The translations under genes and the position numbers were made by a program. Positions 1-64,000 of a stretch of 64,000 nucleotides of DNA are shown here, one piece after another. Each line of letters opens with the position of its first letter. Position 1 is the stretch's first letter. A model generated the notes under the pieces. That model ran no database searches, had not been told where the DNA came from, and saw nothing but the letters and a program-made list of their open reading frames with translations. The DNA is taken from the NCBI GenBank assembly GCA_017983615.1, contig JAGOBB010000006.1, forward strand, positions 1-64,000, in the 5' to 3' direction. The DNA is from Azonexus sp. GTDB taxonomy: Bacteria; Pseudomonadota; Gammaproteobacteria; Burkholderiales; Rhodocyclaceae.

Positions 1-65
1 CCGCGATCCGTCACCTGCTTGACCGCTTCGATCTTGAATTCTTCCGGGTAACGCTTGCTGCTCAT
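1..65 (-). CDS. IS3-family transposase OrfA, N-terminal fragment (cut by window edge)
   Basis: Reading leftward from the ATG at 65-63, the first 21 codons give MSSKRYPEEFKIEAVKQVTD followed by R. This is the usual start of the small IS3-family transposase protein OrfA, whose HTH domain binds the element ends. A good ribosome site (AAGGAG, 7 bases upstream on this strand) supports the start. The rest lies outside the window, so intactness, the OrfB frame and the frameshift signal cannot be judged. Confidence 0.75.
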   Translation of the reverse strand, partial: MSSKRYPEEFKIEAVKQVTDR

Positions 66-89
66 GACTTCTCCTTTTGCCTAAGTTTA

Positions 90-125
90 AGGCTTCGGAG
101 CGTCTACTGGTTCCGGGGCGATTCA
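90..125 (-). mobile_element. Terminal inverted repeat of the IS3-family element
   Basis: The bases before OrfA, read on the minus strand, begin TGAATCGCCCCGGAACCAGT. IS3-family ends typically start with TG and a GC-rich stretch of this kind, so the outer end is placed at 125. The matching end is outside the window. A target duplication, if any, would start at 126 (GGT). Confidence 0.6.
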
Positions 126-390
126 GGTGCGGGGTATCCGCGGGTGACTGTTAGGCTGGAATTGTGTTCTTGGTTACGTTTGTAGCCAAGAACGCTACGG
201 ATTACGGCATGACTGGACTTCTCCAATAGCGGACAAACAGGAGCGCTGCCGCAAAGCGGTCATTGGTCACAGCGCTCTGTCCTTGTTATTGAACTATTTA
301 AATCACCCCAACGGAGCAAAGTGGTTTTTGGCTGAATGCAAAATGACTTTCCCCCTTGTGCGCCCAGTTTAGGTTTCGGGGCGTGGCTTG
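126..390. other. Non-coding stretch between the IS end and the PEP-CTERM gene
   Basis: No convincing gene. The stretch is AT-richer than the surrounding sequence and has a small inverted repeat (TTCTTGG near 168 and CCAAGAA near 187) with no T-run. Nothing else is recognised. Confidence 0.4.
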
Positions 391-1041
391 CTAATTTGAC
401 TGCTTGCGGCGACGCGCAATGCGCAGCCCCGCAAGGCCAAGCCCAAGCAGTGCCAATGTTCCAGGTTCCGGCACATTGGATGGTAGCGAAGTGAGGTTGG
501 CGTCGTAAAAAAAGCTACCCGTCATCACCGCTCCGCCGTCACAAGATTGGCTGAACGATGCTGAGAATTGACTGATTTGACTGGCGGAAAAACTCAACTG
601 GTCCACAGTGAAGCTTCCAGTCAAGGTGTTACAGCCTCGATGACCATAGCTGATATCCAATCCTGGATGGCCGGCCGAAGCAAACGGAGCCCTTTCTGCA
701 TCTTCGTATACTTCGCCCAAGGCGATGGGAAGTCCCAATTGTTGGGTGGAGAAGTTGAGCATCGCGAACTGGTCATCTGCAACCAGCCATGGTGCTTTGA
801 GAAAGATAAAAGAAATGCTGTCAGTCGCAGGGTCAGCAGGTGTGCCGATATTGTTAAAGTTTGCAAAGTTCCAGATGAGCAAAGGGTCTGCGGATGAATA
901 GACGTTTTCAACCGACACACCCGAGGTAATCCAATCTCCAGCTGTTCCATTCAGCATGAAGCGTGCTACAGAAGCCTCGCTAGACGCGGCTATAAGCGTA
1001 GAAGCCAGAACGATTGCCTTTGTAATTTGCGTTGGGGACAT
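391..1041 (-). CDS. PEP-CTERM sorting domain protein
   Basis: A 216-residue secreted protein. It begins with a signal peptide (MSPTQITKAIVLASTLIAAS) and ends with the PEP-CTERM tripartite signal: a VPEPGTLALLGLGLAGL segment followed by the basic tail RRRKQSN. In this family the tail directs export and processing by an exosortase, usually in exopolysaccharide-forming bacteria. The middle is not recognised. I chose the ATG at 1041 over a longer frame because it starts the signal peptide and follows AGGA. No exosortase or epsH-like gene is in the window, so the partner must be elsewhere. The AT-richer composition suggests a different history from its neighbours. Confidence 0.85.
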   Translation of the reverse strand: MSPTQITKAIVLASTLIAASSEASVARFMLNGTAGDWITSGVSVENVYSSADPLLIWNFANFNNIGTPADPATDSISFIFLKAPWLVADDQFAMLNFSTQQLGLPIALGEVYEDAERAPFASAGHPGLDISYGHRGCNTLTGSFTVDQLSFSASQISQFSASFSQSCDGGAVMTGSFFYDANLTSLPSNVPEPGTLALLGLGLAGLRIARRRKQSN

Positions 1042-1594
1042 CAAGGAATCCTCACGAGTGTAAAAATGCAAATTATGCAAATAACATTCCATCATGCCGT
1101 GCGTGGCATTAATGACCGAGAAATCAATGGCTTGTTGGTTAATAAAATGCCATCTGTCATCGTATGGCCGGCAATGTGTAAATTTATTCGACAATCAATG
1201 AATTGCCACGGCTCGCTGCAAGCAGCTGCTGGTGCTATTGCCGGAGGAGCGCTACGGCTAAGTCGCCGGCCGGCACTGGGTTGTCCTACAAATCTGCACC
1301 GTGCTGGATCTTCGGATGCGTGATGGGAATGGCATCAGCTGCTCAGGGGGAGTGGAGTAGGCTACGTTTGGCGCCAGGAACGCGGTGGCCTTTGGGCAAT
1401 GGAATGGAGATTGGGTCGCAGCAACCAATCTGCTTTGCTCATTTCGGGCGATGGCTTGCCGGAGCGCCTCCGGTCCGCAGATCACCAAGCGGAACAATGT
1501 AAGAATTTGGCCAGTCTGGCGACTAATGGGAACTACGGCTCGAAACGAACCGTCCACTCAGAGCAGCAGGGTGCTGCCAGCGAAAGGTAATGCG
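1042..1594. other. Divergent intergenic region, no gene recognised
   Basis: About 550 bases separate the divergent PEP-CTERM and Msr genes. Short open frames exist on both strands, but none has a ribosome site or recognisable protein. The part beside the PEP-CTERM gene (1042-1200) is AT-rich and probably holds its promoter. No operator could be defined. Confidence 0.4.
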
Positions 1595-2935
1595 ATGTTT
1601 TCCCGTCAAACGATACGAGGTGTAATTTTGGCCATCTCCACCAGTTTTCTGATCAGTGCCGGCGCCGATGACAAGGTATCGGCCAATGCCGGCAAGGCAC
1701 CGGCGAAAGCGGTGGCTGTTGATTCCATCGTCCTTGGCATGGGCTGTTTCTGGGGTGCCGAAAAGCGCATGGCGGCGATCCCGGGTGTGCTCGATGTCGA
1801 AAGCGGCTATGCCAACGGCGATGTCGCCGGGACCTATCAGTCCGTCCTGAGCCACGAGCAGGCCTTGCGCGCCGGCAAATCGACCCGGCGCAACCATGCC
1901 GAGGTGGTCAAGGTCACTTTCGATCCGGCCAAGGTCGATCTGGAAAAGGTGTTGATCACCTTCTGGGAAAGCCACAATCCGACCCAGGGCGACCGTCAGG
2001 GCAACGACGTCGGCAGCAACTACCGCAGCGCCATCTACACCCATGATCCGGCGCAACAGGCCGTCGCGCTGCGCACCAGGGAAATCTATCAGGGCGCCCT
2101 GAAGGCAAGGAAGTTGGGCGCTATCACGACCGAAATCGCACCGCTGAAAACCTACTTCACGGCCGAGGAATACCATCAGAACTATCTGGTCAAGAATCCG
2201 GACGGCTACTGCGGCCTGGGCGGCACCGGCGTCAAGTATCCGACCGCTCAAGCAGGCACGTCGACGATCCAGCCGGCGGCTGCCAAGGCGCCGCGACTGG
2301 ACGGCAAGGCGCTGAATGCCGAGCGGCAGCTGGTGATCTTCGAGAGCGAGGACTGCGCCTATTGCCGCCAGTTCAAGGCTGAGGTGCTGGATCACTGGAA
2401 GTCTCCGGTTGCCGTCGTGCGCACGCTGAACCCCGAGGCGCCGACCGGCTGGACGCTGGAAAAGGCCTTGTTCGCCACGCCGACCATCGTGCTCTTCGAG
2501 AAGGGCAAGGAGGTTTCCCGCTACACCGGCTACAACGGGGAGAAGGCCCGCTTCTGGCAATGGCTGGGCTATCGCCTGCTGACGCCGGAACAGCAGAAGA
2601 TCGCCTTCGAACAAGGCACCGAACGGCCCTTCACTGGCTCCAATCTGGATGAGAAGCGGCCGGGCACCTTTGTCGATCCTGTCAGCGGTGCGCCCTTGTT
2701 TCGCAGCGACACCAAGTTCGAGAGCGGCACCGGCTGGCCGAGTTTCTTCAATCCGCTGCCCGGTTCGATCACGCTGCACGAGGATGTCAGCCTCGGCATG
2801 AAGCGCGTCGAGGTACGCAGCGCCAGTTCCGGTATCCACCTTGGACACGTCTTCAACGACGGTCCGCCGCCGAGCGGCAAGCGTTACTGCATCAACGGCA
2901 ATGTGCTGAAGTTTGTGCCCGACGCCGGCAAGTAG
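1595..2935 (+). CDS. Exported MsrA-thioredoxin-MsrB fusion, methionine sulfoxide reductase
   Basis: A 446-residue protein that should repair oxidised methionine outside the cytoplasm. Residues 1-23 look like a signal peptide. MsrA spans about 44-216, with the GCFWG active site (Cys51), the EYHQNYL motif and a likely resolving Cys206. Residues about 240-325 form a thioredoxin-like domain with Cys254-Ala-Tyr-Cys257. MsrB spans about 329-442, with GTGWPSF, HLGHVF and the catalytic Cys432 in RYCINGN. The CxxC zinc pairs of many MsrB proteins are absent. The order MsrA-Trx-MsrB differs from Neisseria PilB (Trx-MsrA-MsrB). The start at 1595 has AAGG upstream and opens the signal peptide; a longer frame upstream lacks coding character. 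Confidence 0.9.
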   Translation: MFSRQTIRGVILAISTSFLISAGADDKVSANAGKAPAKAVAVDSIVLGMGCFWGAEKRMAAIPGVLDVESGYANGDVAGTYQSVLSHEQALRAGKSTRRNHAEVVKVTFDPAKVDLEKVLITFWESHNPTQGDRQGNDVGSNYRSAIYTHDPAQQAVALRTREIYQGALKARKLGAITTEIAPLKTYFTAEEYHQNYLVKNPDGYCGLGGTGVKYPTAQAGTSTIQPAAAKAPRLDGKALNAERQLVIFESEDCAYCRQFKAEVLDHWKSPVAVVRTLNPEAPTGWTLEKALFATPTIVLFEKGKEVSRYTGYNGEKARFWQWLGYRLLTPEQQKIAFEQGTERPFTGSNLDEKRPGTFVDPVSGAPLFRSDTKFESGTGWPSFFNPLPGSITLHEDVSLGMKRVEVRSASSGIHLGHVFNDGPPPSGKRYCINGNVLKFVPDAGK

Positions 2936-2956
2936 GGCGGTAGCGGCGTGTATTCG

Positions 2957-2976
2957 ACGGGGCCTGTGGGCCCCGT
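2957..2976 (+). terminator. Hairpin after the Msr fusion
   Basis: ACGGGGCC and GGCCCCGT form an 8-bp stem around a TGTG loop, followed by TGTCATTTT. It lies about 20 bases after the stop codon. The T-run is weak. Confidence 0.55.
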
Positions 2977-3109
2977 TGTCATTTTGGCTTGTCGCAAAGT
3001 CGACAATCGGCGCTACCCCGGAACCCGCCGGGCAAGGAATGGCGGGCTTTCGGTTATTGGCACTGCTCTTGCGTTGCTGGCTCATCCTGCTTTTCGAGCT
3101 TCCAATGCC

Positions 3110-3448
3110 ATGAGTTCTGCCCAATCCGCTGCCTTCTCCTGCATTTCGGCCGCCGATGCGGTCGCCCTGCTGCGCGCCGAGCCGACTGCCACCGTCTTCG
3201 ATGTACGCGACATGGCCAGCTACCAGAAGGCGCATGTCGATGGCGCCGCCCATCTGTCCGAGGATCGCCTGCTGAGCTGGACGCGCCGGCTGGCGAAGGA
3301 GGCGCCGGTGCTCATTTACTGCTATCACGGCAATGCGAGCAAGATTTACGCGCAGATGTTCGTCGATTTCCGCCATGCGCGGGTGTTCAGCGTTGATGGT
3401 GGCTACGAGGCGCTGGCGGCGGTGCTGGCTGGCACGGTCGCGGCATGA
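3110..3448 (+). CDS. GlpE-like rhodanese (thiosulfate sulfurtransferase)
   Basis: A 112-residue single-domain rhodanese. It has the FDVRD turn, the AHVDGAAHL motif and the active-site loop CYHGNASK, whose Cys carries the persulfide. That loop is typical of GlpE, which moves sulfur from thiosulfate to cyanide or a thiol. The start at 3110 fits the domain; its ribosome site is weak. The stop overlaps the next start (ATGA), so the two genes are probably translated together. Confidence 0.85.
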   Translation: MSSAQSAAFSCISAADAVALLRAEPTATVFDVRDMASYQKAHVDGAAHLSEDRLLSWTRRLAKEAPVLIYCYHGNASKIYAQMFVDFRHARVFSVDGGYEALAAVLAGTVAA

Positions 3449-3813
3449 CGGCGGAAGAAGTGGCAGCATGGGTCAGCGCGCATCCGCTGTCGGCCAGCGA
3501 TGTCGATTGCGCCACGGCGGTCATGCTTAAAATTCTCGATGGCAAGTGCAAGATGGGCGCCGTGGACAAGGTGGTCATGGCCTGTCTCTACGATGCCGTG
3601 AAAGACCGACCCGGCCAGCGCTTTGGCGACGAATTCCATGCCCTGATCGCCAGCGCGCGCAGCAATGCCAGCGAGGCGCTGAAGAATTTCATTTACGAAA
3701 AGCGGGTGCTGGCCGAAACGGCAATTTCCCGCCCGGTCATGAAGACCTTCAAGGCGATGATCCGCCAGCAGGGACTGTTTGCTGGCCTGGGCGAAGAGGA
3801 GGTCGCAGAATGA
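3445..3813 (+). CDS. Conserved-looking hypothetical protein, 122 aa
   Basis: I do not recognise this protein. It is soluble, has no signal peptide or membrane segment, and looks mostly helical. Two cysteines lie near the middle (VDCATAVMLKILDGKCKMG). It overlaps the rhodanese stop by 4 bases and the GST start by 4 bases, so all three genes form one tightly coupled operon, which hints at a role in thiol or sulfur chemistry (inference). Confidence 0.75.
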   Translation: MTAEEVAAWVSAHPLSASDVDCATAVMLKILDGKCKMGAVDKVVMACLYDAVKDRPGQRFGDEFHALIASARSNASEALKNFIYEKRVLAETAISRPVMKTFKAMIRQQGLFAGLGEEEVAE

Positions 3814-4442
3814 CCATGAAGTTCTACATGACGCCCGGCTCGTGTTCGACCGGCATCCACATCCTGCTCGAAGAATGCGGCCTGGTATTCGAGGCCCACA
3901 TCGTCAACCTGCTGGCCGGCGACCAGTACAAGAAGGATTACGCGGCGATCAACCCCAAGGGCACCATTCCGGCGCTGGTCCTTGACGACGGCACGGCGCT
4001 GACCGAGTTTTCCGCCATTGCCTGGTGGCTGGCTCGCAGCTACCCAAAACGCAAGCTGCTGCCGGAAAGCCTGGCCGACGAGGTGCAGGTGCTCAGCGTC
4101 ATGAATTACGCCGTGCATACGCTGCACACGCAAGGCTTCGCCCGAATCTTCACCACCGAGCGCTTTGCGCCGAGCAGCGCCGACCACGAATCGGTCAAGG
4201 CACAGGGCCGGCAGATCATCGACAAGGCCTTTGCCATCGTCAGTCGCCAGCTGACCGGGCGGCAATACGTTGTCGACCATTTCACCATCGCCGACGCGGC
4301 GCTGTTTTACGTCGAATTCTGGGCCGAGCGCATCGGCATCCCGCTACCGGAAAACTGCGCCGCCCACTATCGGCGCATGCTGACGCGGCCCACGGTGCGC
4401 CAGGTGCTGGCGGAAGAGGGGTACGCCTCGGTTCTACGCTGA
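3810..4442 (+). CDS. Glutathione S-transferase family protein
   Basis: A 210-residue cytosolic protein with the GST layout. The N-terminal thioredoxin-like domain has MTPGSCSTGIHILLEE; Cys12 sits where beta-class GSTs use a catalytic cysteine. The motifs NPKGTIPALVLDDG and LTEFSAIAWWLA bind glutathione, and the helical C-terminal domain has the FTIADAALFYV capping motif. GGAGG lies 9 bases before the start, which overlaps the preceding stop. The substrate is unknown. A copy of the dispersed repeat begins on the last base of the stop codon. Confidence 0.88.
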   Translation: MTMKFYMTPGSCSTGIHILLEECGLVFEAHIVNLLAGDQYKKDYAAINPKGTIPALVLDDGTALTEFSAIAWWLARSYPKRKLLPESLADEVQVLSVMNYAVHTLHTQGFARIFTTERFAPSSADHESVKAQGRQIIDKAFAIVSRQLTGRQYVVDHFTIADAALFYVEFWAERIGIPLPENCAAHYRRMLTRPTVRQVLAEEGYASVLR

Positions 4443-4486
4443 ATGCTACGGTCGGCCTGAAAAAAAGGCCAAAATCAAAATTCCGG
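4442..4486 (+). repeat. Dispersed repeat, short form (copy A)
   Basis: Core AATGCTACGGTCGGCC, then TG, seven A, GGCCAAAA and TCAAAATTCCGG. It begins on the last base of the GST stop codon, so it occupies the 3' untranslated region. One of about 13 short copies in the window. Confidence 0.85.
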
Positions 4487-4608
4487 TCTAATGGCCGAAA
4501 ACGCTGACTGGAAGCCGATTTCGGCCAATTGCCCAGTTTGTAGGCAGGGTGTCTAACTCCTTGTTGTCTTAGGTCTTATAGAGGACTGCCAACGGGCAAT
4601 GCACAGAC

Positions 4609-4617
4609 TTATCCACA
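4609..4617 (+). promoter_or_regulatory. Perfect DnaA-box sequence
   Basis: TTATCCACA matches the high-affinity DnaA box. It stands alone in the AT-rich part of a 290-base gap, followed by the symmetrical GGGGTTAACCC region. With no cluster of boxes and no dnaA or dnaN gene nearby it is not an origin. It may be a regulatory site or chance. Confidence 0.35.
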
Positions 4618-4735
4618 GAAACTGTGAATTAACCGGGGTTAACCCGTGACTGGCAGGTGGATCGAAACTTGCTGGATTCAATCTAAGCAGTGCGTTCTTC
4701 CTTGCATTTGTCGTTAACCAAACCGGAGGTGCATC

Positions 4736-4858
4736 ATGAACCATTCACAACAGCAGTTTTCCCGGCTTGCGACCGGCAACCGCCCATACGGCTCCGTGAT
4801 CCGGAACCTGGCGGCTTCCTCGATGCCCTCAGGAGAACCGCGATGCCCTCCCGCCTGA
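4736..4858 (+). CDS. Small ORF, 40 aa, upstream of and overlapping the next gene
   Basis: Begins MNHSQQQFSRLATGNRPYGS. GGAGG sits 8 bases before the ATG, a strong site for such a short frame. The last codons overlap the start of the gene at 4843 in another frame, a layout typical of leader peptides or coupled small genes. I recognise no family. The frame is Ser/Pro-rich near its end. Confidence 0.45.
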   Translation: MNHSQQQFSRLATGNRPYGSVIRNLAASSMPSGEPRCPPA

Positions 4859-5046
4859 ATGAAGAAATGATGTTCTGGATGCGCCTCGGCGCCTTTGCCT
4901 GTTTGTCGGAATACGTGCTGTCGACCGGCGCTTCGGTGGAAGACGCGGAGGAATTCCTGCTCGGCTGCCACAGCCTGCCGAGCAGCTTGCCTTCCCGCTA
5001 CGCCTGCCTGTCCGGCGGCGCGGCGAATACGACGGTTTACGGCTAG
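4843..5046 (+). CDS. Hypothetical protein, 67 aa
   Basis: Begins MPSRLNEEMMFWMRLGAFAC. AGGAG lies about 7 bases before the ATG, inside the preceding small frame, so translation may be coupled. The protein has a hydrophobic N-terminal half, an acidic EDAEEF segment and two cysteines. Not recognised. Confidence 0.55.
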   Translation: MPSRLNEEMMFWMRLGAFACLSEYVLSTGASVEDAEEFLLGCHSLPSSLPSRYACLSGGAANTTVYG

Positions 5047-5176
5047 GCGCCTGCACCGGATTCGACGCTTGCGCACTGCCGTGGTGCGGGTTGGAGATTC
5101 GGGAGACGCAGAACGGACTGCCGGATTTACGCCGGGGCATGGGTATGTCGCCGGGCCGGCGTCGGCTCATCCTGGC

Positions 5177-6874
5177 CTAAGCCACTGCCGGCGCGGAATT
5201 GACGGCGCTCAGGTTCAATTGCTTGTCGTGGTAGACCTCCAGCGTCGTTCGGTGGGCTACGCTGACCAGCGTGCAGTCAGGCAGGCGTTCGACCAGCAAC
5301 TGGTACATGCGGGCCTCGGTAGCGTTGTCCAGCGCGCTGGTGGCTTCGTCCAGGAAGAGGATGTCCGGCTTGTAAAGCAGGGCACGGGCGAAAGCCAGGC
5401 GCTGTTGTTCGCCGGGCGACAGGCGATGGCCCCAGCGTGCTTCTTCATGCAGACGGTTCGCGAACTGGGGCAGGCTGCAGTCGATCAGGATTTGGGTGCA
5501 GGTTGCGTCATCGACGGCATCGGCGGGCATCGGATAGGCCAGGGTCGCTTTCAGCGAGCCATCCGGGAGGTAGTTCTTTTGCGGGGTGAACATCACGCGC
5601 GCTTTGCGAGGCAGGCTGATGTGCCCTTTGCCAAAGGGCCAAAGACCGGCTATCGCGCGAAGCAGGGTGCTCTTGCCGGTTCCTGACGGGCCGCGCACCA
5701 GCCAGCGTTCGCCCGGGGCAAAGGCTACGCCATCCACCGCGGTCAGTGGCTTGCCGTCGGGCAGGGTCAGCAAGACGTTGGTGGCCTCGACGTCGGGCGA
5801 GGAGGATTTATTGCTGAATTCAATGCCGGTTGGGGGCGGCGCCGAGATGGCGGCATCCATGCCACTGAGGCGCTGGGTCACTGCTGAAAGCTGGAAAAGA
5901 TCGCCATAGGACCTCGCAAACCAGGCAATCGCTGCCGCCGTTTCGGTAAAAGCGGCGACATCCTGCATCAGCGTGCCGATGCCTAGTTCTCCTGAAAGCA
6001 CCTTGGGAGCGATCGCGATGATGGGAACCAGCAGCGATACGACGGCAAAGCCGCCGGATGCCATGTTCAGGAAGATGTGATAGCGCATGAGTTCCGACCA
6101 GTTGCGCCGGATTTCCGAGAACAGGTGGGCAAGACGTCCCTGCTCGACGCTCTCGCCGCGATAGAGAGCGATCTGCTCGGCAGCATCGCGTACCTTGGCA
6201 AGCGCAAAGCGGAAATCCGCTTCAACCTTGTGTTGTTCGACCGTTACACCGGAAAGCTTGTGACCGGCCAGATGAGTGACGATGGTCTGCAGGACGCCCC
6301 AGAAAATTGCCAGCCAGAACATGTATCCGGGGATGGTCAGCGAACTGTCGCCGATGTTGAAGGTCATGGGGCCGGCCGTGTGCCAGAGAATCCAGCCCAT
6401 GGTGCCAAGCGCCCCCAGGTTGGCGACGAAGCCGAGCGTCAGCTGGATCATCAGGTGGACGTATTCCGTCATGTCCTGCGTCAGGCGCTGATCGGGGTTG
6501 TCCAGGGTGTTGTCGCGTTCGATCCGGTAGTAAGTGCGATCCTTGAACCAGCGACCCATCATGCTGTCGGTCAGACTCCAGCGCCATTTCATTTCCAGCG
6601 CCTGCTCCATGTAGCTCTTCGTGACGGCGACGGCAACGATGAAGGCGATAGCCACGAAGAGCAATACAAGATTGGCGTTGAACGCCGCAGCATCGCGGTT
6701 TTGCAGCGCGTCGTAAAAACCCTTGGTCAACTGTGTATTCCAGGCCATCAGGCCGGTATTTGCCGCGACAAGGACAAGCAGTACAGCCAGCAGGAGCCAG
6801 GCAAGTCGGCGTGCTTCTGAATTTAGCCAGAATGGTTTTGCAAGGCGAATTATCTGTGCGGAGCGAGAGATCAT
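5177..6874 (-). CDS. ABC transporter, fused permease and ATPase (YddA/SbmA-BacA type)
   Basis: A 565-residue half-transporter. The N-terminal ~330 residues contain about six membrane segments of the SbmA/BacA-like fold, with the family's FYDALQNRD motif after helix 1 and the KDRTYYRIERDNTLDNPDQR motif. The C-terminal ATPase has Walker A GPSGTGKST, signature LSPGEQQRLAFARAL, Walker B ILFLDEATSALD and the H-loop VAHR. This arrangement matches E. coli YddA and related exporters; the substrate is unknown. It stands alone, divergent from the SH3 protein gene at 7010. Confidence 0.88.
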   Translation of the reverse strand: MISRSAQIIRLAKPFWLNSEARRLAWLLLAVLLVLVAANTGLMAWNTQLTKGFYDALQNRDAAAFNANLVLLFVAIAFIVAVAVTKSYMEQALEMKWRWSLTDSMMGRWFKDRTYYRIERDNTLDNPDQRLTQDMTEYVHLMIQLTLGFVANLGALGTMGWILWHTAGPMTFNIGDSSLTIPGYMFWLAIFWGVLQTIVTHLAGHKLSGVTVEQHKVEADFRFALAKVRDAAEQIALYRGESVEQGRLAHLFSEIRRNWSELMRYHIFLNMASGGFAVVSLLVPIIAIAPKVLSGELGIGTLMQDVAAFTETAAAIAWFARSYGDLFQLSAVTQRLSGMDAAISAPPPTGIEFSNKSSSPDVEATNVLLTLPDGKPLTAVDGVAFAPGERWLVRGPSGTGKSTLLRAIAGLWPFGKGHISLPRKARVMFTPQKNYLPDGSLKATLAYPMPADAVDDATCTQILIDCSLPQFANRLHEEARWGHRLSPGEQQRLAFARALLYKPDILFLDEATSALDNATEARMYQLLVERLPDCTLVSVAHRTTLEVYHDKQLNLSAVNSAPAVA

Positions 6875-7009
6875 GGTGAATCGCCGAATCAGGGGTTATC
6901 AGGGAGATTGCTACAAGGGCCATGGCGGCTTTCGGCTTCGCCATGGCCGGTATTGCCACGATACAATCCAGCCAAGTATGAACGAATTGTATTCACAGGG
7001 AATAATTTT

Positions 7010-8140
7010 ATGACGGATCAAGGCGTTCGCTCGCGGAGCTTGCGACAAATTCTTGTCGGCATCCTTGAGTCTATCTTCGCTCGCCTTCCTGTTGCAGATG
7101 GCGGTCGTGCTGTGTGTGGGCTGCTGCTTGGCACGGCTATCCATGGCTGCGTGTGGGCGACAGCCGACGGCCCTGATTTTTATCGAGTTGGCTCGCTACC
7201 GCAGGCGAGCGCCCTGTTTTTGCGGGAAGAGCCTCGCCTGGATGCAAGGCGCGTCGCCGACCTGCCGGGTGATGCGCAGTGCCTGCGCAGTCTCGGATGC
7301 CAGGGAGGGCTGAGTTTCCAGGAATTCAACACGCTTCCTCAGGATGCAATACAACGGCGAGAGGAAGAGAATCCACGCTGGTGCAAGCTTTCCTATCAAG
7401 GCGTTACCGGCTGGGTGGAAGGACGTTTCCTTGCCGAGGCGGGATGTTCTTCGGCAATGCCACAAGCGGCGAGCGCGGTGAAGATCGATTTTGGCGGAGC
7501 GCCTGGTCGTCGGAGCGTCAAGGGACGTATCCGGGGAAGGCAGGACGTTGATTACCAGTTTCAAGGTGGGGCCGGCCAGACATTGTCTGTCGCGCTGATG
7601 GCCACGAATCGGCAGCAGTACTTCAACATCATTCCTCCGGGCGTTGACGAGGCGATGTTTATCGGCAACCTTTCCGGAGGTCGCTTCAAGCGTCTGCTGC
7701 CGGTCGACGGCATTTATACCGTACGAACCTATTTGATGCGTGCAGCCGCGCGCAGAAACGAATCGAGCAAATACTCCTTGCACATGGAACTGGGCGGTAA
7801 GCCCCTGGCGGCGCGGCCGGCAAGTGCCGACGCCCTGGTTCACGGTACGCCGTATCATGCAGTTGCCAGAATTGCCTGTGCCGATGCGCCGGCGAGCACT
7901 CAGCTGCAGTGCGAGGCGTTCGTCGTTCGCCGGGGTTTCGATGGCGCCGCAACACTGGAGGTTCGTCGGGACCTTGGTAGTCAACGCCAGATTCGGCGCA
8001 TCCTGTTTCTGAAAGGCCTGCCCGTCGCTTCTGATTCAACTGAGCCGCTCAGTCATGTGCGGAAAGGCGATCTGACGATCCTGCGCATTGGCGAGCAGGA
8101 GTACATGGAAGTTCCCGATGCGCTTATCTTTGGCGGGTAG
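7010..8140 (+). CDS. SH3-domain protein with a lysozyme-inhibitor-like beta domain
   Basis: A 376-residue envelope protein. A hydrophobic segment near residues 33-51 suggests export or anchoring. Residues about 58-135 resemble a bacterial SH3-like domain (LFLREEPRLDARRVADLPG, then WCKLSYQGVTGWVEGRFL). Residues about 155-255 contain VDYQFQGGAGQTLSVAL, YFNIIPPG and YTVRTYLMRAAAR, which I associate with PliG-like (g-type lysozyme inhibitor) beta domains; that link is from memory and moderate. The C-terminal third is not recognised. The start at 7010 has AGGGA upstream. It converges on the MscS gene. Confidence 0.65.
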   Translation: MTDQGVRSRSLRQILVGILESIFARLPVADGGRAVCGLLLGTAIHGCVWATADGPDFYRVGSLPQASALFLREEPRLDARRVADLPGDAQCLRSLGCQGGLSFQEFNTLPQDAIQRREEENPRWCKLSYQGVTGWVEGRFLAEAGCSSAMPQAASAVKIDFGGAPGRRSVKGRIRGRQDVDYQFQGGAGQTLSVALMATNRQQYFNIIPPGVDEAMFIGNLSGGRFKRLLPVDGIYTVRTYLMRAAARRNESSKYSLHMELGGKPLAARPASADALVHGTPYHAVARIACADAPASTQLQCEAFVVRRGFDGAATLEVRRDLGSQRQIRRILFLKGLPVASDSTEPLSHVRKGDLTILRIGEQEYMEVPDALIFGG

Positions 8141-8215
8141 ATTCGTACTCCTGTCGTTGCCGGCAGTTCGCTCCGTGTGACACAGTCGGCAGAAGCCGAT
8201 GCCCGGCGGAGGGGG

Positions 8216-9868
8216 CTATTCCGCCACTCCACCTGATTGGGGAGGCTTTGCTGGCGACAGGTACCAGTTTGACTCCGGTACGACCTTCGGTTTTTTGGGG
8301 TCTTCGAAATACTGCGGTGACATGATCTGGACGCCATGTCGGTTGAAGGCATCCTGTATGGCGGCGTGCAGTCTGCTCATCACCATGGCGCGTACGCTTG
8401 GCTGCTCGCTGTCAACATAGACCACCAATTTGTAAATTACGTAGAAGTCCGACAGGGCCGATTGAACGACAAATGGCTCCCGCGATCCAGAGATTTCGGG
8501 AATTTGCTGCGCTGCTTCCAGCAGCAGCGCGTGCACCTGACGCCAGGGAGTGTCGTAGCCAATCGATATCGAGGTGTCCAGCAAAAAGCCTTTGCCTGTG
8601 CTCTCGCGGGAGAAATTTCGGGTGACGTTGGAGAGCACCAGCGAATTGGGCAGGGCGATTTCTTCTCCGGTCCCCGTACGCAAGCGGGTCACGAAGGTGC
8701 CGAGTTCGGTGACGGTGCCTTCGCAGTCAAGGATGCGCACGTACTCTCCCACGAGCAGGGCGTTGGTGTAGGCCAGCATGACGCCGCTGGCGATCTGTCC
8801 GATCAGGCCGGAAGCCCCGATTGACACCATCAGGCCGAGTATGACCGAGACCCCCTTGAATGCTTCGGTATGCGAGCCCGGCAGGTAAGGGTAGGCCATG
8901 GCGATGGCGAAAAGCCATAGCGAGGCATTGACCACCCGACGCGTTGCGGGGGCTGTGTGTCCGTTCAGGATGCCCGATCCTGGGGGGCGCGTTTCCACAT
9001 GCGCAAAGAACTCGGTAGAAACTCGGGTCGCGCCCCAGCCGACCAGAAATATCAGCGTTGAAATGAACAGGCCCGGAAGGGAGTTGGTGATGCCATGCAG
9101 GATTTGAAGAAAGAGCTGGGAGACCGACTGCGAGAGGTTTTCACTTGCCGGCCTTGTGACTGCGAACTGACCCAGGCTATAGGTCAGGAACAAAAAGAGG
9201 GCAAGCAGACTCGATAGCCAGGCCGCAACAACCAGCAAACGCTCGACAGCGACGGGAATCAGGCTTGTTACCCGGGATCCGATGACGCCCGACGGCAGCG
9301 ATTCAAGGTGTTTTTCCGTGAGCGCGGCAAGATGCCGCCGGAACCAGCGAGCACCTCTCTGAATGAGCAGGATGGCAGCTGCGAGAAGAAATGCGGCGAT
9401 CAATACATGAAGTGATGCGCGCAGGGTGATTTCCGGATCGCGGCGCTCACGGGCCTCCTGCCAGACTTTCTGCAATATTCGCGAAGCCCGGTTGGCCAGT
9501 TCCTCGGGGGTTTCGCCGGCCAATTCATTGGCATCACCTGGCAACACATAAAACATCGGCTTTTCATCGAGGTCGACAACAAAGCCATTGGGAGTCGATT
9601 TCACTGAAGTCCATCCGGCACCCTCTTGTTCGAGTGCGCGCTCAATGCGCTTGCGGGCGCCCTCAGCCCGTTCCGCGGCAGTAAATGTGCCGAGCGGCGC
9701 ACGAAAAACGTGGACGGTGCGATGGGCGATTGTCAGCGGCGCCTCGGCAGTTGCTTCTCGTGTGCTGACGTCGGCGACTGCGGACTGACTGAATGCCGGC
9801 CAGCAGAGGACGAATAAGAGCCCGGTCAGGCCAGGGGATCGCAGTAGTCGAGCAAGGAAGTGCGGCAT
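8216..9868 (-). CDS. MscS-family mechanosensitive channel
   Basis: A 550-residue inner-membrane protein. It has a signal peptide, a periplasmic domain of about 140 residues, several membrane helices, then the MscS core with the pore helix region GVSVILGLMVSIGASGLIGQIASGVM (read in two parts) and the beta domain motif GTVTELGTFVTRLRTGTGEE with ALPNSLVLSNVTRNFSR. Such channels release solutes on hypo-osmotic shock. It is longer than E. coli MscS (286 aa), closer to the large paralogues. No partner gene is adjacent. Confidence 0.9.
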   Translation of the reverse strand: MPHFLARLLRSPGLTGLLFVLCWPAFSQSAVADVSTREATAEAPLTIAHRTVHVFRAPLGTFTAAERAEGARKRIERALEQEGAGWTSVKSTPNGFVVDLDEKPMFYVLPGDANELAGETPEELANRASRILQKVWQEARERRDPEITLRASLHVLIAAFLLAAAILLIQRGARWFRRHLAALTEKHLESLPSGVIGSRVTSLIPVAVERLLVVAAWLSSLLALFLFLTYSLGQFAVTRPASENLSQSVSQLFLQILHGITNSLPGLFISTLIFLVGWGATRVSTEFFAHVETRPPGSGILNGHTAPATRRVVNASLWLFAIAMAYPYLPGSHTEAFKGVSVILGLMVSIGASGLIGQIASGVMLAYTNALLVGEYVRILDCEGTVTELGTFVTRLRTGTGEEIALPNSLVLSNVTRNFSRESTGKGFLLDTSISIGYDTPWRQVHALLLEAAQQIPEISGSREPFVVQSALSDFYVIYKLVVYVDSEQPSVRAMVMSRLHAAIQDAFNRHGVQIMSPQYFEDPKKPKVVPESNWYLSPAKPPQSGGVAE

Positions 9869-10047
9869 GAGGGTTCCCGTATTGCTGATGCGTTTTGAGC
9901 CAAAAAGCTCACCGGCTTATGCGTCAAGGATTGAACCTCTTTCAATATGCCAGCGCAAGCCCGGCTTCGATTTGGCGATGGGAGATAGGCACAAATGATT
10001 CGGCGCAGGTTTGTGGGAGTGTCCTGGCTGGCCGATGTACCCGGTTC

Positions 10048-10668
10048 TCAGGGGCAGTTCATCGGGATCGAAAGTACAGGCGTCGGGATGTCACGCGTCG
10101 CAGCTTCCGGCAGGCCTTGCAAACAGTAGCGGCGACCGTCGGCGGTGGTGACGCGGACTAGTTGACCGGCCAGCTGTTCGACGGTTTGCGCCCGGGCGGC
10201 GGTAGCGCGTTCGAGCGGCGTCACGGTCGCCGGTTGGCGGGCTGCGGCGGCGAACATTGGGTCGAGCATTTGCCGGCGGCTGTCGGCCTCGATATCCGCC
10301 TTGCCGCGTGCGATCATGGCTTGGGTGTCGGATCGGGAGGTAGTTGGCTCGGGTGGGCGGGGGCTGGCTTCCATCGGTCCAGCCGGTCGCTCGGCTAGCC
10401 CCTGCGATGGCCGGCCGGCAGCCAATTGCCGGGAATCTGGCAACGGGCCAGGTGCGTTCTCAGACACTTGGCTAGCCGATTTCAGCTGCACAGAAAGCGG
10501 CCGAATGCTACGGTCGCCCTCAAAAAATGGCCAAAACTGAAAATGCATGGACAGCACCAGCCCATGCGCGAGCAGGGAAACGCCAACAAAGCGGCGCAGA
10601 CGGCGGCCGCTGTCTGTCTTTTCAGCTGGCCAGCCGGGGCAGGCCGGGTTCAGCGACAGGGTCGGCAT
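10048..10668 (-). CDS. TonB-like membrane-anchored protein carrying a repeat-encoded segment
   Basis: A 206-residue protein with a cytoplasmic start, one membrane segment (RRFVGVSLLAHGLVLSMHF, about residues 25-43), a Pro/Ala/Arg-rich stretch and a short C-terminal domain ending in QLVRVTTADGRRYCLQGLPE. The N-terminal region resembles TonB-type proteins. The sequence just after the membrane segment, FWPFFEGDRSI, is encoded by a reverse-oriented copy of the dispersed repeat. It overlaps the wHTH gene by 47 bases and closes a four-gene operon. Confidence 0.6.
   Translation of the reverse strand: MPTLSLNPACPGWPAEKTDSGRRLRRFVGVSLLAHGLVLSMHFQFWPFFEGDRSIRPLSVQLKSASQVSENAPGPLPDSRQLAAGRPSQGLAERPAGPMEASPRPPEPTTSRSDTQAMIARGKADIEADSRRQMLDPMFAAAARQPATVTPLERATAARAQTVEQLAGQLVRVTTADGRRYCLQGLPEAATRDIPTPVLSIPMNCP
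10504..10543 (+). repeat. Dispersed repeat, short form (copy B), inside the TonB-like gene
   Basis: AATGCTACGGTCGCCC, TC, AAAAAATGGCCAAAA, CTGAAAA. It lies antisense within the coding region and is translated as FQFWPFFEGDRSI without a stop. Confidence 0.85.
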
Positions 10669-10954
10669 TGCGGCTGATCGGTAGCAGACGTTGCAGGGCT
10701 AGCACATAGTTTTGCAGCGCGGCCAGGCCGCTAGTCGTCAGCACGAAATACGATTGCGGGCGGCCGTTGCCGGTTTCCTTGCGGGCGGCGACGTAGTCGG
10801 CGGCGAGCAGCTTTTTCAGGTGGGCGTCGAGATTGCCGTCGGAAACATTGAGCTGCCGCTTGAGGTCGCTGAAGGTCTGCTCGCCGGCACCGGCCAGGAA
10901 GGCTACCAGCTGCGTACGTAAAGGCTGGTGGAGCAGGGGGTCGAGTTCTTCCAT
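10622..10954 (-). CDS. Winged-helix transcriptional regulator (MarR/HTH_27-like)
   Basis: A 110-residue protein made almost entirely of one winged helix: LRTQLVAFLAGAGEQTFSDL, the recognition part RQLNVSDGNLDAHLKKLLAADYV, and the wing with RKETGNGRPQSYFVLT. DNA binding is well supported. It sits third in a four-gene unit of membrane protein, lipoprotein, regulator and TonB-like protein, with a 2-base gap to the lipoprotein gene, so it probably controls this operon (inference). Confidence 0.8.
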   Translation of the reverse strand: MEELDPLLHQPLRTQLVAFLAGAGEQTFSDLKRQLNVSDGNLDAHLKKLLAADYVAARKETGNGRPQSYFVLTTSGLAALQNYVLALQRLLPISRNADPVAEPGLPRLAS

Positions 10955-10956
10955 GG

Positions 10957-11364
10957 CTATTTGAGGTTGAATTCGGCAGCTATCTGTCCGGGGCTCTGGC
11001 CGTCCTGCTTGCCGTCCTTCCAGCCCGGCAACGTGAAGTTGAACGTGCCGACGACCTGGCTTGCACCGGCATGCCAGGTCTTGCCGTCAAAGCTGACCTG
11101 GTCGCGGTAGGTGTAGATGTCCTGCTTGATCCGAACCTTGAGCGTGGTCTGGTCGGTTTTGGCGAAGAGGCTGCCGTCTACTTTGGCGATGACCGGCAGG
11201 TCGGCGTCAGCCGGGTAGAGCAGCACGAAATTGCCGTCGGCCGGGGCAGGCTGGCCGAAGCGGACGACGGGCAGACGGGCGATGTCTTCCGCCGATGGGC
11301 CGGTCAGGCTGGCGCAGCCGGAAATGAGCAAGGCGGGAAGGGCGAGCAGGATGGGGGCTTTCAT
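10957..11364 (-). CDS. Small lipoprotein of unknown function
   Basis: A 135-residue protein with a lipoprotein signal (MKAPILLALPALLISGC; lipid-bearing Cys17). The mature part appears beta-rich, with repeated polar strands (VKVDGSLF-like and TYRDQVSFDGKTWHAG). No family recognised. GGAG precedes the start. It is second in the four-gene unit. Confidence 0.7.
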   Translation of the reverse strand: MKAPILLALPALLISGCASLTGPSAEDIARLPVVRFGQPAPADGNFVLLYPADADLPVIAKVDGSLFAKTDQTTLKVRIKQDIYTYRDQVSFDGKTWHAGASQVVGTFNFTLPGWKDGKQDGQSPGQIAAEFNLK

Positions 11365-11382
11365 GGGCTTCTCCGGTGGAGG

Positions 11383-12426
11383 TTATTGGGTACGCAACTG
11401 GACGACCAGCTTGCCGGTGACGCGCGGACCACGTTCCGGTGTCAGGTCGGCCTTCAGCCATGGGATGCTGAGCCAGCGGACCTGTCGCGAGTCCTGCCAC
11501 GGCGCGCCGGCGAAGCGGACATCGCCGGTCAGTTGGCCGTCGCGTAGCAGGAGTTCGATGGGTTGGTTCAGGGTCAGCGGCAGCACGGGGTTTTCGGCGG
11601 TGCCGGCGAAAATGTCGCCGCCCAGTTCGTTGTCGACGGGGATGGCCGTGCCGGCGGGTACGGCAACGGCCGTTTCTCCGGCCGCCGGTGCTTTTCCGGC
11701 CAGGTAGTCGGCGAGCGGGATGGCAACGATGTCGGGTAATTCGCGGTGGTGGATGCGCTGTTCCAGTGTCACGGGCAGGATCAGCACGACGGTCAGCCAG
11801 CCCAGCATCTGCGCCAGCCGGACCAGGGCCGGGCGATGGCGGCCGCGGTCGAGCATCACGGCAAGTAGCGGCAGGCCAAGGCCGAACACGGCGGCGGCGA
11901 CCCAACGCATGGTTTCGTAGGGCAACTGGGCGAGCAGGCTGCCAATGCCGATCAGGATGGTCAGCAGGCCGGCCCATTCGAGCAACTCTTCGGAAAACAG
12001 GCCATGCACGTAGAGGCTGATGCCGAGAAAAACCAGCCAGACGGCGCACAGCATGTAGCCGCCGCCGTAGAAGAACATGGCGAAGGTGGTCAGCGTGGCC
12101 AGGCCCATCATCAGCCACAGCACCTTGAGTACCTGGCGGTGGATGAATGACCAGGCTTCGTCACGCGTGGCCTTGATTTTTCGCGTCCAGAACCAGTCGA
12201 CCGTGGCGATCGAGACGAGTACGAACACCAGCAGCGCCAGCCAGGCCAATGCACGCTGGGTGATGTCGGGAAACTGGCTTGGGGTCAGGATCAGTTCAGA
12301 GATGGCAAACAGCAGGCCGGCCGGAATACCCCAGAGCAGCAGCGTATGGCGCTCGATACGCAGATTTCGGTGGCCGGCGGAAAGCATGGCGTGGATGGCA
12401 TCCAGTTGTCGGGCAGGGGCGGTCAT
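11383..12426 (-). CDS. Multi-span membrane protein with a C-terminal beta-rich domain
   Basis: A 347-residue protein with about seven membrane helices in residues 30-235, then a predicted extracytoplasmic part containing AVAVPAGTAIPVDNELGGDI and repeated short strands. I do not recognise the family. I chose the ATG at 12426 (MTAPARQLDAIHAML, with GGA upstream) over one 48 bases earlier. It begins the unit that continues with the lipoprotein, wHTH and TonB-like genes. Confidence 0.65.
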   Translation of the reverse strand: MTAPARQLDAIHAMLSAGHRNLRIERHTLLLWGIPAGLLFAISELILTPSQFPDITQRALAWLALLVFVLVSIATVDWFWTRKIKATRDEAWSFIHRQVLKVLWLMMGLATLTTFAMFFYGGGYMLCAVWLVFLGISLYVHGLFSEELLEWAGLLTILIGIGSLLAQLPYETMRWVAAAVFGLGLPLLAVMLDRGRHRPALVRLAQMLGWLTVVLILPVTLEQRIHHRELPDIVAIPLADYLAGKAPAAGETAVAVPAGTAIPVDNELGGDIFAGTAENPVLPLTLNQPIELLLRDGQLTGDVRFAGAPWQDSRQVRWLSIPWLKADLTPERGPRVTGKLVVQLRTQ

Positions 12427-12790
12427 GGCATTCCGTGTGGGTAACTCTGTGTTGCAAAGTTTATAGCTCTGCAATTCAGAGTGTCAACGGCTTTATGCGT
12501 TGCGAATCAATTCAATCCGGCGTCAAGTCGTCACTTTTCCGTGGTCCATGACGATGCTCTTGGCTTTCCTGCGCCGCTCAAAAGCCATAAGCGCGAAATC
12601 GCACCGACGGCATTTGCCTCGCTTGTTAGTCTCGGTGTTGTGTCGCGGATCGGCCTGGCTGATCCGGATGCCGCTCCCCGGGGCGTTGCGTTTGACTATT
12701 GCTGCGCAAGCATCGGTAGGGATGGCAGCGTGAGTGGGGCGGGCGATTGGCAATTCCGCCAGTCTGATACCAAAGACTTGGAGTCCTGAT
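12427..12790. other. Divergent intergenic region with a possible operator
   Basis: No convincing gene in about 360 bases. Near the membrane-protein end are AT-rich sequence and a short inverted repeat (12467-12481), listed separately. The remainder, 12500-12780, is moderately GC-rich and shows nothing recognisable. Confidence 0.4.
12467..12481. promoter_or_regulatory. Possible operator/promoter of the four-gene unit
   Basis: CTCTG-CAATT-CAGAG is an inverted repeat 40 bases upstream of the membrane-protein gene. On the minus strand TTGCAG and TATAAACT nearby resemble promoter elements. It could be the binding site of the operon's own wHTH regulator. This is inference from position and symmetry only. 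Confidence 0.3.
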
Positions 12791-13015
12791 ATGAGCTGGA
12801 ACATCGATGCAGAAGCCTGGAATCTGGTGCGGGGCAAGCTGAAATCCCGCTGGGGAAAAATCAACGAAGCGGCACTGGTGGCCATCGACAGCAAACGTGA
12901 AGGCCTGGTCAGCAAGCTTCAGGAACTCTACGAGCTGAGTGCCGAAGAGGCAGAAAAGCAGGTCGCGAGTTTCGAGTCGCATACCAAGGAACTGCGCCCG
13001 AAGGCCGCCGCGTAA
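12791..13015 (+). CDS. CsbD-like general stress protein
   Basis: A 74-residue soluble, charged, helical protein beginning MSWNIDAEAWNLVRGKLKSR. The pattern of W-ARGKLKxxWG-like repeats and a C-terminal half rich in E/K resembles the CsbD family, small stress-induced proteins of unknown mechanism. GGAG precedes the ATG at 12791. It stands alone, convergent with the Crp-PAS gene. Confidence 0.7.
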   Translation: MSWNIDAEAWNLVRGKLKSRWGKINEAALVAIDSKREGLVSKLQELYELSAEEAEKQVASFESHTKELRPKAAA

Positions 13016-13073
13016 GCGGCCGTGATGGCGGGGCGATCATGCCGCGCCTTCGCCGATCTGGCTTGCCCGGAAA

Positions 13074-14444
13074 TCAGTCCGCTTGGTCGGCCGGCTTCCG
13101 GGCAATACCTTGGGCCAGCGGCAGGCTGGCGATGAACTGGCGGTAGCGCATTTCCGATTGTTCCAGGGCCAGCAGCGCGTTGCGTTGTTCGGTGATGTCC
13201 ATGACGACCATCCGGCATTCCTTGCCATCTTCGTCCGGGACAGCTTCGATCCTGACCGTCGATGCCGGGCGCAGCGCGGTGGGGGGCAGAGCAACCTCGC
13301 AGAATCGAGTTGTTTTCTCGTTCAGGACCTGTTCGACGAACTGCATGAAAGCAGCCTGACATTCCGTTGCCAGATAGGTGGCGAAGCGGTGCCGGCTTTT
13401 CTGTGAGCGTTTGAGTCCGAGCAGAATGGCGCCGGCCAGATTGAGTTCGAGTATGTTGCCTTGCGCGTCGAGTGTGAAGTAGCCAATGGGCGCGAAATCG
13501 TAGATGTCGGCATAGCGCATGCTCAGGGCATCGGCTTCGTCGTGCGCCTCGTTCAGTGCTTCATTGCTGATTTCCAGCTCGATCTTGCGGATCTCCAGTT
13601 CATGCTGCAGATAGGCCGCTTCCGTCGAGTCTTCCGGCGGGACTGTGGGCAACTCGCGCCAGCGGGCTTCGGCGCGATGGCGCAGGCTTGCCGGGTTGGC
13701 GCGAAATCGGGCGGGCGTGCCAAATGCTACGGTCGCCTGCAAAAAACGCTCATTTTCCATTTTTAGTGCGCCATAGCATTCGCAGCACCAGGCCTCCAGG
13801 CCCGGCCGGTCGAGGACGTCAATCCGCCCACGGCTGTAACGGATCAGACCTGCCGCCTGGAGCTTGCCGGCCGCGTCGGTAATCGCTTCGCGGCGGACGC
13901 CGAGCAGGCCGGCAATCCGTTCCTGCGTCATGCTGATCCGGTGGTCGGGCAGGCGGTCAAGACAGAGCAGCAGCCAGCGACTGAGTTGGTGCTCGACGGT
14001 GTGGAGGCGGGCGCAGACCAGTCCCCGGCCCATCTGTACCAGCACGGACTGTGCGTAGCGCAAGGCCAGCTGCTGCAGACGCCCGCCCTGGGCCAGTTCC
14101 CAGGCCATGGTTTCCGCCTTCAGGCGCCAGGCCTCGCCGGCATGCTGGACGATGATCTTGTGATCGGCCAGCTCGTCGCCCAGGACCAGCGAAATGCCGG
14201 CCAGTCCTTCGTGGCCGGTCATGGCGAGCTCGGTCGAGGCGCCGCTGCGGGTACTGGCGATCAGTGAAACGATGCTGTCCGTCGGGAAATACACGTCGGT
14301 GAGCTTCTCTCCGAGATCCTGGAGCACCTGGCCCGGTCGCAGCGAAACCAGCGCCATGTCCTCACGCAGCCGGGATTGTTCGCTTTGGCTCAGCCCGGCG
14401 AGCAGCCGATTGTGCAGCTGTCCGGACAGGGGTTGAGTAGGCAT
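13074..14444 (-). CDS. Crp/FNR-type regulator fused to a PAS domain
   Basis: A 456-residue protein. Residues about 15-130 form a cyclic-nucleotide-binding-like domain (VSLRPGQVLQDLGEKLTDVYFPTDSIVSL). Residues about 140-225 form a winged helix with the recognition part ITDAAGKLQAAGLIRYSRGRIDVLDR preceded by MTQERIAGLLGVRREA. A linker and coiled coil (LQHELEIRKIELEISNEAL) lead to a PAS domain from about 320 (YDFAPIGYFTLDAQGNILEL). It probably senses a signal and regulates transcription; no cofactor Cys cluster of FNR type is evident. The linker FLQATVAFGTP is encoded by a repeat copy. Confidence 0.8.
   Translation of the reverse strand: MPTQPLSGQLHNRLLAGLSQSEQSRLREDMALVSLRPGQVLQDLGEKLTDVYFPTDSIVSLIASTRSGASTELAMTGHEGLAGISLVLGDELADHKIIVQHAGEAWRLKAETMAWELAQGGRLQQLALRYAQSVLVQMGRGLVCARLHTVEHQLSRWLLLCLDRLPDHRISMTQERIAGLLGVRREAITDAAGKLQAAGLIRYSRGRIDVLDRPGLEAWCCECYGALKMENERFLQATVAFGTPARFRANPASLRHRAEARWRELPTVPPEDSTEAAYLQHELEIRKIELEISNEALNEAHDEADALSMRYADIYDFAPIGYFTLDAQGNILELNLAGAILLGLKRSQKSRHRFATYLATECQAAFMQFVEQVLNEKTTRFCEVALPPTALRPASTVRIEAVPDEDGKECRMVVMDITEQRNALLALEQSEMRYRQFIASLPLAQGIARKPADQAD
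13722..13765 (+). repeat. Dispersed repeat, short form (copy C), inside the Crp-PAS gene
   Basis: AAATGCTACGGTCGCCT, GC, AAAAAACG, then a more degenerate tail. Antisense to the gene, it encodes ERFLQATVAF in the linker between HTH and PAS parts. Confidence 0.8.
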
Positions 14445-14620
14445 GGCGTTCCTGGGTGAGCTGCCGGTGGCCTGAAAGTCGAGCCGGGAAGGGCAGTGCT
14501 GTCAGCCTAACCCCAAAATCATCGTCCGGGTGGATTGCCCCCGGCGAATGGCAAGGCTACTCTTGGTGCCTGCCGTCGAAATGCCCTTCAATTCGGCAAA
14601 CCATGCACCCGAGACCTTCG

Positions 14621-15220
14621 ATGATTGCCCATCAGGAACGCTTCAACCACGCCATTTCCCTGTTCGACGCCGCCAACGCCGAAGACCCCAACCAGGATGA
14701 CGGCCAGCCAAAGGAGCTGCTGTACGCCCGACGGATGACCGAAATGCTCGGCCGCTTCGCCCCGCAGGCCGGCGAAGTCGCGCAACTAGCCGTGCGCGCC
14801 CAGCACATCCGCCGGTGGACGGTGCCGCGCAGTAACTACCCGCTCGGCAAGCCGGGTTACTTTGCCTGGCGAACGGGCCTCTATCGCTTCCATGCCGACA
14901 CGGCCGGCGAACTGATGCGCCAGGCCGGTTACGACGCGGCGACCATCGCGCAGGTCAAGGCGGCGGTGGGCAAGGAGGGGATCAAGACCAATCCCGATAC
15001 CCAGTTGCTTGAAGATGTCAGCTGTCTGGTGTTCATCGAGCACTACATGCTCGGCTTTGCCGGACAGCAGGCCGAGTACACGGAGGAAAAATGGCTCGGC
15101 ATCATCCGCAAGACGTGGAAGAAAATGTCCGAATCCGCCCAGTCATTTGCCACCAGCGGTGGCATCAAGCTGCCGGAAGCGCTGGTGCCGCTGATTCTGA
15201 AGGCTATTTCCGAAATTTGA
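14621..15220 (+). CDS. DUF4202 family protein
   Basis: A 199-residue soluble protein beginning MIAHQERFNHAISLFDAANA. The motifs DAANAEDPN, LYARRMTEML and the C-terminal IRKTWKKMS resemble the DUF4202 family, as I remember it. Function unknown. I chose the ATG at 14621 (GAGA upstream) over 14603, which has no ribosome site. It is followed by two small overlapping genes. Confidence 0.7.
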   Translation: MIAHQERFNHAISLFDAANAEDPNQDDGQPKELLYARRMTEMLGRFAPQAGEVAQLAVRAQHIRRWTVPRSNYPLGKPGYFAWRTGLYRFHADTAGELMRQAGYDAATIAQVKAAVGKEGIKTNPDTQLLEDVSCLVFIEHYMLGFAGQQAEYTEEKWLGIIRKTWKKMSESAQSFATSGGIKLPEALVPLILKAISEI

Positions 15221-15277
15221 CCGGCCTGTTTGTCTGGCTATCTTCCTGATGCCTGTCGTTCCCAGAGGCCAAAGACC

Positions 15278-15553
15278 ATGACCATCGAAATCTCCCCCGA
15301 CGCCAGCAAGGCCGCCATCGCATCGATCCAGCGTTACTTCGCCGAAAATCTCGACGAGGAAATCGGCAGCCTGACCGCCGGTGCCTTGCTCGGATTCTTC
15401 CTCAAGGAGATTGCCCCGGTCGTCTACAACCAGGCTGTAGCCGACGCCCAGGCCCGGCTACAGGCCCGGGTCATGGAACTGGATGTCGAGGTCTATGAGG
15501 AGCCATTCCTGTTCTGGACCAAGCCGGGGCGGGCGGGCAAGCGCCATGGATGA
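15278..15553 (+). CDS. DUF2164 family protein
   Basis: A 91-residue protein with the pattern ISPDASKAAIASIQRYFAEN, then LDEEIGSLTAGALLGFFLKE and IAPVVYNQAVADAQ, typical of DUF2164. Function unknown. AGAGG precedes the start. It overlaps the next gene by 8 bases. Confidence 0.75.
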   Translation: MTIEISPDASKAAIASIQRYFAENLDEEIGSLTAGALLGFFLKEIAPVVYNQAVADAQARLQARVMELDVEVYEEPFLFWTKPGRAGKRHG

Positions 15554-15791
15554 GCTGAATGCCCTGTCGGGCATGGGGCTGGTCTTGCCCACACCGGCCT
15601 ATATCTTCGGTGCCATCCTCTTCGGCCTGATCGGCTTTGCCGCCTATCGCTACGGCAAACGCACCTCTCGCCCCAAGGTCAAATGGATCGGTGTTGCGTT
15701 GATGCTCTACCCCTACGCCATTTCCGGCACTGCAATGCTGTATTTGGTCGGTACAGCGTTTTGTCTGGGGCTCTACGTCTGGCGTGACTAG
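15546..15791 (+). CDS. Small membrane protein, 81 aa
   Basis: Two predicted membrane helices (YIFGAILFGLIGFAAYRYG and WIGVALMLYPYAISGTAMLYL) separated by a basic loop, with a short tail. Overlap with the DUF2164 gene indicates coupling. No family recognised with certainty. Confidence 0.7.
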   Translation: MDELNALSGMGLVLPTPAYIFGAILFGLIGFAAYRYGKRTSRPKVKWIGVALMLYPYAISGTAMLYLVGTAFCLGLYVWRD

Positions 15792-15811
15792 ACGCCGACG
15801 GGGGGTATCCC

Positions 15812-15850
15812 AAATGCTACGGTCGGCCGGAAAAAAAGCCATATTTCCGG
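15812..15850 (+). repeat. Dispersed repeat, short form (copy D)
   Basis: AAATGCTACGGTCGGCC, GG, seven A, GCCATATTTCCGG. It starts about 20 bases after the stop of the small membrane protein gene. Confidence 0.85.
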
Positions 15851-15971
15851 ATTGAGCGTGGCAATTGTGGCGTTGTTGGGGGGCCAGCGATTGGATTCGC
15901 GCCAAAGCCCGGCACCACCCCGGCCTCAGGTATAATGCCGGCCTCTCCGCCTAACCCGAAATCACTCTCCA

Positions 15972-18900
15972 ATGGCCGACATTCTTTGCCTCAAGGGCGA
16001 CGCCGCCTTTTCCGCCTTCCGTCTGCAACGCCTGCAAGCCCGCCTGGTCGCGGCCGTGTCGGACATCGAACGGTTAAGCGCCGATTACTGGCATGTCGTG
16101 GCGCAGAAGCGTGCCCTGAATGCCGACGAGCGCGCCAAGCTGGCGACGCTGCTGGAAGAGAAGGCAGCCGGCGCCGAAGCCGGTGAACTGTTCCTTGTTG
16201 CGCCACGTATCGGCACCATTTCGCCATGGTCGTCCAAGGCCACCGACATCGCCTGGAACTGCGATCTCGACGCCATCGAGCGCATCGAGCGGGTCATCGC
16301 ATTCCACGTTGTGGTCAAGGGTGGCCGCGCCCTGACTTCCGACGAAAAGAAGTCTGTTGCCGGCCTGCTGCACGACCGGATGACCGATTCCGTCCTGCCT
16401 GGTTTCGATGCTGCCGGCGAACTGTTCCGCCACTTCGAGCCAAAGCCCCTGGCGACGGTCGATGTGCTGAAAGGCGGCAAAGCTGCACTGGTCGAGGCCA
16501 ATGCTTCGCTCGGCCTGGCCCTGTCCGACGACGAAGTCGATTATCTGGTCGACGTTTTCACCAAGGCCGGCCGCAACCCGACCGACGTCGAATTGATGAT
16601 GTTCGCCCAGGCCAATTCCGAACATTGCCGGCACAAGATCTTCAATGCCTCGTGGGTGATCGACGGGCAGGCCAAGGACAAGACCTTGTTCGGCATGATC
16701 CGCGAAACCCATGCCGCCGCGCCGCAGGGCACGGTCATGGCCTACGCCGACAACGCCTCGATCATCGAAGGCGCCACCATCCAGCGCTTCTACCCGGATG
16801 CCGACCGTGGCTACAGCTACAAGGAAGAACTGACCCACATCCTGACCAAGGTCGAGACGCACAACCACCCGACCGCCATTTCGCCGTTCCCCGGCGCTTC
16901 GACCGGTTCCGGCGGCGAAATCCGTGACGAAGGCGCCACCGGCAAGGGTTCCAAGCCGAAGGCCGGCCTTTGCGGTTTCTCGGTCTCCAACCTGAACTTG
17001 CCGGATGCGCCGCAGCCCTGGGAAAAGGCTTACGGCCGTCCGTCGCGCATCGCCTCGGCGCTCGACATCATGCTCGAAGGCCCGATTGGCGCCGCTGCGT
17101 TCAACAACGAATTCGGCCGCCCGAACCTGACCGGCTATTTCCGCACCTACGAACAGGATGTCGCCGGCACGGTGCGCGGCTACCACAAGCCGATCATGAT
17201 CGCCGGCGGCCTCGGTTCCATCCAGGCCGAACAATCGTTCAAGGAAGAAACCTTCCCGGTCGGCACGAAATTCATCCAGCTCGGCGGCCCCGGCATGCTG
17301 ATCGGTCTGGGCGGCGGTGCCGCCTCGTCGATGACGGCCGGCTCCAATGCCGAAGACCTCGATTTCGCGTCCGTCCAGCGCGGCAACCCGGAAATCCAGC
17401 GCCGCGCCCAGGAAGTCATCGACCGCTGCTGGCAGATGGGCAAGAACAATCCCATCCTGTCGGTGCATGACGTCGGCGCTGGCGGCGTCTCCAACGCCCT
17501 GCCGGAACTGGCCCACTCGGGCGGCGTCGGCGCCATTTTCGATCTGCGCAAGGTGCCGACCGAAGAGCCGGGCATGTCGCCGGCTGAAATCTGGTCCAAC
17601 GAATCGCAGGAACGCTACGTCCTTGCCATTCCGCCCAACCGTATCGCCGAATTCCAGGCCATGTGCGAGCGCGAGCGCTGCCCGTTCGCTGTCGTCGGCG
17701 AAGCGACTGGCGACGGCCACCTGACCGTCACCGATGCCCATTTCGGCGTCAATCCGGTCGACATGGAAATGGAAGCGCTGCTCGGCAAGCCGCCGCGCAT
17801 GACGCGCGACGTGACGCACCAGCCGGAAACCTTCGTTTCCTTCGACGCCACGGCCATCGAACTCAAGGACGCGGCCTATCGCCTGATGCGTCTGCCGACC
17901 ATCGCCGACAAGACTTTCCTGATCTCGATCGGCGACCGCTCGGTCGGCGGCATGACCGCCCGCGACCAGATGGTCGGCCCGTGGCAGGTGCCGGTGGCCG
18001 ATGTGGCGGTCACCACGATGGGCTACCAGGGTTATCTGGGCGAAGCTTTCGCCATGGGCGAGCGCACCCCGCTCGCCGTGTTCGACGCCCCGGCCTCCGG
18101 CCGCATGGCCATCGGCGAAGCGCTGACCAATCTGGCCGCCGCCGATGTCGGCGAGCTGGGCAAGGTCAAGCTGTCGGCCAACTGGATGGCGCCGTGCGGT
18201 GTTGCCGGTGAAGATGCCCGTTTGTTCGACACCGTCGAGGCTGTCTCCGACCTGTGCAAGGCGATCGGCGTGTCGATTCCGGTCGGCAAGGATTCGCTGT
18301 CGATGCGCACCGCCTGGGAAGATGGCGGCGTCAAGAAGCAGGTCGTATCGCCGCTGTCGCTGGTCGTTACTTCGTTTGCTGCGGTCGACGACGTGCGCAA
18401 GACCAAGACGCCGCAACTGGCCGTCGACCAAGGCGAAACCGAGCTGCTGCTGCTCGATCTCGGCCAGAGCCGCCTCGGTGGTTCCTGCCTGGCGCAGGTG
18501 TACAACGCCACCGGCAGCGATGCGCCGGATGTCGATGATCCGGCCAAGTTGAAGGGCCTGTTCGATGCCGTGCAGAAGTTGAACCGCGACGGCCTGCTGC
18601 TCGCCTACCACGACCGTTCCGACGGCGGCCTGTTCGTCGCCGCCTGCGAAATGGCCTTTGCCTCGCGTCGCGGCGTCTCGCTCGACCTCGACGGCATTTG
18701 CTACGACGCCGGTGCCGGCGATGTCGATGGTTCGGAAAAGCGCCCGGACCTGCTGGCCGGCCGCGACTTCGAGCACATCGTGCGCGCCCTGTTCAACGAA
18801 GAACTCGGCGCCCTGATCCAGATCCGCCGCGCAGACCGCGAAAAGGTCACGCCGATCCTGCGCGCCCTGCGTGTGCCTTACCATTTCGTTGGCACGCTGA

Positions 18901-19901
18901 ACGAGTGGGACGAAATCCGCGTCACCCGCAACGCCAAGCGCGTGCTGCGCGAGAAGCGCGTGGACCTGCAGCGTGCCTGGTCGGAGACCAGCTTCCAGAT
19001 GCAGGCCATGCGCGACAATCCGGAATGTGCCCAGCAGGAATTCGACCGTATCCTCGACGTCACCGACCCCGGCCTGACGCCGAAGCTGACGTTTGATCCG
19101 CAGGAAGATTTCACCCGGGTTTACGGCCAGGTCAGCGGTCGTCCGCGCGTCGCCATCCTGCGTGAGCAGGGCGTCAACAGCCATTACGAAATGGCCGCTG
19201 CCTTTGACAAGGCCGGCTTCGCCTCGGTCGACGTGCATATGAGCGACATCCTGGCCGGCCGCGTCAGCCTCAAGGACTTCAAGGGGCTGGTTGCCTGCGG
19301 CGGCTTCTCCTACGGCGACGTGCTTGGCGCCGGCCTCGGCTGGGCGCGGACCATCCTGATGCATGACGGTTGCCGCGACGAGTTCGCTGCCTTCTTCAAC
19401 CGTCCGGACACCTTCGCGCTGGGCGTTTGCAACGGCTGCCAGATGATGAGTGCCCTGAAGTCGATCATCCCCGGCGCCGAACACTGGCCGGCCTTCCGCC
19501 GCAACCAGGTCGAGCAGTTCGAGGCACGTTTCGTGATGACGGAAATTCTCGATTCGCCGTCGATCTTCTTCGCCGGCATGACCGGTTCGCAAGTGCCCAT
19601 CGTCGTTTCGCACGGCGAGGGCAGGGCGGTGTTCGACAATGCTGATGACCAGAGCAAAGTGCTGTCGGCCGTCCGCTACGTCGACAACAAGGGCGAGCCG
19701 ACCGAAGTCTATCCGTACAACCCGAACGGTTCGCCGGGCGGCCTGACCGCGGTGACCACGGCCGACGGCCGCTTCACGATCATGATGCCGCACCCGGAGC
19801 GCGTTTTCCGCACCGTGCAGATGTCCTGGCACCCGGAAAACTGGGGCGAGGATTCGCCCTGGCTGCGCATGTTCCGCAACGCCCGACGCTGGGTCGGCTG
19901 A
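15972..19901 (+). CDS. purL: Phosphoribosylformylglycinamidine synthase (PurL, large single-chain form)
   Basis: The fourth step of purine synthesis: formylglycinamide ribonucleotide plus glutamine and ATP to the amidine. At 1309 residues it has the expected size of the gamma-proteobacterial/eukaryotic type. It carries the N-terminal domain, two FGAM synthase halves (for example [16 protein letters not shown] and [20 protein letters not shown]) and a C-terminal glutamine amidotransferase with nucleophile Cys1153 in GVCNGCQ and the HPE triad part (MMPHPERVF). The start at 15972 has no strong ribosome site, but the sequence matches the family start. Monocistronic. Confidence 0.97.
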
Positions 19902-19924
19902 CCGCTTAGACGCCATTTGCATAA

Positions 19925-19950
19925 CCCGGGGGAACTTCCCGGGCGTTTTG
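19925..19950 (+). terminator. Terminator after purL
   Basis: CCCGGG, loop GGAACTT, CCCGGG, followed by CGTTTTG. It lies 24 bases after the purL stop. Confidence 0.6.
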
Positions 19951-20075
19951 CCGTCCTCTGTACAGGGAGCCATCAGCTTGCGCCGTGCCGGGCGCAGCGT
20001 GACGATGGCCGGCAGGTGCCAACGCTGCAGCCTGCAGCGGATATCGGCAGCCTGCGATGACAGGGGGCGTCTGGC

Positions 20076-21830
20076 ATGGACGGCATTTTCATCAGTTATC
20101 GGCGCGATGACTCGGCGGGTTATGCCGGGCGCCTGTACGACCGCTTGGCTGCGCACTTCGGCGCCGACCGGGTGTTCATGGATGTCGAGGGGATCGAGCC
20201 GGGGCTCGATTTCGTTGTCGCCATCGAGGAGGCGGTCGGTTCCTGTCGTGTCCTGATCGCCGTCATCGGCGACGAATGGACAAATTCGAAGGATGCCGCC
20301 GGCCGGCGCAGGCTGGACGACCCCAACGATTTCATCCGGCTGGAAACCGGTTCAGCACTGCAACGAGGCATCCGCGTCGTGCCGGTGCTGGTCGGCGGTG
20401 CCGTGATGCCGCTGGCGCCCGATTTGCCGGATGACCTGAAAGCATTGACCCGGCGCCAGGCCATCGAGATCAACCACAAGCAATGGGAAGCTTCGACCGG
20501 CGAGTTGATCCGCACGCTGGAGAGCATCCTCAAGGCACCTGCGGCCGATGCCTCGTTGAAGGAAGTCAAACCGCAGGAGGATGTGCCGGCCGGGCCTGTT
20601 ATAACCGGCGACGGCGCGGCGCCCCGCGAAAAAAAGGTGGTTCAACCAGACGACCGGGAGCAAGAAAGCAGCACCGGAAAGCGCTGGATCTTGCCGCTCG
20701 CCGCGGCGGCCGCCCTGCTGGCGGGCATCGGCCTGTGGCTGGGGCAGGGCGACAGAAAATCGACGACGGTGCCCGAAGCGCCGGTCGTTGCCAAGGCGGT
20801 GGAGCCATCCCCGGCCAAGGTGCCGCGGCCGGCCAGCAAGCCGGATCGGCCACCCGTGGTTGAGGAAAGGCCGACGGCAGCACCGGCGGTAGCGATGCCG
20901 GCCCCGGCGCCCGCGGCCAAGCCGGAAGTGCCCCCGGCAACCGCCGTCGCGGCCCCGTTGATTCGCGAATTCAAGGCCGAGGTGGCGGCGCAACGGGCGC
21001 GCCTGTGCTATCGGGTCAGCGATGTGGAGAGCCTGACCCTGTCGCCGCGTCCTGGCGAATTGCGCAACCTGGGTGAGGATTGTGTCGTGGTCATGATCGA
21101 TGGCCCGACAACGTTCACGTTGCTTGCCCGCAATGGCAGCAAGACGGCCCGCCGGACGCTGGCGGTGGCGCCCAAGCCTTCGGCAGCCGGAGCTGTTCAG
21201 CCCGAGGCACCGGCCAGCCCGGCGGCAGCTGCAGCCGGACCCGGCCATGCCGCTGTCGCCTTGCCGGTACGCGGGGAGCGCTGGATTTACAAGGCGTCGG
21301 GCAAGTGGCCGACCAGCTTCAAGCAGCGCTTCGAAGTCGTCGCCCAGTCCGTGGCCGACAGTCTGGTGACCGACGAACTGCGCGTGGCGGACGGCAGCGG
21401 CGGGCCGGAGTTGCGCCGGTCGCGTGGCAGCAAGCCGGATTTCGTCGCGTGGACTGCTATCGGCATGGAGTTCAGTCCGTACTTCGGGGCCTATGGCGAT
21501 CTTGCCCGGCAGGGATCGCTGACCAACCTGCCGACGCCTGACTTTGACCCCCAATGGCGGGACTGGCATTCTTCGGTCGAAGTGCTCGGCCGCGAGTCGG
21601 TCAGCGTGCCGGCCGGCACTTTCGATGCCTTCAAGGTCCAGGTCTGGAGTAACCGGCGACAGACCGGCTCGGCGGCGACGCTGCAGGTCGAGCCGGTCAG
21701 GGTGCGGTTCGTCGTCTGGTACGCGCCGCAGGTCAAACGCTATGTGCGGATGCAGCGCACGGTGGTTTCAGCGAACAACAGCGAGATCGAAGTCGATCTG
21801 TTCGAACTGGTGGCGCATCGCGCGCCCTAG
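20076..21830 (+). CDS. Membrane-anchored TIR-domain protein with a C-terminal beta domain
   Basis: A 584-residue protein. Residues 1-155 form a TIR domain (FISYRRDDSAGYAGRLYDRL, RVFMDVEGIEPG, VLIAVIGDEW). One membrane helix (WILPLAAAAALLAGIGLWLG) follows near 206-226, then a Pro/Ala-rich linker of about 75 residues. A C-terminal region with strands and the motifs VSVPAGTFDAFKVQVWS and FVVWYAPQVKRYVRM resembles DUF3108-like domains. The TIR part should be cytosolic and the rest periplasmic. TIR domains can cleave NAD or mediate assembly; which applies is not shown. GGGGG precedes the start. No defence partner is adjacent. Confidence 0.75.
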   Translation: MDGIFISYRRDDSAGYAGRLYDRLAAHFGADRVFMDVEGIEPGLDFVVAIEEAVGSCRVLIAVIGDEWTNSKDAAGRRRLDDPNDFIRLETGSALQRGIRVVPVLVGGAVMPLAPDLPDDLKALTRRQAIEINHKQWEASTGELIRTLESILKAPAADASLKEVKPQEDVPAGPVITGDGAAPREKKVVQPDDREQESSTGKRWILPLAAAAALLAGIGLWLGQGDRKSTTVPEAPVVAKAVEPSPAKVPRPASKPDRPPVVEERPTAAPAVAMPAPAPAAKPEVPPATAVAAPLIREFKAEVAAQRARLCYRVSDVESLTLSPRPGELRNLGEDCVVVMIDGPTTFTLLARNGSKTARRTLAVAPKPSAAGAVQPEAPASPAAAAAGPGHAAVALPVRGERWIYKASGKWPTSFKQRFEVVAQSVADSLVTDELRVADGSGGPELRRSRGSKPDFVAWTAIGMEFSPYFGAYGDLARQGSLTNLPTPDFDPQWRDWHSSVEVLGRESVSVPAGTFDAFKVQVWSNRRQTGSAATLQVEPVRVRFVVWYAPQVKRYVRMQRTVVSANNSEIEVDLFELVAHRAP

Positions 21831-21852
21831 GTGAAACCGGGTGGGGAAATGA

Positions 21853-21883
21853 AAATGGCGCGGTTTCGTTCCGCGCCATTTTT
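21853..21883 (+). terminator. Terminator after the TIR gene
   Basis: AAATGGCGCGG and CCGCGCCATTT form an 11-bp stem around TTTCGTT, with a T-run. It begins about 20 bases after the stop. Confidence 0.85.
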
Positions 21884-21940
21884 GCCTTTTAAGGAGGCCG
21901 ACCCTGGGGCCAGCCGTTGTTTCCATGGTCGTAGCATTTG
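21880..21940 (-). repeat. Dispersed repeat, long form (copy N)
   Basis: Read on the minus strand: AAATGCTACGACC, ATGGAAACAACGG, CTGGCCCCAG, GGTCGGCC, TCCTTAAAAGGCAAAAA. It contains the 27-base extra block relative to the short form, forming a CGACC/GGTCG outer stem and CTGG/CCAG inner stem. It lies between the convergent TIR and CZB genes and overlaps the terminator tail. Confidence 0.8.
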
Positions 21941-21964
21941 GCGGCAGGTGAACGCCGTGCAGCC

Positions 21965-22291
21965 TTAACCGTCGCGTTGTTCGCGCAGCTTGTCGAGTTG
22001 CCCGACCAGCAGGTGCGAGGCTTCGTTGAGTTCGGGCAGCAGCAGGTCGGCCGAGTCGCCCAGACCGTTGTTGCTGAGGTCGATGATGTCGTTGGCGATG
22101 GCGTGGAAACGGTCGTGGATGGCGATCAGTTGCGGACAGACGTCGGCGTCCTTCAGCACCTCGTCCAGCGTGCAGCTGCGGTGTTCGGACAGGGGCATGT
22201 CGGCATAGTCGCCACCGGCGAACGCGTTCATGAACTGGCGTCGCCAGAGGGTATGCAAGCGTATGGCGCCATCGATATCGATACGCTTCAT
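21965..22291 (-). CDS. Stand-alone CZB (chemoreceptor zinc-binding) domain protein
   Basis: A 108-residue helical protein. His13 (LHTLWRRQF), Cys40 in CTLDEVL, and His59/His63 (IHDRFHAI) fit the three-His one-Cys zinc site of CZB domains, which sense zinc or hypochlorous acid when attached to chemoreceptors or cyclases. Here the domain is free-standing, so it may act in trans or be a sensor-only fragment. No signal peptide. Confidence 0.7.
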   Translation of the reverse strand: MKRIDIDGAIRLHTLWRRQFMNAFAGGDYADMPLSEHRSCTLDEVLKDADVCPQLIAIHDRFHAIANDIIDLSNNGLGDSADLLLPELNEASHLLVGQLDKLREQRDG

Positions 22292-22397
22292 GGGCTGGTT
22301 CTCCGGGTGGTTGATGGCGGGCGGCTTGATTGCCGCTTCTCGCCGCAGACCGAATTATGCCGCAGGGGCGTTTATCGGCAAGGGGCGGCGAGCGGGT

Positions 22398-22952
22398 TCA
22401 GGCAGCAAATTGCTGGTGATCGACGAATATTTCCAGCTGACGGGCGTCGAAAAAGACCAGCCTGACCTCGTCGAGCGTCGGGATTTTCGGAACTAGAGCG
22501 TTCAGCGTACGCGAGACGACGATAGCCGCCTGGGCAGGCGGGTAGCCGTAGACGCCGGTCGATATGGCGGGAAAAGCGATGCTGCGCAGCCCCAGGCTGA
22601 TCGCCAGTTCGATGGCGTTGCGATAGCAGTCGGCAAGCAGGGTCGCTTCGTCGCCACCGTGCCGGCCCCAGATCGGGCCCACGGTATGGATGACATGGCG
22701 GGCCGGGAGATCGCCGCCGACGGTGATTACCGCCTTGCCGACCGGCAGGCCGTCGGGCCACAGACTGCTGCGCAGAGCGCGACAGGCGTCGAGGATGGCC
22801 GGGCCGCCGCGGCGATGGATGGCGCCATCGACCCCGCCGCCGTAAAGGCTGCTGTTGGCGGCATTGACGATGGCGTCGACGGCGTGATCGGTGAGATCGC
22901 CGACATAAAGGCGGACGCGGGCATCGAGATAGCGGTGCAGGGCAGTGTTCAT
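22398..22952 (-). CDS. Macrodomain protein (O-acetyl-ADP-ribose deacetylase type)
   Basis: A 184-residue single macrodomain. It has VGDLTDHAVDAIVNAANSSL, YGGGVDGAIHRRGG, the strand VITVGGDLPARHVIHTVGP and FPAISTGVYGYPP, all characteristic of the YmdB/MacroD group that hydrolyses O-acetyl-ADP-ribose or removes mono-ADP-ribose. Cytosolic. A repeat copy lies about 20 bases before the start. The TIR gene, another NAD-related family, is one gene away; any link is speculative. Confidence 0.88.
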   Translation of the reverse strand: MNTALHRYLDARVRLYVGDLTDHAVDAIVNAANSSLYGGGVDGAIHRRGGPAILDACRALRSSLWPDGLPVGKAVITVGGDLPARHVIHTVGPIWGRHGGDEATLLADCYRNAIELAISLGLRSIAFPAISTGVYGYPPAQAAIVVSRTLNALVPKIPTLDEVRLVFFDARQLEIFVDHQQFAA

Positions 22953-22975
22953 GGCGGGCGCCTCAACGTTTTCAC

Positions 22976-23019
22976 AATGCTACGGTCGGCCGCAAAAAAA
23001 GCCAAAAAGCGAAAACCGG
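22976..23019 (+). repeat. Dispersed repeat, short form (copy E)
   Basis: AATGCTACGGTCGGCC, GC, seven A, GCCAAAAAGCGAAAACCGG. It lies in the divergent space between the macrodomain and rhodanese genes, the only copy seen upstream of both neighbours. Confidence 0.85.
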
Positions 23020-23138
23020 CGCACGTCAGCCAGGGTGCCAGGGCCAACGAAATTTGCCAGAATCAATATCATCAATTTAATATATAAACCAACGCTTATT
23101 TATAGGCGTTCGACCATCGATAATAATGAGGAGGAATC

Positions 23139-23705
23139 ATGTTGAAGAAGCTTTTGCTGGCCGCTGGCCTGGCTACGCTGGCCCTGGGCGTTGCCGCACA
23201 GGACAAGGAACTGCTGCGCATCATCGGCGAGGACAAGCAGTTCGTCGTCCAGACCAAGAACGGCCCCTTTGTCATCACCCGGACGATGACGCCTTGTGCC
23301 AAAAACAAGGGCTGGCTGCAGCCGCTGATTCCGGTGCCCGGCGTTCACCCGGTGACCGAGATTGAATTGCTGCATGCGATGAACGACAAGGACGCAATGA
23401 TCGTCGATATGCGTGAGCCGGATGACCGCATCAAAGGCACCATCCCCAATTCGTACCATATCCCGTACACGCTGGTCGCCGGCCGCATGGACGAACTGGG
23501 CTGCGCGAAGAGTGCCGGCAAGTGGGATTGCAGCAAGGCGAAGAAGGTTTACGCCTTCTGCAACGGCCCGGTCTGCCCACAGAGCCCGACGGCAATCAAC
23601 GCCATGGTGCGCGACGGCTTCCCGGCCGACAAGATCTACTACTACCGCGGCGGTATGCTGGACTGGGATGCGCTTGGCTTCCCTATCGTCAAGGACGAGT
23701 TCTGA
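23139..23705 (+). CDS. Secreted rhodanese-domain protein
   Basis: A 188-residue exported protein with signal peptide MLKKLLLAAGLATLALGVAA. The rhodanese fold spans about 75-185, with MIVDMREPDDRIKGTIPNSY and the active-site loop CNGPVCPQSP; the loop is atypical. The GPFVITRTMTPCAKNKGWLQ segment precedes the domain. GAGGAGG upstream is a strong ribosome site. AT-rich sequence before it (23040-23120) should contain the promoter. It may handle sulfur in the periplasm; the partner is unknown. Confidence 0.85.
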   Translation: MLKKLLLAAGLATLALGVAAQDKELLRIIGEDKQFVVQTKNGPFVITRTMTPCAKNKGWLQPLIPVPGVHPVTEIELLHAMNDKDAMIVDMREPDDRIKGTIPNSYHIPYTLVAGRMDELGCAKSAGKWDCSKAKKVYAFCNGPVCPQSPTAINAMVRDGFPADKIYYYRGGMLDWDALGFPIVKDEF

Positions 23706-23726
23706 TAGGTCTTTCGGCCAGCGGTA

Positions 23727-23750
23727 AAAAGGCGGCTTCGGCCGCCTTTT
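23727..23750 (+). terminator. Terminator between rhodanese and a small convergent gene
   Basis: AAAAGGCGGC, TTCG, GCCGCCTTTT: a 10-bp stem with a stable tetraloop and symmetrical A/T flanks, so it can act in both directions. Confidence 0.88.
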
Positions 23751-23753
23751 GCA

Positions 23754-23915
23754 TTATTTGCCGATGCGTTGGGTCCGGCGCCAGCAGGCCGGAATCTGCA
23801 GCGCCGCCACGTCGGGCGACGGTGCCTCGAAGATGGCCTTGGCACGGGCCAGGCGTGCATCTTCTTCGGCAGAAATGCCAGCCAGCAGCTCGAAAAGTTT
23901 CTGAATGCGTTCCAT
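23754..23915 (-). CDS. Small hypothetical protein, 53 aa
   Basis: Begins MERIQKLFELLAGISAEEDA. GGAGG precedes the ATG at 23915 by 9 bases. The protein is helical and charged, ending ACWRRTQRIGK. Not recognised. It is divergent from the gene at 24074, with a LexA-type palindrome between them. Confidence 0.55.
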   Translation of the reverse strand: MERIQKLFELLAGISAEEDARLARAKAIFEAPSPDVAALQIPACWRRTQRIGK

Positions 23916-23994
23916 GGTGATGACCTCCGGCAAGGGTGGTTGATGACTGTATGGATAGCCAGTAATGTGGCGACGGGCGAACAATAACCGATAA

Positions 23995-24010
23995 CTGTAC
24001 AGATGTACAG
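23995..24010 (+). promoter_or_regulatory. LexA-type SOS operator
   Basis: CTGTACAGATGTACAG matches CTGT-N8-ACAG and is closely similar to the box before lexA in this window (CTGTACAAAAATACAG). It lies 64 bases before the ATG of the gene at 24074 and 80 before the divergent gene at 23915. Confidence 0.7.
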
Positions 24011-24073
24011 TATTCGGTTTTTATTTATTCGGAGTTAGCCTTGCAACGTCCAGAACACAGGGAGCAGCGCATC

Positions 24074-24286
24074 ATGCCCCGCGTCAAAGCCCACTGGCTG
24101 CCCAATGCCGGTACCGTCGCCACCTATCGTGGGCGGAGCAGCAAGACGGCCCGTAACGTCCGGGTTATTGCCGAAGCCTCTGGCGGGCGGATGGTGGTCG
24201 AGGCCATCGGCCGCAAGGGCGTGCCCGTCCGCCTGACCGTCAAGCAGGAAAATCTGGTACCGATGCAGCCTGGTCTGTTCGACTGA
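24074..24286 (+). CDS. Small hypothetical protein, likely SOS-controlled
   Basis: A 70-residue basic protein, MPRVKAHWLPNAGTVATYRG at the start and ENLVPMQPGLFD at the end. Not recognised. GGAG lies about 11 bases upstream of the ATG at 24074; an earlier TTG is possible. A LexA-type operator sits in the promoter region, suggesting induction by DNA damage (inference). Its 3' end overlaps the convergent DUF2917 gene by 47 bases. Confidence 0.6.
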   Translation: MPRVKAHWLPNAGTVATYRGRSSKTARNVRVIAEASGGRMVVEAIGRKGVPVRLTVKQENLVPMQPGLFD

Positions 24287-24584
24287 GCACCATCCCGCCG
24301 GCAAGGGGTTTCTGCCGGAGCAGCCTGTCGAACCAGCCCCCGTTTTCTCGCTGCGCCATCTCTAGGCGTACCCGTCCTTCTCCGATGCTTTCAATCAGGG
24401 CCAGGCCCTGGTCGCTGATCCGGTAGCTCTGGCCCGGCTGAAGGAAATGATCGGCCGGCTCTCCGGTGACGGTTATCCAGATTTGCCCTGCAAGGCAATC
24501 GACCCGCACGCCCGCTGCCCGGGCAAGGCGAAGCGGTTGTCCATGCCGCAGGCAGAGTTCGCCGGAACCGAGATCGATTTTCAT
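24240..24584 (-). CDS. DUF2917 family protein
   Basis: A 114-residue protein; the first ~80 residues form a small beta barrel-like unit (LCLRHGQPLRLARAAGVRVD, QIWITVTGEPADHFLQPGQS), typical of DUF2917. The C-terminal tail is basic and hydrophobic. GGAG precedes the ATG at 24584. It is divergent from a MocR regulator, a common pairing, so the regulator may control it. Confidence 0.75.
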   Translation of the reverse strand: MKIDLGSGELCLRHGQPLRLARAAGVRVDCLAGQIWITVTGEPADHFLQPGQSYRISDQGLALIESIGEGRVRLEMAQRENGGWFDRLLRQKPLAGGMVLSRTDQAASVPDFPA

Positions 24585-24650
24585 GGTGCGCTCCGCATAG
24601 ATCATGGGTGCAGTGTAGGCTGCTGGTATTCGGTGATACAGTCTCAATAA

Positions 24651-24681
24651 AGTTAAATTGTGATCAATACAGTTAGATTGT
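24651..24681. promoter_or_regulatory. Direct repeats likely bound by the MocR regulator
   Basis: AGTTAAATTGT at 24651 and AGTTAGATTGT at 24671 match at 10 of 11 positions and are exactly 20 bases apart, two helical turns. MocR-type regulators are known to bind such tandem direct repeats. They lie between the divergent DUF2917 and MocR genes. Confidence 0.55.
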
Positions 24682-24728
24682 TTTAGAACTGTGCCGGTTA
24701 TCCAACACGCGATCTGTATCGGTGGGCC

Positions 24729-26150
24729 ATGAACGAAGAACCCTTGCTTTACGAAAAACTGGCCGGCGAGCTGGCCGGGATGATTACCGGCGGCGTGCTG
24801 GGGCACGGCGACCGCCTGCCGTCGGTCCGTCGTTTGGCGAAGGACAGGCGCCTATCGGTGTCTACGGTGGTTCAGGCCTTGCGCCAGCTGGAGGATGGGG
24901 GCCTGGTCGAAGCCCGGCCGCAGTCCGGGTTCTTCGTCCGGCGGGCGTTGGCAAAGCATGCCGAACCGCTGGCCCGCCCGACGCCGGAAGCGCCGATGCC
25001 GGTCGATATTTCCCAGCGCCTGGTCCGCGTGCTGCAGGCCGGAACCCGGCCCGGCGTGGCGCCGCTGGCCGCAGCACTGCCGGCCTCCGAACTGATGCCG
25101 CTGGCCGCCTTGCACCGCCTGTACGCCGGCGTCGCACGACGCCATCCGAGCTTGCTGGGCAGCGAGAGCTATTTCAATGTCAATGAACCGGCGCTGGTCC
25201 GCCAGTTGGTCCGCCGCTCGCTGGCCTGGGGCGGGCCGTTGGCGGCGGAAGAGTTCGTCATCACCAATTCCTGTACCGAAGCGCTCGGCCTCTGTCTGCG
25301 GGCGGTGACCAAACCGGGCGATACCGTCGCCGTCGAGTCGCCGGCCTATTACCTGATGTTGCAACTGCTCGAAACGCTTGGGTTGAAGGCACTGGAAATC
25401 CCGACCGATCCGCGCACCGGCATGTCGGTCGAGGCGCTCGATCTGGCCAGCCGGCAGGGGGGAATCGCTGCCTGCCTGATCGTCTCGAACGGCAGCAATC
25501 CGCTTGGTTGCGTGATGCCCGACGAGAACAAGCGGCGGCTGGCCGCACTGACTGCCGCCCGCGGCATCGCCGTGATCGAGGACGACATCTATGGCGACCT
25601 GCATCTCGGGAACGACCGCCCGTGGCCGATCAAGGCTTTCGATCAGGCCGGCAACGTCATGCTTTGCGCATCGTTTTCCAAGAGCCTGTCGCCGTCGCTT
25701 CGCATCGGTTTCGTCGCAGCCGGCCGCCATCGCTCGGCCATCGCTTTGCAGAAGACGATCACCAGCGGCGGGACCAATCCGCTCACCCAGCAGGTGTTGG
25801 CGGAATATCTGGAATCGGGTGCCTATGAGCGCCATCTGCGCGGTCTGCGCCGGGCCTATGAGCGGCAGGTCGAGGCCATGCGTCAGGCCATCGGCCGCCA
25901 TTTCCCGGCAGCGACGCGGATCACCCAGCCGCAGGCCGGCTTCGTGCTGTGGGTCGAATTGCCCGAAGGCATCGATACAACCGGCCTTTACGAGCGCGCC
26001 ATTGCCGAGAGGGTGGCCTATGTGCCCGGCGAATTGTTTTCGCCGAGCGGCATGTACCGCAACTGCCTGCGCCTCAACTGCGGCAATCCGCATACGCCGG
26101 AAATCGAGGACGCGGTGCGCCGTCTGGGCGTCATATTCGCCACGCCCTAA
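24729..26150 (+). CDS. MocR/PdxR-type regulator (GntR HTH fused to aminotransferase-like domain)
   Basis: A 473-residue protein. Residues 1-75 form a GntR winged helix (LPSVRRLAKDRRLSVSTVVQ). The remainder resembles a class I aminotransferase, with NPLGCVMPDENKRRL, the VIEDDIYGDLH segment and the PLP lysine in ASFSKSLSPSLRIGF. Such proteins usually sense PLP or an amine and regulate a divergent gene. Here that gene is DUF2917. The ATG at 24729 follows GGTGGG. Confidence 0.88.
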   Translation: MNEEPLLYEKLAGELAGMITGGVLGHGDRLPSVRRLAKDRRLSVSTVVQALRQLEDGGLVEARPQSGFFVRRALAKHAEPLARPTPEAPMPVDISQRLVRVLQAGTRPGVAPLAAALPASELMPLAALHRLYAGVARRHPSLLGSESYFNVNEPALVRQLVRRSLAWGGPLAAEEFVITNSCTEALGLCLRAVTKPGDTVAVESPAYYLMLQLLETLGLKALEIPTDPRTGMSVEALDLASRQGGIAACLIVSNGSNPLGCVMPDENKRRLAALTAARGIAVIEDDIYGDLHLGNDRPWPIKAFDQAGNVMLCASFSKSLSPSLRIGFVAAGRHRSAIALQKTITSGGTNPLTQQVLAEYLESGAYERHLRGLRRAYERQVEAMRQAIGRHFPAATRITQPQAGFVLWVELPEGIDTTGLYERAIAERVAYVPGELFSPSGMYRNCLRLNCGNPHTPEIEDAVRRLGVIFATP

Positions 26151-26242
26151 ATCAAATTGGCGAGCATCAAACTACGGTATGATTGCCCCTTTTTGGCAAG
26201 CCGCTTTTGCCTTTTTGAACGCATTCAAGGATTTTTCTGCTC

Positions 26243-28129
26243 ATGTTCGACGCAGTCCGCAACAACAAAAGAATCGTCCAGGTCTTTCTCGCGCTGATCA
26301 CACTGCCGTTTGCCTTTTTCGGTGTCGATTCCTACATGCGCAATTCCGGTGCCGGCAGCGATGTCGCTGCTATCGGCGACGTCAAGATCACCCAGCAACA
26401 GTTTCAGCAGACCTTGCGCGAGCAGCAGGAGCGCCTGCGCGCCCAGCTGGGCGACAAGTTCGATCCCAAGATGCTGGACCAGCCGGAAGCCCGCAAGGCG
26501 ATCATCGATGACATGATCAGCCAGCGCCTGCTGATGATCGACGCCAGCAAGAAGCGCATGTTCGCCAGCGACGATGCGGTGCGCCAGACGATCGGCTCGA
26601 TCGATGCCTTCAAGGTTGACGGCAAGTTCTCGAACGAGCGCTACGAAGCGGCATTGCGCGCCCAGGGCATGTCGCCGGCCGGTTTCGAAGCGCAGTTGCG
26701 CCAGGATTTGACCCTGCAACAACTGGCCGGCGCCGTCGGTCAGTCCGGCATTGTCGCCCGCACGGTCAGCGACCGCCTGCTGGCGCTGCAGACCGAGAAG
26801 CGCGAGGTCATGGAGTTCCGTCTCAACGCTGACAGCTATCTTGACAAGGTCAAGCTGGCCGACGACGCCGCGAAAAAATATTACGATGAAAACGGCAAGA
26901 AGTTCGAAATGCCGGAGCAGGCCAAGGCCGAATTCGTCGTGCTGTCGATGGAAGCCATTGGCGGCCAGCTGGCAGTCACCGAGGCCGAGGTCAAGGCATG
27001 GTACGACGGCAACAAGGAACGTTTCCGTCAGCCCGAAGAGCGCCGCGCCAGCCACATCCTGATCGGCTCCGAGAAGCTTGGCAAGGACAAGGCGAAGGCC
27101 AAGGCCGAGGAACTGCTCAAGGAGATCCGCAAGAATCCTGGGGCTTTTGAAGATCTGGCAAAAAAGAATTCCGACGATCCGGGCTCGGCCTCCAAGGGCG
27201 GCGATCTCGGCTTCTTCGGCCGCGGCATGATGGTCAAGTCCTTCGAGGAAACGACCTACGCGCTCAAGGATGGCGAGATTTCCGGCGTCGTCGAGTCCGA
27301 TTTCGGCTTTCACATCATCAAGCTGACTGGCATTCACGCCGCCAAGGAAAAACCGCTGGCTGACGTCAAGGCCGAGATCGAAGCCGAATTGAAGAAGACC
27401 GGCGCTGCCCGCAAGTTTGCCGAAGCGGCCGAAGCCTTCAGCAATATGGTTTACGAGCAGGCTGACAGCCTCAAGCCGGTTGCTGACAAGTTCAAGCTGA
27501 CGGTCAAACAATCCGAGTGGATGGGCCGTCAGGCCAATCCAGCCAACGGCCCGCTCGGCAATGCCAAGGTGCTGGCTGCGCTGTTCTCGGACGATTCGGT
27601 CAAGAACCGGCGCAATACCGAGGCCGTCGAAATCGCCCCGAATACGCTGGTCGCCGCACGCATCGTCGACTACAAGCCGACCGCCCTGCAGCCTTTTGAA
27701 GGTGTCAAAACGGGGGTCGAAACCATGCTCAAGCTCAAGGAGGCGCAGGCGCTGGCCGTCAAGGATGGCGAGGCCCGCCTTGAAGCCCTGAGGAAGGGCG
27801 ACGACAAGCTGACCTGGGGCGCTGCCAAGGCTGTTTCTCGCATCGATGCCCGCATGCTGCCGCCGTCTGCCGCCCAGGCCGTTTTCCGGATGGATACGGC
27901 CAAGGTGCCGTCGTACACGGGCGTCGAGGTGCCGGGGGCCGGCTACTCGCTGTTCAAACTGTCCAAGGTCACCGCTGGCGAACAACTTGATGCCGGGCGC
28001 AAGAAGGCGATGCTGCAGCAACTGGGCAACCTGGTCGCCCAGGAAGAGGTGCAGCTCTACCTGGCTGCGCTGCGCGGCCGCTACAAGGTGGACATTAACC
28101 AGGCAGCGCTGGAAACCAAGGACAGGTAA
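26243..28129 (+). CDS. ppiD: PpiD-like periplasmic peptidyl-prolyl isomerase/chaperone
   Basis: A 628-residue inner-membrane-anchored protein that helps fold exported proteins. One N-terminal membrane helix (IVQVFLALITLPFAFFGV) is followed by a SurA-N-like chaperone domain, then a parvulin domain at about 265-365 (RRASHILIGSEKLGKDKAK, DPGSASKGGDLGFFGRGMMV, ESDFGFHIIKLT), and a C-terminal chaperone part. Size and layout match PpiD. It is upstream of fabI, convergently. Confidence 0.92.
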   Translation: MFDAVRNNKRIVQVFLALITLPFAFFGVDSYMRNSGAGSDVAAIGDVKITQQQFQQTLREQQERLRAQLGDKFDPKMLDQPEARKAIIDDMISQRLLMIDASKKRMFASDDAVRQTIGSIDAFKVDGKFSNERYEAALRAQGMSPAGFEAQLRQDLTLQQLAGAVGQSGIVARTVSDRLLALQTEKREVMEFRLNADSYLDKVKLADDAAKKYYDENGKKFEMPEQAKAEFVVLSMEAIGGQLAVTEAEVKAWYDGNKERFRQPEERRASHILIGSEKLGKDKAKAKAEELLKEIRKNPGAFEDLAKKNSDDPGSASKGGDLGFFGRGMMVKSFEETTYALKDGEISGVVESDFGFHIIKLTGIHAAKEKPLADVKAEIEAELKKTGAARKFAEAAEAFSNMVYEQADSLKPVADKFKLTVKQSEWMGRQANPANGPLGNAKVLAALFSDDSVKNRRNTEAVEIAPNTLVAARIVDYKPTALQPFEGVKTGVETMLKLKEAQALAVKDGEARLEALRKGDDKLTWGAAKAVSRIDARMLPPSAAQAVFRMDTAKVPSYTGVEVPGAGYSLFKLSKVTAGEQLDAGRKKAMLQQLGNLVAQEEVQLYLAALRGRYKVDINQAALETKDR

Positions 28130-28148
28130 GCGCCGTCAGGCGTCACAC

Positions 28149-28173
28149 AAAGCGGGCTGCGGCCCGCTTTTTT
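28149..28173 (+). terminator. Terminator after ppiD
   Basis: AAAGCGGGC, TGCG, GCCCGC and six T. Strong form, 20 bases after the stop. Confidence 0.9.
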
Positions 28174-28201
28174 ATTGTCCGCGCCATTATTCAGGCCAAA
28201 G

Positions 28202-28239
28202 AAAAACGCCGACCGGTTTTATCCGGGTCGGCGTTTTTT
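28202..28239. terminator. Second, bidirectional hairpin between ppiD and fabI
   Basis: AAAAACGCCGACC and GGTCGGCGTTTTTT form a long stem around GGTTTTATCCG. With A and T runs on its two sides it can end transcription of both convergent genes. Confidence 0.85.
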
Positions 28240-28276
28240 GATTTTTGCCCTTTTTTCAGGGCGACCGTAGCATTTG
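28240..28276 (-). repeat. Dispersed repeat, short form (copy F)
   Basis: On the minus strand: AAATGCTACGGTCGCCC, TG, AAAAAAGGGCAAAAA. It lies 13 bases after the fabI stop, next to the bidirectional terminator. Confidence 0.85.
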
Positions 28277-28288
28277 GCCGATGGCGCC

Positions 28289-29086
28289 TCAGGCCGGTAG
28301 CGGGTCGGCGTTGCCCAGCGCGGTGGTGTTCATGCCGCCGTCCACATACATGATTTCACCAGTAATGCCGCTGGCCAGGTCGGAGAGCATGAAGGCGGCG
28401 GCGTTGCCGACCTCATCAATGGTCACGTTGCGGCGCAGCGGGGCATTGTGCGAGTTGTAGGCGAGCAGCTTGCCAAAATTGCCGATGCCGGAGGCGGCCA
28501 GGGTCTTGATCGGGCCGGCCGAGATGGCGTTGGCGCGGATGCCTTCGGGGCCGAGGCAGAAGGCCAGGTAGCGGGTGGCTGCCTCAAGGCTGGCCTTGGC
28601 CAGGCCCATGGTGTTGTAGTTCGGCATCGTGCGCTCGGCGCCCAGGTAGGAGAGGGCGAGCGCGGCACTCTTGCGGCCCTGCATCATAGGCCGGGCGGCC
28701 TTGACCAGCGCCGGGTAGCTGTAGGACGAAATCTCGTGGGCGATACGGAAGGCGTCGCGCGAGATGCCGTCCAGGAAGTCACCTTCGATGGCTTCGGTCG
28801 GGGCGAAGGCGATGGAGTGAACCAGGCCGTCCAGCCCGTCCCAGCGCTTGGCCAGTTCGACGAACAGATTGTTGATTTGCTCGTCGCTGGCGACGTCGAC
28901 CGGAATGGTGATGTCGCTGCCGAACTCGGCAGCAAACTTCTTGATGCGGTCTTCGAAGCGCTCGTTCTGGTAGGTAAAGGCGAGTTGGGCGCCTTCACGA
29001 TGGCAGGCCTTGGCGATGCCGTAGGCGATGGAGTGCTTGGACAGCAGACCGGTGATCAGTATTTTCTTGTCGGCGAGAAAGCCCAT
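28289..29086 (-). CDS. fabI: Enoyl-[acyl-carrier-protein] reductase (NADH), FabI
   Basis: Last step of the fatty acid elongation cycle, reducing trans-2-enoyl-ACP with NADH. 265 residues, a short-chain dehydrogenase fold with the [15 protein letters not shown] nucleotide loop, the catalytic motif [12 protein letters not shown] (Tyr and Lys spaced by six, as in FabI) and the substrate-side [14 protein letters not shown] precedes the start. Confidence 0.95.
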
Positions 29087-29174
29087 GTGTTGTTCTCCCT
29101 TTGGGGTTTAGCCGAGGAATTATAAACCGGGAATCACTGTTTCGCGGCATGCAAACGTGGTTTTGACCGACGTT

Positions 29175-30821
29175 CTACATATTTGGGTAGGTCGGGCCTT
29201 CGCCGCCCTGCGGCACGACCCAGGTGATGTTTTGCATCGGGTCCTTGATGTCGCAGGTCTTGCAGTGCACGCAGTTCTGGGCGTTGATCTGCAGGTGTGG
29301 GTTGCCGCCGTCGCCGTCGTGCAGGATTTCATAGACGCCGGCCGGGCAGTAGCGCTGCTCCGGCGCGTCGTACTGGGCCAGATTCACGCTGACCGGAATG
29401 GCAGCGTCCTTCAGTTGCAGGTGGCAGGGCTGGTCTTCTTCATGGTTGGTGCTCGACAGGAAGACCGAGGAGAGGCGGTCGAAAGTGATCACACCGTCCG
29501 GCTTCGGGTATAGGATCTTCGGGCAGTCGGCGGCCGGCTTCAGCTTTGCATGGTCGGGCGTGCGGTTGTGCAGGGTCCATGGCGCCTTGCCACAGAGCAG
29601 CAACTGGTCAATGCCGAACATGATCGAACCGAGTTTCAGCCCCTTGTTCATCCACGGCTTGAAGTTACGTGATTTATGAAGTTCATCGTGTAACCAACTG
29701 TTTTTGAACAATTGTACGTAGTCTGAAAGTTCGTCCTGGCAGCGATCGGCGGCCAGCGCGTTGAAGCAGGCTTCGGCGGCCAGCATGCCGGACTTGATGG
29801 CGCAGTGCGAGCCCTTGATGCGGGCAGCATTCAGGAAGCCGGCATCGTCGCCGACCAGCACGCCGCCGGGGAAAACCAGCTTGGGCAGCGATTGCAGGCC
29901 GCCGGCGGTCAGTGCCCGGGCGCCGTAGGAAATGCGCTTGCCGCCTTCGAGGAACTTGCGGATTTCCGGATGTGTCTTGTAGCGCTGGAATTCCTCGTAG
30001 GGCGACAGGTGCGGGTTGATGTAGCCGAGGCCGACGACAAAGCCGACGGCAACCTGGTTGTTCTCCAGGTGATAGAGGAAGCCGCCGCCGTAGGTGGCAT
30101 TGTCCATCGGCCAGCCGCCGCTGTGGACGACGAGGCCGGGCTGGTGCATTTCAGACGGGATTTCCCACAGTTCCTTGAGGCCGATGCCGTAGGTTTGCGG
30201 ATCGACGCCGTCGCGCAGCTTGAACTGCGCTTCGAGCTGCTTGCCGAGGTGACCACGGCAGCCTTCGGCGAAGAAAGTGTATTTGGCATGCAGTTCCATG
30301 CCCGGCTGGAAGTTGGGGCCTTCCGAACCGTCCTTGAGCCGCCCCATGTCGCCGGTGGCGACGCCCTTGACGGCGCCATTGTCGTCGAACAGCACTTCGG
30401 CGCTGGCAAAGCCGGGGTAGATGTCGACGCCGAGCGCTTCGGCCTGTTCTCCCAGCCAGCGACAGAGATTGCCCAGCGAAATGACATAGTTGCCTTCGTT
30501 GTGGAAGCACTGGGGCAGCAGGCTGTTCGGGACGCGGGTCGAGGCGTCTTCAGTGAGAATGAAGAAACGGTCTTCGATGACCGGCGCATTGAGCGGGGCG
30601 CCGGATTCCTGCCAGTTTGGCAGCAGTTCGGTCAGGGCGCGCGGATCCATGACGGCGCCGGACAGGATGTGGGCGCCGATTTCGGCGCCTTTCTCGATCA
30701 GGCAGACCGATAGTTCGCGGCCTTGCTCGATTGCCAGCTGCTTCAGGCGGATCGCCGAGGCCAGCCCGGCCGGGCCGCCGCCGACGATGACGACGTCGAA
30801 TTCCATCGATTCGCGTTGCAT
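29175..30821 (-). CDS. Electron transfer flavoprotein-ubiquinone oxidoreductase (ETF-QO)
   Basis: A 548-residue membrane-associated flavoprotein passing electrons from ETF to the quinone pool. FAD binding: VVIVGGGPAGLASAIRLKQL at the start; quinone/FAD regions such as GAHILSGAVMDPRAL; C-terminal 4Fe-4S site in NCVHCKTCDIKDP with another Cys upstream (RYCPAGVY). Length matches the family. AAGGAG precedes the ATG. A short AT-rich patch (29660-29745) encodes the conserved SDYVQLFKNSWLHDELHKSR segment with unusual codons. ETF subunit genes are not here. Confidence 0.95.
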   Translation of the reverse strand: MQRESMEFDVVIVGGGPAGLASAIRLKQLAIEQGRELSVCLIEKGAEIGAHILSGAVMDPRALTELLPNWQESGAPLNAPVIEDRFFILTEDASTRVPNSLLPQCFHNEGNYVISLGNLCRWLGEQAEALGVDIYPGFASAEVLFDDNGAVKGVATGDMGRLKDGSEGPNFQPGMELHAKYTFFAEGCRGHLGKQLEAQFKLRDGVDPQTYGIGLKELWEIPSEMHQPGLVVHSGGWPMDNATYGGGFLYHLENNQVAVGFVVGLGYINPHLSPYEEFQRYKTHPEIRKFLEGGKRISYGARALTAGGLQSLPKLVFPGGVLVGDDAGFLNAARIKGSHCAIKSGMLAAEACFNALAADRCQDELSDYVQLFKNSWLHDELHKSRNFKPWMNKGLKLGSIMFGIDQLLLCGKAPWTLHNRTPDHAKLKPAADCPKILYPKPDGVITFDRLSSVFLSSTNHEEDQPCHLQLKDAAIPVSVNLAQYDAPEQRYCPAGVYEILHDGDGGNPHLQINAQNCVHCKTCDIKDPMQNITWVVPQGGEGPTYPNM

Positions 30822-30904
30822 GCTGTCTCCTTGATTATTGTTAGACTATTTTCAATACGCTACAGTATGGAAAAACATTCGGCAACCCCCCAGAGAGCGA
30901 GCTT

Positions 30905-31315
30905 ATGGAACACCACAAAAAACTGATCCACGTCACCAGAATGCCCATCCGCTGGGGCGACATGGATGCCTACGGGCACGTCAACAACACCGTCTATTTC
31001 CGCTACATGGAGCAGGCGCGGGTCGAATGGCTGGAGCAGATGGACCTGCAGGTGCGACCGGGCGGTGACGGGCCAGTGATCATCAACGCCAGCTGCACCT
31101 TTCTGGTCCCGATGACTTATCCGGGGATGGTTGAGGTACGTACCTTCGTCGGCGCAATCGGCCGCTCCAGCTTCCAGACCTTCGTTGAAATGCGCATCGA
31201 CGGCGATGAGAGACTCTACGCCGAAGGGGCCGCCAAGGTGGTGTGGATGAATACGCTGACCGGAAAATCGGTGCCGGTGCCGGATCACGTGCGGGCCGCG
31301 CTGGAAGCGGAGTAA
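30905..31315 (+). CDS. Acyl-CoA thioesterase, hotdog fold (4-hydroxybenzoyl-CoA thioesterase group)
   Basis: A 136-residue cytosolic hotdog protein. The motif WGDMDAYGHVNNTVYFRYME contains the catalytic Asp and the HVNN core. It should hydrolyse an acyl-CoA; the chain is unknown. It is followed at 36 bases by the dGTPase-like gene in the same direction. Confidence 0.85.
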   Translation: MEHHKKLIHVTRMPIRWGDMDAYGHVNNTVYFRYMEQARVEWLEQMDLQVRPGGDGPVIINASCTFLVPMTYPGMVEVRTFVGAIGRSSFQTFVEMRIDGDERLYAEGAAKVVWMNTLTGKSVPVPDHVRAALEAE

Positions 31316-31350
31316 ACTCGCAGCCCATTGCATCAGTGAATCCAAAGCGC

Positions 31351-32703
31351 ATGGGCCAACGAAAAATCTGGGAAAAACTGCTGTCGAGCGAACGCCTGGG
31401 CGCCGGCAAGGCGCCGGGAACGGCGGAACGCACCGCCTTCCAGCAGGACTACGACCGCATCGTCTTCACTTCCGCCTTTCGGCGCATGAAGGACAAGACG
31501 CAGGTTTTTCCGCTGTCCAAGAGCGATTACGTCCGCACCCGCCTGACGCACAGCCTGGAAGTCAGTTGCGTCGGCCGTTCGCTGGGTGCCGTGGTCGGCC
31601 GCGAGATCATTGCCCGGCACGGCTTGCAGCATGTCGAATCGGGCGATTTCGGGGCGATCGTCGCCGCCGCCTGCCTGGCCCACGACATCGGCAATCCGCC
31701 CTTCGGCCATGCCGGTGAGGATGCCATCCGCGAGTGGTTCCGCAATTCCGGTCTGCTCGAACGCCATGATTTCACGCCGGCCCAGAAGGCCGACTTCGAA
31801 CGCTACGAGGGCAACGCCCAGGGTTTTCGCATCGTCAGCCGCCTGCAGAGCCCGGCCAATCCGGGCGGCCTGCAACTGAGCAGCGCCGTGCTGGCGACTT
31901 TCACCAAATACCCGCGGCCGTCGCATCTCGACAGTGAACTCGACGGCAAGAGTGGCAAGAAATTCGGTTTCTTCCAGCAGGACATCGATAATTTCCGGCA
32001 AGTGGCACGGTCGACTGGCCTGGTCGAGCGTATCCCCGGTACTGCCTGGCGGCGCCATCCGCTGGCTTTCCTGGTCGAGGTGGCCGACGATACCTGCTAC
32101 CTGATCGTCGATCTGGAAGACGCAGCACGGCTCGGTTTCGTACCCTACAAGGACGCCGAATGCCTGCTTGGCGACCTGGCCGGCAATACGGTCAGCGGCG
32201 GCCGGCTGGACCGTCTGCATGATCCCAAGGAGCGCCTCGAATACCTGCGTGCCAAGGCCATCGGCCGTTTACTGGAGAGTGCCGCAGCGGTTTTCCTGGA
32301 AAACGAGGATGCCATCCTCAGCGGTGAATTTGACGATGAACTGCTTGAGAATTCACCGATCGCCCATCCCTTGCAGGCGATTCTCAAACTGGCCAAGGAA
32401 ACGATCTACACCGCTCGCCCGGCACTGGAAATCGAAACCGCCGGCTTCGAGGTGCTCGGCGCCTTGCTTGGCCTGTTTACCAATGCCGTCGAGGCGAGGG
32501 CGGGGGTTGAAGGCACCCGTTTCACAACCCGCGAGCGTATGCTGCTCAAACTGCTGCCGACCCAGTTTCTCGGCCACGGTGGCGAGCCGGATGCCGACCC
32601 GTATGTTCGCCTGCTCCAGGTCGCCGATTTCGTCGCTGGCATGACGGATTCCTACGCGGTGGACATGTTCCGCAAACTGAAGGGCTTCGATTTGCCGACC
32701 TGA
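31351..32703 (+). CDS. dGTPase-like HD-domain triphosphohydrolase
   Basis: A 450-residue protein of the Dgt family, which hydrolyses dGTP to deoxyguanosine and triphosphate and limits the nucleotide pool. HD metal-binding residues appear as RTRLTHSLEVSCVGR and CLAHDIGNPPFGHAGE; the C-terminal half has TCYLIVDLEDA and the RMLLKLLPTQF segment. The start at 31351 fits the family; an in-frame GTG at 31336 is possible. Confidence 0.9.
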   Translation: MGQRKIWEKLLSSERLGAGKAPGTAERTAFQQDYDRIVFTSAFRRMKDKTQVFPLSKSDYVRTRLTHSLEVSCVGRSLGAVVGREIIARHGLQHVESGDFGAIVAAACLAHDIGNPPFGHAGEDAIREWFRNSGLLERHDFTPAQKADFERYEGNAQGFRIVSRLQSPANPGGLQLSSAVLATFTKYPRPSHLDSELDGKSGKKFGFFQQDIDNFRQVARSTGLVERIPGTAWRRHPLAFLVEVADDTCYLIVDLEDAARLGFVPYKDAECLLGDLAGNTVSGGRLDRLHDPKERLEYLRAKAIGRLLESAAAVFLENEDAILSGEFDDELLENSPIAHPLQAILKLAKETIYTARPALEIETAGFEVLGALLGLFTNAVEARAGVEGTRFTTRERMLLKLLPTQFLGHGGEPDADPYVRLLQVADFVAGMTDSYAVDMFRKLKGFDLPT

Positions 32704-32814
32704 TTTTTGCGCGATTGCGATAAATACTTCGAACTGCGACAATTTGCGCCAAAAAATGAGCTATAACTTTTGGCTGGAGCGAAAACGTTCGGCTAACCAA
32801 TTATCGGGGGCAAC

Positions 32815-33933
32815 ATGTTTTTTTCTGGTGGCAAGCAACTAGCAGCGCTGACGCAGGAACTGGAAGCATCGAGGGCGAGGGAAATGGCTTTGGAGTCCCA
32901 GGTCCAGGGTCTCAGGCGCGACCTGAGCGTGCAGGAAAATGCGACTACCCAGAAAGACCGGGAATGCGATGCTTTGAAAGGCATTCTCCGCAATCTTGCC
33001 TCGTTCAGCGAAACGCTGGGCGGCTCGCAGGCCAGCCTGGCCCAGATGGCCGGCATGCTGAAGGATGAGCGCAACCAGGCCATTGAGGCGACCGAGGTGT
33101 CGATTGCCAGTGGACAGGCGACCACTGAGATTGCTTCCAATCTGCATCGCCTGGCCGAGGATTCGGCCGTGACGGCCCGGGAGGTCGAAGGCCTGGCCAC
33201 CCAGGCCGGCGAAATCGGCAAGATCGTTCAATTGATTCACGAAATCGCCGACCAGACCAATCTGCTGGCCCTCAATGCCGCCATCGAGGCGGCGCGGGCT
33301 GGTGAGGCAGGCCGCGGTTTCGCCGTGGTGGCCGACGAGGTCAGAAAGCTGGCTGAACGCACCTCCAAGGCGACGGCCGATATCGAAAGCCTGGTCTCGG
33401 GCATCACCCAGAACTCATCAACGGCCAAAGATGCAATGGAGGATCTGTCGCGGACGGCTGACGATTTCAGCAAGCGCGGCAGCCGGGCCACCGAAGATAT
33501 GCAGCAACTGATGAAGTTGTCCCGGAAGATGGAAGAAGTCATCGCCGGCGGCGCCCTAAAAAGCTTCATCGAAGTCGCCAAGGTCGATCACCTGGTCTTC
33601 AAGTTCAGGGTCTACATGGGCCTTTTCGGCCTGATCGAATTGCACGGCGGAGATGTCGCCTCGCATACCGCCTGCCGGCTCGGCAAGTGGTACTACGAAG
33701 GCGAAGGGCGTGATTGCTTCAGTCGTCTGGCGGGTTACCGCGAGATCGAGGCGCCGCACATCGAGGTGCACAAAATGGGCATCGCCGCCCTGGATGCCAA
33801 GCACAAGGGCGATGTCGAGGCCATGCTGCGGCATGTCGAACTGATGGAGCGGGCCAGCGTCAGCGTCATCGACAACCTGCAGCGCATGGCCGATACGGCC
33901 ATGACCGATCCGGCACTGCTTTGCCATGGCTGA
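32815..33933 (+). CDS. Soluble chemoreceptor (MCP) with C-terminal CZB zinc domain
   Basis: A 372-residue cytoplasmic chemoreceptor with no membrane helix. The N-terminal ~50 residues form a coiled coil. The MCP signalling hairpin is at about 140-190 ([37 protein letters not shown]). The C-terminal CZB domain (about 255-365) has [11 protein letters not shown], the [10 protein letters not shown] motif, and two further His, the three-His one-Cys zinc site. It likely senses an internal redox or zinc signal and couples to CheA/CheW encoded elsewhere. Confidence 0.92.
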
Positions 33934-33945
33934 GTAAATCTTCCC

Positions 33946-33961
33946 GCCGCTCGGGAGCGGC
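33946..33961 (+). terminator. Possible terminator before lexA
   Basis: GCCGCT, CGGG, AGCGGC, followed by CTGATTTT. It lies 13 bases after the MCP stop and 30 bases before the LexA box. Confidence 0.5.
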
Positions 33962-33990
33962 CTGATTTTCCGCTTGCCAAAAAGCGATTA

Positions 33991-34006
33991 CTGTACAAAA
34001 ATACAG
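33991..34006 (+). promoter_or_regulatory. LexA box of the lexA-imuA-imuB-dnaE2 operon
   Basis: CTGTACAAAAATACAG matches CTGT-N8-ACAG and lies 27 bases before the lexA start, so LexA should repress its own operon until DNA damage triggers self-cleavage. Confidence 0.9.
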
Positions 34007-34032
34007 TCAATGGTTTTTAGCGGAGACAGGCC

Positions 34033-34638
34033 ATGAAACTCACGCCACGGCAGCAGGAAATTCTCGACTTCATCAAGAGCACGCTGGAAGTGCTCGGCGC
34101 GCCGCCAACCCGGGCAGAAATCGCCAGTGCCTTCGGCTTCGCTTCGCCCAATGCGGCCGAAGATCACCTCAAGGCCCTGGCCAAAAAGGGCGCCATCGTG
34201 CTCGAACCCGGCTCGGCACGCGGCATCCGGCTGGTCGAGCAGCTCGGCCTGCCGCTGATCGGTAGCGTCGCCGCCGGTTCGCCGATTCTTGCCGTCGAAA
34301 ACGTGCAGGGGCGCTATGCGCTCGACGCCAGCCTGTTCTCGCCGAAAGCCGATTTCCTGCTCAAGGTGCGCGGCCTGTCGATGATCGACGCCGGCATCTT
34401 CGACGGCGACCTGCTCGCTGTGCACAAGACCACGCAGGTTCGCGACGGCCAGATCGTCGTCGCCCGGCTTGACGAGGAAGTCACCGTCAAGCGCCTGGAG
34501 CGCAGCGGCGGTCAGATCCGCCTGATCGCCGAGAACCCCGATTTCGAGCCGATCATCGTCAATCCGGAAGAGGTCGAGTTCGCCATCGAAGGCATCGCCG
34601 TCGGCCTGATCCGCGGAGCTGTTTCGAAACTCTCATGA
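34033..34638 (+). CDS. lexA: LexA, SOS repressor
   Basis: A 201-residue repressor. Winged-helix DNA-binding domain at 1-65 ([20 protein letters not shown]), then the autoprotease. Cleavage is expected at Ala81-Gly82 in GSVAAGSP; the dyad is Ser116 (GLSMIDAG) and Lys153 (EVTVKRL). First gene of the SOS mutasome operon, overlapping imuA by 4 bases. Whether this is the only LexA in the genome cannot be told here; similar cassettes often carry a second one. Confidence 0.95.
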
Positions 34639-35360
34639 ACGTCATGCCGTCGCCGATCCCTTTGGCCGACGTGCTGGCCCGGGGCGATGTCTGGCGCGGC
34701 GACACGCTGGCTTCGCTGCAGGACAGCGCCATCCCGAGCGGCCATGCCGAACTCGATGCCGAACTGCCGGGCGGCGGCTGGCCGCGCGGCAACCTGACCG
34801 AAATCCTCGTCGACCGTAGCGGGGTCGGCGAAATGAGCCTGCTGCTGCCGGCGCTGGCTCGACTGTCGGCCGCTGGCGGCTGGCTGGCGCTGGTGGCGCC
34901 GCCTTGGTTGCCACATGCACCGGCCTGGGCGGCGGCGGGGGTGGCGCTGGAGCGGTTGGTCGTTGTCCGTGCCGGCAAGCAGGTTGGCTGGTGCGTCGAA
35001 CAGTTGCTGGCCTGCGGCGGTTTTGCCGGCGTGCTGGCCTGGCCGGAAGCCGGCATCGATGCGCGGGCCTTGCGTCGGCTGCAGGTGGCGGCGGAAGGGC
35101 GACCGGTTTTTGCCTGTTTGTGGCGGCCGACCGTAGCATTTCGGGCGCCGTCGCCAGCGCCGCTGCGTCTTGCGCTGGCCGCCGGTGACAACGATCTGTC
35201 GGTGCGTATCGTCAAGCGGCGCGGCCGCCCGGTTTCCGGGCCGCTGGCCTTGTCCGTTCCCCGTCCTCTTGCCTTTGCCGGGAGAAACCCGCGTGCTGTG
35301 GCTGGCCCTGCATTTTCCGCTGTTGCCGATCGAGGCCTTGCCGCTGCGCCAGCCGCCTAG
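34635..35360 (+). CDS. imuA: ImuA, SulA/RecA-like component of the SOS mutasome
   Basis: A 241-residue protein that, with ImuB and DnaE2, performs damage-induced translesion synthesis. It shows [20 protein letters not shown] and [20 protein letters not shown], similar to the RecA-like region of the family, and the C-terminal [11 protein letters not shown]. The repeat copy G encodes [11 protein letters not shown] within it. Overlaps lexA by 4 bases and imuB by 68. Confidence 0.9.
35107..35141 (-). repeat. Dispersed repeat, short form (copy G), inside imuA
   Basis: Minus strand: AAATGCTACGGTCGGCC, then a diverged spacer, CAGGCAAAAA. The sense strand of imuA reads it as WRPTVAF. Confidence 0.75.
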
Positions 35361-36759
35361 CGCCGTCGTCGCTCGCGGGCGGGTGCAGGTGGCCGACGAG
35401 GCGGCGGTGGCAGCCGGGGTTTGCTCCGGGCAAAAGCTGTCGACGGCGCTTGGCTTGCAGCCCGGGCTGGCTGTTTTCGAGCGCGATGCCGGGCGTGAAC
35501 GGCAGGCGCTGGAGAGCCTGGCCTGCTGGGTAGGGCGCTTTACGCCGACGATCAGCCTGCAGCCGCCGGACACGCTACTGCTCGAAATCGGCGGCTGCCT
35601 GCGCCTGTTCGGTGGCGCGGAGGCGATTATCGCGGCGGTGCTCGCCGGTTGTGCCGAGCAGTCCTATTCGGTGCGCTGGGCAGCGGCGCCGACGCCGCTC
35701 GGTGCCCGCTGGCTGGCGCGCGCCGGCGGCAGCATCAAGGTCGACACGGCCGGCTTGCCGGCGGTGTTGGCCCCTTTGCCCTGCCGCGTGCCCGGCTGGC
35801 CGGGCGAGGTGACGAACCGTCTGGAATCCTTTGGCCTGAAACGCCTTGGCGAGCTCTACCAAATGCCTGGCGCCGGCCTGCGGCGACGCATCGGCAATGG
35901 GCCGGTCGACGATCTGCTGCGCGCCTGGGGCGATTTGCCCGATCCACAACAGGCCTTCGTCTTCCCGGAAAGCTTCGCGGTTTCCATTGAATTGCCAGCA
36001 CGCGTCGAACATGCCGAGGCCCTGGTCTTCGCCGGCCAGCGCCTGTTCGCGGCGCTGGCCGGCTGGCTGCATGGCCGGCAGTTGCTGGTTCGCCGCTGCA
36101 CCCTGCAGCTAAGTCACGACGACGGCCCGCCGACGGCGCTGGCCCTCAATTTCGCCGAACCGGCGGCCGACGAGGGGCGTTTCATCCGCCTGCTGCGCGA
36201 GCATCTCGGCCGGCTGCAACTCTCGGCGCCGGTCGAAGCGCTGCGCCTGCAGGCCGACGAACTGGTCGACAAGCCCGGCGAGAGCGCCCATCTTTTTGAC
36301 CAGGCAGTGGCCGGCGAGGGCGCGCTGGCCTGCCTGGAACGCCTGCGCGCCCGGCTCGGCGAACAGGCGGTGCAGGCGCTGACGCTGGTTGCCGATCATC
36401 GGCCGGAATGTGCTACGCACGAACACGATGCCGTTTCCGGTTTTGGCCAAAATTTCGGGGCGACCGTAGCATTCGAGGAACAAGCCGGTCAGGCGGCCGT
36501 GCCGTGCCGGCACCGTCCGTTGTGGCTGCTGCCGGTGCCGCAGGCGCTGGCCGAGCAGGGCGGCAGCCCGCAATGGCACGGGCCGCTCAAGCTGCTGTCG
36601 CGGGCCGAGCGTCTGGAAAGTGGCTGGTGGGACGAAGGCGAAGACAGGGCGACCGGTGATGTCCGTCGCGACTATTTCGTCGCCCGCAACCCGCAGGGCC
36701 AGCGGGCCTGGGTTTTCAGGAACGCCGAAGGCTGGTTTCTGCACGGCCTGTTCGCCTGA
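35293..36759 (+). CDS. imuB: ImuB, Y-family-polymerase-like protein of the mutasome
   Basis: A 488-residue protein starting at a GTG ([16 protein letters not shown], with GGAG upstream). It has the Y-family fold without a complete catalytic set, consistent with ImuB's role as the hub linking the sliding clamp, ImuA and DnaE2. Features: palm-like LLLEIGGCLRLFGG, fingers/HhH LKRLGELYQMPGAGLRRRI, little-finger region about 230-350. The repeat copy H encodes SGFGQNFGATVAF near the end (about residues 382-394). It overlaps imuA by 68 bases. Confidence 0.92.
   Translation: MLWLALHFPLLPIEALPLRQPPSAVVARGRVQVADEAAVAAGVCSGQKLSTALGLQPGLAVFERDAGRERQALESLACWVGRFTPTISLQPPDTLLLEIGGCLRLFGGAEAIIAAVLAGCAEQSYSVRWAAAPTPLGARWLARAGGSIKVDTAGLPAVLAPLPCRVPGWPGEVTNRLESFGLKRLGELYQMPGAGLRRRIGNGPVDDLLRAWGDLPDPQQAFVFPESFAVSIELPARVEHAEALVFAGQRLFAALAGWLHGRQLLVRRCTLQLSHDDGPPTALALNFAEPAADEGRFIRLLREHLGRLQLSAPVEALRLQADELVDKPGESAHLFDQAVAGEGALACLERLRARLGEQAVQALTLVADHRPECATHEHDAVSGFGQNFGATVAFEEQAGQAAVPCRHRPLWLLPVPQALAEQGGSPQWHGPLKLLSRAERLESGWWDEGEDRATGDVRRDYFVARNPQGQRAWVFRNAEGWFLHGLFA
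36434..36473 (-). repeat. Dispersed repeat, short form (copy H), inside imuB
   Basis: Minus strand: AATGCTACGGTCGCCC, CG, AAATTTTGGCCAAAA, CCGGAAA. Its TTTTGGCCAAAA part is a perfect palindrome. Translated in imuB as GFGQNFGATVAF. Confidence 0.85.
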
Positions 36760-36777
36760 TCGGGCAGGAATGAAACC

Positions 36778-39700
36778 ATGTCGCTGCCCGACTACGCCGA
36801 GTTGCACTGCCTGTCCAATTTCAGTTTCCTACGCGGCGCCTCGCACCCGGAGGAACTGGTCGGGCGGGCCGTTGCCCAGGGCTATGGTGCGCTGGCACTG
36901 ACCGACGAGTGTTCGCTGGCCGGCGTCGTGCGGGCGCATCGGGCGGCGAAGGATGCCGGGCTGGATTTCATCGTCGGCAGCGAAATCACGACCGCGGATG
37001 GCCTGAAACTGGTTTTTCTGGCCTGCAACCGGCACGGCTACGGCAACCTCTCGGCGCTGATCACGCTCGCCCGGCGGCGCGCGGAAAAGGGCACCTACAC
37101 CTTGCAGCGCAACGATCTGGAGGCGGTATCGCCGAGCGGCGCGGTGCCTGATTGCCTGGTGCTCTGGGTGCCGGGTGATTCGCCGGCGACCATAGAATCA
37201 ACGGCTGGCCCTAGGGTCGAGGACGGCCGCTGGCTGGCCGAGCGTTTTCCCGGCCGTTGCTGGATCGCCGTCGAGCTGCACGCAGGGCCGGACGACGCGG
37301 CGAAGCTGGCCGGCCTGCAGGCGCTTGGTGTCGCCTGTGGCCTGCCGCTGGTTGCCGCCGGCGACGTTCATATGCACGTCAAGGCGCGGCGGCCGGTGCA
37401 GGACGTGCTGACTGCGCTACGCCTTAAACGCACGGTGTTCGATGCTGGTTACGCGCTGTTCCCGAACGGCGAGCGCCACCTGCGTTCGCGGCTTCGGCTG
37501 TCGCGGCTGTACCCGCCGGAACTGCTGGCCGAGACGCTGAACATCGCCGCCCGCTGCGCGTTTTCGCTCGACGAACTGCGCTACGAATACCCGGAGGAGA
37601 TCGTCCCGGCCGGCGAAACCCCTGCCTCCTGGCTGCGGGCCGAAACCGAGCGCGGCCTGGCGCGGCGTTACCCGGCCGGCGTTCCCGATAGCGTCCGCGA
37701 GCGTGTCGAACACGAACTCAGGCTGATCGCCGAGATGGCCTACGAAGCCTATTTCCTGACCGTCTACGACATCGTCTGCTTCGCCCGCGGTCAGGAAATC
37801 CTGTGTCAGGGGCGTGGCTCGGCGGCCAATTCGGCGGTTTGCTACGCGCTCGGCGTCACCGAAGTCGATCCGGCGCGTTCGGCCCTGCTGTTCGAACGCT
37901 TCATTTCGAAGGAGCGCGGCGAGCCGCCGGATATCGACGTCGATTTCGAGCACGAGCGGCGCGAGGAAGTCATTCAGTACATTTACCGGAAATACGGCCG
38001 CGAGCGGGCGGCGCTGGCCGCGGCGCTGATCACCTACCGGACCAAGGGCGCGTTGCGCGACGCTGGCCGGGCGCTCGGTTTCGGCATCGCCCAGATCAAC
38101 GCGCTGACCGCCTCGCTGGCCTGGTGGGACCGGCGCGATCAACTGCCGGAACGCTTCGCCGAACTCGGCCTCGACCCGCAGGCGCCGCGCGTCGAGAAGT
38201 GGCTGGCCATCGCCGAGGCACTGCGCGGCTTTCCGCGTCATCTGACGCAGCACGTCGGCGGCTTCGTCATCTCGCGCGGGCCGCTGTCGCGGCTGGTGCC
38301 GGTCGAAAATGCCGCGATGGCCGAGCGCAGCGTGATCCAGTGGGACAAGGACGATCTCGACGCGATGGGCCTGATGAAGGTCGACATCCTGGCGCTGGGC
38401 ATGCTGACGGCGATCCGCCGGATGCTTTCGATTTTGGCCAAAATTTCCGGCCGACCGTGGCATTTGCAGGATATCCCGGCTGAAGACCCGGCGACCTACG
38501 AAATGCTCTGCCACGCCGACAGCATGGGCGTCTTCCAGGTCGAGTCGCGGGCCCAGATGGCCATGCTGCCGCGCCTCAAGCCGCGCAATTTCTACGATCT
38601 GGTCGTCGAAGTCGCCTTGGTCCGCCCGGGGCCGATCCAGGGTGACATGGTCCATCCCTACCTGAAGCGGCGGCAGGGCAGGGAGCGCATCGAGTCAATT
38701 TCGCCGGCCGTCGACAAGGTGCTGGCGCGCACCTTTGGCGTGCCGATCTTCCAGGAACAGGTCATGCAACTGGCCGTCGTCGCCGCCAATTTCACACCCG
38801 GCGAGGCCGACCAGTTGCGCCGGGCGATGGCGGCCTGGAAGCGCAAGGGTGGCCTGGAACCCTTCGAGCATAAGCTGCGCGCCGGCATGGCCGCCAACGG
38901 CCTGCCGCCTGCATTTGCCGAGCGCATCATCATGCAGATCCAGGGCTTCGGCGAATACGGCTTCCCCGAGTCGCACGCCGCCAGCTTCGCGCTGCTCGTC
39001 TATGCCTCGGCCTGGCTCAAGCGCCACCACCCGGCCGCCTTCCTGTGCGGTCTGCTCAACAGCCAGCCGATGGGCTTCTACTCGCCGTCGATGCTGATCC
39101 AGGACGCCCGCCGTCACGGTGTGGTCGTGCTGCCACCGGATGTCACGGCCAGCGACTGGGACAGCCGTCTCGACGAAACCGGCGCCGTCCGCCTCGGCCT
39201 GCGCGAGATAGTCGGCCTGCCACAGTCGGCCGCCGAGCGGATTGCTACGGTCCGCCAAAAAAACGGGCCATTTTCAAATGTCGCCGATCTGGCATCACGC
39301 GCCGGCCTGCAACGTCGCGACCTCGACCTGCTGGCCGCGGCCGATGCCCTGCAAAGCTTGGCTGGTCATCGCCGCCAGGCCGCCTGGGCCGCCAGCGTGG
39401 AAAAGGCGGCCGCAGTCGTGCAGGGCGACCTGTTCGATGGCCTGCCGCTTGCTGAACCGGCAGCGCCGCTGCCGGCGCCGAACGAGGGCGAAAACCTGGT
39501 TGCCGACTACCGCAGCCTCGGCCTGACCCTGCGCGCCCACCCGCTGACGCTGCTGCGCCACCATCTCGCCGGGCGCCGCTTCCTGACCGCCGCCGCGCTG
39601 AAAGCCGCCGGACACCGTGCCCTGGTCCGCGCCGCCGGCATCGTTGTCGGGCGCCAGCGGCCGGGCACGGCGACCGGCATCGTCTTCGTCACGCTGGAAG

Positions 39701-39900
39701 ACGAAAGCGGGCTGACCAACGTCGTTGTTCATCCGCAACTCGTTGAAAGGCAACGTCGCGAACTGCTTGGCGCGACGCTGCTCGGTGTCTTCGGGCAACT
39801 GCAGATCGAAGGAGAGGTCGTCCACCTGGTCGCCAAGCGCCTGGTCGATCTTTCCGCCTGGCTCGGCCAGCTGGAGACCTCGAGCCGCGACTTTCATTGA
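36778..39900 (+). CDS. dnaE2: DnaE2, error-prone DNA polymerase III alpha homologue
   Basis: A 1040-residue polymerase of the C family that does SOS mutagenesis. Domains in order: PHP (LHCLSNFSFLRGASHPEEL onward), polymerase palm with PPDIDVDFEHERREEV, fingers (RRAMAAWKRKGGLEPF), HhH (GFGEYGFPESHAASFALL) and a C-terminal OB fold (RAAGIVVGRQRPGTATGIVF). It lacks the exonuclease. Three stretches (37187-37219, 38426-38466, possibly 39241-39280) match the dispersed repeat but keep the frame open. AGGA precedes the ATG; 18 bases after imuB. Confidence 0.95.
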   Translation: MSLPDYAELHCLSNFSFLRGASHPEELVGRAVAQGYGALALTDECSLAGVVRAHRAAKDAGLDFIVGSEITTADGLKLVFLACNRHGYGNLSALITLARRRAEKGTYTLQRNDLEAVSPSGAVPDCLVLWVPGDSPATIESTAGPRVEDGRWLAERFPGRCWIAVELHAGPDDAAKLAGLQALGVACGLPLVAAGDVHMHVKARRPVQDVLTALRLKRTVFDAGYALFPNGERHLRSRLRLSRLYPPELLAETLNIAARCAFSLDELRYEYPEEIVPAGETPASWLRAETERGLARRYPAGVPDSVRERVEHELRLIAEMAYEAYFLTVYDIVCFARGQEILCQGRGSAANSAVCYALGVTEVDPARSALLFERFISKERGEPPDIDVDFEHERREEVIQYIYRKYGRERAALAAALITYRTKGALRDAGRALGFGIAQINALTASLAWWDRRDQLPERFAELGLDPQAPRVEKWLAIAEALRGFPRHLTQHVGGFVISRGPLSRLVPVENAAMAERSVIQWDKDDLDAMGLMKVDILALGMLTAIRRMLSILAKISGRPWHLQDIPAEDPATYEMLCHADSMGVFQVESRAQMAMLPRLKPRNFYDLVVEVALVRPGPIQGDMVHPYLKRRQGRERIESISPAVDKVLARTFGVPIFQEQVMQLAVVAANFTPGEADQLRRAMAAWKRKGGLEPFEHKLRAGMAANGLPPAFAERIIMQIQGFGEYGFPESHAASFALLVYASAWLKRHHPAAFLCGLLNSQPMGFYSPSMLIQDARRHGVVVLPPDVTASDWDSRLDETGAVRLGLREIVGLPQSAAERIATVRQKNGPFSNVADLASRAGLQRRDLDLLAAADALQSLAGHRRQAAWAASVEKAAAVVQGDLFDGLPLAEPAAPLPAPNEGENLVADYRSLGLTLRAHPLTLLRHHLAGRRFLTAAALKAAGHRALVRAAGIVVGRQRPGTATGIVFVTLEDESGLTNVVVHPQLVERQRRELLGATLLGVFGQLQIEGEVVHLVAKRLVDLSAWLGQLETSSRDFH
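37187..37219 (+). repeat. Long-form repeat core (copy P), inside dnaE2
   Basis: CGACCATAGAATCAACGG, CTGGCCCTAG, GGTCG. It has the hairpin block of the long form without the AAATGCTA flank, and agrees with copy O in about 30 of 33 positions. It encodes ATIESTAGPRV at about residues 137-147. Confidence 0.8.
38426..38466 (-). repeat. Dispersed repeat, short form (copy I), inside dnaE2
   Basis: Minus strand: CAAATGCCACGGTCGGCC, GG, AAATTTTGGCCAAAA. Bases 38432-38466 match copy M (61022-61056) at 34 of 35 positions. The one difference changes a TAG stop to TGG in the dnaE2 frame (GRPWHL). Confidence 0.85.
39241..39280 (+). repeat. Degenerate repeat copy (J), inside dnaE2, uncertain
   Basis: ATTGCTACGGTCCGCC, AAAAAAACGGGCCATTTTCAAAT. 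Two substitutions from the core. It reads IATVRQKNGPFSN, close to what the DnaE2 family has anyway, so chance similarity is possible. Confidence 0.4.
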
Positions 39901-39977
39901 ATCTTCCGGGCAAATAGCTGACAAATTCAGTCGAGTATTTTAAAATCGCCACAATTCAAACAGGGAGATCAGGCTTC

Positions 39978-40733
39978 ATGTTCGGGCATCTGCGTGAGGA
40001 CATCCGTGCGGTTTTTGACCGCGATCCGGCGGCGCGCTCGTTCTGGGAGGTTCTCACCTGCTACCCGGGCATTCACGCCCTGATCATGCATCGCCTCGCA
40101 CACTGGCTGTGGGGCCATCGCCTGCGCTGGCTGGCCCGCTTCACGGCCCATCTGTCGCGCTTCTTCACCGGCATCGAAATCCACCCCGGCGCCACCATCG
40201 GCCGCCGCTTCTTCATCGACCATGGCATGGGCGTCGTGGTTGGCGAAACGGCGGTGATCGGCGACGACGTCACGCTCTACCACGGCGTCACCCTTGGTGG
40301 CACCTCGTGGAACAAGGGGCGGCGCCATCCGACGCTGGAAAATGGTGTCGTCATCGGCGCTGGCGCCAAAGTGCTCGGCCCCATCGTCATCGGGGCGGGG
40401 GCCAAGGTTGGCTCCAATGCCGTCGTCACCAAGGCCGTGCCGCCCGGCGCGACCGCCGTCGGTAATCCGGGCCGCATCCTTGATCGTACCGAGCAAAGCC
40501 GCCAGCGCGAGGAACAGGCCGAGAAACTCGGCTTCTCCGCCTATGCCGTTGCCCGCGATCAGGACGATCCGCTGGCCAAGGCCATCCACGCGCTGCTCGA
40601 TCACGCGGCCGAGACCGACCGCCGTCTGGCCTCACTGGTCAAGGAACTCGACGCCCAGGGCGTCAAGTGCGACCAGGAAGTCGAGCAGGCGGATTCATTC
40701 GATCCCAAATACTTGAGTAAAATAGTTGACTAA
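39978..40733 (+). CDS. cysE: Serine O-acetyltransferase (CysE)
   Basis: Makes O-acetylserine, the carbon skeleton for cysteine. 251 residues: a helical N-terminal part and a left-handed beta helix with hexapeptide repeats ([60 protein letters not shown]). The DH and HxxxxGG-type active site residues are visible. It is immediately upstream of iscR; the first IscR box overlaps its stop, so cysteine supply and Fe-S assembly are adjacent. Confidence 0.93.
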
Positions 40734-40746
40734 TTTTGTCTGGTTT
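40722..40746 (+). promoter_or_regulatory. IscR box 1 (type 1) overlapping the cysE stop
   Basis: Begins ATAGTTGACTAATTTTGTC. It resembles the type 1 IscR site ATAGTTGACT...AGTCxxxTAT. It holds the -35 TTGACT (40726-40731), with a -10 TATAGT (40750-40755) 18 bases on. Confidence 0.6.
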
Positions 40747-40750
40747 CGAT

Positions 40751-40775
40751 ATAGTTGACTACGATACTAGGTTAT
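40751..40775 (+). promoter_or_regulatory. IscR box 2 (type 1)
   Basis: ATAGTTGACTACGATACTAG then GTTAT, a second copy 29 bases downstream of the first and 12 bases before iscR. Two boxes around the promoter fit feedback repression of the isc operon by holo-IscR. Confidence 0.7.
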
Positions 40776-40787
40776 TAGGAGTTCGGA

Positions 40788-41288
40788 ATGCGTTTGACGA
40801 CCAAGGGACGATTCGCGGTGACCGCCATGATGGATCTCGCCATGCGTGGCGAAGAAGGGCCCGTGGCGCTGGCCAGCATCAGTGAGCGGCAGAAGATTTC
40901 TCTGTCCTACCTAGAACAGTTGTTCGGCAAGCTGCGTCGCCACAAGCTGGTGGACAGCGTGCGCGGCCCCGGCGGCGGCTACTGCATCGCCAAGCCGCTT
41001 GAACTGGTGCCGGTGGCCGAGATCATTCGCGCCGTCGACGAGCAACTCGATGCCACCCAATGCGGCGGCCGCGAAAACTGTCACGACGAGCACCGCTGCA
41101 TGACCCACGACCTGTGGACGACGCTGAACACCAAAATGTTCGATTACCTTGCATCGGTGACGCTGGCCGATCTGGTCCGAAGCGAAAAGCAGAAACGTGG
41201 TGCGGGCGCCGCTGTCCTCGAGGACAAGCGTCGCCTCGGTCCGCAACCGCGTGGCCGCGCTGGTCAAAAGGTTCCGGCCGTCGCCTGA
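40788..41288 (+). CDS. iscR: IscR, Rrf2-family Fe-S regulator
   Basis: A 166-residue winged-helix protein. Its 2Fe-2S ligands Cys92, Cys98 and Cys104 with His107 (QCGGRENCHDEHRCMTH) match the family. As holo-protein it represses the isc operon. Two likely operators lie directly upstream. It starts the operon iscR-NifS-like-iscSUA-hscBA-fdx-iscX. Confidence 0.96.
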   Translation: MRLTTKGRFAVTAMMDLAMRGEEGPVALASISERQKISLSYLEQLFGKLRRHKLVDSVRGPGGGYCIAKPLELVPVAEIIRAVDEQLDATQCGGRENCHDEHRCMTHDLWTTLNTKMFDYLASVTLADLVRSEKQKRGAGAAVLEDKRRLGPQPRGRAGQKVPAVA

Positions 41289-41296
41289 GCCCCATC

Positions 41297-42454
41297 ATGT
41301 TTCGCCCCGCCTATCTCGACCACAACGCCACGACACCGCTCGATCCCACGGTGCTGGCGGCCATGCTGCCCTGGCTGGAAAGCCAGTACGGCAATGCGTC
41401 GAGTCGTCACGAATACGGCCGGCGAGCCCGTCAGGCCATCGACGAGGCACGCCAGCAAGTTGCCGCGGCGGTCAATGCGCATCCGACCGAGGTGGTGTTC
41501 ACCAGCGGCGGTAGCGAAAGCAACAACCTGTTCCTGAAGGGGGCTGCCGCCAGCCTCAAGCCGGGCTTGCTCGCCGTCAGCGCCATCGAGCACCCCTGCG
41601 TGCTCAAGCCGGCTGCCCAGTTGGCCAGGCAGGGCTGGCAGATCAGAAATCTTACGGTCGATGCCGCTGGCAGGCTAAAGACCGACGACTATGCCGAGGC
41701 CATGCTGGCCAAGCCGGCGCTGGTGTCGGTTATGCTCGCCAACAATGAAACCGGCGTCATTCAGGACATTCCGGCCCTGGCCGATGCCGCAAAGGCTGGC
41801 GGCGGCTGGTTCCATACCGATGCCGTGCAGGCACTGGGGAAACTGGCCGTCGATTTCCGTGCCCTCAACGCTGCCGGCGTCCACGCCATGACGCTCTCGG
41901 CGCACAAGGCCAACGGCCCGAAAGGCGCGGCGGCGCTGGTTCTCGACAAGCGCGTCGAGTTGCAGCCGCTGATCGCCGGTGGGGGCCACGAGCGCGGCCT
42001 CCGCTCCGGCACCGAAAACGTCCCGGCAATTGTTGGATTCGGCGTGGCCGCGGAACTTGCGGCGCAACGCGTTGCCGAACTATCGGCTCGCTTGCGGGCC
42101 ATGCAGGCGAAGCTGGAAGCCGGGCTGGCTGGACTGGGTGCCCGGATATTTGCAACGGAGGCAACGCGTTTGCCGAATACCAGCTATTTCGCCTTCCCCG
42201 ATATCGATGGCGAGACGCTGGTTGGCAAACTCGACCGTGAGGGCTTTGCCGTAGCCAGCGGCGCTGCCTGCTCCAGTGCCAACCCGGAGCCGTCGCATGT
42301 TTTGCGCGCGATGGGCGTGGCGCCGGAAATTGCCCGCGGAGCGGTGCGCGTCAGCCTTGGCGCGGCCAATACCGAGGCGGAAATTGAACAATTCATCAAC
42401 GCCTTGCAGGCTACAGTCGGACGCCTGCAGGGACTGACGGCGATGGCCGTTTGA
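41297..42454 (+). CDS. Second cysteine desulfurase (NifS/IscS-like) inside the isc operon
   Basis: A 385-residue PLP enzyme that takes sulfur from cysteine. The PLP lysine is in [15 protein letters not shown] and the catalytic Cys in the loop [20 protein letters not shown]. It is paralogous to the IscS that follows, differing in the active loop (SSAN versus TSAS). Eight bases after iscR. It may serve a different acceptor; which one cannot be seen. Confidence 0.92.
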
Positions 42455-42473
42455 ACAACCCGACTTAGCGAGA

Positions 42474-43691
42474 ATGACGATGAAACTCCCGATCTACCTG
42501 GATTACTCGGCCACCACCCCGGTTGACCCGCGCGTTGCGGAAAAAATGATTCCCTACCTGTGTGAACACTTCGGCAACCCGGCCTCGCGTTCGCACAGCT
42601 TCGGCTGGGTGGCCGATGCCGCCGTTGAAGAAGCGCGCGAGCAGGTTGCGGCGCTGGTCAATGCCGACCCCAAGGAAATCGTCTGGACTTCCGGTGCCAC
42701 CGAGTCCAACAACCTCGCCATCAAGGGCGCCGCCAATTTCTACGCCGGCACCAAGGGCAAGCACATCATTACGGTCAAGACCGAGCACAAGGCCGTGCTC
42801 GACACCGTCCGCGAACTGGAGCGCCAGGGTTTTGAGGCGACCTATCTCGACGTCAAGGAAGACGGCCTGCTCGATCTCGACGTCTTCAAGGCGGCGATTC
42901 GTCCGGATACCGTGCTCGTCTCGGTGATGTACGTCAACAACGAAGTCGGCGTCGTCCAGCCGATCGCCGAACTCGGTGATATCTGCCGCGAGAAAGGCAT
43001 CATCTTCCACGTCGATGCGGCGCAGGCCACCGGCAAGGTCGATATCGACCTGAATGCGCTGAAGGTCGACCTGATGAGCTTCTCGGCCCACAAGACCTAC
43101 GGCCCGAAGGGCATCGGCGCCCTCTATGTGCGCCGCAAGCCGCGCGTTCGTCTGGAAGCCCAGATGCATGGCGGCGGTCACGAACGCGGTTTCCGGTCGG
43201 GCACGCTGGCCACACACCAGATCGTTGGCATGGGCGAGGCTTTCCGTCTGGCCAAGGAAGAGATGGCTGAAGAAAACAAACGGGTCGGCGCCCTGCGCGA
43301 CAAGCTGCTCAAGGGCCTGCAGGATATTGAGGCGACCTACGTCAATGGTGACCTGACACAGCGCGTGGCGCACAATCTGAACATTAGCTTTGCTTACGTC
43401 GAAGGCGAATCGATGATCATGGCGATCAAGGATTTGGCGGTCTCCTCCGGCTCGGCCTGTACCTCGGCCAGCCTGGAACCTTCCTACGTGCTGCGTGCCC
43501 TGGGCCGCGATGATGAACTAGCCCACAGTTCCATCCGCTTCAGCATTGGTCGCTTCACGACGGATGAGGAAATTGACTATGCAATCAAATTGTTGCATGC
43601 GAAAGTTGGCAAACTACGCGAACTTTCGCCGCTATGGGAAATGTACAAGGACGGCATCGACCTCAGTACCGTTCAGTGGGCCGCACACTAA
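42474..43691 (+). CDS. iscS: IscS cysteine desulfurase
   Basis: A 405-residue enzyme supplying persulfide sulfur for Fe-S assembly. Starts [20 protein letters not shown]; the second Met (42480) gives the E. coli-like start. PLP lysine in [17 protein letters not shown]; catalytic Cys in [20 protein letters not shown]. It is followed by iscU. Confidence 0.97.
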
Positions 43692-43735
43692 CAAGAACGG
43701 CCAAGAGATACCCCTGGAAATAATGGAGAATTAAC

Positions 43736-44119
43736 ATGAGCTATAGCGTAAAAGTCATTGATCACTATGAGAATCCGCGTAACGTCGGCTCCTTCGGCAA
43801 GGAAGACGACGGCGTTGGTACCGGTATGGTCGGCGCACCGGCCTGCGGCGACGTCATGAAGCTGCAGATCAAGGTCAACAAGTCCGGCGTGATCGAGGAT
43901 GCCAAGTTCAAGACCTATGGTTGCGGTTCGGCGATTGCCTCGTCATCCCTGGTCACCGAGTGGGTCAAGGGCAAGACGGTCGATCAGGCGCTGGCCATCA
44001 AAAATACCGAAATCGCTGAAGAACTGGCTTTGCCGCCGGTTAAAATCCACTGTTCGATCCTGGCCGAGGATGCCATCAAGGCAGCCGTGGCGGATTACAA
44101 GAAAAAGCACGGAGAATAA
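43736..44119 (+). CDS. iscU: IscU Fe-S scaffold
   Basis: A 127-residue scaffold. The three cluster cysteines are Cys37 (GAPACGDV), that in [11 protein letters not shown] and that in [17 protein letters not shown], the motif recognised by HscA, is present just before the last one. GGAG precedes the start. Confidence 0.97.
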
Positions 44120-44121
44120 GC

Positions 44122-44445
44122 ATGGGCGTCACCTTGAGCGACAAGGCGGCACAACACGTCGCCAACTTCCTGACAAAGCGGGGCAAGGGCATCGGCCTGC
44201 GCCTCGGCGTACGGACCAGCGGCTGTTCCGGCATGGCCTACAAGCTGGAATTTGTCGATGAGGTGAATCCCGACGATATGGTCTTCGAACAAAAGGGCGT
44301 CAAGATCATCGTCGATGCCAAAAGCCTGCCTTACCTCGATGGGATGGAGCTTGATTTCGCCCGCGAAGGCCTGAACGAAGGCTTCAAGTTCAATAATCCG
44401 AACGTCAAGGATCAGTGCGGCTGCGGCGAGTCCTTCAACGTCTGA
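44122..44445 (+). CDS. iscA: IscA A-type Fe-S carrier
   Basis: A 107-residue carrier with three Cys: in [12 protein letters not shown] and the pair CGCGESF at the end. Two bases after iscU. Confidence 0.96.
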
Positions 44446-44972
44446 TGGATTTCAAGGCCGATCACTTTGCGCTGTTCGGAATCAAGCCGGCTTTCCGGCT
44501 TGATCTGTCCGATCTCGATTCCCGCTATCGCGACATCCAGGCGCAGGTGCATCCGGACCGTTTTGCCCATGCAGGCGAAGCCGAACGTCGTCTTTCCATG
44601 CAGTGGGCAACCCACGCGAACGAGGCCTACCAGTCGCTGAAAAAGCCGCTGGAACGGGCCAAGTATCTGCTGCACCTGGCTGGTCATGACATCCAGGCCG
44701 AAAGCAATACCGCGATGCCGGCCGATTTTCTGATGGAGCAGATGGAATGGCGCGAAGCCGTGATGGAAGCGCGTAATGGCGGCGATCACCACGAACTCGA
44801 ACATCTGCATAACCGGCTACGTGGCGACATCAACGACCGTTACGATGAACTCGGGCGCTTGCTGGACGATGCTGGCGATCACGCCCAGGCGACCGATCGC
44901 GTGCGTCGCCTGATGTTTCTGGAAAAACTCCTGTACGAAATCGACGACGCGCTGGCGTCGCTGGAAGAATAA
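44445..44972 (+). CDS. hscB: HscB J-domain co-chaperone
   Basis: A 175-residue protein with an N-terminal J domain (HPD present in AQVHPDRF) and a C-terminal helical bundle that binds IscU. Starts [13 protein letters not shown], overlapping the iscA stop (TGATG). Confidence 0.95.
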   Translation: MDFKADHFALFGIKPAFRLDLSDLDSRYRDIQAQVHPDRFAHAGEAERRLSMQWATHANEAYQSLKKPLERAKYLLHLAGHDIQAESNTAMPADFLMEQMEWREAVMEARNGGDHHELEHLHNRLRGDINDRYDELGRLLDDAGDHAQATDRVRRLMFLEKLLYEIDDALASLEE

Positions 44973-44975
44973 AAA

Positions 44976-46865
44976 ATGGCTCTGTTTCAAATCGCCGAAC
45001 CGGGTGAGTCGGCGGCACCGCACGAGCACAAGCTCGCCATCGGCATCGATCTCGGTACCACCAACTCCCTCGTTGCCACCGTGCGCAGTGGCATTGCCGT
45101 CTGCCTGAACGACGAGCATGGTCGCCCGCTGCTGCCGTCCGTCGTGCGTTACCACGCCGATGGCACAACTGAGGTTGGCTACGACGCGCAAAAGAATCAG
45201 GCGGTCGACCCGAAAAACACGATCGTTTCCGTCAAGCGCTTCATGGGGCGGGGTATCAAGGACATCGCTCATGTCGAGGCAATGCCTTACGACTTCGTTG
45301 AGTCGCCGGGCATGGTCAGGCTGAAGACACACGCCGGCATCAAGAGCCCGGTCGAAACCTCATCCGAAATCCTCAAGACCCTGAAAACCCGTGCCGAAGC
45401 GGCGCTGGGTGGCGAACTGGTTGGCGCCGTGATCACCGTGCCTGCCTATTTCGACGACGCGCAGCGCCAGGCGACCAAGGATGCGGCCCGTCTGGCTGGC
45501 CTGAACGTCCTGCGCCTGCTCAACGAACCGACGGCAGCCGCCATCGCCTACGGGCTGGATAATGGCGCCGAGGGCGTCTTCGCGGTTTACGATCTTGGCG
45601 GCGGCACCTTCGATATTTCCATTCTCAAGCTGACCAAGGGCGTGTTCGAGGTCATGGCGACCGGTGGCGATTCCGCTCTGGGCGGCGACGACTTCGACCA
45701 CCGCATCTATTGCTGGGTCATCGAGCAGGCGAAATTGCAGTTGCTCTCGCCGGAAGATGCTCGTCGCCTGATGATGCGCTGCCGGGAAGCCAAGGAATTC
45801 CTGACCAATCACCCGGAAGCGCCGATTTCGTTGCGTTTGTCGTCCGGCGAAATGGTTGATGTGAAGCTTGATGTAGCCACCTTCGCCAATATCGCCCAAA
45901 CGCTCATTTCGAAGACCATGCAGCCTGTCAAGAAAGCCCTGCGTGATGCCGGCCTGCGCGCCGAAGACATCAAGGGTGTTGTCATGGTTGGCGGCGCGAC
46001 GCGCATGCCGCAGGTGCAGAAGGCGGTCGGCGATTTCTTCCGCCAAGAACCGCTGACCAATCTCGATCCGGACAAGGTGGTCGCCCTCGGCGCCGCGACC
46101 CAGGCCAACCTGCTGGCCGGCAACAAGACCGGTCGCGACGACTGGCTGCTGCTCGACGTTATCCCGCTGTCGCTTGGGCTGGAAACCATGGGCGGCCTGA
46201 CCGAGAAAGTCATTCCTCGGAATTCGACCATCCCGACGGCGCGCGCTCAGGAATTCACCACCTTCAAGGACGGCCAGACAGCCATGGTTATTCACGTCGT
46301 CCAGGGCGAACGTGAAATGATCGCCGACTGCCGGTCGCTGGCACGCTTCGAACTGCGTGGCATTCCACCGATGGTGGCTGGTGCGGCACGCATCCGCGTA
46401 ACCTTCCAGGTCGATGCCGACGGTTTGCTATCGGTAACAGCCCGCGAGCAAACGACAGGTGTCGAATCGAGCATTACCGTCAAACCGTCCTATGGGCTGT
46501 CCGACGACGAGATCGCTGGCATGCTTAAGGATTCGATGGAACATGCCAAGGATGACGCGATGGCGCGTGCCTTGAAGGAGGCGCAGGTCGAGGCGCAACG
46601 GATGATCGAGGCGACCGAGGCGGCGCTGGCCGAAGATCCGCATCTGCTCAACGAGGCGGAGACCGCCAAGATCAAGGCGACGATCGCCAAGCTGGCTGAA
46701 ACCATGGCAGGCGACAATCGCCGGCTGATCAACATCGCGATGGACGACCTCGGTTTTGAGACCCAGGCCTTCGCCCATCGCCGCATGGATCAAAGCATCA
46801 AGAAAGTGCTGTCCGGCCGCAAGGTCGACGACATCAAAATGGGAGAAGAGGGAGAAAAGGCATGA
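44976..46865 (+). CDS. hscA: HscA Hsp70-type chaperone
   Basis: A 629-residue chaperone that, with HscB, drives cluster transfer from IscU. ATPase motifs: [16 protein letters not shown] at about 22, [20 protein letters not shown] and [14 protein letters not shown]. The peptide-binding part follows. Four bases after hscB. Confidence 0.96.
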
Positions 46866-47206
46866 CGCAAATCATCGTACTGCCACACGTCGAGCTGTGC
46901 CCGGACGGCGCTGTGATCGACGCCGAAGAGGGCAAGTCGATCTGCGAGAACCTCTTGGCCAACGAGATCGAACTCGACCACGCCTGCGAGATGTCCTGCG
47001 CCTGCACGACCTGCCACGTCATCGTCCGCGAGGGTTTCAATTCTCTGGAGCCGGCCGAGGATATCGAGGAAGACCTGCTGGACAAGGCCTGGGGGTTGGA
47101 ACCGAATTCCCGGCTCGGTTGTCAGGCTATCGTACGGTCGACGCCGCTGACGGTCGAAATTCCGAAATACAGCATCAACATGGCGAAGGAGGGCCACCGC
47201 AAATGA
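46862..47206 (+). CDS. fdx: Fdx, 2Fe-2S ferredoxin of the isc system
   Basis: A 114-residue adrenodoxin-type ferredoxin; ligands in [10 protein letters not shown] and the final Cys in LGCQAIV. It should donate electrons in cluster assembly. ATGA overlap with hscA. Confidence 0.96.
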
Positions 47207-47397
47207 AATGGACCGATATCAACGACATCGCCATCGAACTGAGCGATGCCCATCCGGCCATCGACCCGCTGAAGATCAATTTCGTCGATCTGCGCGACTG
47301 GGTCATGGCCTTGCCCGATTTCAACGACGATCCCAAGCACTGTGGCGAAAAGATACTCGAAGCCATCCAGCAGGCCTGGATCGACGAAGTCGCCTGA
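47203..47397 (+). CDS. iscX: IscX
   Basis: A 64-residue acidic protein ([40 protein letters not shown]) of the IscX family, an IscS-binding regulator. ATGA overlap with fdx. Confidence 0.95.
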   Translation: MKWTDINDIAIELSDAHPAIDPLKINFVDLRDWVMALPDFNDDPKHCGEKILEAIQQAWIDEVA

Positions 47398-47403
47398 GTC
47401 GCC

Positions 47404-47799
47404 ATGAAAACCCGTGACCTTCCGGGGCGTGGCAACCAGCTCAACGTGCTCGGCGGGCCGCTGCTGACTTGCAGCGACAAGCCGGTTACCGGATTTTTCC
47501 GCGACGGCTGCTGCAACACCTCGGAAGACGATTTCGGCAGCCATACTGTTTGCGTCGTGCTGACCGACGAATTTCTGGCCTATTCGAAGGCGGCCGGCAA
47601 CGACTTGTCTACGCCGCGTCCGGAATTCGACTTTCCCGGCCTCAAGGCCGGCCAGCGCTGGTGCCTTTGCGCAGCGCGCTGGGTTGAGGCCTATCGTGCT
47701 GGCAAGGCACCGAAGGTTTCACTGAACTCGACCAACCAGGCTGCCCTGGAAATCGTGCCGCTCGACCTGCTCAAGCAGCACGCAGTCGACCTGCACTGA
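47404..47799 (+). CDS. DUF2237 family protein
   Basis: A 131-residue protein with conserved CSDKPVTGFFRDGCCNTSED and PGLKAGQRWCLCAARW, the pattern of DUF2237. It has five Cys and sits just after iscX. Function unknown; a metal-binding role is inference. Confidence 0.85.
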   Translation: MKTRDLPGRGNQLNVLGGPLLTCSDKPVTGFFRDGCCNTSEDDFGSHTVCVVLTDEFLAYSKAAGNDLSTPRPEFDFPGLKAGQRWCLCAARWVEAYRAGKAPKVSLNSTNQAALEIVPLDLLKQHAVDLH

Positions 47800-48099
47800 A
47801 TGATGCCGTCTAGCCGGGAAGATCCCGAAAACATCACCTGCGAAAAATGCTCTGCCTGCTGCTGCCAGCTGGAGGTCATGTTGATGGAAGGTGACGACGT
47901 GCCGCGTCGCTTTTCCACCCAGGATGACTGGGGCGGCTGGGTCATGAAGCGGCTCGACGACGGCTGGTGCGCTGCGCTCGATCGTGACACCATGCGATGT
48001 ACGATCTACGAACGCCGGCCGGACAACTGCCGGGTGTTCGAGATGGGCGACAGCGACTGCCAGCGTGAGCGCGCTCTGTTTTACGCGCCGATCTGTTAA
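47800..48099 (+). CDS. YkgJ-family cysteine-cluster protein
   Basis: A 99-residue protein with [13 protein letters not shown] near the start, and C in [20 protein letters not shown] and [10 protein letters not shown]. YkgJ/UPF0153 proteins carry such Zn or Fe-S sites. One-base overlap between its ATG and the preceding stop region indicates coupling. Confidence 0.8.
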
Positions 48100-48109
48100 A
48101 CCAATATTC

Positions 48110-48337
48110 ATGTCCGAACAACAAGCCAACAACCCGCTTCATGGCCTGACGCTGGAAACCATCCTGACCCGGCTGGTTGCCCGTTACGGCTGGGCCGAAC
48201 TGGGGCAAATCATCGAGATCCGCTGCTTCAATCTCGATCCGAGCATTTCGTCCAGCCTAAAATTCCTGCGCCGCACCCCGTGGGCCCGCGAAAAGGTCGA
48301 GGCCCTCTACATTTCCACAGATTTCGATACGCCATGA
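48110..48337 (+). CDS. VF530 family DNA-binding protein (DUF2132)
   Basis: A 75-residue protein: [53 protein letters not shown]. The pattern is characteristic of VF530, small DNA-binding helical proteins. The stop overlaps the next start by 4 bases. Confidence 0.85.
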
Positions 48338-48531
48338 CCTACGAAGAGCACCTCGACGAAGTGACCACGCTGATCACAGAAAAATACGATGTCGCTGATC
48401 AGGCGGCGATCAAGATGGTCATGCGCGCGCAGGCAGACGATTTCTTCAGCGGCCACGATGACGATCCTTCGATCTGCACGCTGGACCGGGCGCACCTCGA
48501 CGCCAAGGCTGTTTACAAGAAATACAAGTAA
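48334..48531 (+). CDS. Hypothetical protein, 65 aa
   Basis: A 65-residue acidic helical protein beginning [20 protein letters not shown]. Overlaps VF530 by 4 bases, so translationally coupled. Not recognised. Confidence 0.6.
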
Positions 48532-48532
48532 G

Positions 48533-48787
48533 TTGCGCTCAACTCGTGCCACTGCCGCAGTCGCTCGGCTCAACGAGCGCAGCGAAGGCCGTCGCTACCT
48601 GATGGTGATGACTGGCGACGGCAAGTTCGTGCTGCGCGAGCGGCTGGATGGCGGGGACCAGGATGTCGCTGAAGCGCTACCGCTCGATGACTTTGTGCGT
48701 CTGGTCAAGGCCACCGGGCCGCAGCTCGCACCGCGTGTGACCAAGAACGACGCGGCTTTCGCCAAACAACTGATTAAAAAGAGCTGA
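48533..48787 (+). CDS. Hypothetical protein, 84 aa (start uncertain)
   Basis: From a TTG at 48533 the frame gives LRSTRATAAVARLNERSEGR then RYLMVMTGDGKFVLRERLDG and VTKNDAAFAKQLIKKS. The N-terminal start is uncertain (no strong ribosome site; ATGs exist at 48602 and 48608). Not recognised. Confidence 0.4.
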   Translation: MRSTRATAAVARLNERSEGRRYLMVMTGDGKFVLRERLDGGDQDVAEALPLDDFVRLVKATGPQLAPRVTKNDAAFAKQLIKKS

Positions 48788-48794
48788 CCTTGGA

Positions 48795-48819
48795 CTGCTC
48801 AATCGAACAGATTGAGCAG
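48795..48819. terminator. Hairpin between convergent genes
   Basis: CTGCTCAAT, CGAACAG, ATTGAGCAG: a perfect 9-bp stem, but no T-run. It overlaps the serB stop, and could limit read-through between the convergent genes. Confidence 0.35.
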
Positions 48820-49638
48820 CGAATCCAGGCCGCCGAAATTGATTGCCACGTCGGCTTTGGCACGGGTTGCCGGCTTGGCGCGGAAGGCTACCGAGAGGCC
48901 GGCCTGGGCCATCATCATCAGGTCGTTGGCGCCGTCGCCGCAGGCGATGACCTGATCCCTGTGCAAGCCGAGTTCGTCGGTCAGGCGGGCGAGGTGGTGG
49001 GCCTTGGCGGCAGCATCGACGATATCGCCGACGACCCGGCCGGTCAGCTTGCCACCAGAGATTTCCAGTTCGTTCGAGGTGGCGAAGTCGAAGCCCAGTT
49101 CGATGCGCAGGCGCTCGGTGAAATAGGTGAAGCCGCCGGACAGGATGGCGGTGCGCAAGCCCGCATTCTGGCAGGCTTCGAGCAGTTCGCGGGCGCCGGG
49201 CGAGAGCAGCAGGCGTTCGCCGAAGACGCGGGCGAGCACGCGGGCATCCAGCCCGGCGAGCAGGGCCAGGCGACGCCGCAGGCTTTCACGATAATCGATC
49301 TCGCCGCGCATTGCGGCTTCGGTAACGGCCGAGACTTCTTCCTTTTTGCCGGCGAAATCGGCCAGTTCGTCGATGCACTCGATAGTGATCAGCGTCGAAT
49401 CCATATCGAAGCAGATCAGGCCGAAGTCGGACAGCTTGCGGTCGGTGGCGGTGAATGCCCAGTCGAGCTTTTCGGCCTCGATCAGCGGGATCAGCGCATC
49501 GAACTCGGCCGTACGGCTTGCGCCCTTCAGGCGGACGACCTGCGGCGGCCGGGGTTCAACCGTGCTGGCGCCGGTCGCGGCGACGATGCGTTCAAGCAGG
49601 AAGGTGGGCAGGGCGCCGCCCTGGATGACGAGATTCAT
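48799..49638 (-). CDS. serB: Phosphoserine phosphatase (SerB)
   Basis: Last step of serine synthesis. A 279-residue HAD protein beginning MNLVIQGGALPTFLLERIVA. Catalytic DxDST motif in GLICFDMDSTLITIECIDELA; other HAD motifs SGGFTYF and ACGDGANDLMMM. The N-terminal extension of about 80 residues is ACT-like. An upstream in-frame TTG (49647) is possible. Confidence 0.93.
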   Translation of the reverse strand: MNLVIQGGALPTFLLERIVAATGASTVEPRPPQVVRLKGASRTAEFDALIPLIEAEKLDWAFTATDRKLSDFGLICFDMDSTLITIECIDELADFAGKKEEVSAVTEAAMRGEIDYRESLRRRLALLAGLDARVLARVFGERLLLSPGARELLEACQNAGLRTAILSGGFTYFTERLRIELGFDFATSNELEISGGKLTGRVVGDIVDAAAKAHHLARLTDELGLHRDQVIACGDGANDLMMMAQAGLSVAFRAKPATRAKADVAINFGGLDSLLNLFD

Positions 49639-49665
49639 GATGGTCAATTCAGACAGATGGCCTGG

Positions 49666-49869
49666 TCAGCGGGCGACGCGGCCGCGCTTGAAACGAAGAA
49701 ACATACCGAACGCGAGTAGCCCCAGAATGCCGGCCAGCAGAAACTGGCCGAGCGCCAGGGCAATGGCCGATCCGGAGATCAACCCGAGCCGGATGGCGCC
49801 ATCGATCAGCTGGGCCATGCTTTCGGCAATGACCGTGAATCGGGCGCCTTTCCGGTTATCCACGGGCAT
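49666..49869 (-). CDS. Small membrane protein, 67 aa
   Basis: One or two hydrophobic helices (IRLGLISGSAIALALGQFLL, AGILGLLAFGMFL) and a basic tail RFKRGRVAR. Located between serB and aroG in the same direction. Not recognised. Confidence 0.6.
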   Translation of the reverse strand: MPVDNRKGARFTVIAESMAQLIDGAIRLGLISGSAIALALGQFLLAGILGLLAFGMFLRFKRGRVAR

Positions 49870-49893
49870 GCCTGGGCCGTACCCGCTGTTCGA

Positions 49894-50960
49894 TCAGCCC
49901 AGGCGTTCCGGCAGCACGTCGCGCAGTAGCACGGCGGCGTCGCGGATGGTCTTTTCAGTGGTTTCCCAGCCGATGCAGCCGTCGGTGACCGAGCAGCCGT
50001 ACTTGAGTTGGCTGAGGTCGGCGGGGATCGACTGGTTGCCGGCTTCGATGTTGGATTCGATCATCACGCCGAGGATGGACTTGTTGCCGGCACGAATCTG
50101 GTTGACCACATCGGCCATGACTAGCGGCTGCAGCTCAGGCTTCTTGGAGCTGTTGGCGTGCGAGCAGTCGACGACGATGTTGGCCGGCAGCTTGGCCTTG
50201 GCGATGGCGGCTTCGGCCATGGCGATCGAGACGGTGTCGTAGTTCGGGCCGGATTCGCCGCCGCGCAGCACGATGTGGCCGTGCGGGTTGCCCTTGGTGC
50301 GGACGATGGCGACGCGGCCGTCGTTGTTCAGGCCGAGGAAGGAGTGCGGACGCGAGGCCGACAGGATGGCGTTGGTGGCCACGGTCAGGTCGCCGCTGGT
50401 GGCGTTCTTGAAGCCGACCGGGGTGGACAGGCCGGACGACATTTCGCGGTGGGTCTGCGATTCGGTCGTGCGGGCGCCGATGGCGGTCCAGGTGATCAGG
50501 TCGCCGTAGTATTGCGGGCCGTAGGGGTCGAGCGCCTCGGTGCCGGCGGGCAGGCCGAGTTCATTGACCTGGAGCAGGAAGTCGCGGGCTTTTTCCATGC
50601 CGACATTGACCTGGAAGGAGTCGTCCATGAACGGGTCGTTGATGTAGCCCTTCCAGCCAACGGTGGTGCGCGGCTTTTCGAAATAGACGCGCATGATGAT
50701 CTGCAGCACGTCGCCGACGTCGTCGGCCAGCGCCTTCAGGCGACGGGCGTAGTCCATGCCGGCGACCGGGTCGTGGATGGAGCAGGGGCCGACGACGACG
50801 AACAGGCGGTGATCCTTGCGGTCGAGGATGTTGCGCAGCTCGTTGCGGCCGTGATTGACGGTCTTGCTGGCTTTTTCCGAAATCGGCAGATGGGCGTGGA
50901 TTTCCGCCGGTGTTGGCATTGCGTCGAAGGCGGAGACGTTTACATTTTCGAGGGGTTTGG

Positions 50961-50964
<4 letters not shown>
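49894..50964 (-). CDS. DAHP synthase (3-deoxy-7-phosphoheptulonate synthase, AroF/G/H type)
   Basis: First step of the shikimate pathway. A 356-residue enzyme of the type I class. Motifs: LFVVVGPCSIHDP, FEKPRTTVGWKGYINDP, VDCSHANSSKKPE. Which feedback inhibitor it responds to cannot be assigned by eye. Its ATG overlaps the mfd stop (ATGA). Confidence 0.93.
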
Positions 50965-54404
<3,440 letters not shown>

Positions 54405-54557
54405 TAAGCGGTGGGCGGCGTTACGGGGCTTGGATTATAGCCGCTTCGGGCGGGGTGGGTTTTGTGGGGCGGGAGCGAGTAAAGCGTTATGGCGTGGTGG
54501 TAAGATGCCAAGTGAATTGATTTCAATTTGAACTGAATTTTTTGACGCAAAACCACC

Positions 54558-55277
54558 ATGCTCAACGTCCATACACGCCTCCTAGCCGTTCTTTCGGTGT
54601 CCCTCACCCTCGTAGCATGCGCCGGTACGCAGGATGGACAGTCGTCCTGGTCCGGCCACGCAAGGCATCAAAAGCTATCCGAAACTGACTTCATTGTTAC
54701 TAGCATTACAAATGAAGCTGCAGGCCCCGCGAGGCTTCGCCCGCTAATTGTGACTCATGCTCGCGAAATTGCTTCGTCGGCTGGGTATAGTGGCTTCATC
54801 GTCCGAGATCCTAGCTTGGAACGCCCACGGGGCGGCGACGGTCATGTTGCTACAGCAGCAGTTCGGTTGGTCGGGAGCAAGCCGACGGGGGAGGTTGGAT
54901 TCGAGTACTTTTCGGCATCGCCTTCTTCAACTGAGGCAACATCCCTACCGTTGACTGAGCAACCCACGCTTGTTGGTTCGACAACCTTAGAATCCAGCGA
55001 TATGAAAGGTAGCTTCTCTCCATGGTACGTCGATGCGGTGGAGTCGACAGGCGGATTCTTCGAATCCCGATCACTCAAACTGCGTCCAGGGAAACAATTA
55101 GTCGGAGTTTACTACTTCGTCTGCAAACCATACTTCGCCGGATGCAGACAGGGAAATGTCATGCTTCGCGTTACTCTCGCTGCAGGGGGCTCCTATCGGG
55201 TGGCAGGAGAATTCAAGAACAACACAGCCTCAGCATGGATAGAAGACACAAAGACCGGAAGCAGGTTGCAACAATAG
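54558..55277 (+). CDS. Lipoprotein of unknown function, AT-richer
   Basis: A 239-residue protein with lipobox LVAC (Cys21). The mature part has VGVYYFVCKPYFAGCRQGNV and a beta-rich tail; no family recognised. The gene and flanks (about 54500-55500) are visibly AT-richer than neighbours, suggesting a separate origin. Confidence 0.65.
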   Translation: MLNVHTRLLAVLSVSLTLVACAGTQDGQSSWSGHARHQKLSETDFIVTSITNEAAGPARLRPLIVTHAREIASSAGYSGFIVRDPSLERPRGGDGHVATAAVRLVGSKPTGEVGFEYFSASPSSTEATSLPLTEQPTLVGSTTLESSDMKGSFSPWYVDAVESTGGFFESRSLKLRPGKQLVGVYYFVCKPYFAGCRQGNVMLRVTLAAGGSYRVAGEFKNNTASAWIEDTKTGSRLQQ

Positions 55278-55524
55278 AGGTCAGATTGCCAGGGAGCCAT
55301 AGCCAAAGGGTTCCGAGATATTTTGTTTTCTGACCGGGGAACCGCTTTAAATTCGAGTGAGAAAACTAAGGGCGAAAATCCTAAGCCGGTGTCTTCCTGT
55401 ACCGTGCTTCGCGCGTTAGGGTGAAAGGGATGCGAATTGGCTATTGCGCAAAATGCGATTGCCGCTGGGATTTCCCTTGCATCTGCTCTGGACTCAATGT
55501 TCTCCAACTGAAAGGATTAACACA
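55278..55524. other. AT-richer non-coding stretch
   Basis: No gene seen between the two lipoprotein genes (247 bases). It should hold the promoter of the gene at 55525; nothing distinct is recognised. Confidence 0.35.
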
Positions 55525-55878
55525 ATGACCAATACCAACTCGCTGCTCCGTTCCCTGATCGCTATCGTCGCCATTGCGGCGGCAGTTGCCGCTTGCGGCA
55601 AGAAGGAAGATCCCGCTGCGGCGGCCAACAAGGCGGCTGAAGAGGCGGTCAAGGCGGCGGCGGAAAAAACGGGCGAAGCGGCCAAGGCAGTCGGTGAGGC
55701 AGCCAAGGCCAACGTCGAGAAGGCTGCGGAAGGTGCCAAGACTGCCGCTGCTGAAACCGCCGACAAGGCCAAGGAAACGGCGGGCAAGGTCGTCGCCGAG
55801 ACCAAGGAAGCTGCCGCCGAAGTCAAGGCAACTGCCGAGGCCGGTGCGCAGAAGGCGAAGGACGCCGTCGCCAAGTAA
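55525..55878 (+). CDS. Alanine/lysine-rich lipoprotein, predicted coiled coil
   Basis: A 117-residue protein: lipoprotein signal MTNTNSLLRSLIAIVAIAAA ending VAAC, then repeated 11-residue-like segments rich in Ala, Lys and Glu (EKTGEAAKAVGEAAKANVEK). It resembles LEA- or apolipophorin-like stretches; periplasmic stress role is inference. AAGG precedes the ATG. Confidence 0.7.
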   Translation: MTNTNSLLRSLIAIVAIAAAVAACGKKEDPAAAANKAAEEAVKAAAEKTGEAAKAVGEAAKANVEKAAEGAKTAAAETADKAKETAGKVVAETKEAAAEVKATAEAGAQKAKDAVAK

Positions 55879-55899
55879 TCGAACGCCGCGTTTCAATGA

Positions 55900-55927
55900 A
55901 AATGGCCCGCCTGAGTGCGGGCCATTT
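55900..55927 (+). terminator. Terminator after the Ala-rich lipoprotein
   Basis: AAATGGCCCGC, CTGAGT, GCGGGCCATTT: an 11-bp stem, followed by a T-rich tail. It also faces the convergent gene. Confidence 0.85.
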
Positions 55928-55953
55928 GCTTTTGCGAAAGCGAAAAAAACTTT

Positions 55954-56298
55954 TTAGTCGGCCCGATGCAAATGCAGTTCGCCGGTATTGCTGCGGCTGG
56001 CGTTGATCAGGACTGTGCTGATCTGGACAACCGGCTGGACGTTCGTGTAGTTGGGGATGTCGGCCATGATGGCCGCGTCGTGAGGGCCGAAGGCGGCCTG
56101 GAAGGCTTCGACGGTTTCGAAGAAGAGGTGGCAGACGGCGGCGTAGGGCGCGTCGTTGCCTATGCCCTGATCCACGGCGATGCCTTTGCAGGCGTTGCCC
56201 AGCTTGTCCTTGACCATGGGCATGTGCTGATTGCAGTAGTAGTCCATGTCGAAATGGCTGCCGGTGGTGTTGGGGTACAGGACGCTGACCTTGATCAT
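55954..56298 (-). CDS. EthD-family protein
   Basis: A 114-residue protein (MIKVSVLYPNTTGSHFDMDY, YYCNQHMPMVKDKLG, VCHLFFETVEAFQAAFG) with the dimeric alpha-beta barrel of EthD proteins, often linked to aromatic or ether metabolism. GGAG before the ATG at 56298. Alone here. Confidence 0.8.
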   Translation of the reverse strand: MIKVSVLYPNTTGSHFDMDYYCNQHMPMVKDKLGNACKGIAVDQGIGNDAPYAAVCHLFFETVEAFQAAFGPHDAAIMADIPNYTNVQPVVQISTVLINASRSNTGELHLHRAD

Positions 56299-56508
56299 GG
56301 TTGATTCTCCGGTAAATGGTGTTGGTCGGTGGCGCTCGGTGCGCCTCCGGCTATCGTAGCAGTTCGTCGACGGGGCGGTAGTTGCCCGGCAATTCGCTTG
56401 TGAATTTTCGCGAGGCAATCAGCCGATGGGTTGTCGGGCAATTTGCCCTCGTCATGAGCCGGGGCTTCGCAATACGCTTTCCATACTCAACCCGAGTATG
56501 CGAAGGAG

Positions 56509-57117
56509 ATGCAGATGACCGGACTTTCCACTGTTTTCAGGATTCGTTTTTCACGCTGGCTGATGGTTTCCGGCCTGGCGTTTGCTGCCAATTGCCACGC
56601 CCAACTGGCGGTCGAGGAGGTGGTTTTGGGCGGAGTCCTCAATCCGAGCGACACTTCCTGGCATTACTACCTGGACCAGATGAAGCGCTTCCCCGACCGC
56701 CTGGGCTTCATTTGCGTGAATGGTTACGAACTCGACAAGACGGGTGATCACGTCGCTGGCCGGGCTTTCCTGACCGAGTGTGCGCAACGCGGCAACGCGC
56801 CGTCGATGATTTACCTCGCCGAGATTCTGGAGGCCGGGCTGGCCAGCGATAGCGGCGCCGACCCGGAGGGCGCGATCCACTGGTTGCGCAAGGCGGCGGA
56901 AACGGGGTATTCGGTCGCCCAGTATCATTTGGGCGCGGCCTTGTTGCTGGGCCGCGGCGTGGCGCCTGACCGGCAGGAAGCCGAGAGGTGGCTGCGCAGG
57001 GCAGCCGCTCAGGGGGATGACGACGCACGGGCTTTGGTCCGGGCGAGTTTCGACCGCGAGCTGGCGGCGACTTCGCGGCCGGTGTATGGCGGCAAGGGGG
57101 CGGTCTTTTTGGATTGA
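56509..57117 (+). CDS. Secreted Sel1-repeat protein
   Basis: A 202-residue exported protein with signal peptide (about residues 1-31) and Sel1-type repeats in the C-terminal half (AGRAFLTECAQRGNAPSMIY, AIHWLRKAAETGYSVAQYHL, EAERWLRRAAAQGDDDARAL). A scaffold or adhesion role is plausible; not determined. Confidence 0.75.
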   Translation: MQMTGLSTVFRIRFSRWLMVSGLAFAANCHAQLAVEEVVLGGVLNPSDTSWHYYLDQMKRFPDRLGFICVNGYELDKTGDHVAGRAFLTECAQRGNAPSMIYLAEILEAGLASDSGADPEGAIHWLRKAAETGYSVAQYHLGAALLLGRGVAPDRQEAERWLRRAAAQGDDDARALVRASFDRELAATSRPVYGGKGAVFLD

Positions 57118-57215
57118 TAGCCGGCAAGTGCGCAAGATTCGGGTCGCCGAAAGGTTATTTGCGGGCGAAACTGTCGTCGTACCGCGCCGAACGGCCGGTG
57201 TACCATCACTGGACC

Positions 57216-58085
57216 ATGCCCATGACCGACTACGAGCGCATTGCCAAGGCTATCGCCTTTATCGCCCTTCGGGTCGACCGCCAGCCGACGCTGGAGGAAG
57301 TCGCGGCGCACCTGCATTTGAGCCCCTTCCATTTCCAGCGCCTGTTCAGTCGCTGGGCGGGCGTGACGCCGAAACGTTTCCTGCAGGTGCTGACGGTGGC
57401 GCGTGCCAAGCGCCTGCTCGGCGAGGCCCGGCCGCTGCTGGAAGTGGCCGACGGCCTCGGCCTGAGCAGCGCGTCGCGCCTTTACGACCATTTTGTCCAG
57501 CTTGAGGCGGTGACGCCGGGGGAGTTCAAGACGCGCGGTGCCGGGCTGGTCATCCGGTTTGCCGTGCAGGAGACGCCTTTCGGCCCGGCCTTCATTGCGA
57601 TGACGCCGCGGGGCATCTGCCATTTTGCCTTTGTCGATGGTGGCGGGATCGACGTGGAACTTGCCGCGCTGCGGGCGCAGTGGCCGCTGGCCGAGCTGTG
57701 CGAGGACGGCCGGCCATCGCAGGCGGTCATCGATGCGATGTTCGGTGCATCGGACCGTCGGGAGCTTCGGCTGCCGATTTCGCTGCATGTGTCCGGCACC
57801 AACTTCCAGATCAGCGTCTGGAAGGCGCTGCTGAACATCGCGCCGGCGACGGTGGCGAGCTATGCCCAGGTGGCCGAGGCAATCGGCCGCCCCAAGGCAG
57901 CGCGCGCCGTCGGACAGGCGGTTGGCGCCAATCCTGTTGCCTTGCTGATCCCGTGTCACCGGGTGATCCAGCAAAGCGGTGCATTGGGCGGTTACCACTG
58001 GGTCACTAGTCGCAAGCAGGCGATACAGGCGTGGGAGTTGGTGCGCGATTCGGTGCGCCACGATGAATGCTACGGTCGGCCGTAA
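57216..58085 (+). CDS. Ada-like methyltransferase with AraC HTH (methylated-DNA repair)
   Basis: A 289-residue protein: AraC-type HTH at about 1-95 (VAAHLHLSPFHFQRLFSRWA), a linker domain, then the Ogt/AGT domain with the acceptor Cys in IPCHRVI and the preceding ATVASYAQVAEAIG. It removes O6-alkyl groups and may activate its own genes; the N-terminal Zn-Cys domain of E. coli Ada is absent. The last seven residues (DECYGRP) and the stop come from a repeat copy. Confidence 0.85.
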   Translation: MPMTDYERIAKAIAFIALRVDRQPTLEEVAAHLHLSPFHFQRLFSRWAGVTPKRFLQVLTVARAKRLLGEARPLLEVADGLGLSSASRLYDHFVQLEAVTPGEFKTRGAGLVIRFAVQETPFGPAFIAMTPRGICHFAFVDGGGIDVELAALRAQWPLAELCEDGRPSQAVIDAMFGASDRRELRLPISLHVSGTNFQISVWKALLNIAPATVASYAQVAEAIGRPKAARAVGQAVGANPVALLIPCHRVIQQSGALGGYHWVTSRKQAIQAWELVRDSVRHDECYGRP

Positions 58086-58103
58086 AAAACGGCAAAAACC
58101 AAA
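58066..58103 (+). repeat. Dispersed repeat, short form (copy L), ends the Ada-like gene
   Basis: AATGCTACGGTCGGCC, GT, AAAAAACGGCAAAAA, CCAAAC. It provides ECYGRP and the TAA stop of the Ada-like protein. Confidence 0.85.
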
Positions 58104-58109
58104 CCGATT

Positions 58110-59363
58110 TCAGGCTTCGCGCGCCAGCATCGCGTCCTTCTCGGCCTTGACGGTCGGGTGATAGCACTCGGCAGGCTGGGCGCCGAGGTGGCCGACACAG
58201 CCGCTGCAATCGACGCAGTGCGGGCCGGGCTGGTTGTCACGGGTGTGGCGATAGAAGAAAGGGTCGGCGATGTAGGCCCGGCCGGCCGAGACGGCGTCGC
58301 ACTTGCCCTGGGCGATGGCCGCTTCCATGGCGTCGCGGGTACGGAAACCGCCGACGCAGATGACCGGGATTTTCAGCTTCGCCTTGAATTGCGGCGTGTA
58401 GTCGAGGTTGTAGCCCTGGCGGCCTTTCCAGAGGACGTTGGAGGCTAGGGTGACAAGCGGCCGGAAGACACGCAGCAGGGTGCGGCGCGGCTCGGGCAGG
58501 TAGGCCATGCTGCCGTTGACCATGTGGCGCAGGCAGAGGTTGAAGGTGCCGCGCACCATCGGGAAGCCCGATTCGTAATGGCCGACCGAGATTTCCACGG
58601 CATCGAAGCCGGCGTGTTCGAAGTGGGTGGCAGCCTCGACCAGTTCGCCAGTTTTCAGGCCGTCCCGGAGCGGCAGCCAGTCCGAGCCGTTCATCTTGAT
58701 GATGACCGGGAAATCGGGGCCGAGGCGGCTTCGGATCGCGGCGAGGATTTCGCGGTGGAAGCGGGTTCGGTTTTCCATGCTGCCGCCGTATTCGTCGGTG
58801 CGGCGGTTGGTGTATGGGGTGAGGAACTGGCTGAGCAGGTAGCCGTTGGCCGAGTGCAGTTGCACGCCGTCGAAGCCGGCACGGTGGCAGCGTTCGGCGG
58901 CATCGGCGTAGCAGCCGATCAGGCGTTTGATCTCCGGGATGGTCAGGGCCTGCGGCCGGGTGCCGGTGAGCAGGTCCTTGACGGCGGAAGCCGAGTAGGC
59001 GACCGGCGACTGGGCGAAGCGGGGGATGACCTGCCGGCCGCAGTGGTTGAGCTGGGCGAAAAACTTGCCGCCGTGGGCATGCACCGCAGCGACGACCCTG
59101 GCGAGGGCGGGAATCTTGTTGTCGTCGTCGGCACCGAGCTGCATCGGGGCCGACTTGCCGTCGCGGCAGACATAGATGTTGCCGGTAATGATCAAGGGCG
59201 TTTCGCCGCGGGCGATCAGGGTGTAGAAATCGATCACCGCCTGGGTGGCATAACCGTCTAGCGTGGCGCTGGTTTCGGCGGTGGCGGTCTTGAATAGCCG
59301 GCCGGGCAGCGTGAGTTGCCCGATGCGGATTGGTGTGAAGAGAACACTGCTATCGGTCGTCAT
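58110..59363 (-). CDS. NADH:flavin oxidoreductase (old yellow enzyme family)
   Basis: A 417-residue FMN-dependent TIM barrel: LFTPIRIGQLTLPGRLFKTA, ADAAERCHRAGFDGVQLHSA, YTNRRTDEYGGSMENRTRF, VICVGGFRTRDAMEAAI. C-terminal Cys (DCSGCVGHLG) hint at a Fe-S or structural site as in the larger 2,4-dienoyl-CoA reductases, but the FAD domain is missing. Substrate unknown. AAGGAG precedes the ATG at 59363. Confidence 0.88.
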   Translation of the reverse strand: MTTDSSVLFTPIRIGQLTLPGRLFKTATAETSATLDGYATQAVIDFYTLIARGETPLIITGNIYVCRDGKSAPMQLGADDDNKIPALARVVAAVHAHGGKFFAQLNHCGRQVIPRFAQSPVAYSASAVKDLLTGTRPQALTIPEIKRLIGCYADAAERCHRAGFDGVQLHSANGYLLSQFLTPYTNRRTDEYGGSMENRTRFHREILAAIRSRLGPDFPVIIKMNGSDWLPLRDGLKTGELVEAATHFEHAGFDAVEISVGHYESGFPMVRGTFNLCLRHMVNGSMAYLPEPRRTLLRVFRPLVTLASNVLWKGRQGYNLDYTPQFKAKLKIPVICVGGFRTRDAMEAAIAQGKCDAVSAGRAYIADPFFYRHTRDNQPGPHCVDCSGCVGHLGAQPAECYHPTVKAEKDAMLAREA

Positions 59364-59515
59364 GTTGGGCTCCTTCCCGGATTGCATATCGGGTTCGAAC
59401 CTTGATATTCCAATTGGTTCACGTCAGGATGAGGTTTGAATAAAAATTGCCCGGTGCGAGCTCTGCGTCGGCGAGGCAAGCGCTTCGATACCAATCATTC
59501 GCACAAGGAACAACC

Positions 59516-59911
59516 ATGGATTCACGCAGCTACGAACCGCTCCTCGGATTGCTGATTGTGGTTCCCGTGGTAGCCGCCGTGGCCTGGGTTTTCATGAAGG
59601 GGCGGAAATGCATTGCGGACTGGAGTGAACGCGATCGTCGGCAAATTCTCGATTCTCTGGGCGCCGTTTCCGAACCAACCCGAGGCTATGTCCATGTGGT
59701 GGTGCCAAGCTATGTCGGGCTGTTATTCACCTGTTCCGAATATCGGACTGATGTTTGGGTGCCGCAGCCGGAAGGATCGCGTGCCGTCAGTCAGCTCCTG
59801 TTCCTCTCGCTAAAGTATGGGCTTGTCACGATCTGGGCACCCTGGGTGCTGCTCAATCTGTTGCTCAACTACGTTCTGGCGCAGCCAAAACTCAAGTCAC
59901 CCTCAATTTAG
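59516..59911 (+). CDS. Hypothetical membrane protein, 131 aa
   Basis: An N-terminal membrane helix (LLGLLIVVPVVAAVAWVFM), a polar domain, and a hydrophobic C-terminal part (LVTIWAPWVLLNLLLNYVLA). Likely partner of the next gene (21 bases). Not recognised. AAGGA before the ATG. Confidence 0.6.
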   Translation: MDSRSYEPLLGLLIVVPVVAAVAWVFMKGRKCIADWSERDRRQILDSLGAVSEPTRGYVHVVVPSYVGLLFTCSEYRTDVWVPQPEGSRAVSQLLFLSLKYGLVTIWAPWVLLNLLLNYVLAQPKLKSPSI

Positions 59912-59932
59912 TCGTGGCAGTGGGCCATTTCC

Positions 59933-60505
59933 ATGCACATTCCATTAGGCAACCTGACTTACCGCGAAGGCGTCGATTTTGGCTTTCCCGAACATCTTTG
60001 CTGCAACTGCGGCGGCAAGCACGATCTGCAGGTGATCGAGCAGGATACGCGGCGGACCACCTATCTGCTGGCGGGTGGAACGGAAACGACTTTCCGTTTG
60101 CCGCTGCCGTTTTGTCCGCGCTGTGCGCCTTCGGCGAAGCGGCGCCCGAAAAATTTTGTGCATCGCCTGTTGCAGTTTGCGCTGGCCTTCGGCCTCAGCT
60201 TCCTGGCACTGCTGGTCCTTGGCGAGTTTCATCCGGACAGTACGGTGCTGGCAAAATACCTGATTCCCCTGTCCCTGTTTTTCGCGGTGATCGTCATGGC
60301 CGTTGTCGTGATGCGAACCCGGCCATTGCCGGGGCAGTCGAGCTACTTTCAGCCGGTGCGGATTCCGGTCCTGAAGCGCGAATTCCTATCCGGTGCCGTG
60401 ACCGGCATCGGGTTTGCCTTCACCAGTGCCGACTACGCCCGGGCCTTCAGGCAGCTGAACAAGGAGGCCATCGGGCGGAAACAGGTGTCGGTCGAGCGCG
60501 CTTGA
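59933..60505 (+). CDS. Hypothetical membrane protein with zinc-ribbon-like cysteines, 190 aa
   Basis: Residues 1-65 have two Cys pairs (CCNCGG and CPRCAP), a probable zinc ribbon. Two membrane helices follow (FALAFGLSFLALLVLGEF, YLIPLSLFFAVIVMAVVVM). The cytosolic tail is basic. Not recognised; probably one operon with the preceding gene. Confidence 0.6.
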   Translation: MHIPLGNLTYREGVDFGFPEHLCCNCGGKHDLQVIEQDTRRTTYLLAGGTETTFRLPLPFCPRCAPSAKRRPKNFVHRLLQFALAFGLSFLALLVLGEFHPDSTVLAKYLIPLSLFFAVIVMAVVVMRTRPLPGQSSYFQPVRIPVLKREFLSGAVTGIGFAFTSADYARAFRQLNKEAIGRKQVSVERA

Positions 60506-60536
60506 ATATGAATGCGACTTCGCAGGGTACAGCCCG

Positions 60537-60995
60537 GTGATCATCGAACGCATTTATATCTGCCCGGTGCACGGTGGCGTACAGGTCGAGTGCGAGCAAG
60601 TGGCGCTCGAGGCGGGCAGGGGGATTGTCGGCGACAGGAGTTTCGGGAAGAACGCCTATCCCGGGCAGAGCGTTACGCTGGTCGAGGCCGAGGAGATCGA
60701 GCGCTTCTGCGTCGAGCAGGGGCGGCCGGTCGATCTGGCCATGACGCGGCGCAATCTGGTGACCCGGGGTGTTCGGTTGAACGCTCTGATGGGGAAAGAA
60801 TTCAGCGTGGGGACGGCAAAGCTTAAAGGCGTCGATCTCTGCGAGCCTTGCTCGGCACTGGGTGATCGGCTGGCCGATACCGCGCTGGCCCCGGCCGACG
60901 TGGTCCGGCGCTGGGTGGGGCGCGCTGGCTTGTTGGCAGAGGTGCTGGCGTCGGGCGTCATCGAGCCAGGTGCCCGGATCGAAGCAGGCGATTAG
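60537..60995 (+). CDS. MOSC-domain protein
   Basis: A 152-residue single MOSC domain (GIVGDRSFGKNAYPGQSVTL, TRRNLVTRGVRLNALMG, LCEPCSALG) with the conserved Cys of sulfur carrier use in molybdenum-cofactor proteins. Starts at a GTG; AGGG upstream. Role in Moco sulfur transfer is inference. Confidence 0.85.
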   Translation: MIIERIYICPVHGGVQVECEQVALEAGRGIVGDRSFGKNAYPGQSVTLVEAEEIERFCVEQGRPVDLAMTRRNLVTRGVRLNALMGKEFSVGTAKLKGVDLCEPCSALGDRLADTALAPADVVRRWVGRAGLLAEVLASGVIEPGARIEAGD

Positions 60996-61021
60996 TCGCC
61001 TGCCGGAACGCGTAAGTAGCC

Positions 61022-61066
61022 CAAATGCTACGGTCGGCCGGAAATTTTGGCCAAAACCGTCATTCA
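61022..61066 (+). repeat. Dispersed repeat, short form (copy M)
   Basis: CAAATGCTACGGTCGGCC, GG, AAATTTTGGCCAAAA, CCGTCATT. It lies 27 bases after the MOSC stop, and is nearly identical to copy I inside dnaE2. Confidence 0.88.
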
Positions 61067-61214
61067 CTTTTCTTCCAAATGACGCCATGATATGCCTGTG
61101 AAATATATCAATACGCTGATGGGCGACGAATATTTCATGTTCTGTTCGTACGGCACGGTGGATGGCGGTACGTGGTGAGCCACCGTTGAACGCAATCTTC
61201 GATGGGGAGGCAAC

Positions 61215-62714
61215 ATGGCAATTTTGCAATGGCGTAACGACGCCGATGGCTTTGCTTTTATCAATTCCTGGGAATTCGATTCAACCGAACGGGCGGCGTT
61301 GACCGCACTGGTTCAGCCGCTGGTTCCTGGCGTCGTGGCGACGGTGGCCGGCGTGGTGCCCGATCCACTGATCCTGACGGCGGTTGCCGTGGCGGCCAGC
61401 GGTTACGCGGCCGTCGGCAAGCTGGATACCTATGGTTTGTGTGGCGGTATGGCATACGCCGCGCTGGACCACTGGCATGCGAGAGTGCCACTGCCGCGCG
61501 GCGCCCACCGGAACGACCAGCCGCAGCGCACGGCGCCCGCGCCGGCGGCGATCCGTGCATCGCTCTGGGAGCGGCTGCTCGACAGCCTGACGCACGGCGA
61601 CGTTCTGCGCCGGACAATCGAGTGGTCGATCTTCCTCAATCAGGTGCCGACGTGGTTCGGCGGTGGCGCGGAGGGGTTGAAGGCGCGGACGATACCGGAA
61701 TGGGATACGGTGCGCCGTCATATCGACGCCGGCCGGCCGTGGCCGATTGGGCTGATTTACACCAACCGCAGTGTCTGGTCGCAGCACCAGGTGCTGGTTT
61801 ATGGCTACGAGAATACCGGCGTGAGCCAGGGCAAACTGTATGTCTATGACAGCAACGCGCCTTCGCAATTTGCCGACGAGAGTCACAGCGAGATCACCCT
61901 GGATTTCCGGGGCACGACACTGGTGGCCACCTCGCCTTCTGACACCGCGGGCGTGGACAGTCTGGCCGGATTTTTTTGCAGCAACTATTCGCCGGCCACG
62001 CCACTCGGTCGGGCCAAGGAATACGGCGAATTCTTGGCCTGGGTGCGTGACCGGCGGACATTCATGGTCACCGATGGCGCGCGTATGCAGGTGGCGGGCG
62101 CCGGCGAGTTCTCGGCGCTGGGCGGCGTTACCGCCAATGTTCGGTCTACCGCGGTGACGCTGTTGGCACACCATACCCGGCCGCGCGATGGCGCCTGTTT
62201 CCGCGAGCGCAGTTCGGCACCGGTTTACCTGTTTGCCGGCGGCATGCCGTTCTGGATTCCCGATCAGGTCTGGATGCAGCGCTTCGGCGGCTTTGGGCAG
62301 GTGCGCATCGTGCCGGACGGGGCGATTGCGGCTTTCCAGAAAGTGCCCGACGAGGGAACGCTGCTTCGCGAATGGTCCAGTCCCAAGGTCTGGCGCATGA
62401 TGAACGGGTTCCGGCGGTGGGTGACAACGCCTGCTGAACTGGCCAAGTGGGGAGGCATGCCGTCCGTGCGGGTTGTCCCGGATGATGGCTTGAAACCCAT
62501 CCCGGTCGGGCAACCGCTGCCGACGCCATCCGCCAATGAGTGCGCCGCGCTGCGGGCAACCATTGCGCGTCTGAATTCGGACATCCCGCGGCTGGAAGCC
62601 TCCCTGGAGAACCTCGAAGGGCGCGCACTGGCTGGGGCCAAGGTCCGTTTGCAGAATGCGCGGGTGGCGAGGTCTACGGCCCTGGCACGAGCGGCGGCGC
62701 TGCAGTGCCCGTGA
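61215..62714 (+). CDS. Unknown protein with papain-like residues, 499 aa
   Basis: A large soluble protein of unrecognised family. A Cys in TYGLCGGMAYAALDHW (about 76), a His in SQHQVLVYGYE (about 197), and Asp in LYVYDSNAP (about 213) occur in the order of papain-like cysteine peptidases and C39-like domains. A region with VYLFAGGMPFWIPDQVWMQR then FGGFGQVRIVPDG follows, and the last ~60 residues form a coiled coil. GGGGAGG precedes the ATG. Cytoplasmic, as no signal peptide is seen. The catalytic assignment is inference. Confidence 0.6.
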   Translation: MAILQWRNDADGFAFINSWEFDSTERAALTALVQPLVPGVVATVAGVVPDPLILTAVAVAASGYAAVGKLDTYGLCGGMAYAALDHWHARVPLPRGAHRNDQPQRTAPAPAAIRASLWERLLDSLTHGDVLRRTIEWSIFLNQVPTWFGGGAEGLKARTIPEWDTVRRHIDAGRPWPIGLIYTNRSVWSQHQVLVYGYENTGVSQGKLYVYDSNAPSQFADESHSEITLDFRGTTLVATSPSDTAGVDSLAGFFCSNYSPATPLGRAKEYGEFLAWVRDRRTFMVTDGARMQVAGAGEFSALGGVTANVRSTAVTLLAHHTRPRDGACFRERSSAPVYLFAGGMPFWIPDQVWMQRFGGFGQVRIVPDGAIAAFQKVPDEGTLLREWSSPKVWRMMNGFRRWVTTPAELAKWGGMPSVRVVPDDGLKPIPVGQPLPTPSANECAALRATIARLNSDIPRLEASLENLEGRALAGAKVRLQNARVARSTALARAAALQCP

Positions 62715-62743
62715 TTTGATGCGCTCACGGCTACTCGGCGTGC

Positions 62744-62811
62744 AAATGCGACGACCATAGAATCAACGGCTGGCCCCAGTGTCGGCCGGAAAATCGGGTC
62801 AAAAATGAAAA
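62744..62811 (+). repeat. Dispersed repeat, long form (copy O)
   Basis: AAATGCGACGACC, ATAGAATCAACGG, CTGGCCCCAG, TGTCGGCC, GG, AAAATCGGGTCAAAAATGAAAA. It shares the hairpin block with copies N and P and the flanks with the short form. It runs into the terminator at 62809. Confidence 0.82.
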
Positions 62812-62830
62812 CGGGGCAAGAGCCCCGTTT
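62809..62830. terminator. Bidirectional terminator
   Basis: AAACGGGGC, AAGA, GCCCCGTTT between two convergent genes. Symmetrical A/T tails, so it should act both ways. Confidence 0.88.
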
Positions 62831-62856
62831 CTTTGGCGTGCAAGCAGCGCGGTTTG

Positions 62857-63540
62857 CTACATGCCGAGCGAGCGAAGCAGTTCGTCCTGGTCGCCGGATG
62901 CGGCAGGCGGCGTGGCGGCGGGCTTCTGGGCGTGGTACTGGGCGATCAGTTCGTCCGGGTCCGGCGCCTCGGTGGCTTCGAAGTCGTGCAGCTTGATGAA
63001 CTCGGTCTTGTCCATCGCCAGTTCGAGGTAAAAGATGTTGTTCTGGCCGGTGTAGAAGGTGACGCGACGGGCTTCCGGCTTGTCGAGATTGGTGTCGACG
63101 CTGAGCATGACCTGCTTGTTGAGGACCAGCATTTTTGGCTGGTTCTGCGTGATGTGGGTCTGCAGCTCGCGCGCCACCTTGCCGGTGAAGTCGCCGACGA
63201 TCTGGTTCATCAACTCGCCCATCACGTTGCTGACTTCGTCGGCCGTATGCGTGGTGGCCAGCTCGCCCTTGGCCATGCCCATGTGCAGCATGTAGCTCTC
63301 GTAGAGTTCCATCGCGGCACTGGCCGAGAAGTTGATGACGACCAGGCCGGAGAAGCCGCCGTCGAACAGCACGAAGCAGCCGATGTCGGGCTTCAGGCAG
63401 GTCTTGCTGATGCGCTGGACCATGCCGGAATAGTGAATCTGGCTCTGCGTGGCGATGGTCAGGACTTTGGTCACCGAGTTGCACAGGCTTCTCAGGATAT
63501 CTTCGGTGCCGTAGATGACGGCGCTGTCTTGGCTGCTCAT
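62857..63540 (-). CDS. CheX-like chemotaxis/phosphatase protein (DUF3334-like)
   Basis: A 227-residue soluble protein. VSNVMGELMNQIVGDFTGKV has the E-x-x-N pattern of CheC/CheX phosphatases. MVQRISKTCLKPDIGCFVLF and ISFSASAAMELYESYMLHMG-like stretches complete the domain. The tail (AQKPAATPPAASGDQDELLR) is disordered. It may dephosphorylate CheY-like proteins (inference). The start chosen is 63540; 63573 and 63585 are possible. Confidence 0.6.
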   Translation of the reverse strand: MSSQDSAVIYGTEDILRSLCNSVTKVLTIATQSQIHYSGMVQRISKTCLKPDIGCFVLFDGGFSGLVVINFSASAAMELYESYMLHMGMAKGELATTHTADEVSNVMGELMNQIVGDFTGKVARELQTHITQNQPKMLVLNKQVMLSVDTNLDKPEARRVTFYTGQNNIFYLELAMDKTEFIKLHDFEATEAPDPDELIAQYHAQKPAATPPAASGDQDELLRSLGM

Positions 63541-63609
63541 GGCTGTGGATTTGTCCGACGATGAAAGTGGCTGCATATATAGCACAGACGGGCCGGTCTG
63601 CGTTTCGAC

Positions 63610-64000
63610 TCAGCGCGCCGGCTTGCTCCAGACTTCGCGGCAAGTGTTGATTTCCTCGTCGGTCATCACCGGCTTGATCTGGCAGCGCGCTTCCCAGGCG
63701 GCTTGTGCTCTCTGGCGTTCGAGTGCGGCAAGTTCCTTGTTCTTGATGCGGTCGGCCGCGTCACGGCGCTTCTGTTCCTCGGCTGCGGCGATGGCCGCCT
63801 GTTCGGCCTGCTGGCGGCGTTTTTCCTCGGCTGCAATTTCAGCTGCCTTGCGCGCGGCAAGGTCTTCGGCATCCGACTTGGCGCGGGCAGCCGCCCTCGC
63901 TTCGCGGATGCGGCGCTGGCTCGGGTCCTGCTCGTTTTCGGCTGCCGTCGGTGCCGGGCTGGCGTCGTTGCCGCTGCCGTTGTTGTCGGACCGTCCGGAG
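63610..64000 (-). CDS. Alanine-rich coiled-coil protein, C-terminal part (cut by window edge)
   Basis: The minus strand is open from 64000 to the stop at 63610. The visible 130 residues are Ala/Glu/Arg-rich (AARKAAEIAAEEKRRQQAEQ) and end in a compact KPVMTDEEINTCREVWSKPA with two Cys nearby (EARCQIKPV). The start lies beyond the window. Not recognised; possible TolA-like stalk. Confidence 0.6.
   Translation of the reverse strand, partial: SGRSDNNGSGNDASPAPTAAENEQDPSQRRIREARAAARAKSDAEDLAARKAAEIAAEEKRRQQAEQAAIAAAEEQKRRDAADRIKNKELAALERQRAQAAWEARCQIKPVMTDEEINTCREVWSKPAR

What the first reader, a model, noticed from the sequence alone, without database searches (positions are those of the whole stretch)
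4442..62811. A dispersed ~40-45 bp repeat family, about 16 copies in 64 kb, in genes and between them
Seen directly: core AATGCTACGGTCGGCC (second half GGTCGCCC in some), two bases, A6-7 (or AAATTTT), GGCCAAAA, three bases, AAAA. Copies: 4442, 10504, 13722, 15812, 22976, 28276(-), 35141(-), 36473(-), 38466(-), 39241 (weak), 53399(-), 58066, 61022, plus long forms 21940(-), 37187, 62744. Density is about one per 4 kb in both orientations. Most non-coding copies lie just after stop codons or between convergent genes, as REP elements do; several lie inside reading frames, which is unusual. I do not recognise the family. It could be a REP/MITE-like element, an uptake-type sequence, or a binding site of a chromosome-organising protein.
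Basis: partly seen in the sequence, partly recalled or inferred. Interest (0 to 1): 0.85.

Follow-up and report, generated by a model that had tools for sequence, protein, structure and literature searches.

The report
Likely DNA uptake signal in Azonexus
Hundreds of copies of a short DNA tag in this environmental bacterium look and evolve like the tags by which Haemophilus and Neisseria recognise and swallow DNA of their own kind, which would be a third such case.

Summary
The repeat is real and genome-wide: ATGCTACGGTCG occurs 391 times in the 2.92 Mb assembly (195/196 by strand; reversed control 0). It is a ~39-bp split motif: strict 13-bp core AATGCTACGGTCG, GC block, W6 tract, GC block, W4 tract. 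The tracts are kept as A-or-T, not as A, about one helical turn apart. No sign of insertion: of 20 sites with a spanning ortholog in non-repeated context, 14 have a gap-free one, and no alignment has 25 or more gap columns in the element. Relatives carry their own dialects, also at orthologous positions (TGCTGCGGTCAACCGG, TGCTACGGTCRACCGG). Of 76 genomes of the genus (Azonexus/Dechloromonas), 35 have 20 or more copies of the shared pattern and 37 have 10 or fewer; 285 genomes of 67 other genera of the family have at most 6. ComEC, a ComEA-like protein, PilQ and a ComP-family pilin are present in this assembly. Best reading: an uptake signal sequence that works like Pasteurellaceae USS but is not a member of that family. 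The function is untested, and no gene was found that tracks copy number.

The parts
4442..4480 (+). short element S, exact core, directly after a stop codon
10504..10542 (+). S, exact core, intergenic
13723..13761 (+). S, exact core, inside the gene 13074-14444(-) (Crp-type HTH and PAS domains)
15813..15851 (+). S, exact core, intergenic
22976..23014 (+). S, exact core, intergenic between divergent genes
28236..28274 (-). S, exact core, between convergent genes; the G029 ortholog is a gap-free degenerate copy
35102..35140 (-). S, exact core, inside ORF 34635-35360(+) (ImuA by position only); gap-free in G029, G034, G005, G048
36435..36473 (-). S, exact core, inside the impB/mucB/samB-family gene 35170-36759(+) (ImuB-like)
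38426..38464 (-). S, one mismatch, inside the DnaE2-like gene 36778-39900(+)
39241..39279 (+). S, degenerate (two mismatches in the 12-mer), inside the DnaE2-like gene
53360..53398 (-). S, exact core, inside mfd 50961-54404(-)
58066..58104 (+). S, exact core, at the junction of convergent genes
61024..61062 (+). S, exact core, intergenic
21873..21939 (-). long form L: AATGCTA + 33-bp dyad motif (21899-21931) + right half; G029 carries an S copy at this locus
62745..62811 (+). long form L: AATGCGA + 33-bp motif (62752-62784) + right half
37187..37219 (+). 33-bp L motif alone, in frame in the DnaE2-like gene; a 27-bp piece of it is absent from G029, G048, G005 and G052

Best explanation
The repeat is an uptake signal sequence. 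During natural transformation a surface receptor, probably a minor type IV pilin, would bind double-stranded DNA at the strict core AATGCTACGGTCG, helped by the A/T tracts one and two helical turns downstream. Retraction of the pilus would pull the DNA through PilQ, and ComEA and ComEC would carry one strand inside for recombination. DNA that chances to hold a good copy is taken up more often, so copies accumulate at permissive places and spread through the population. When the receptor's preference changes, the whole set drifts to a new dialect. Shown here: abundance, motif architecture, strand balance, no element-sized insertions at orthologous sites, dialects within one genus, and presence of machinery genes. 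Inferred: receptor binding, preferential uptake, and molecular drive.
For: 391 exact cores, 195/196 by strand, reversed control 0. W content 94-99% at positions 18-22 and 93-100% at 28-31, with 3-19% in the GC block 24-26; within the tracts T stands in 10-36% of copies, as expected for recognition of DNA shape. Dialects: AATGCTACGGTCGGCC in G000/G029, TGCTGCGGTCAACCGG in G043, TGCTACGGTCRACCGG in G052, GCTGCGGTCGAC followed by A/T tracts in G034; orthologous sites carry the local dialect. G000 and G029, with one dialect, are sisters in the Mfd tree with moderate support, 90/94. Genus-limited. Of 24 sites with a spanning ortholog 18 have a gap-free one; without four sites in a repeated context, 14 of 20. 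Adjacent copies 1,327 bp or more apart in 65 spacings, CV 0.65, KS p = 0.02. Hosts include a gyrase A/topoisomerase IV-type protein, SMC, DHFR, RibD, an M50 protease, Mfd and a DnaE2-like polymerase. ComEC, a ComEA-like protein, PilQ and a ComP_DUS-family pilin beside a GspH-family pilin in G000. In viral contigs two patterns gave 2 and 1 stretches.
Against: No uptake or transformation data. No gene was found that tracks copy number: ComEC is over cut-off in 68 of 76 genomes, and comEC splits, sorted by hand from that listing, do not follow copy number (5 of 35 rich, 8 of 41 others, p = 0.76); the sister G029 has a split comEC. G043, a rich closed genome, has no ComEA match over cut-off. ComP_DUS-family pilins occur in rich and poor genomes alike, and that Pfam model may cover many PilE-like pilins. 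Of 14 sites with an ortholog lacking the core, 4 have a gap-free one (4 of 10 without the repeated context); the rest show small gaps, and single rows reach 18-24 gap columns of 41. The two elements in rich genomes that interrupt comEC lack the motif, but only about 2.7 copies were expected there.
Confidence: 0.7

Rival explanations
1. Binding site of a chromosome-organising or nucleoid-associated protein. A strict core plus phased A/T tracts would load the protein, and selection would keep copies spread out.
For: Phased A/T tracts and spacing somewhat more even than random; location mostly between genes, 44 of 69.
Against: No bias against GC skew in G000 (38 vs 29) or G052 (15 vs 17), weak in G043 (12 vs 4, p = 0.08); copies in stretches with little skew were left out of these counts. 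Present in only about half of the species of one genus and at background level in 67 other genera, with fast changes of dialect.
Confidence: 0.15
2. A tiny mobile element (MITE/REP-like) copied by a transposase acting in trans.
For: High copy number in a few species; a defined element of about 39 bp.
Against: No spanning ortholog alignment with 25 or more gap columns of 41; the one two-piece pair had a 1,052-bp subject gap, not an empty site. Tracts swap A for T while staying W. Orthologous sites hold different dialects, gap-free in several cases. No strong internal hairpin is apparent by eye; none was computed.
Confidence: 0.06
3. Chi- or KOPS-like polar signal for recombination or DNA translocation.
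For: Dispersed oligomer without sign of transposition.
Against: No orientation bias in G000 or G052; far longer than such signals (recalled), with A/T tracts.
Confidence: 0.03
4. Relic of an uptake or other recognition system no longer in use, kept by slow decay.
For: comEC is interrupted in several genomes, among them the sister G029; G043 lacks a ComEA match over cut-off; in motif-poor G048 two of three loosely matching sites still have A/T tracts.
Against: The core is sharp in G000: 69 perfect against 18 one-mismatch 13-mers in 464 kb. G000 has ComEC in a long open frame.
Confidence: 0.06

Closest known systems
Uptake signal sequence (USS) of Pasteurellaceae
   Same: Discontinuous motif of similar length with a strict core followed by two AT-rich regions (PMC12616744, introduction read; PMC7811141, passages read), many copies, dialects by subclade. 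The G043 dialect contains GCGGTC, as Apl-USS ACAAGCGGT holds the GCGG inner core.
   Different: Core AATGCTACGGTCG or TGCTRCGGTCRACC instead of AAGTGCGGT or ACAAGCGGT; GC blocks frame the tracts; fewer copies; Rhodocyclaceae, not Pasteurellaceae.
DNA uptake sequence (DUS) of Neisseriaceae
   Same: Dialects that differ by a few bases and follow species phylogeny; location in permissive places (PMC3630211 and PMC2397512, abstracts and passages read).
   Different: DUS is a contiguous motif of up to about 13 bases around CTG; this one has a longer core plus A/T tracts.
DUS dyad structures of Simonsiella and Kingella
   Same: Uptake motifs arranged as overlapping symmetric pairs (PMC3630211, passage read), as the L motif contains CGACCATAG and CTAGGGTCG facing each other.
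   Different: The arms of L differ slightly from the short core and enclose a conserved 15-bp loop; no link between L and uptake is shown.
REP elements and RAYT transposases
   Same: Dispersed, often just after stop codons.
   Different: No element-sized insertion in orthologs; no strong hairpin seen by eye. RAYT genes were not searched for.

Membership tests
Uptake signal sequences (as a kind) | Hundreds of genomic copies far above chance | tested here: met
   391 vs 0 for the reversed control; GACCGTAGCATT 81 seen, 0.1 expected in 464 kb
Uptake signal sequences (as a kind) | Copies in both orientations, in and between genes | tested here: met
   195/196; 25 of 69 coding, 13 with and 12 against the gene
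Uptake signal sequences (as a kind) | Over-represented in core genome, rare in acquired DNA | tested here: inconclusive
   many housekeeping hosts, but no proper core/accessory split; too few copies expected in the elements examined
Uptake signal sequences (as a kind) | Not spread by transposition | tested here: met
   no alignment with 25 or more gap columns; gap-free ortholog at 18 of 24 sites, 14 of 20 outside a repeated context; small gaps at many sites
Uptake signal sequences (as a kind) | Dialects that follow phylogeny | tested here: met
   few genomes sampled deeply
Uptake signal sequences (as a kind) | Competence machinery present | tested here: met
   ComEC, ComEA-like, PilQ in G000; G043 lacks ComEA over cut-off
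Uptake signal sequences (as a kind) | Preferential uptake or transformation of DNA that bears the motif | not testable with these tools
   needs a bench assay
Uptake signal sequences (as a kind) | Specific receptor pilin | tested here: inconclusive
   ComP_DUS-family pilin in G000, but in poor genomes too
Pasteurellaceae USS | Core AAGTGCGGT or ACAAGCGGT | tested here: not met
   core AATGCTACGGTCG or TGCTRCGGTCRACC
Pasteurellaceae USS | Two AT-rich tracts downstream of the core at helical spacing | tested here: met
   W tracts at 17-22 and 28-32
Neisseriaceae DUS | Contiguous 10-13-mer of the DUS type | tested here: not met
   DUS features from PMC3630211 and PMC12616744
MITE or REP element | Empty sites with an element-sized gap in relatives | tested here: not met
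MITE or REP element | Associated transposase (RAYT) | not tested
   no family search for RAYT was run
KOPS or Chi | Strand polarity relative to replication | tested here: not met
   38 vs 29 in G000, 15 vs 17 in G052; G043 12 vs 4, p = 0.08

The most novel reading that the evidence does not exclude
Azonexus/Dechloromonas evolved a third self-recognition system for DNA uptake, independent of Neisseriaceae and Pasteurellaceae, with a split core-plus-tract motif and at least three dialects inside one genus. Its CGGTC core and phased A/T tracts converge on the Haemophilus design, which suggests that pilus-type receptors favour this DNA shape. A second, dyad-symmetric form (L) marks an older or alternative recognition state.
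Probability: 0.6. Interest if true: 0.9.

Novelty: new variant of a known kind. Interest (0 to 1): 0.8.

Why it matters
[quoted passage not shown] A third case in environmental bacteria would show that such self-recognition evolves repeatedly, would give an independent set of dialects and of species lacking the motif with which to find receptors by comparison, and would offer a handle for genetics in a genus studied for denitrification and perchlorate or aromatic metabolism (that last point is recalled).

Tried and rejected
Insertion element: tested by ortholog alignment and by a search for two-piece empty sites, not supported. Polar replication signal: no bias in G000 or G052. Phage origin: 2 and 1 stretches in viral contigs. 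Depletion from mobile DNA: inconclusive; contig C11 (2 copies in 51.8 kb) proved to hold mostly housekeeping-type genes in the 20 kb read, and only about 2.7 copies were expected in the elements of G064 and G071 that split comEC. comEC interruption as the cause of motif loss: no association. Receptor by presence and absence: GspH-family pilins in 69 of 76 genomes, ComEC over cut-off in 68 of 76, a TIGR00426 match over cut-off in 67 of 76; none explains copy number. A hidden dialect in motif-poor G048: the mild excess of ATGCGGTCG (18 seen, 3.9 expected in 213 kb) has no A/T tracts and looks like codon usage. I first took the motif-free 40-49 kb of the window for a prophage; the hits there (among them a NifU-like one) do not support that, and by gene order it looks like an isc operon (recalled). 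Two early trees were faulty: one search used wrong frames for G031 and G054, and one search used reverse-strand translations; one search replaces both. Literature searches for a prior report. No listed title was such a report, but the listings were capped (20 of 24, 25 of 50, 10 of 325), and the library holds openly licensed papers only.
Full report
Observation. The window holds the repeat at the stated places. Eleven copies have the exact 12-mer ATGCTACGGTCG, one has a single mismatch and one has two. With up to two mismatches there are 25 matches against 4.84 expected, and none of 100 shuffles reaches 25. In the whole assembly (2,921,885 bases in 34 contigs, 85.66% complete) the 12-mer occurs 195 times forward and 196 reverse, while the reversed control occurs 0 times.

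Anatomy. From 69 copies in 464 kb the element is AATGCTACGGTCG, five mostly GC bases, six A/T bases, a GC block, four to five A/T bases, three variable bases and a weaker third A/T run. Upstream there is only a purine preference at the base before AATGC and a weak G/C preference two to three bases further out. The tracts are 93-100% A/T at positions 18-22 and 28-31, yet T stands in 10-36% of copies where the consensus has A, so it is base composition, and hence probably groove shape, that is kept. The tract centres lie about 10 bp apart. The core is sharp: 69 perfect, 18 one-mismatch and 18 two-mismatch 13-mers against 0, 0 and 15 for the reversed control.

Location. By my own ORF caller, 25 of 69 copies are coding (13 with and 12 against the gene) although 88.5% of the sequence is coding; 44 are intergenic, with an excess between convergent genes (16 of 44; p = 0.002). 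Neighbouring copies are 1,327 bp or more apart in 65 spacings (CV 0.65, KS p = 0.02). A later sample has one pair 496 bp apart on contig C6; it lies in an exact inverted duplication, perhaps an assembly fault. Orientation is unrelated to GC skew in G000 (38 vs 29) and G052 (15 vs 17), and weakly related in G043 (12 vs 4, p = 0.08); copies in stretches with skew within 0.02 of zero were left out. Host genes named by Pfam include a gyrase A/topoisomerase IV-type protein, SMC, DHFR, RibD, an M50 protease, a SpoU methylase, a Mur ligase, a PD-(D/E)XK-domain protein, Mfd, a DnaE2-like polymerase and an ImuB-like protein, but also a sensor kinase, a Crp/PAS protein, a radical SAM protein and DabA; one of those scanned had no match. 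ImuA is named by position only and had no Pfam match.

Origin of the copies. Alignment with relatives speaks for change in place. In mfd the site aligns without gaps in G029, G005, G048, G018 and G034; of all 34 aligned rows, some of them the same genome twice, 16 are gap-free and the worst has 24 gap columns of 41. In the putative imuA it is gap-free in four of the five relatives aligned. Over 101 sites, 24 had a spanning ortholog, 18 of these a gap-free one, and no alignment had 25 or more gap columns in the element. Four of the 24 sites (L043:1700, L051:17523, L367:1847, L369:3588) have flanks like one another, so their matches may be paralogs; without them the figures are 14 of 20. Fourteen sites had an ortholog lacking the core (9 or fewer of 13 matches), and 4 of these had a gap-free one; without the four repeated sites, 4 of 10. 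A search for two-piece empty sites gave one pair, with 1,052 bp between the pieces in the relative, not an empty site. Gaps and unrelated sequence facing a motif are also described for DUS (PMC2397512, passages read).

Relatives and dialects. Over-represented k-mers give TGCTGCGGTCAACCGGAAAAA in G043 and TGCTACGGTCRACCGGAAA in G052. In 60 kb of G034, TGCGGTCGAC (8 seen, 0.7 expected) is in most cases followed by A/T tracts. G048 (213 kb) and G005 (79 kb) show no such motif among their top k-mers; G048 has a REP-like repeat, and two of its three loose matches to the core have A/T tracts, as relics would. The shared pattern TGCTRCGGTCRRCC is at 20 or more copies in 35 of 76 genomes of the genus and at 10 or fewer in 37. 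In 285 genomes from 67 other genera of the family the maximum is 6. Orthologous positions hold the local dialect: L050:6358 against G052 (gap-free), and L052:6001 against G043 (one gap column). On an Mfd tree of 30 genomes, G000 and G029, which share a dialect, are sisters with moderate support (90/94), and rich against poor needs at least 6 changes where shuffles average 9.7-9.8 (3-4 of 500 as low).

Long form. A second motif, CGACCAYRGAAACAACGGCTGGCCCYAGGGTCR, occurs in 14 of 60 genomes at up to 3 mismatches: 30 copies in G043, 8 in G000, 9 in G029. In most copies whose flanks I saw it runs into the same right half (RACCGG, tracts) as the short form, and in G000 and G029 it is mostly preceded by AATGCTA. 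Its ends, CGACCATAG and CTAGGGTCG, are facing near-copies of the core, which recalls the DUS dyads of Simonsiella (PMC3630211, passage read). At window 21938 G000 has the long form where G029 has the short one, with a net length difference of about 20 bp. In the DnaE2-like gene a 27-bp in-frame piece of it is present in G000 and G034 and absent from G029, G048, G005 and G052. Its role is unexplained.

Machinery. G000 has ComEC (matched over 62-663 of 663 positions in an 867-aa frame), a ComEA-like protein, PilQ and, at the end of contig C23, a ComP_DUS-family pilin (E = 5.9e-9) next to a GspH-family pilin. ComP_DUS-family pilins are also present in the poor genomes G039 and G062, so the family alone does not discriminate. 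In G000, G052, G071 and G043 the pilin precedes the fimT-like gene and ends in a C-W...C pattern, whereas the ones found in G030, G032, G039 and G062 lack it. G030 and G032 are rich, so this does not sort the genomes either; only eight pilins were compared.

Verdict. Architecture, abundance, symmetry, absence of insertion, dialects and machinery together fit an uptake signal that works like USS while belonging to neither known family. No prior report was among the titles listed by eight searches, three of which gave capped lists. The claim of function rests on analogy until uptake is measured.

Noticed in passing
G071, G060, G064, G005, G044, G002, G018, G057, G036, G029; L378-L390: comEC is split in many genomes of the genus, the pieces lying about 2 to 64 kb apart. 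Inserts looked into carry an integrase-core protein with TniB and TniQ (G071), TniB (G005) or a serine recombinase (G044). Splits were judged by hand; no association with copy number of the motif.
   Followed up: partly
window 37187-37219, 21899-21931, 62752-62784; L165-L184: A 33-bp dyad motif dispersed in the genus, reading TIETTAGPRV in one frame, which shares the right half of the short motif.
   Followed up: partly
L043:1700, L051:17523, L367:1847, L369:3588: Four copies of the short motif in G000 sit in flanks 77-90% alike, whose left and right sides (about 240 bp) also match each other in reverse, as if the motif marked the centre of a larger inverted repeat.
   Followed up: no
window 38463 against G029 and G034: G029 and G034 have 27 extra bases in the DnaE2-like gene, exactly inside the place of the motif copy, with a sequence unlike the L motif.
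   Followed up: no
window 61025-62745: An ORF of about 496 aa without a Pfam match lies between a short and a long copy; alignments suggest that the G029 locus has one motif and lacks the ORF.
   Followed up: no
G048 (L145-L149, L393, L398-L402): REP-like repeat CGTCATTCCCGCG...GCGGGAATCCAGA abundant in a relative that has the motif only at background level.
   Followed up: no
L365:772-6306(-), contig C11 of G000: Large protein with DUF4011, AAA and MTES_1575 nuclease domains, possibly a defence gene.
   Followed up: no
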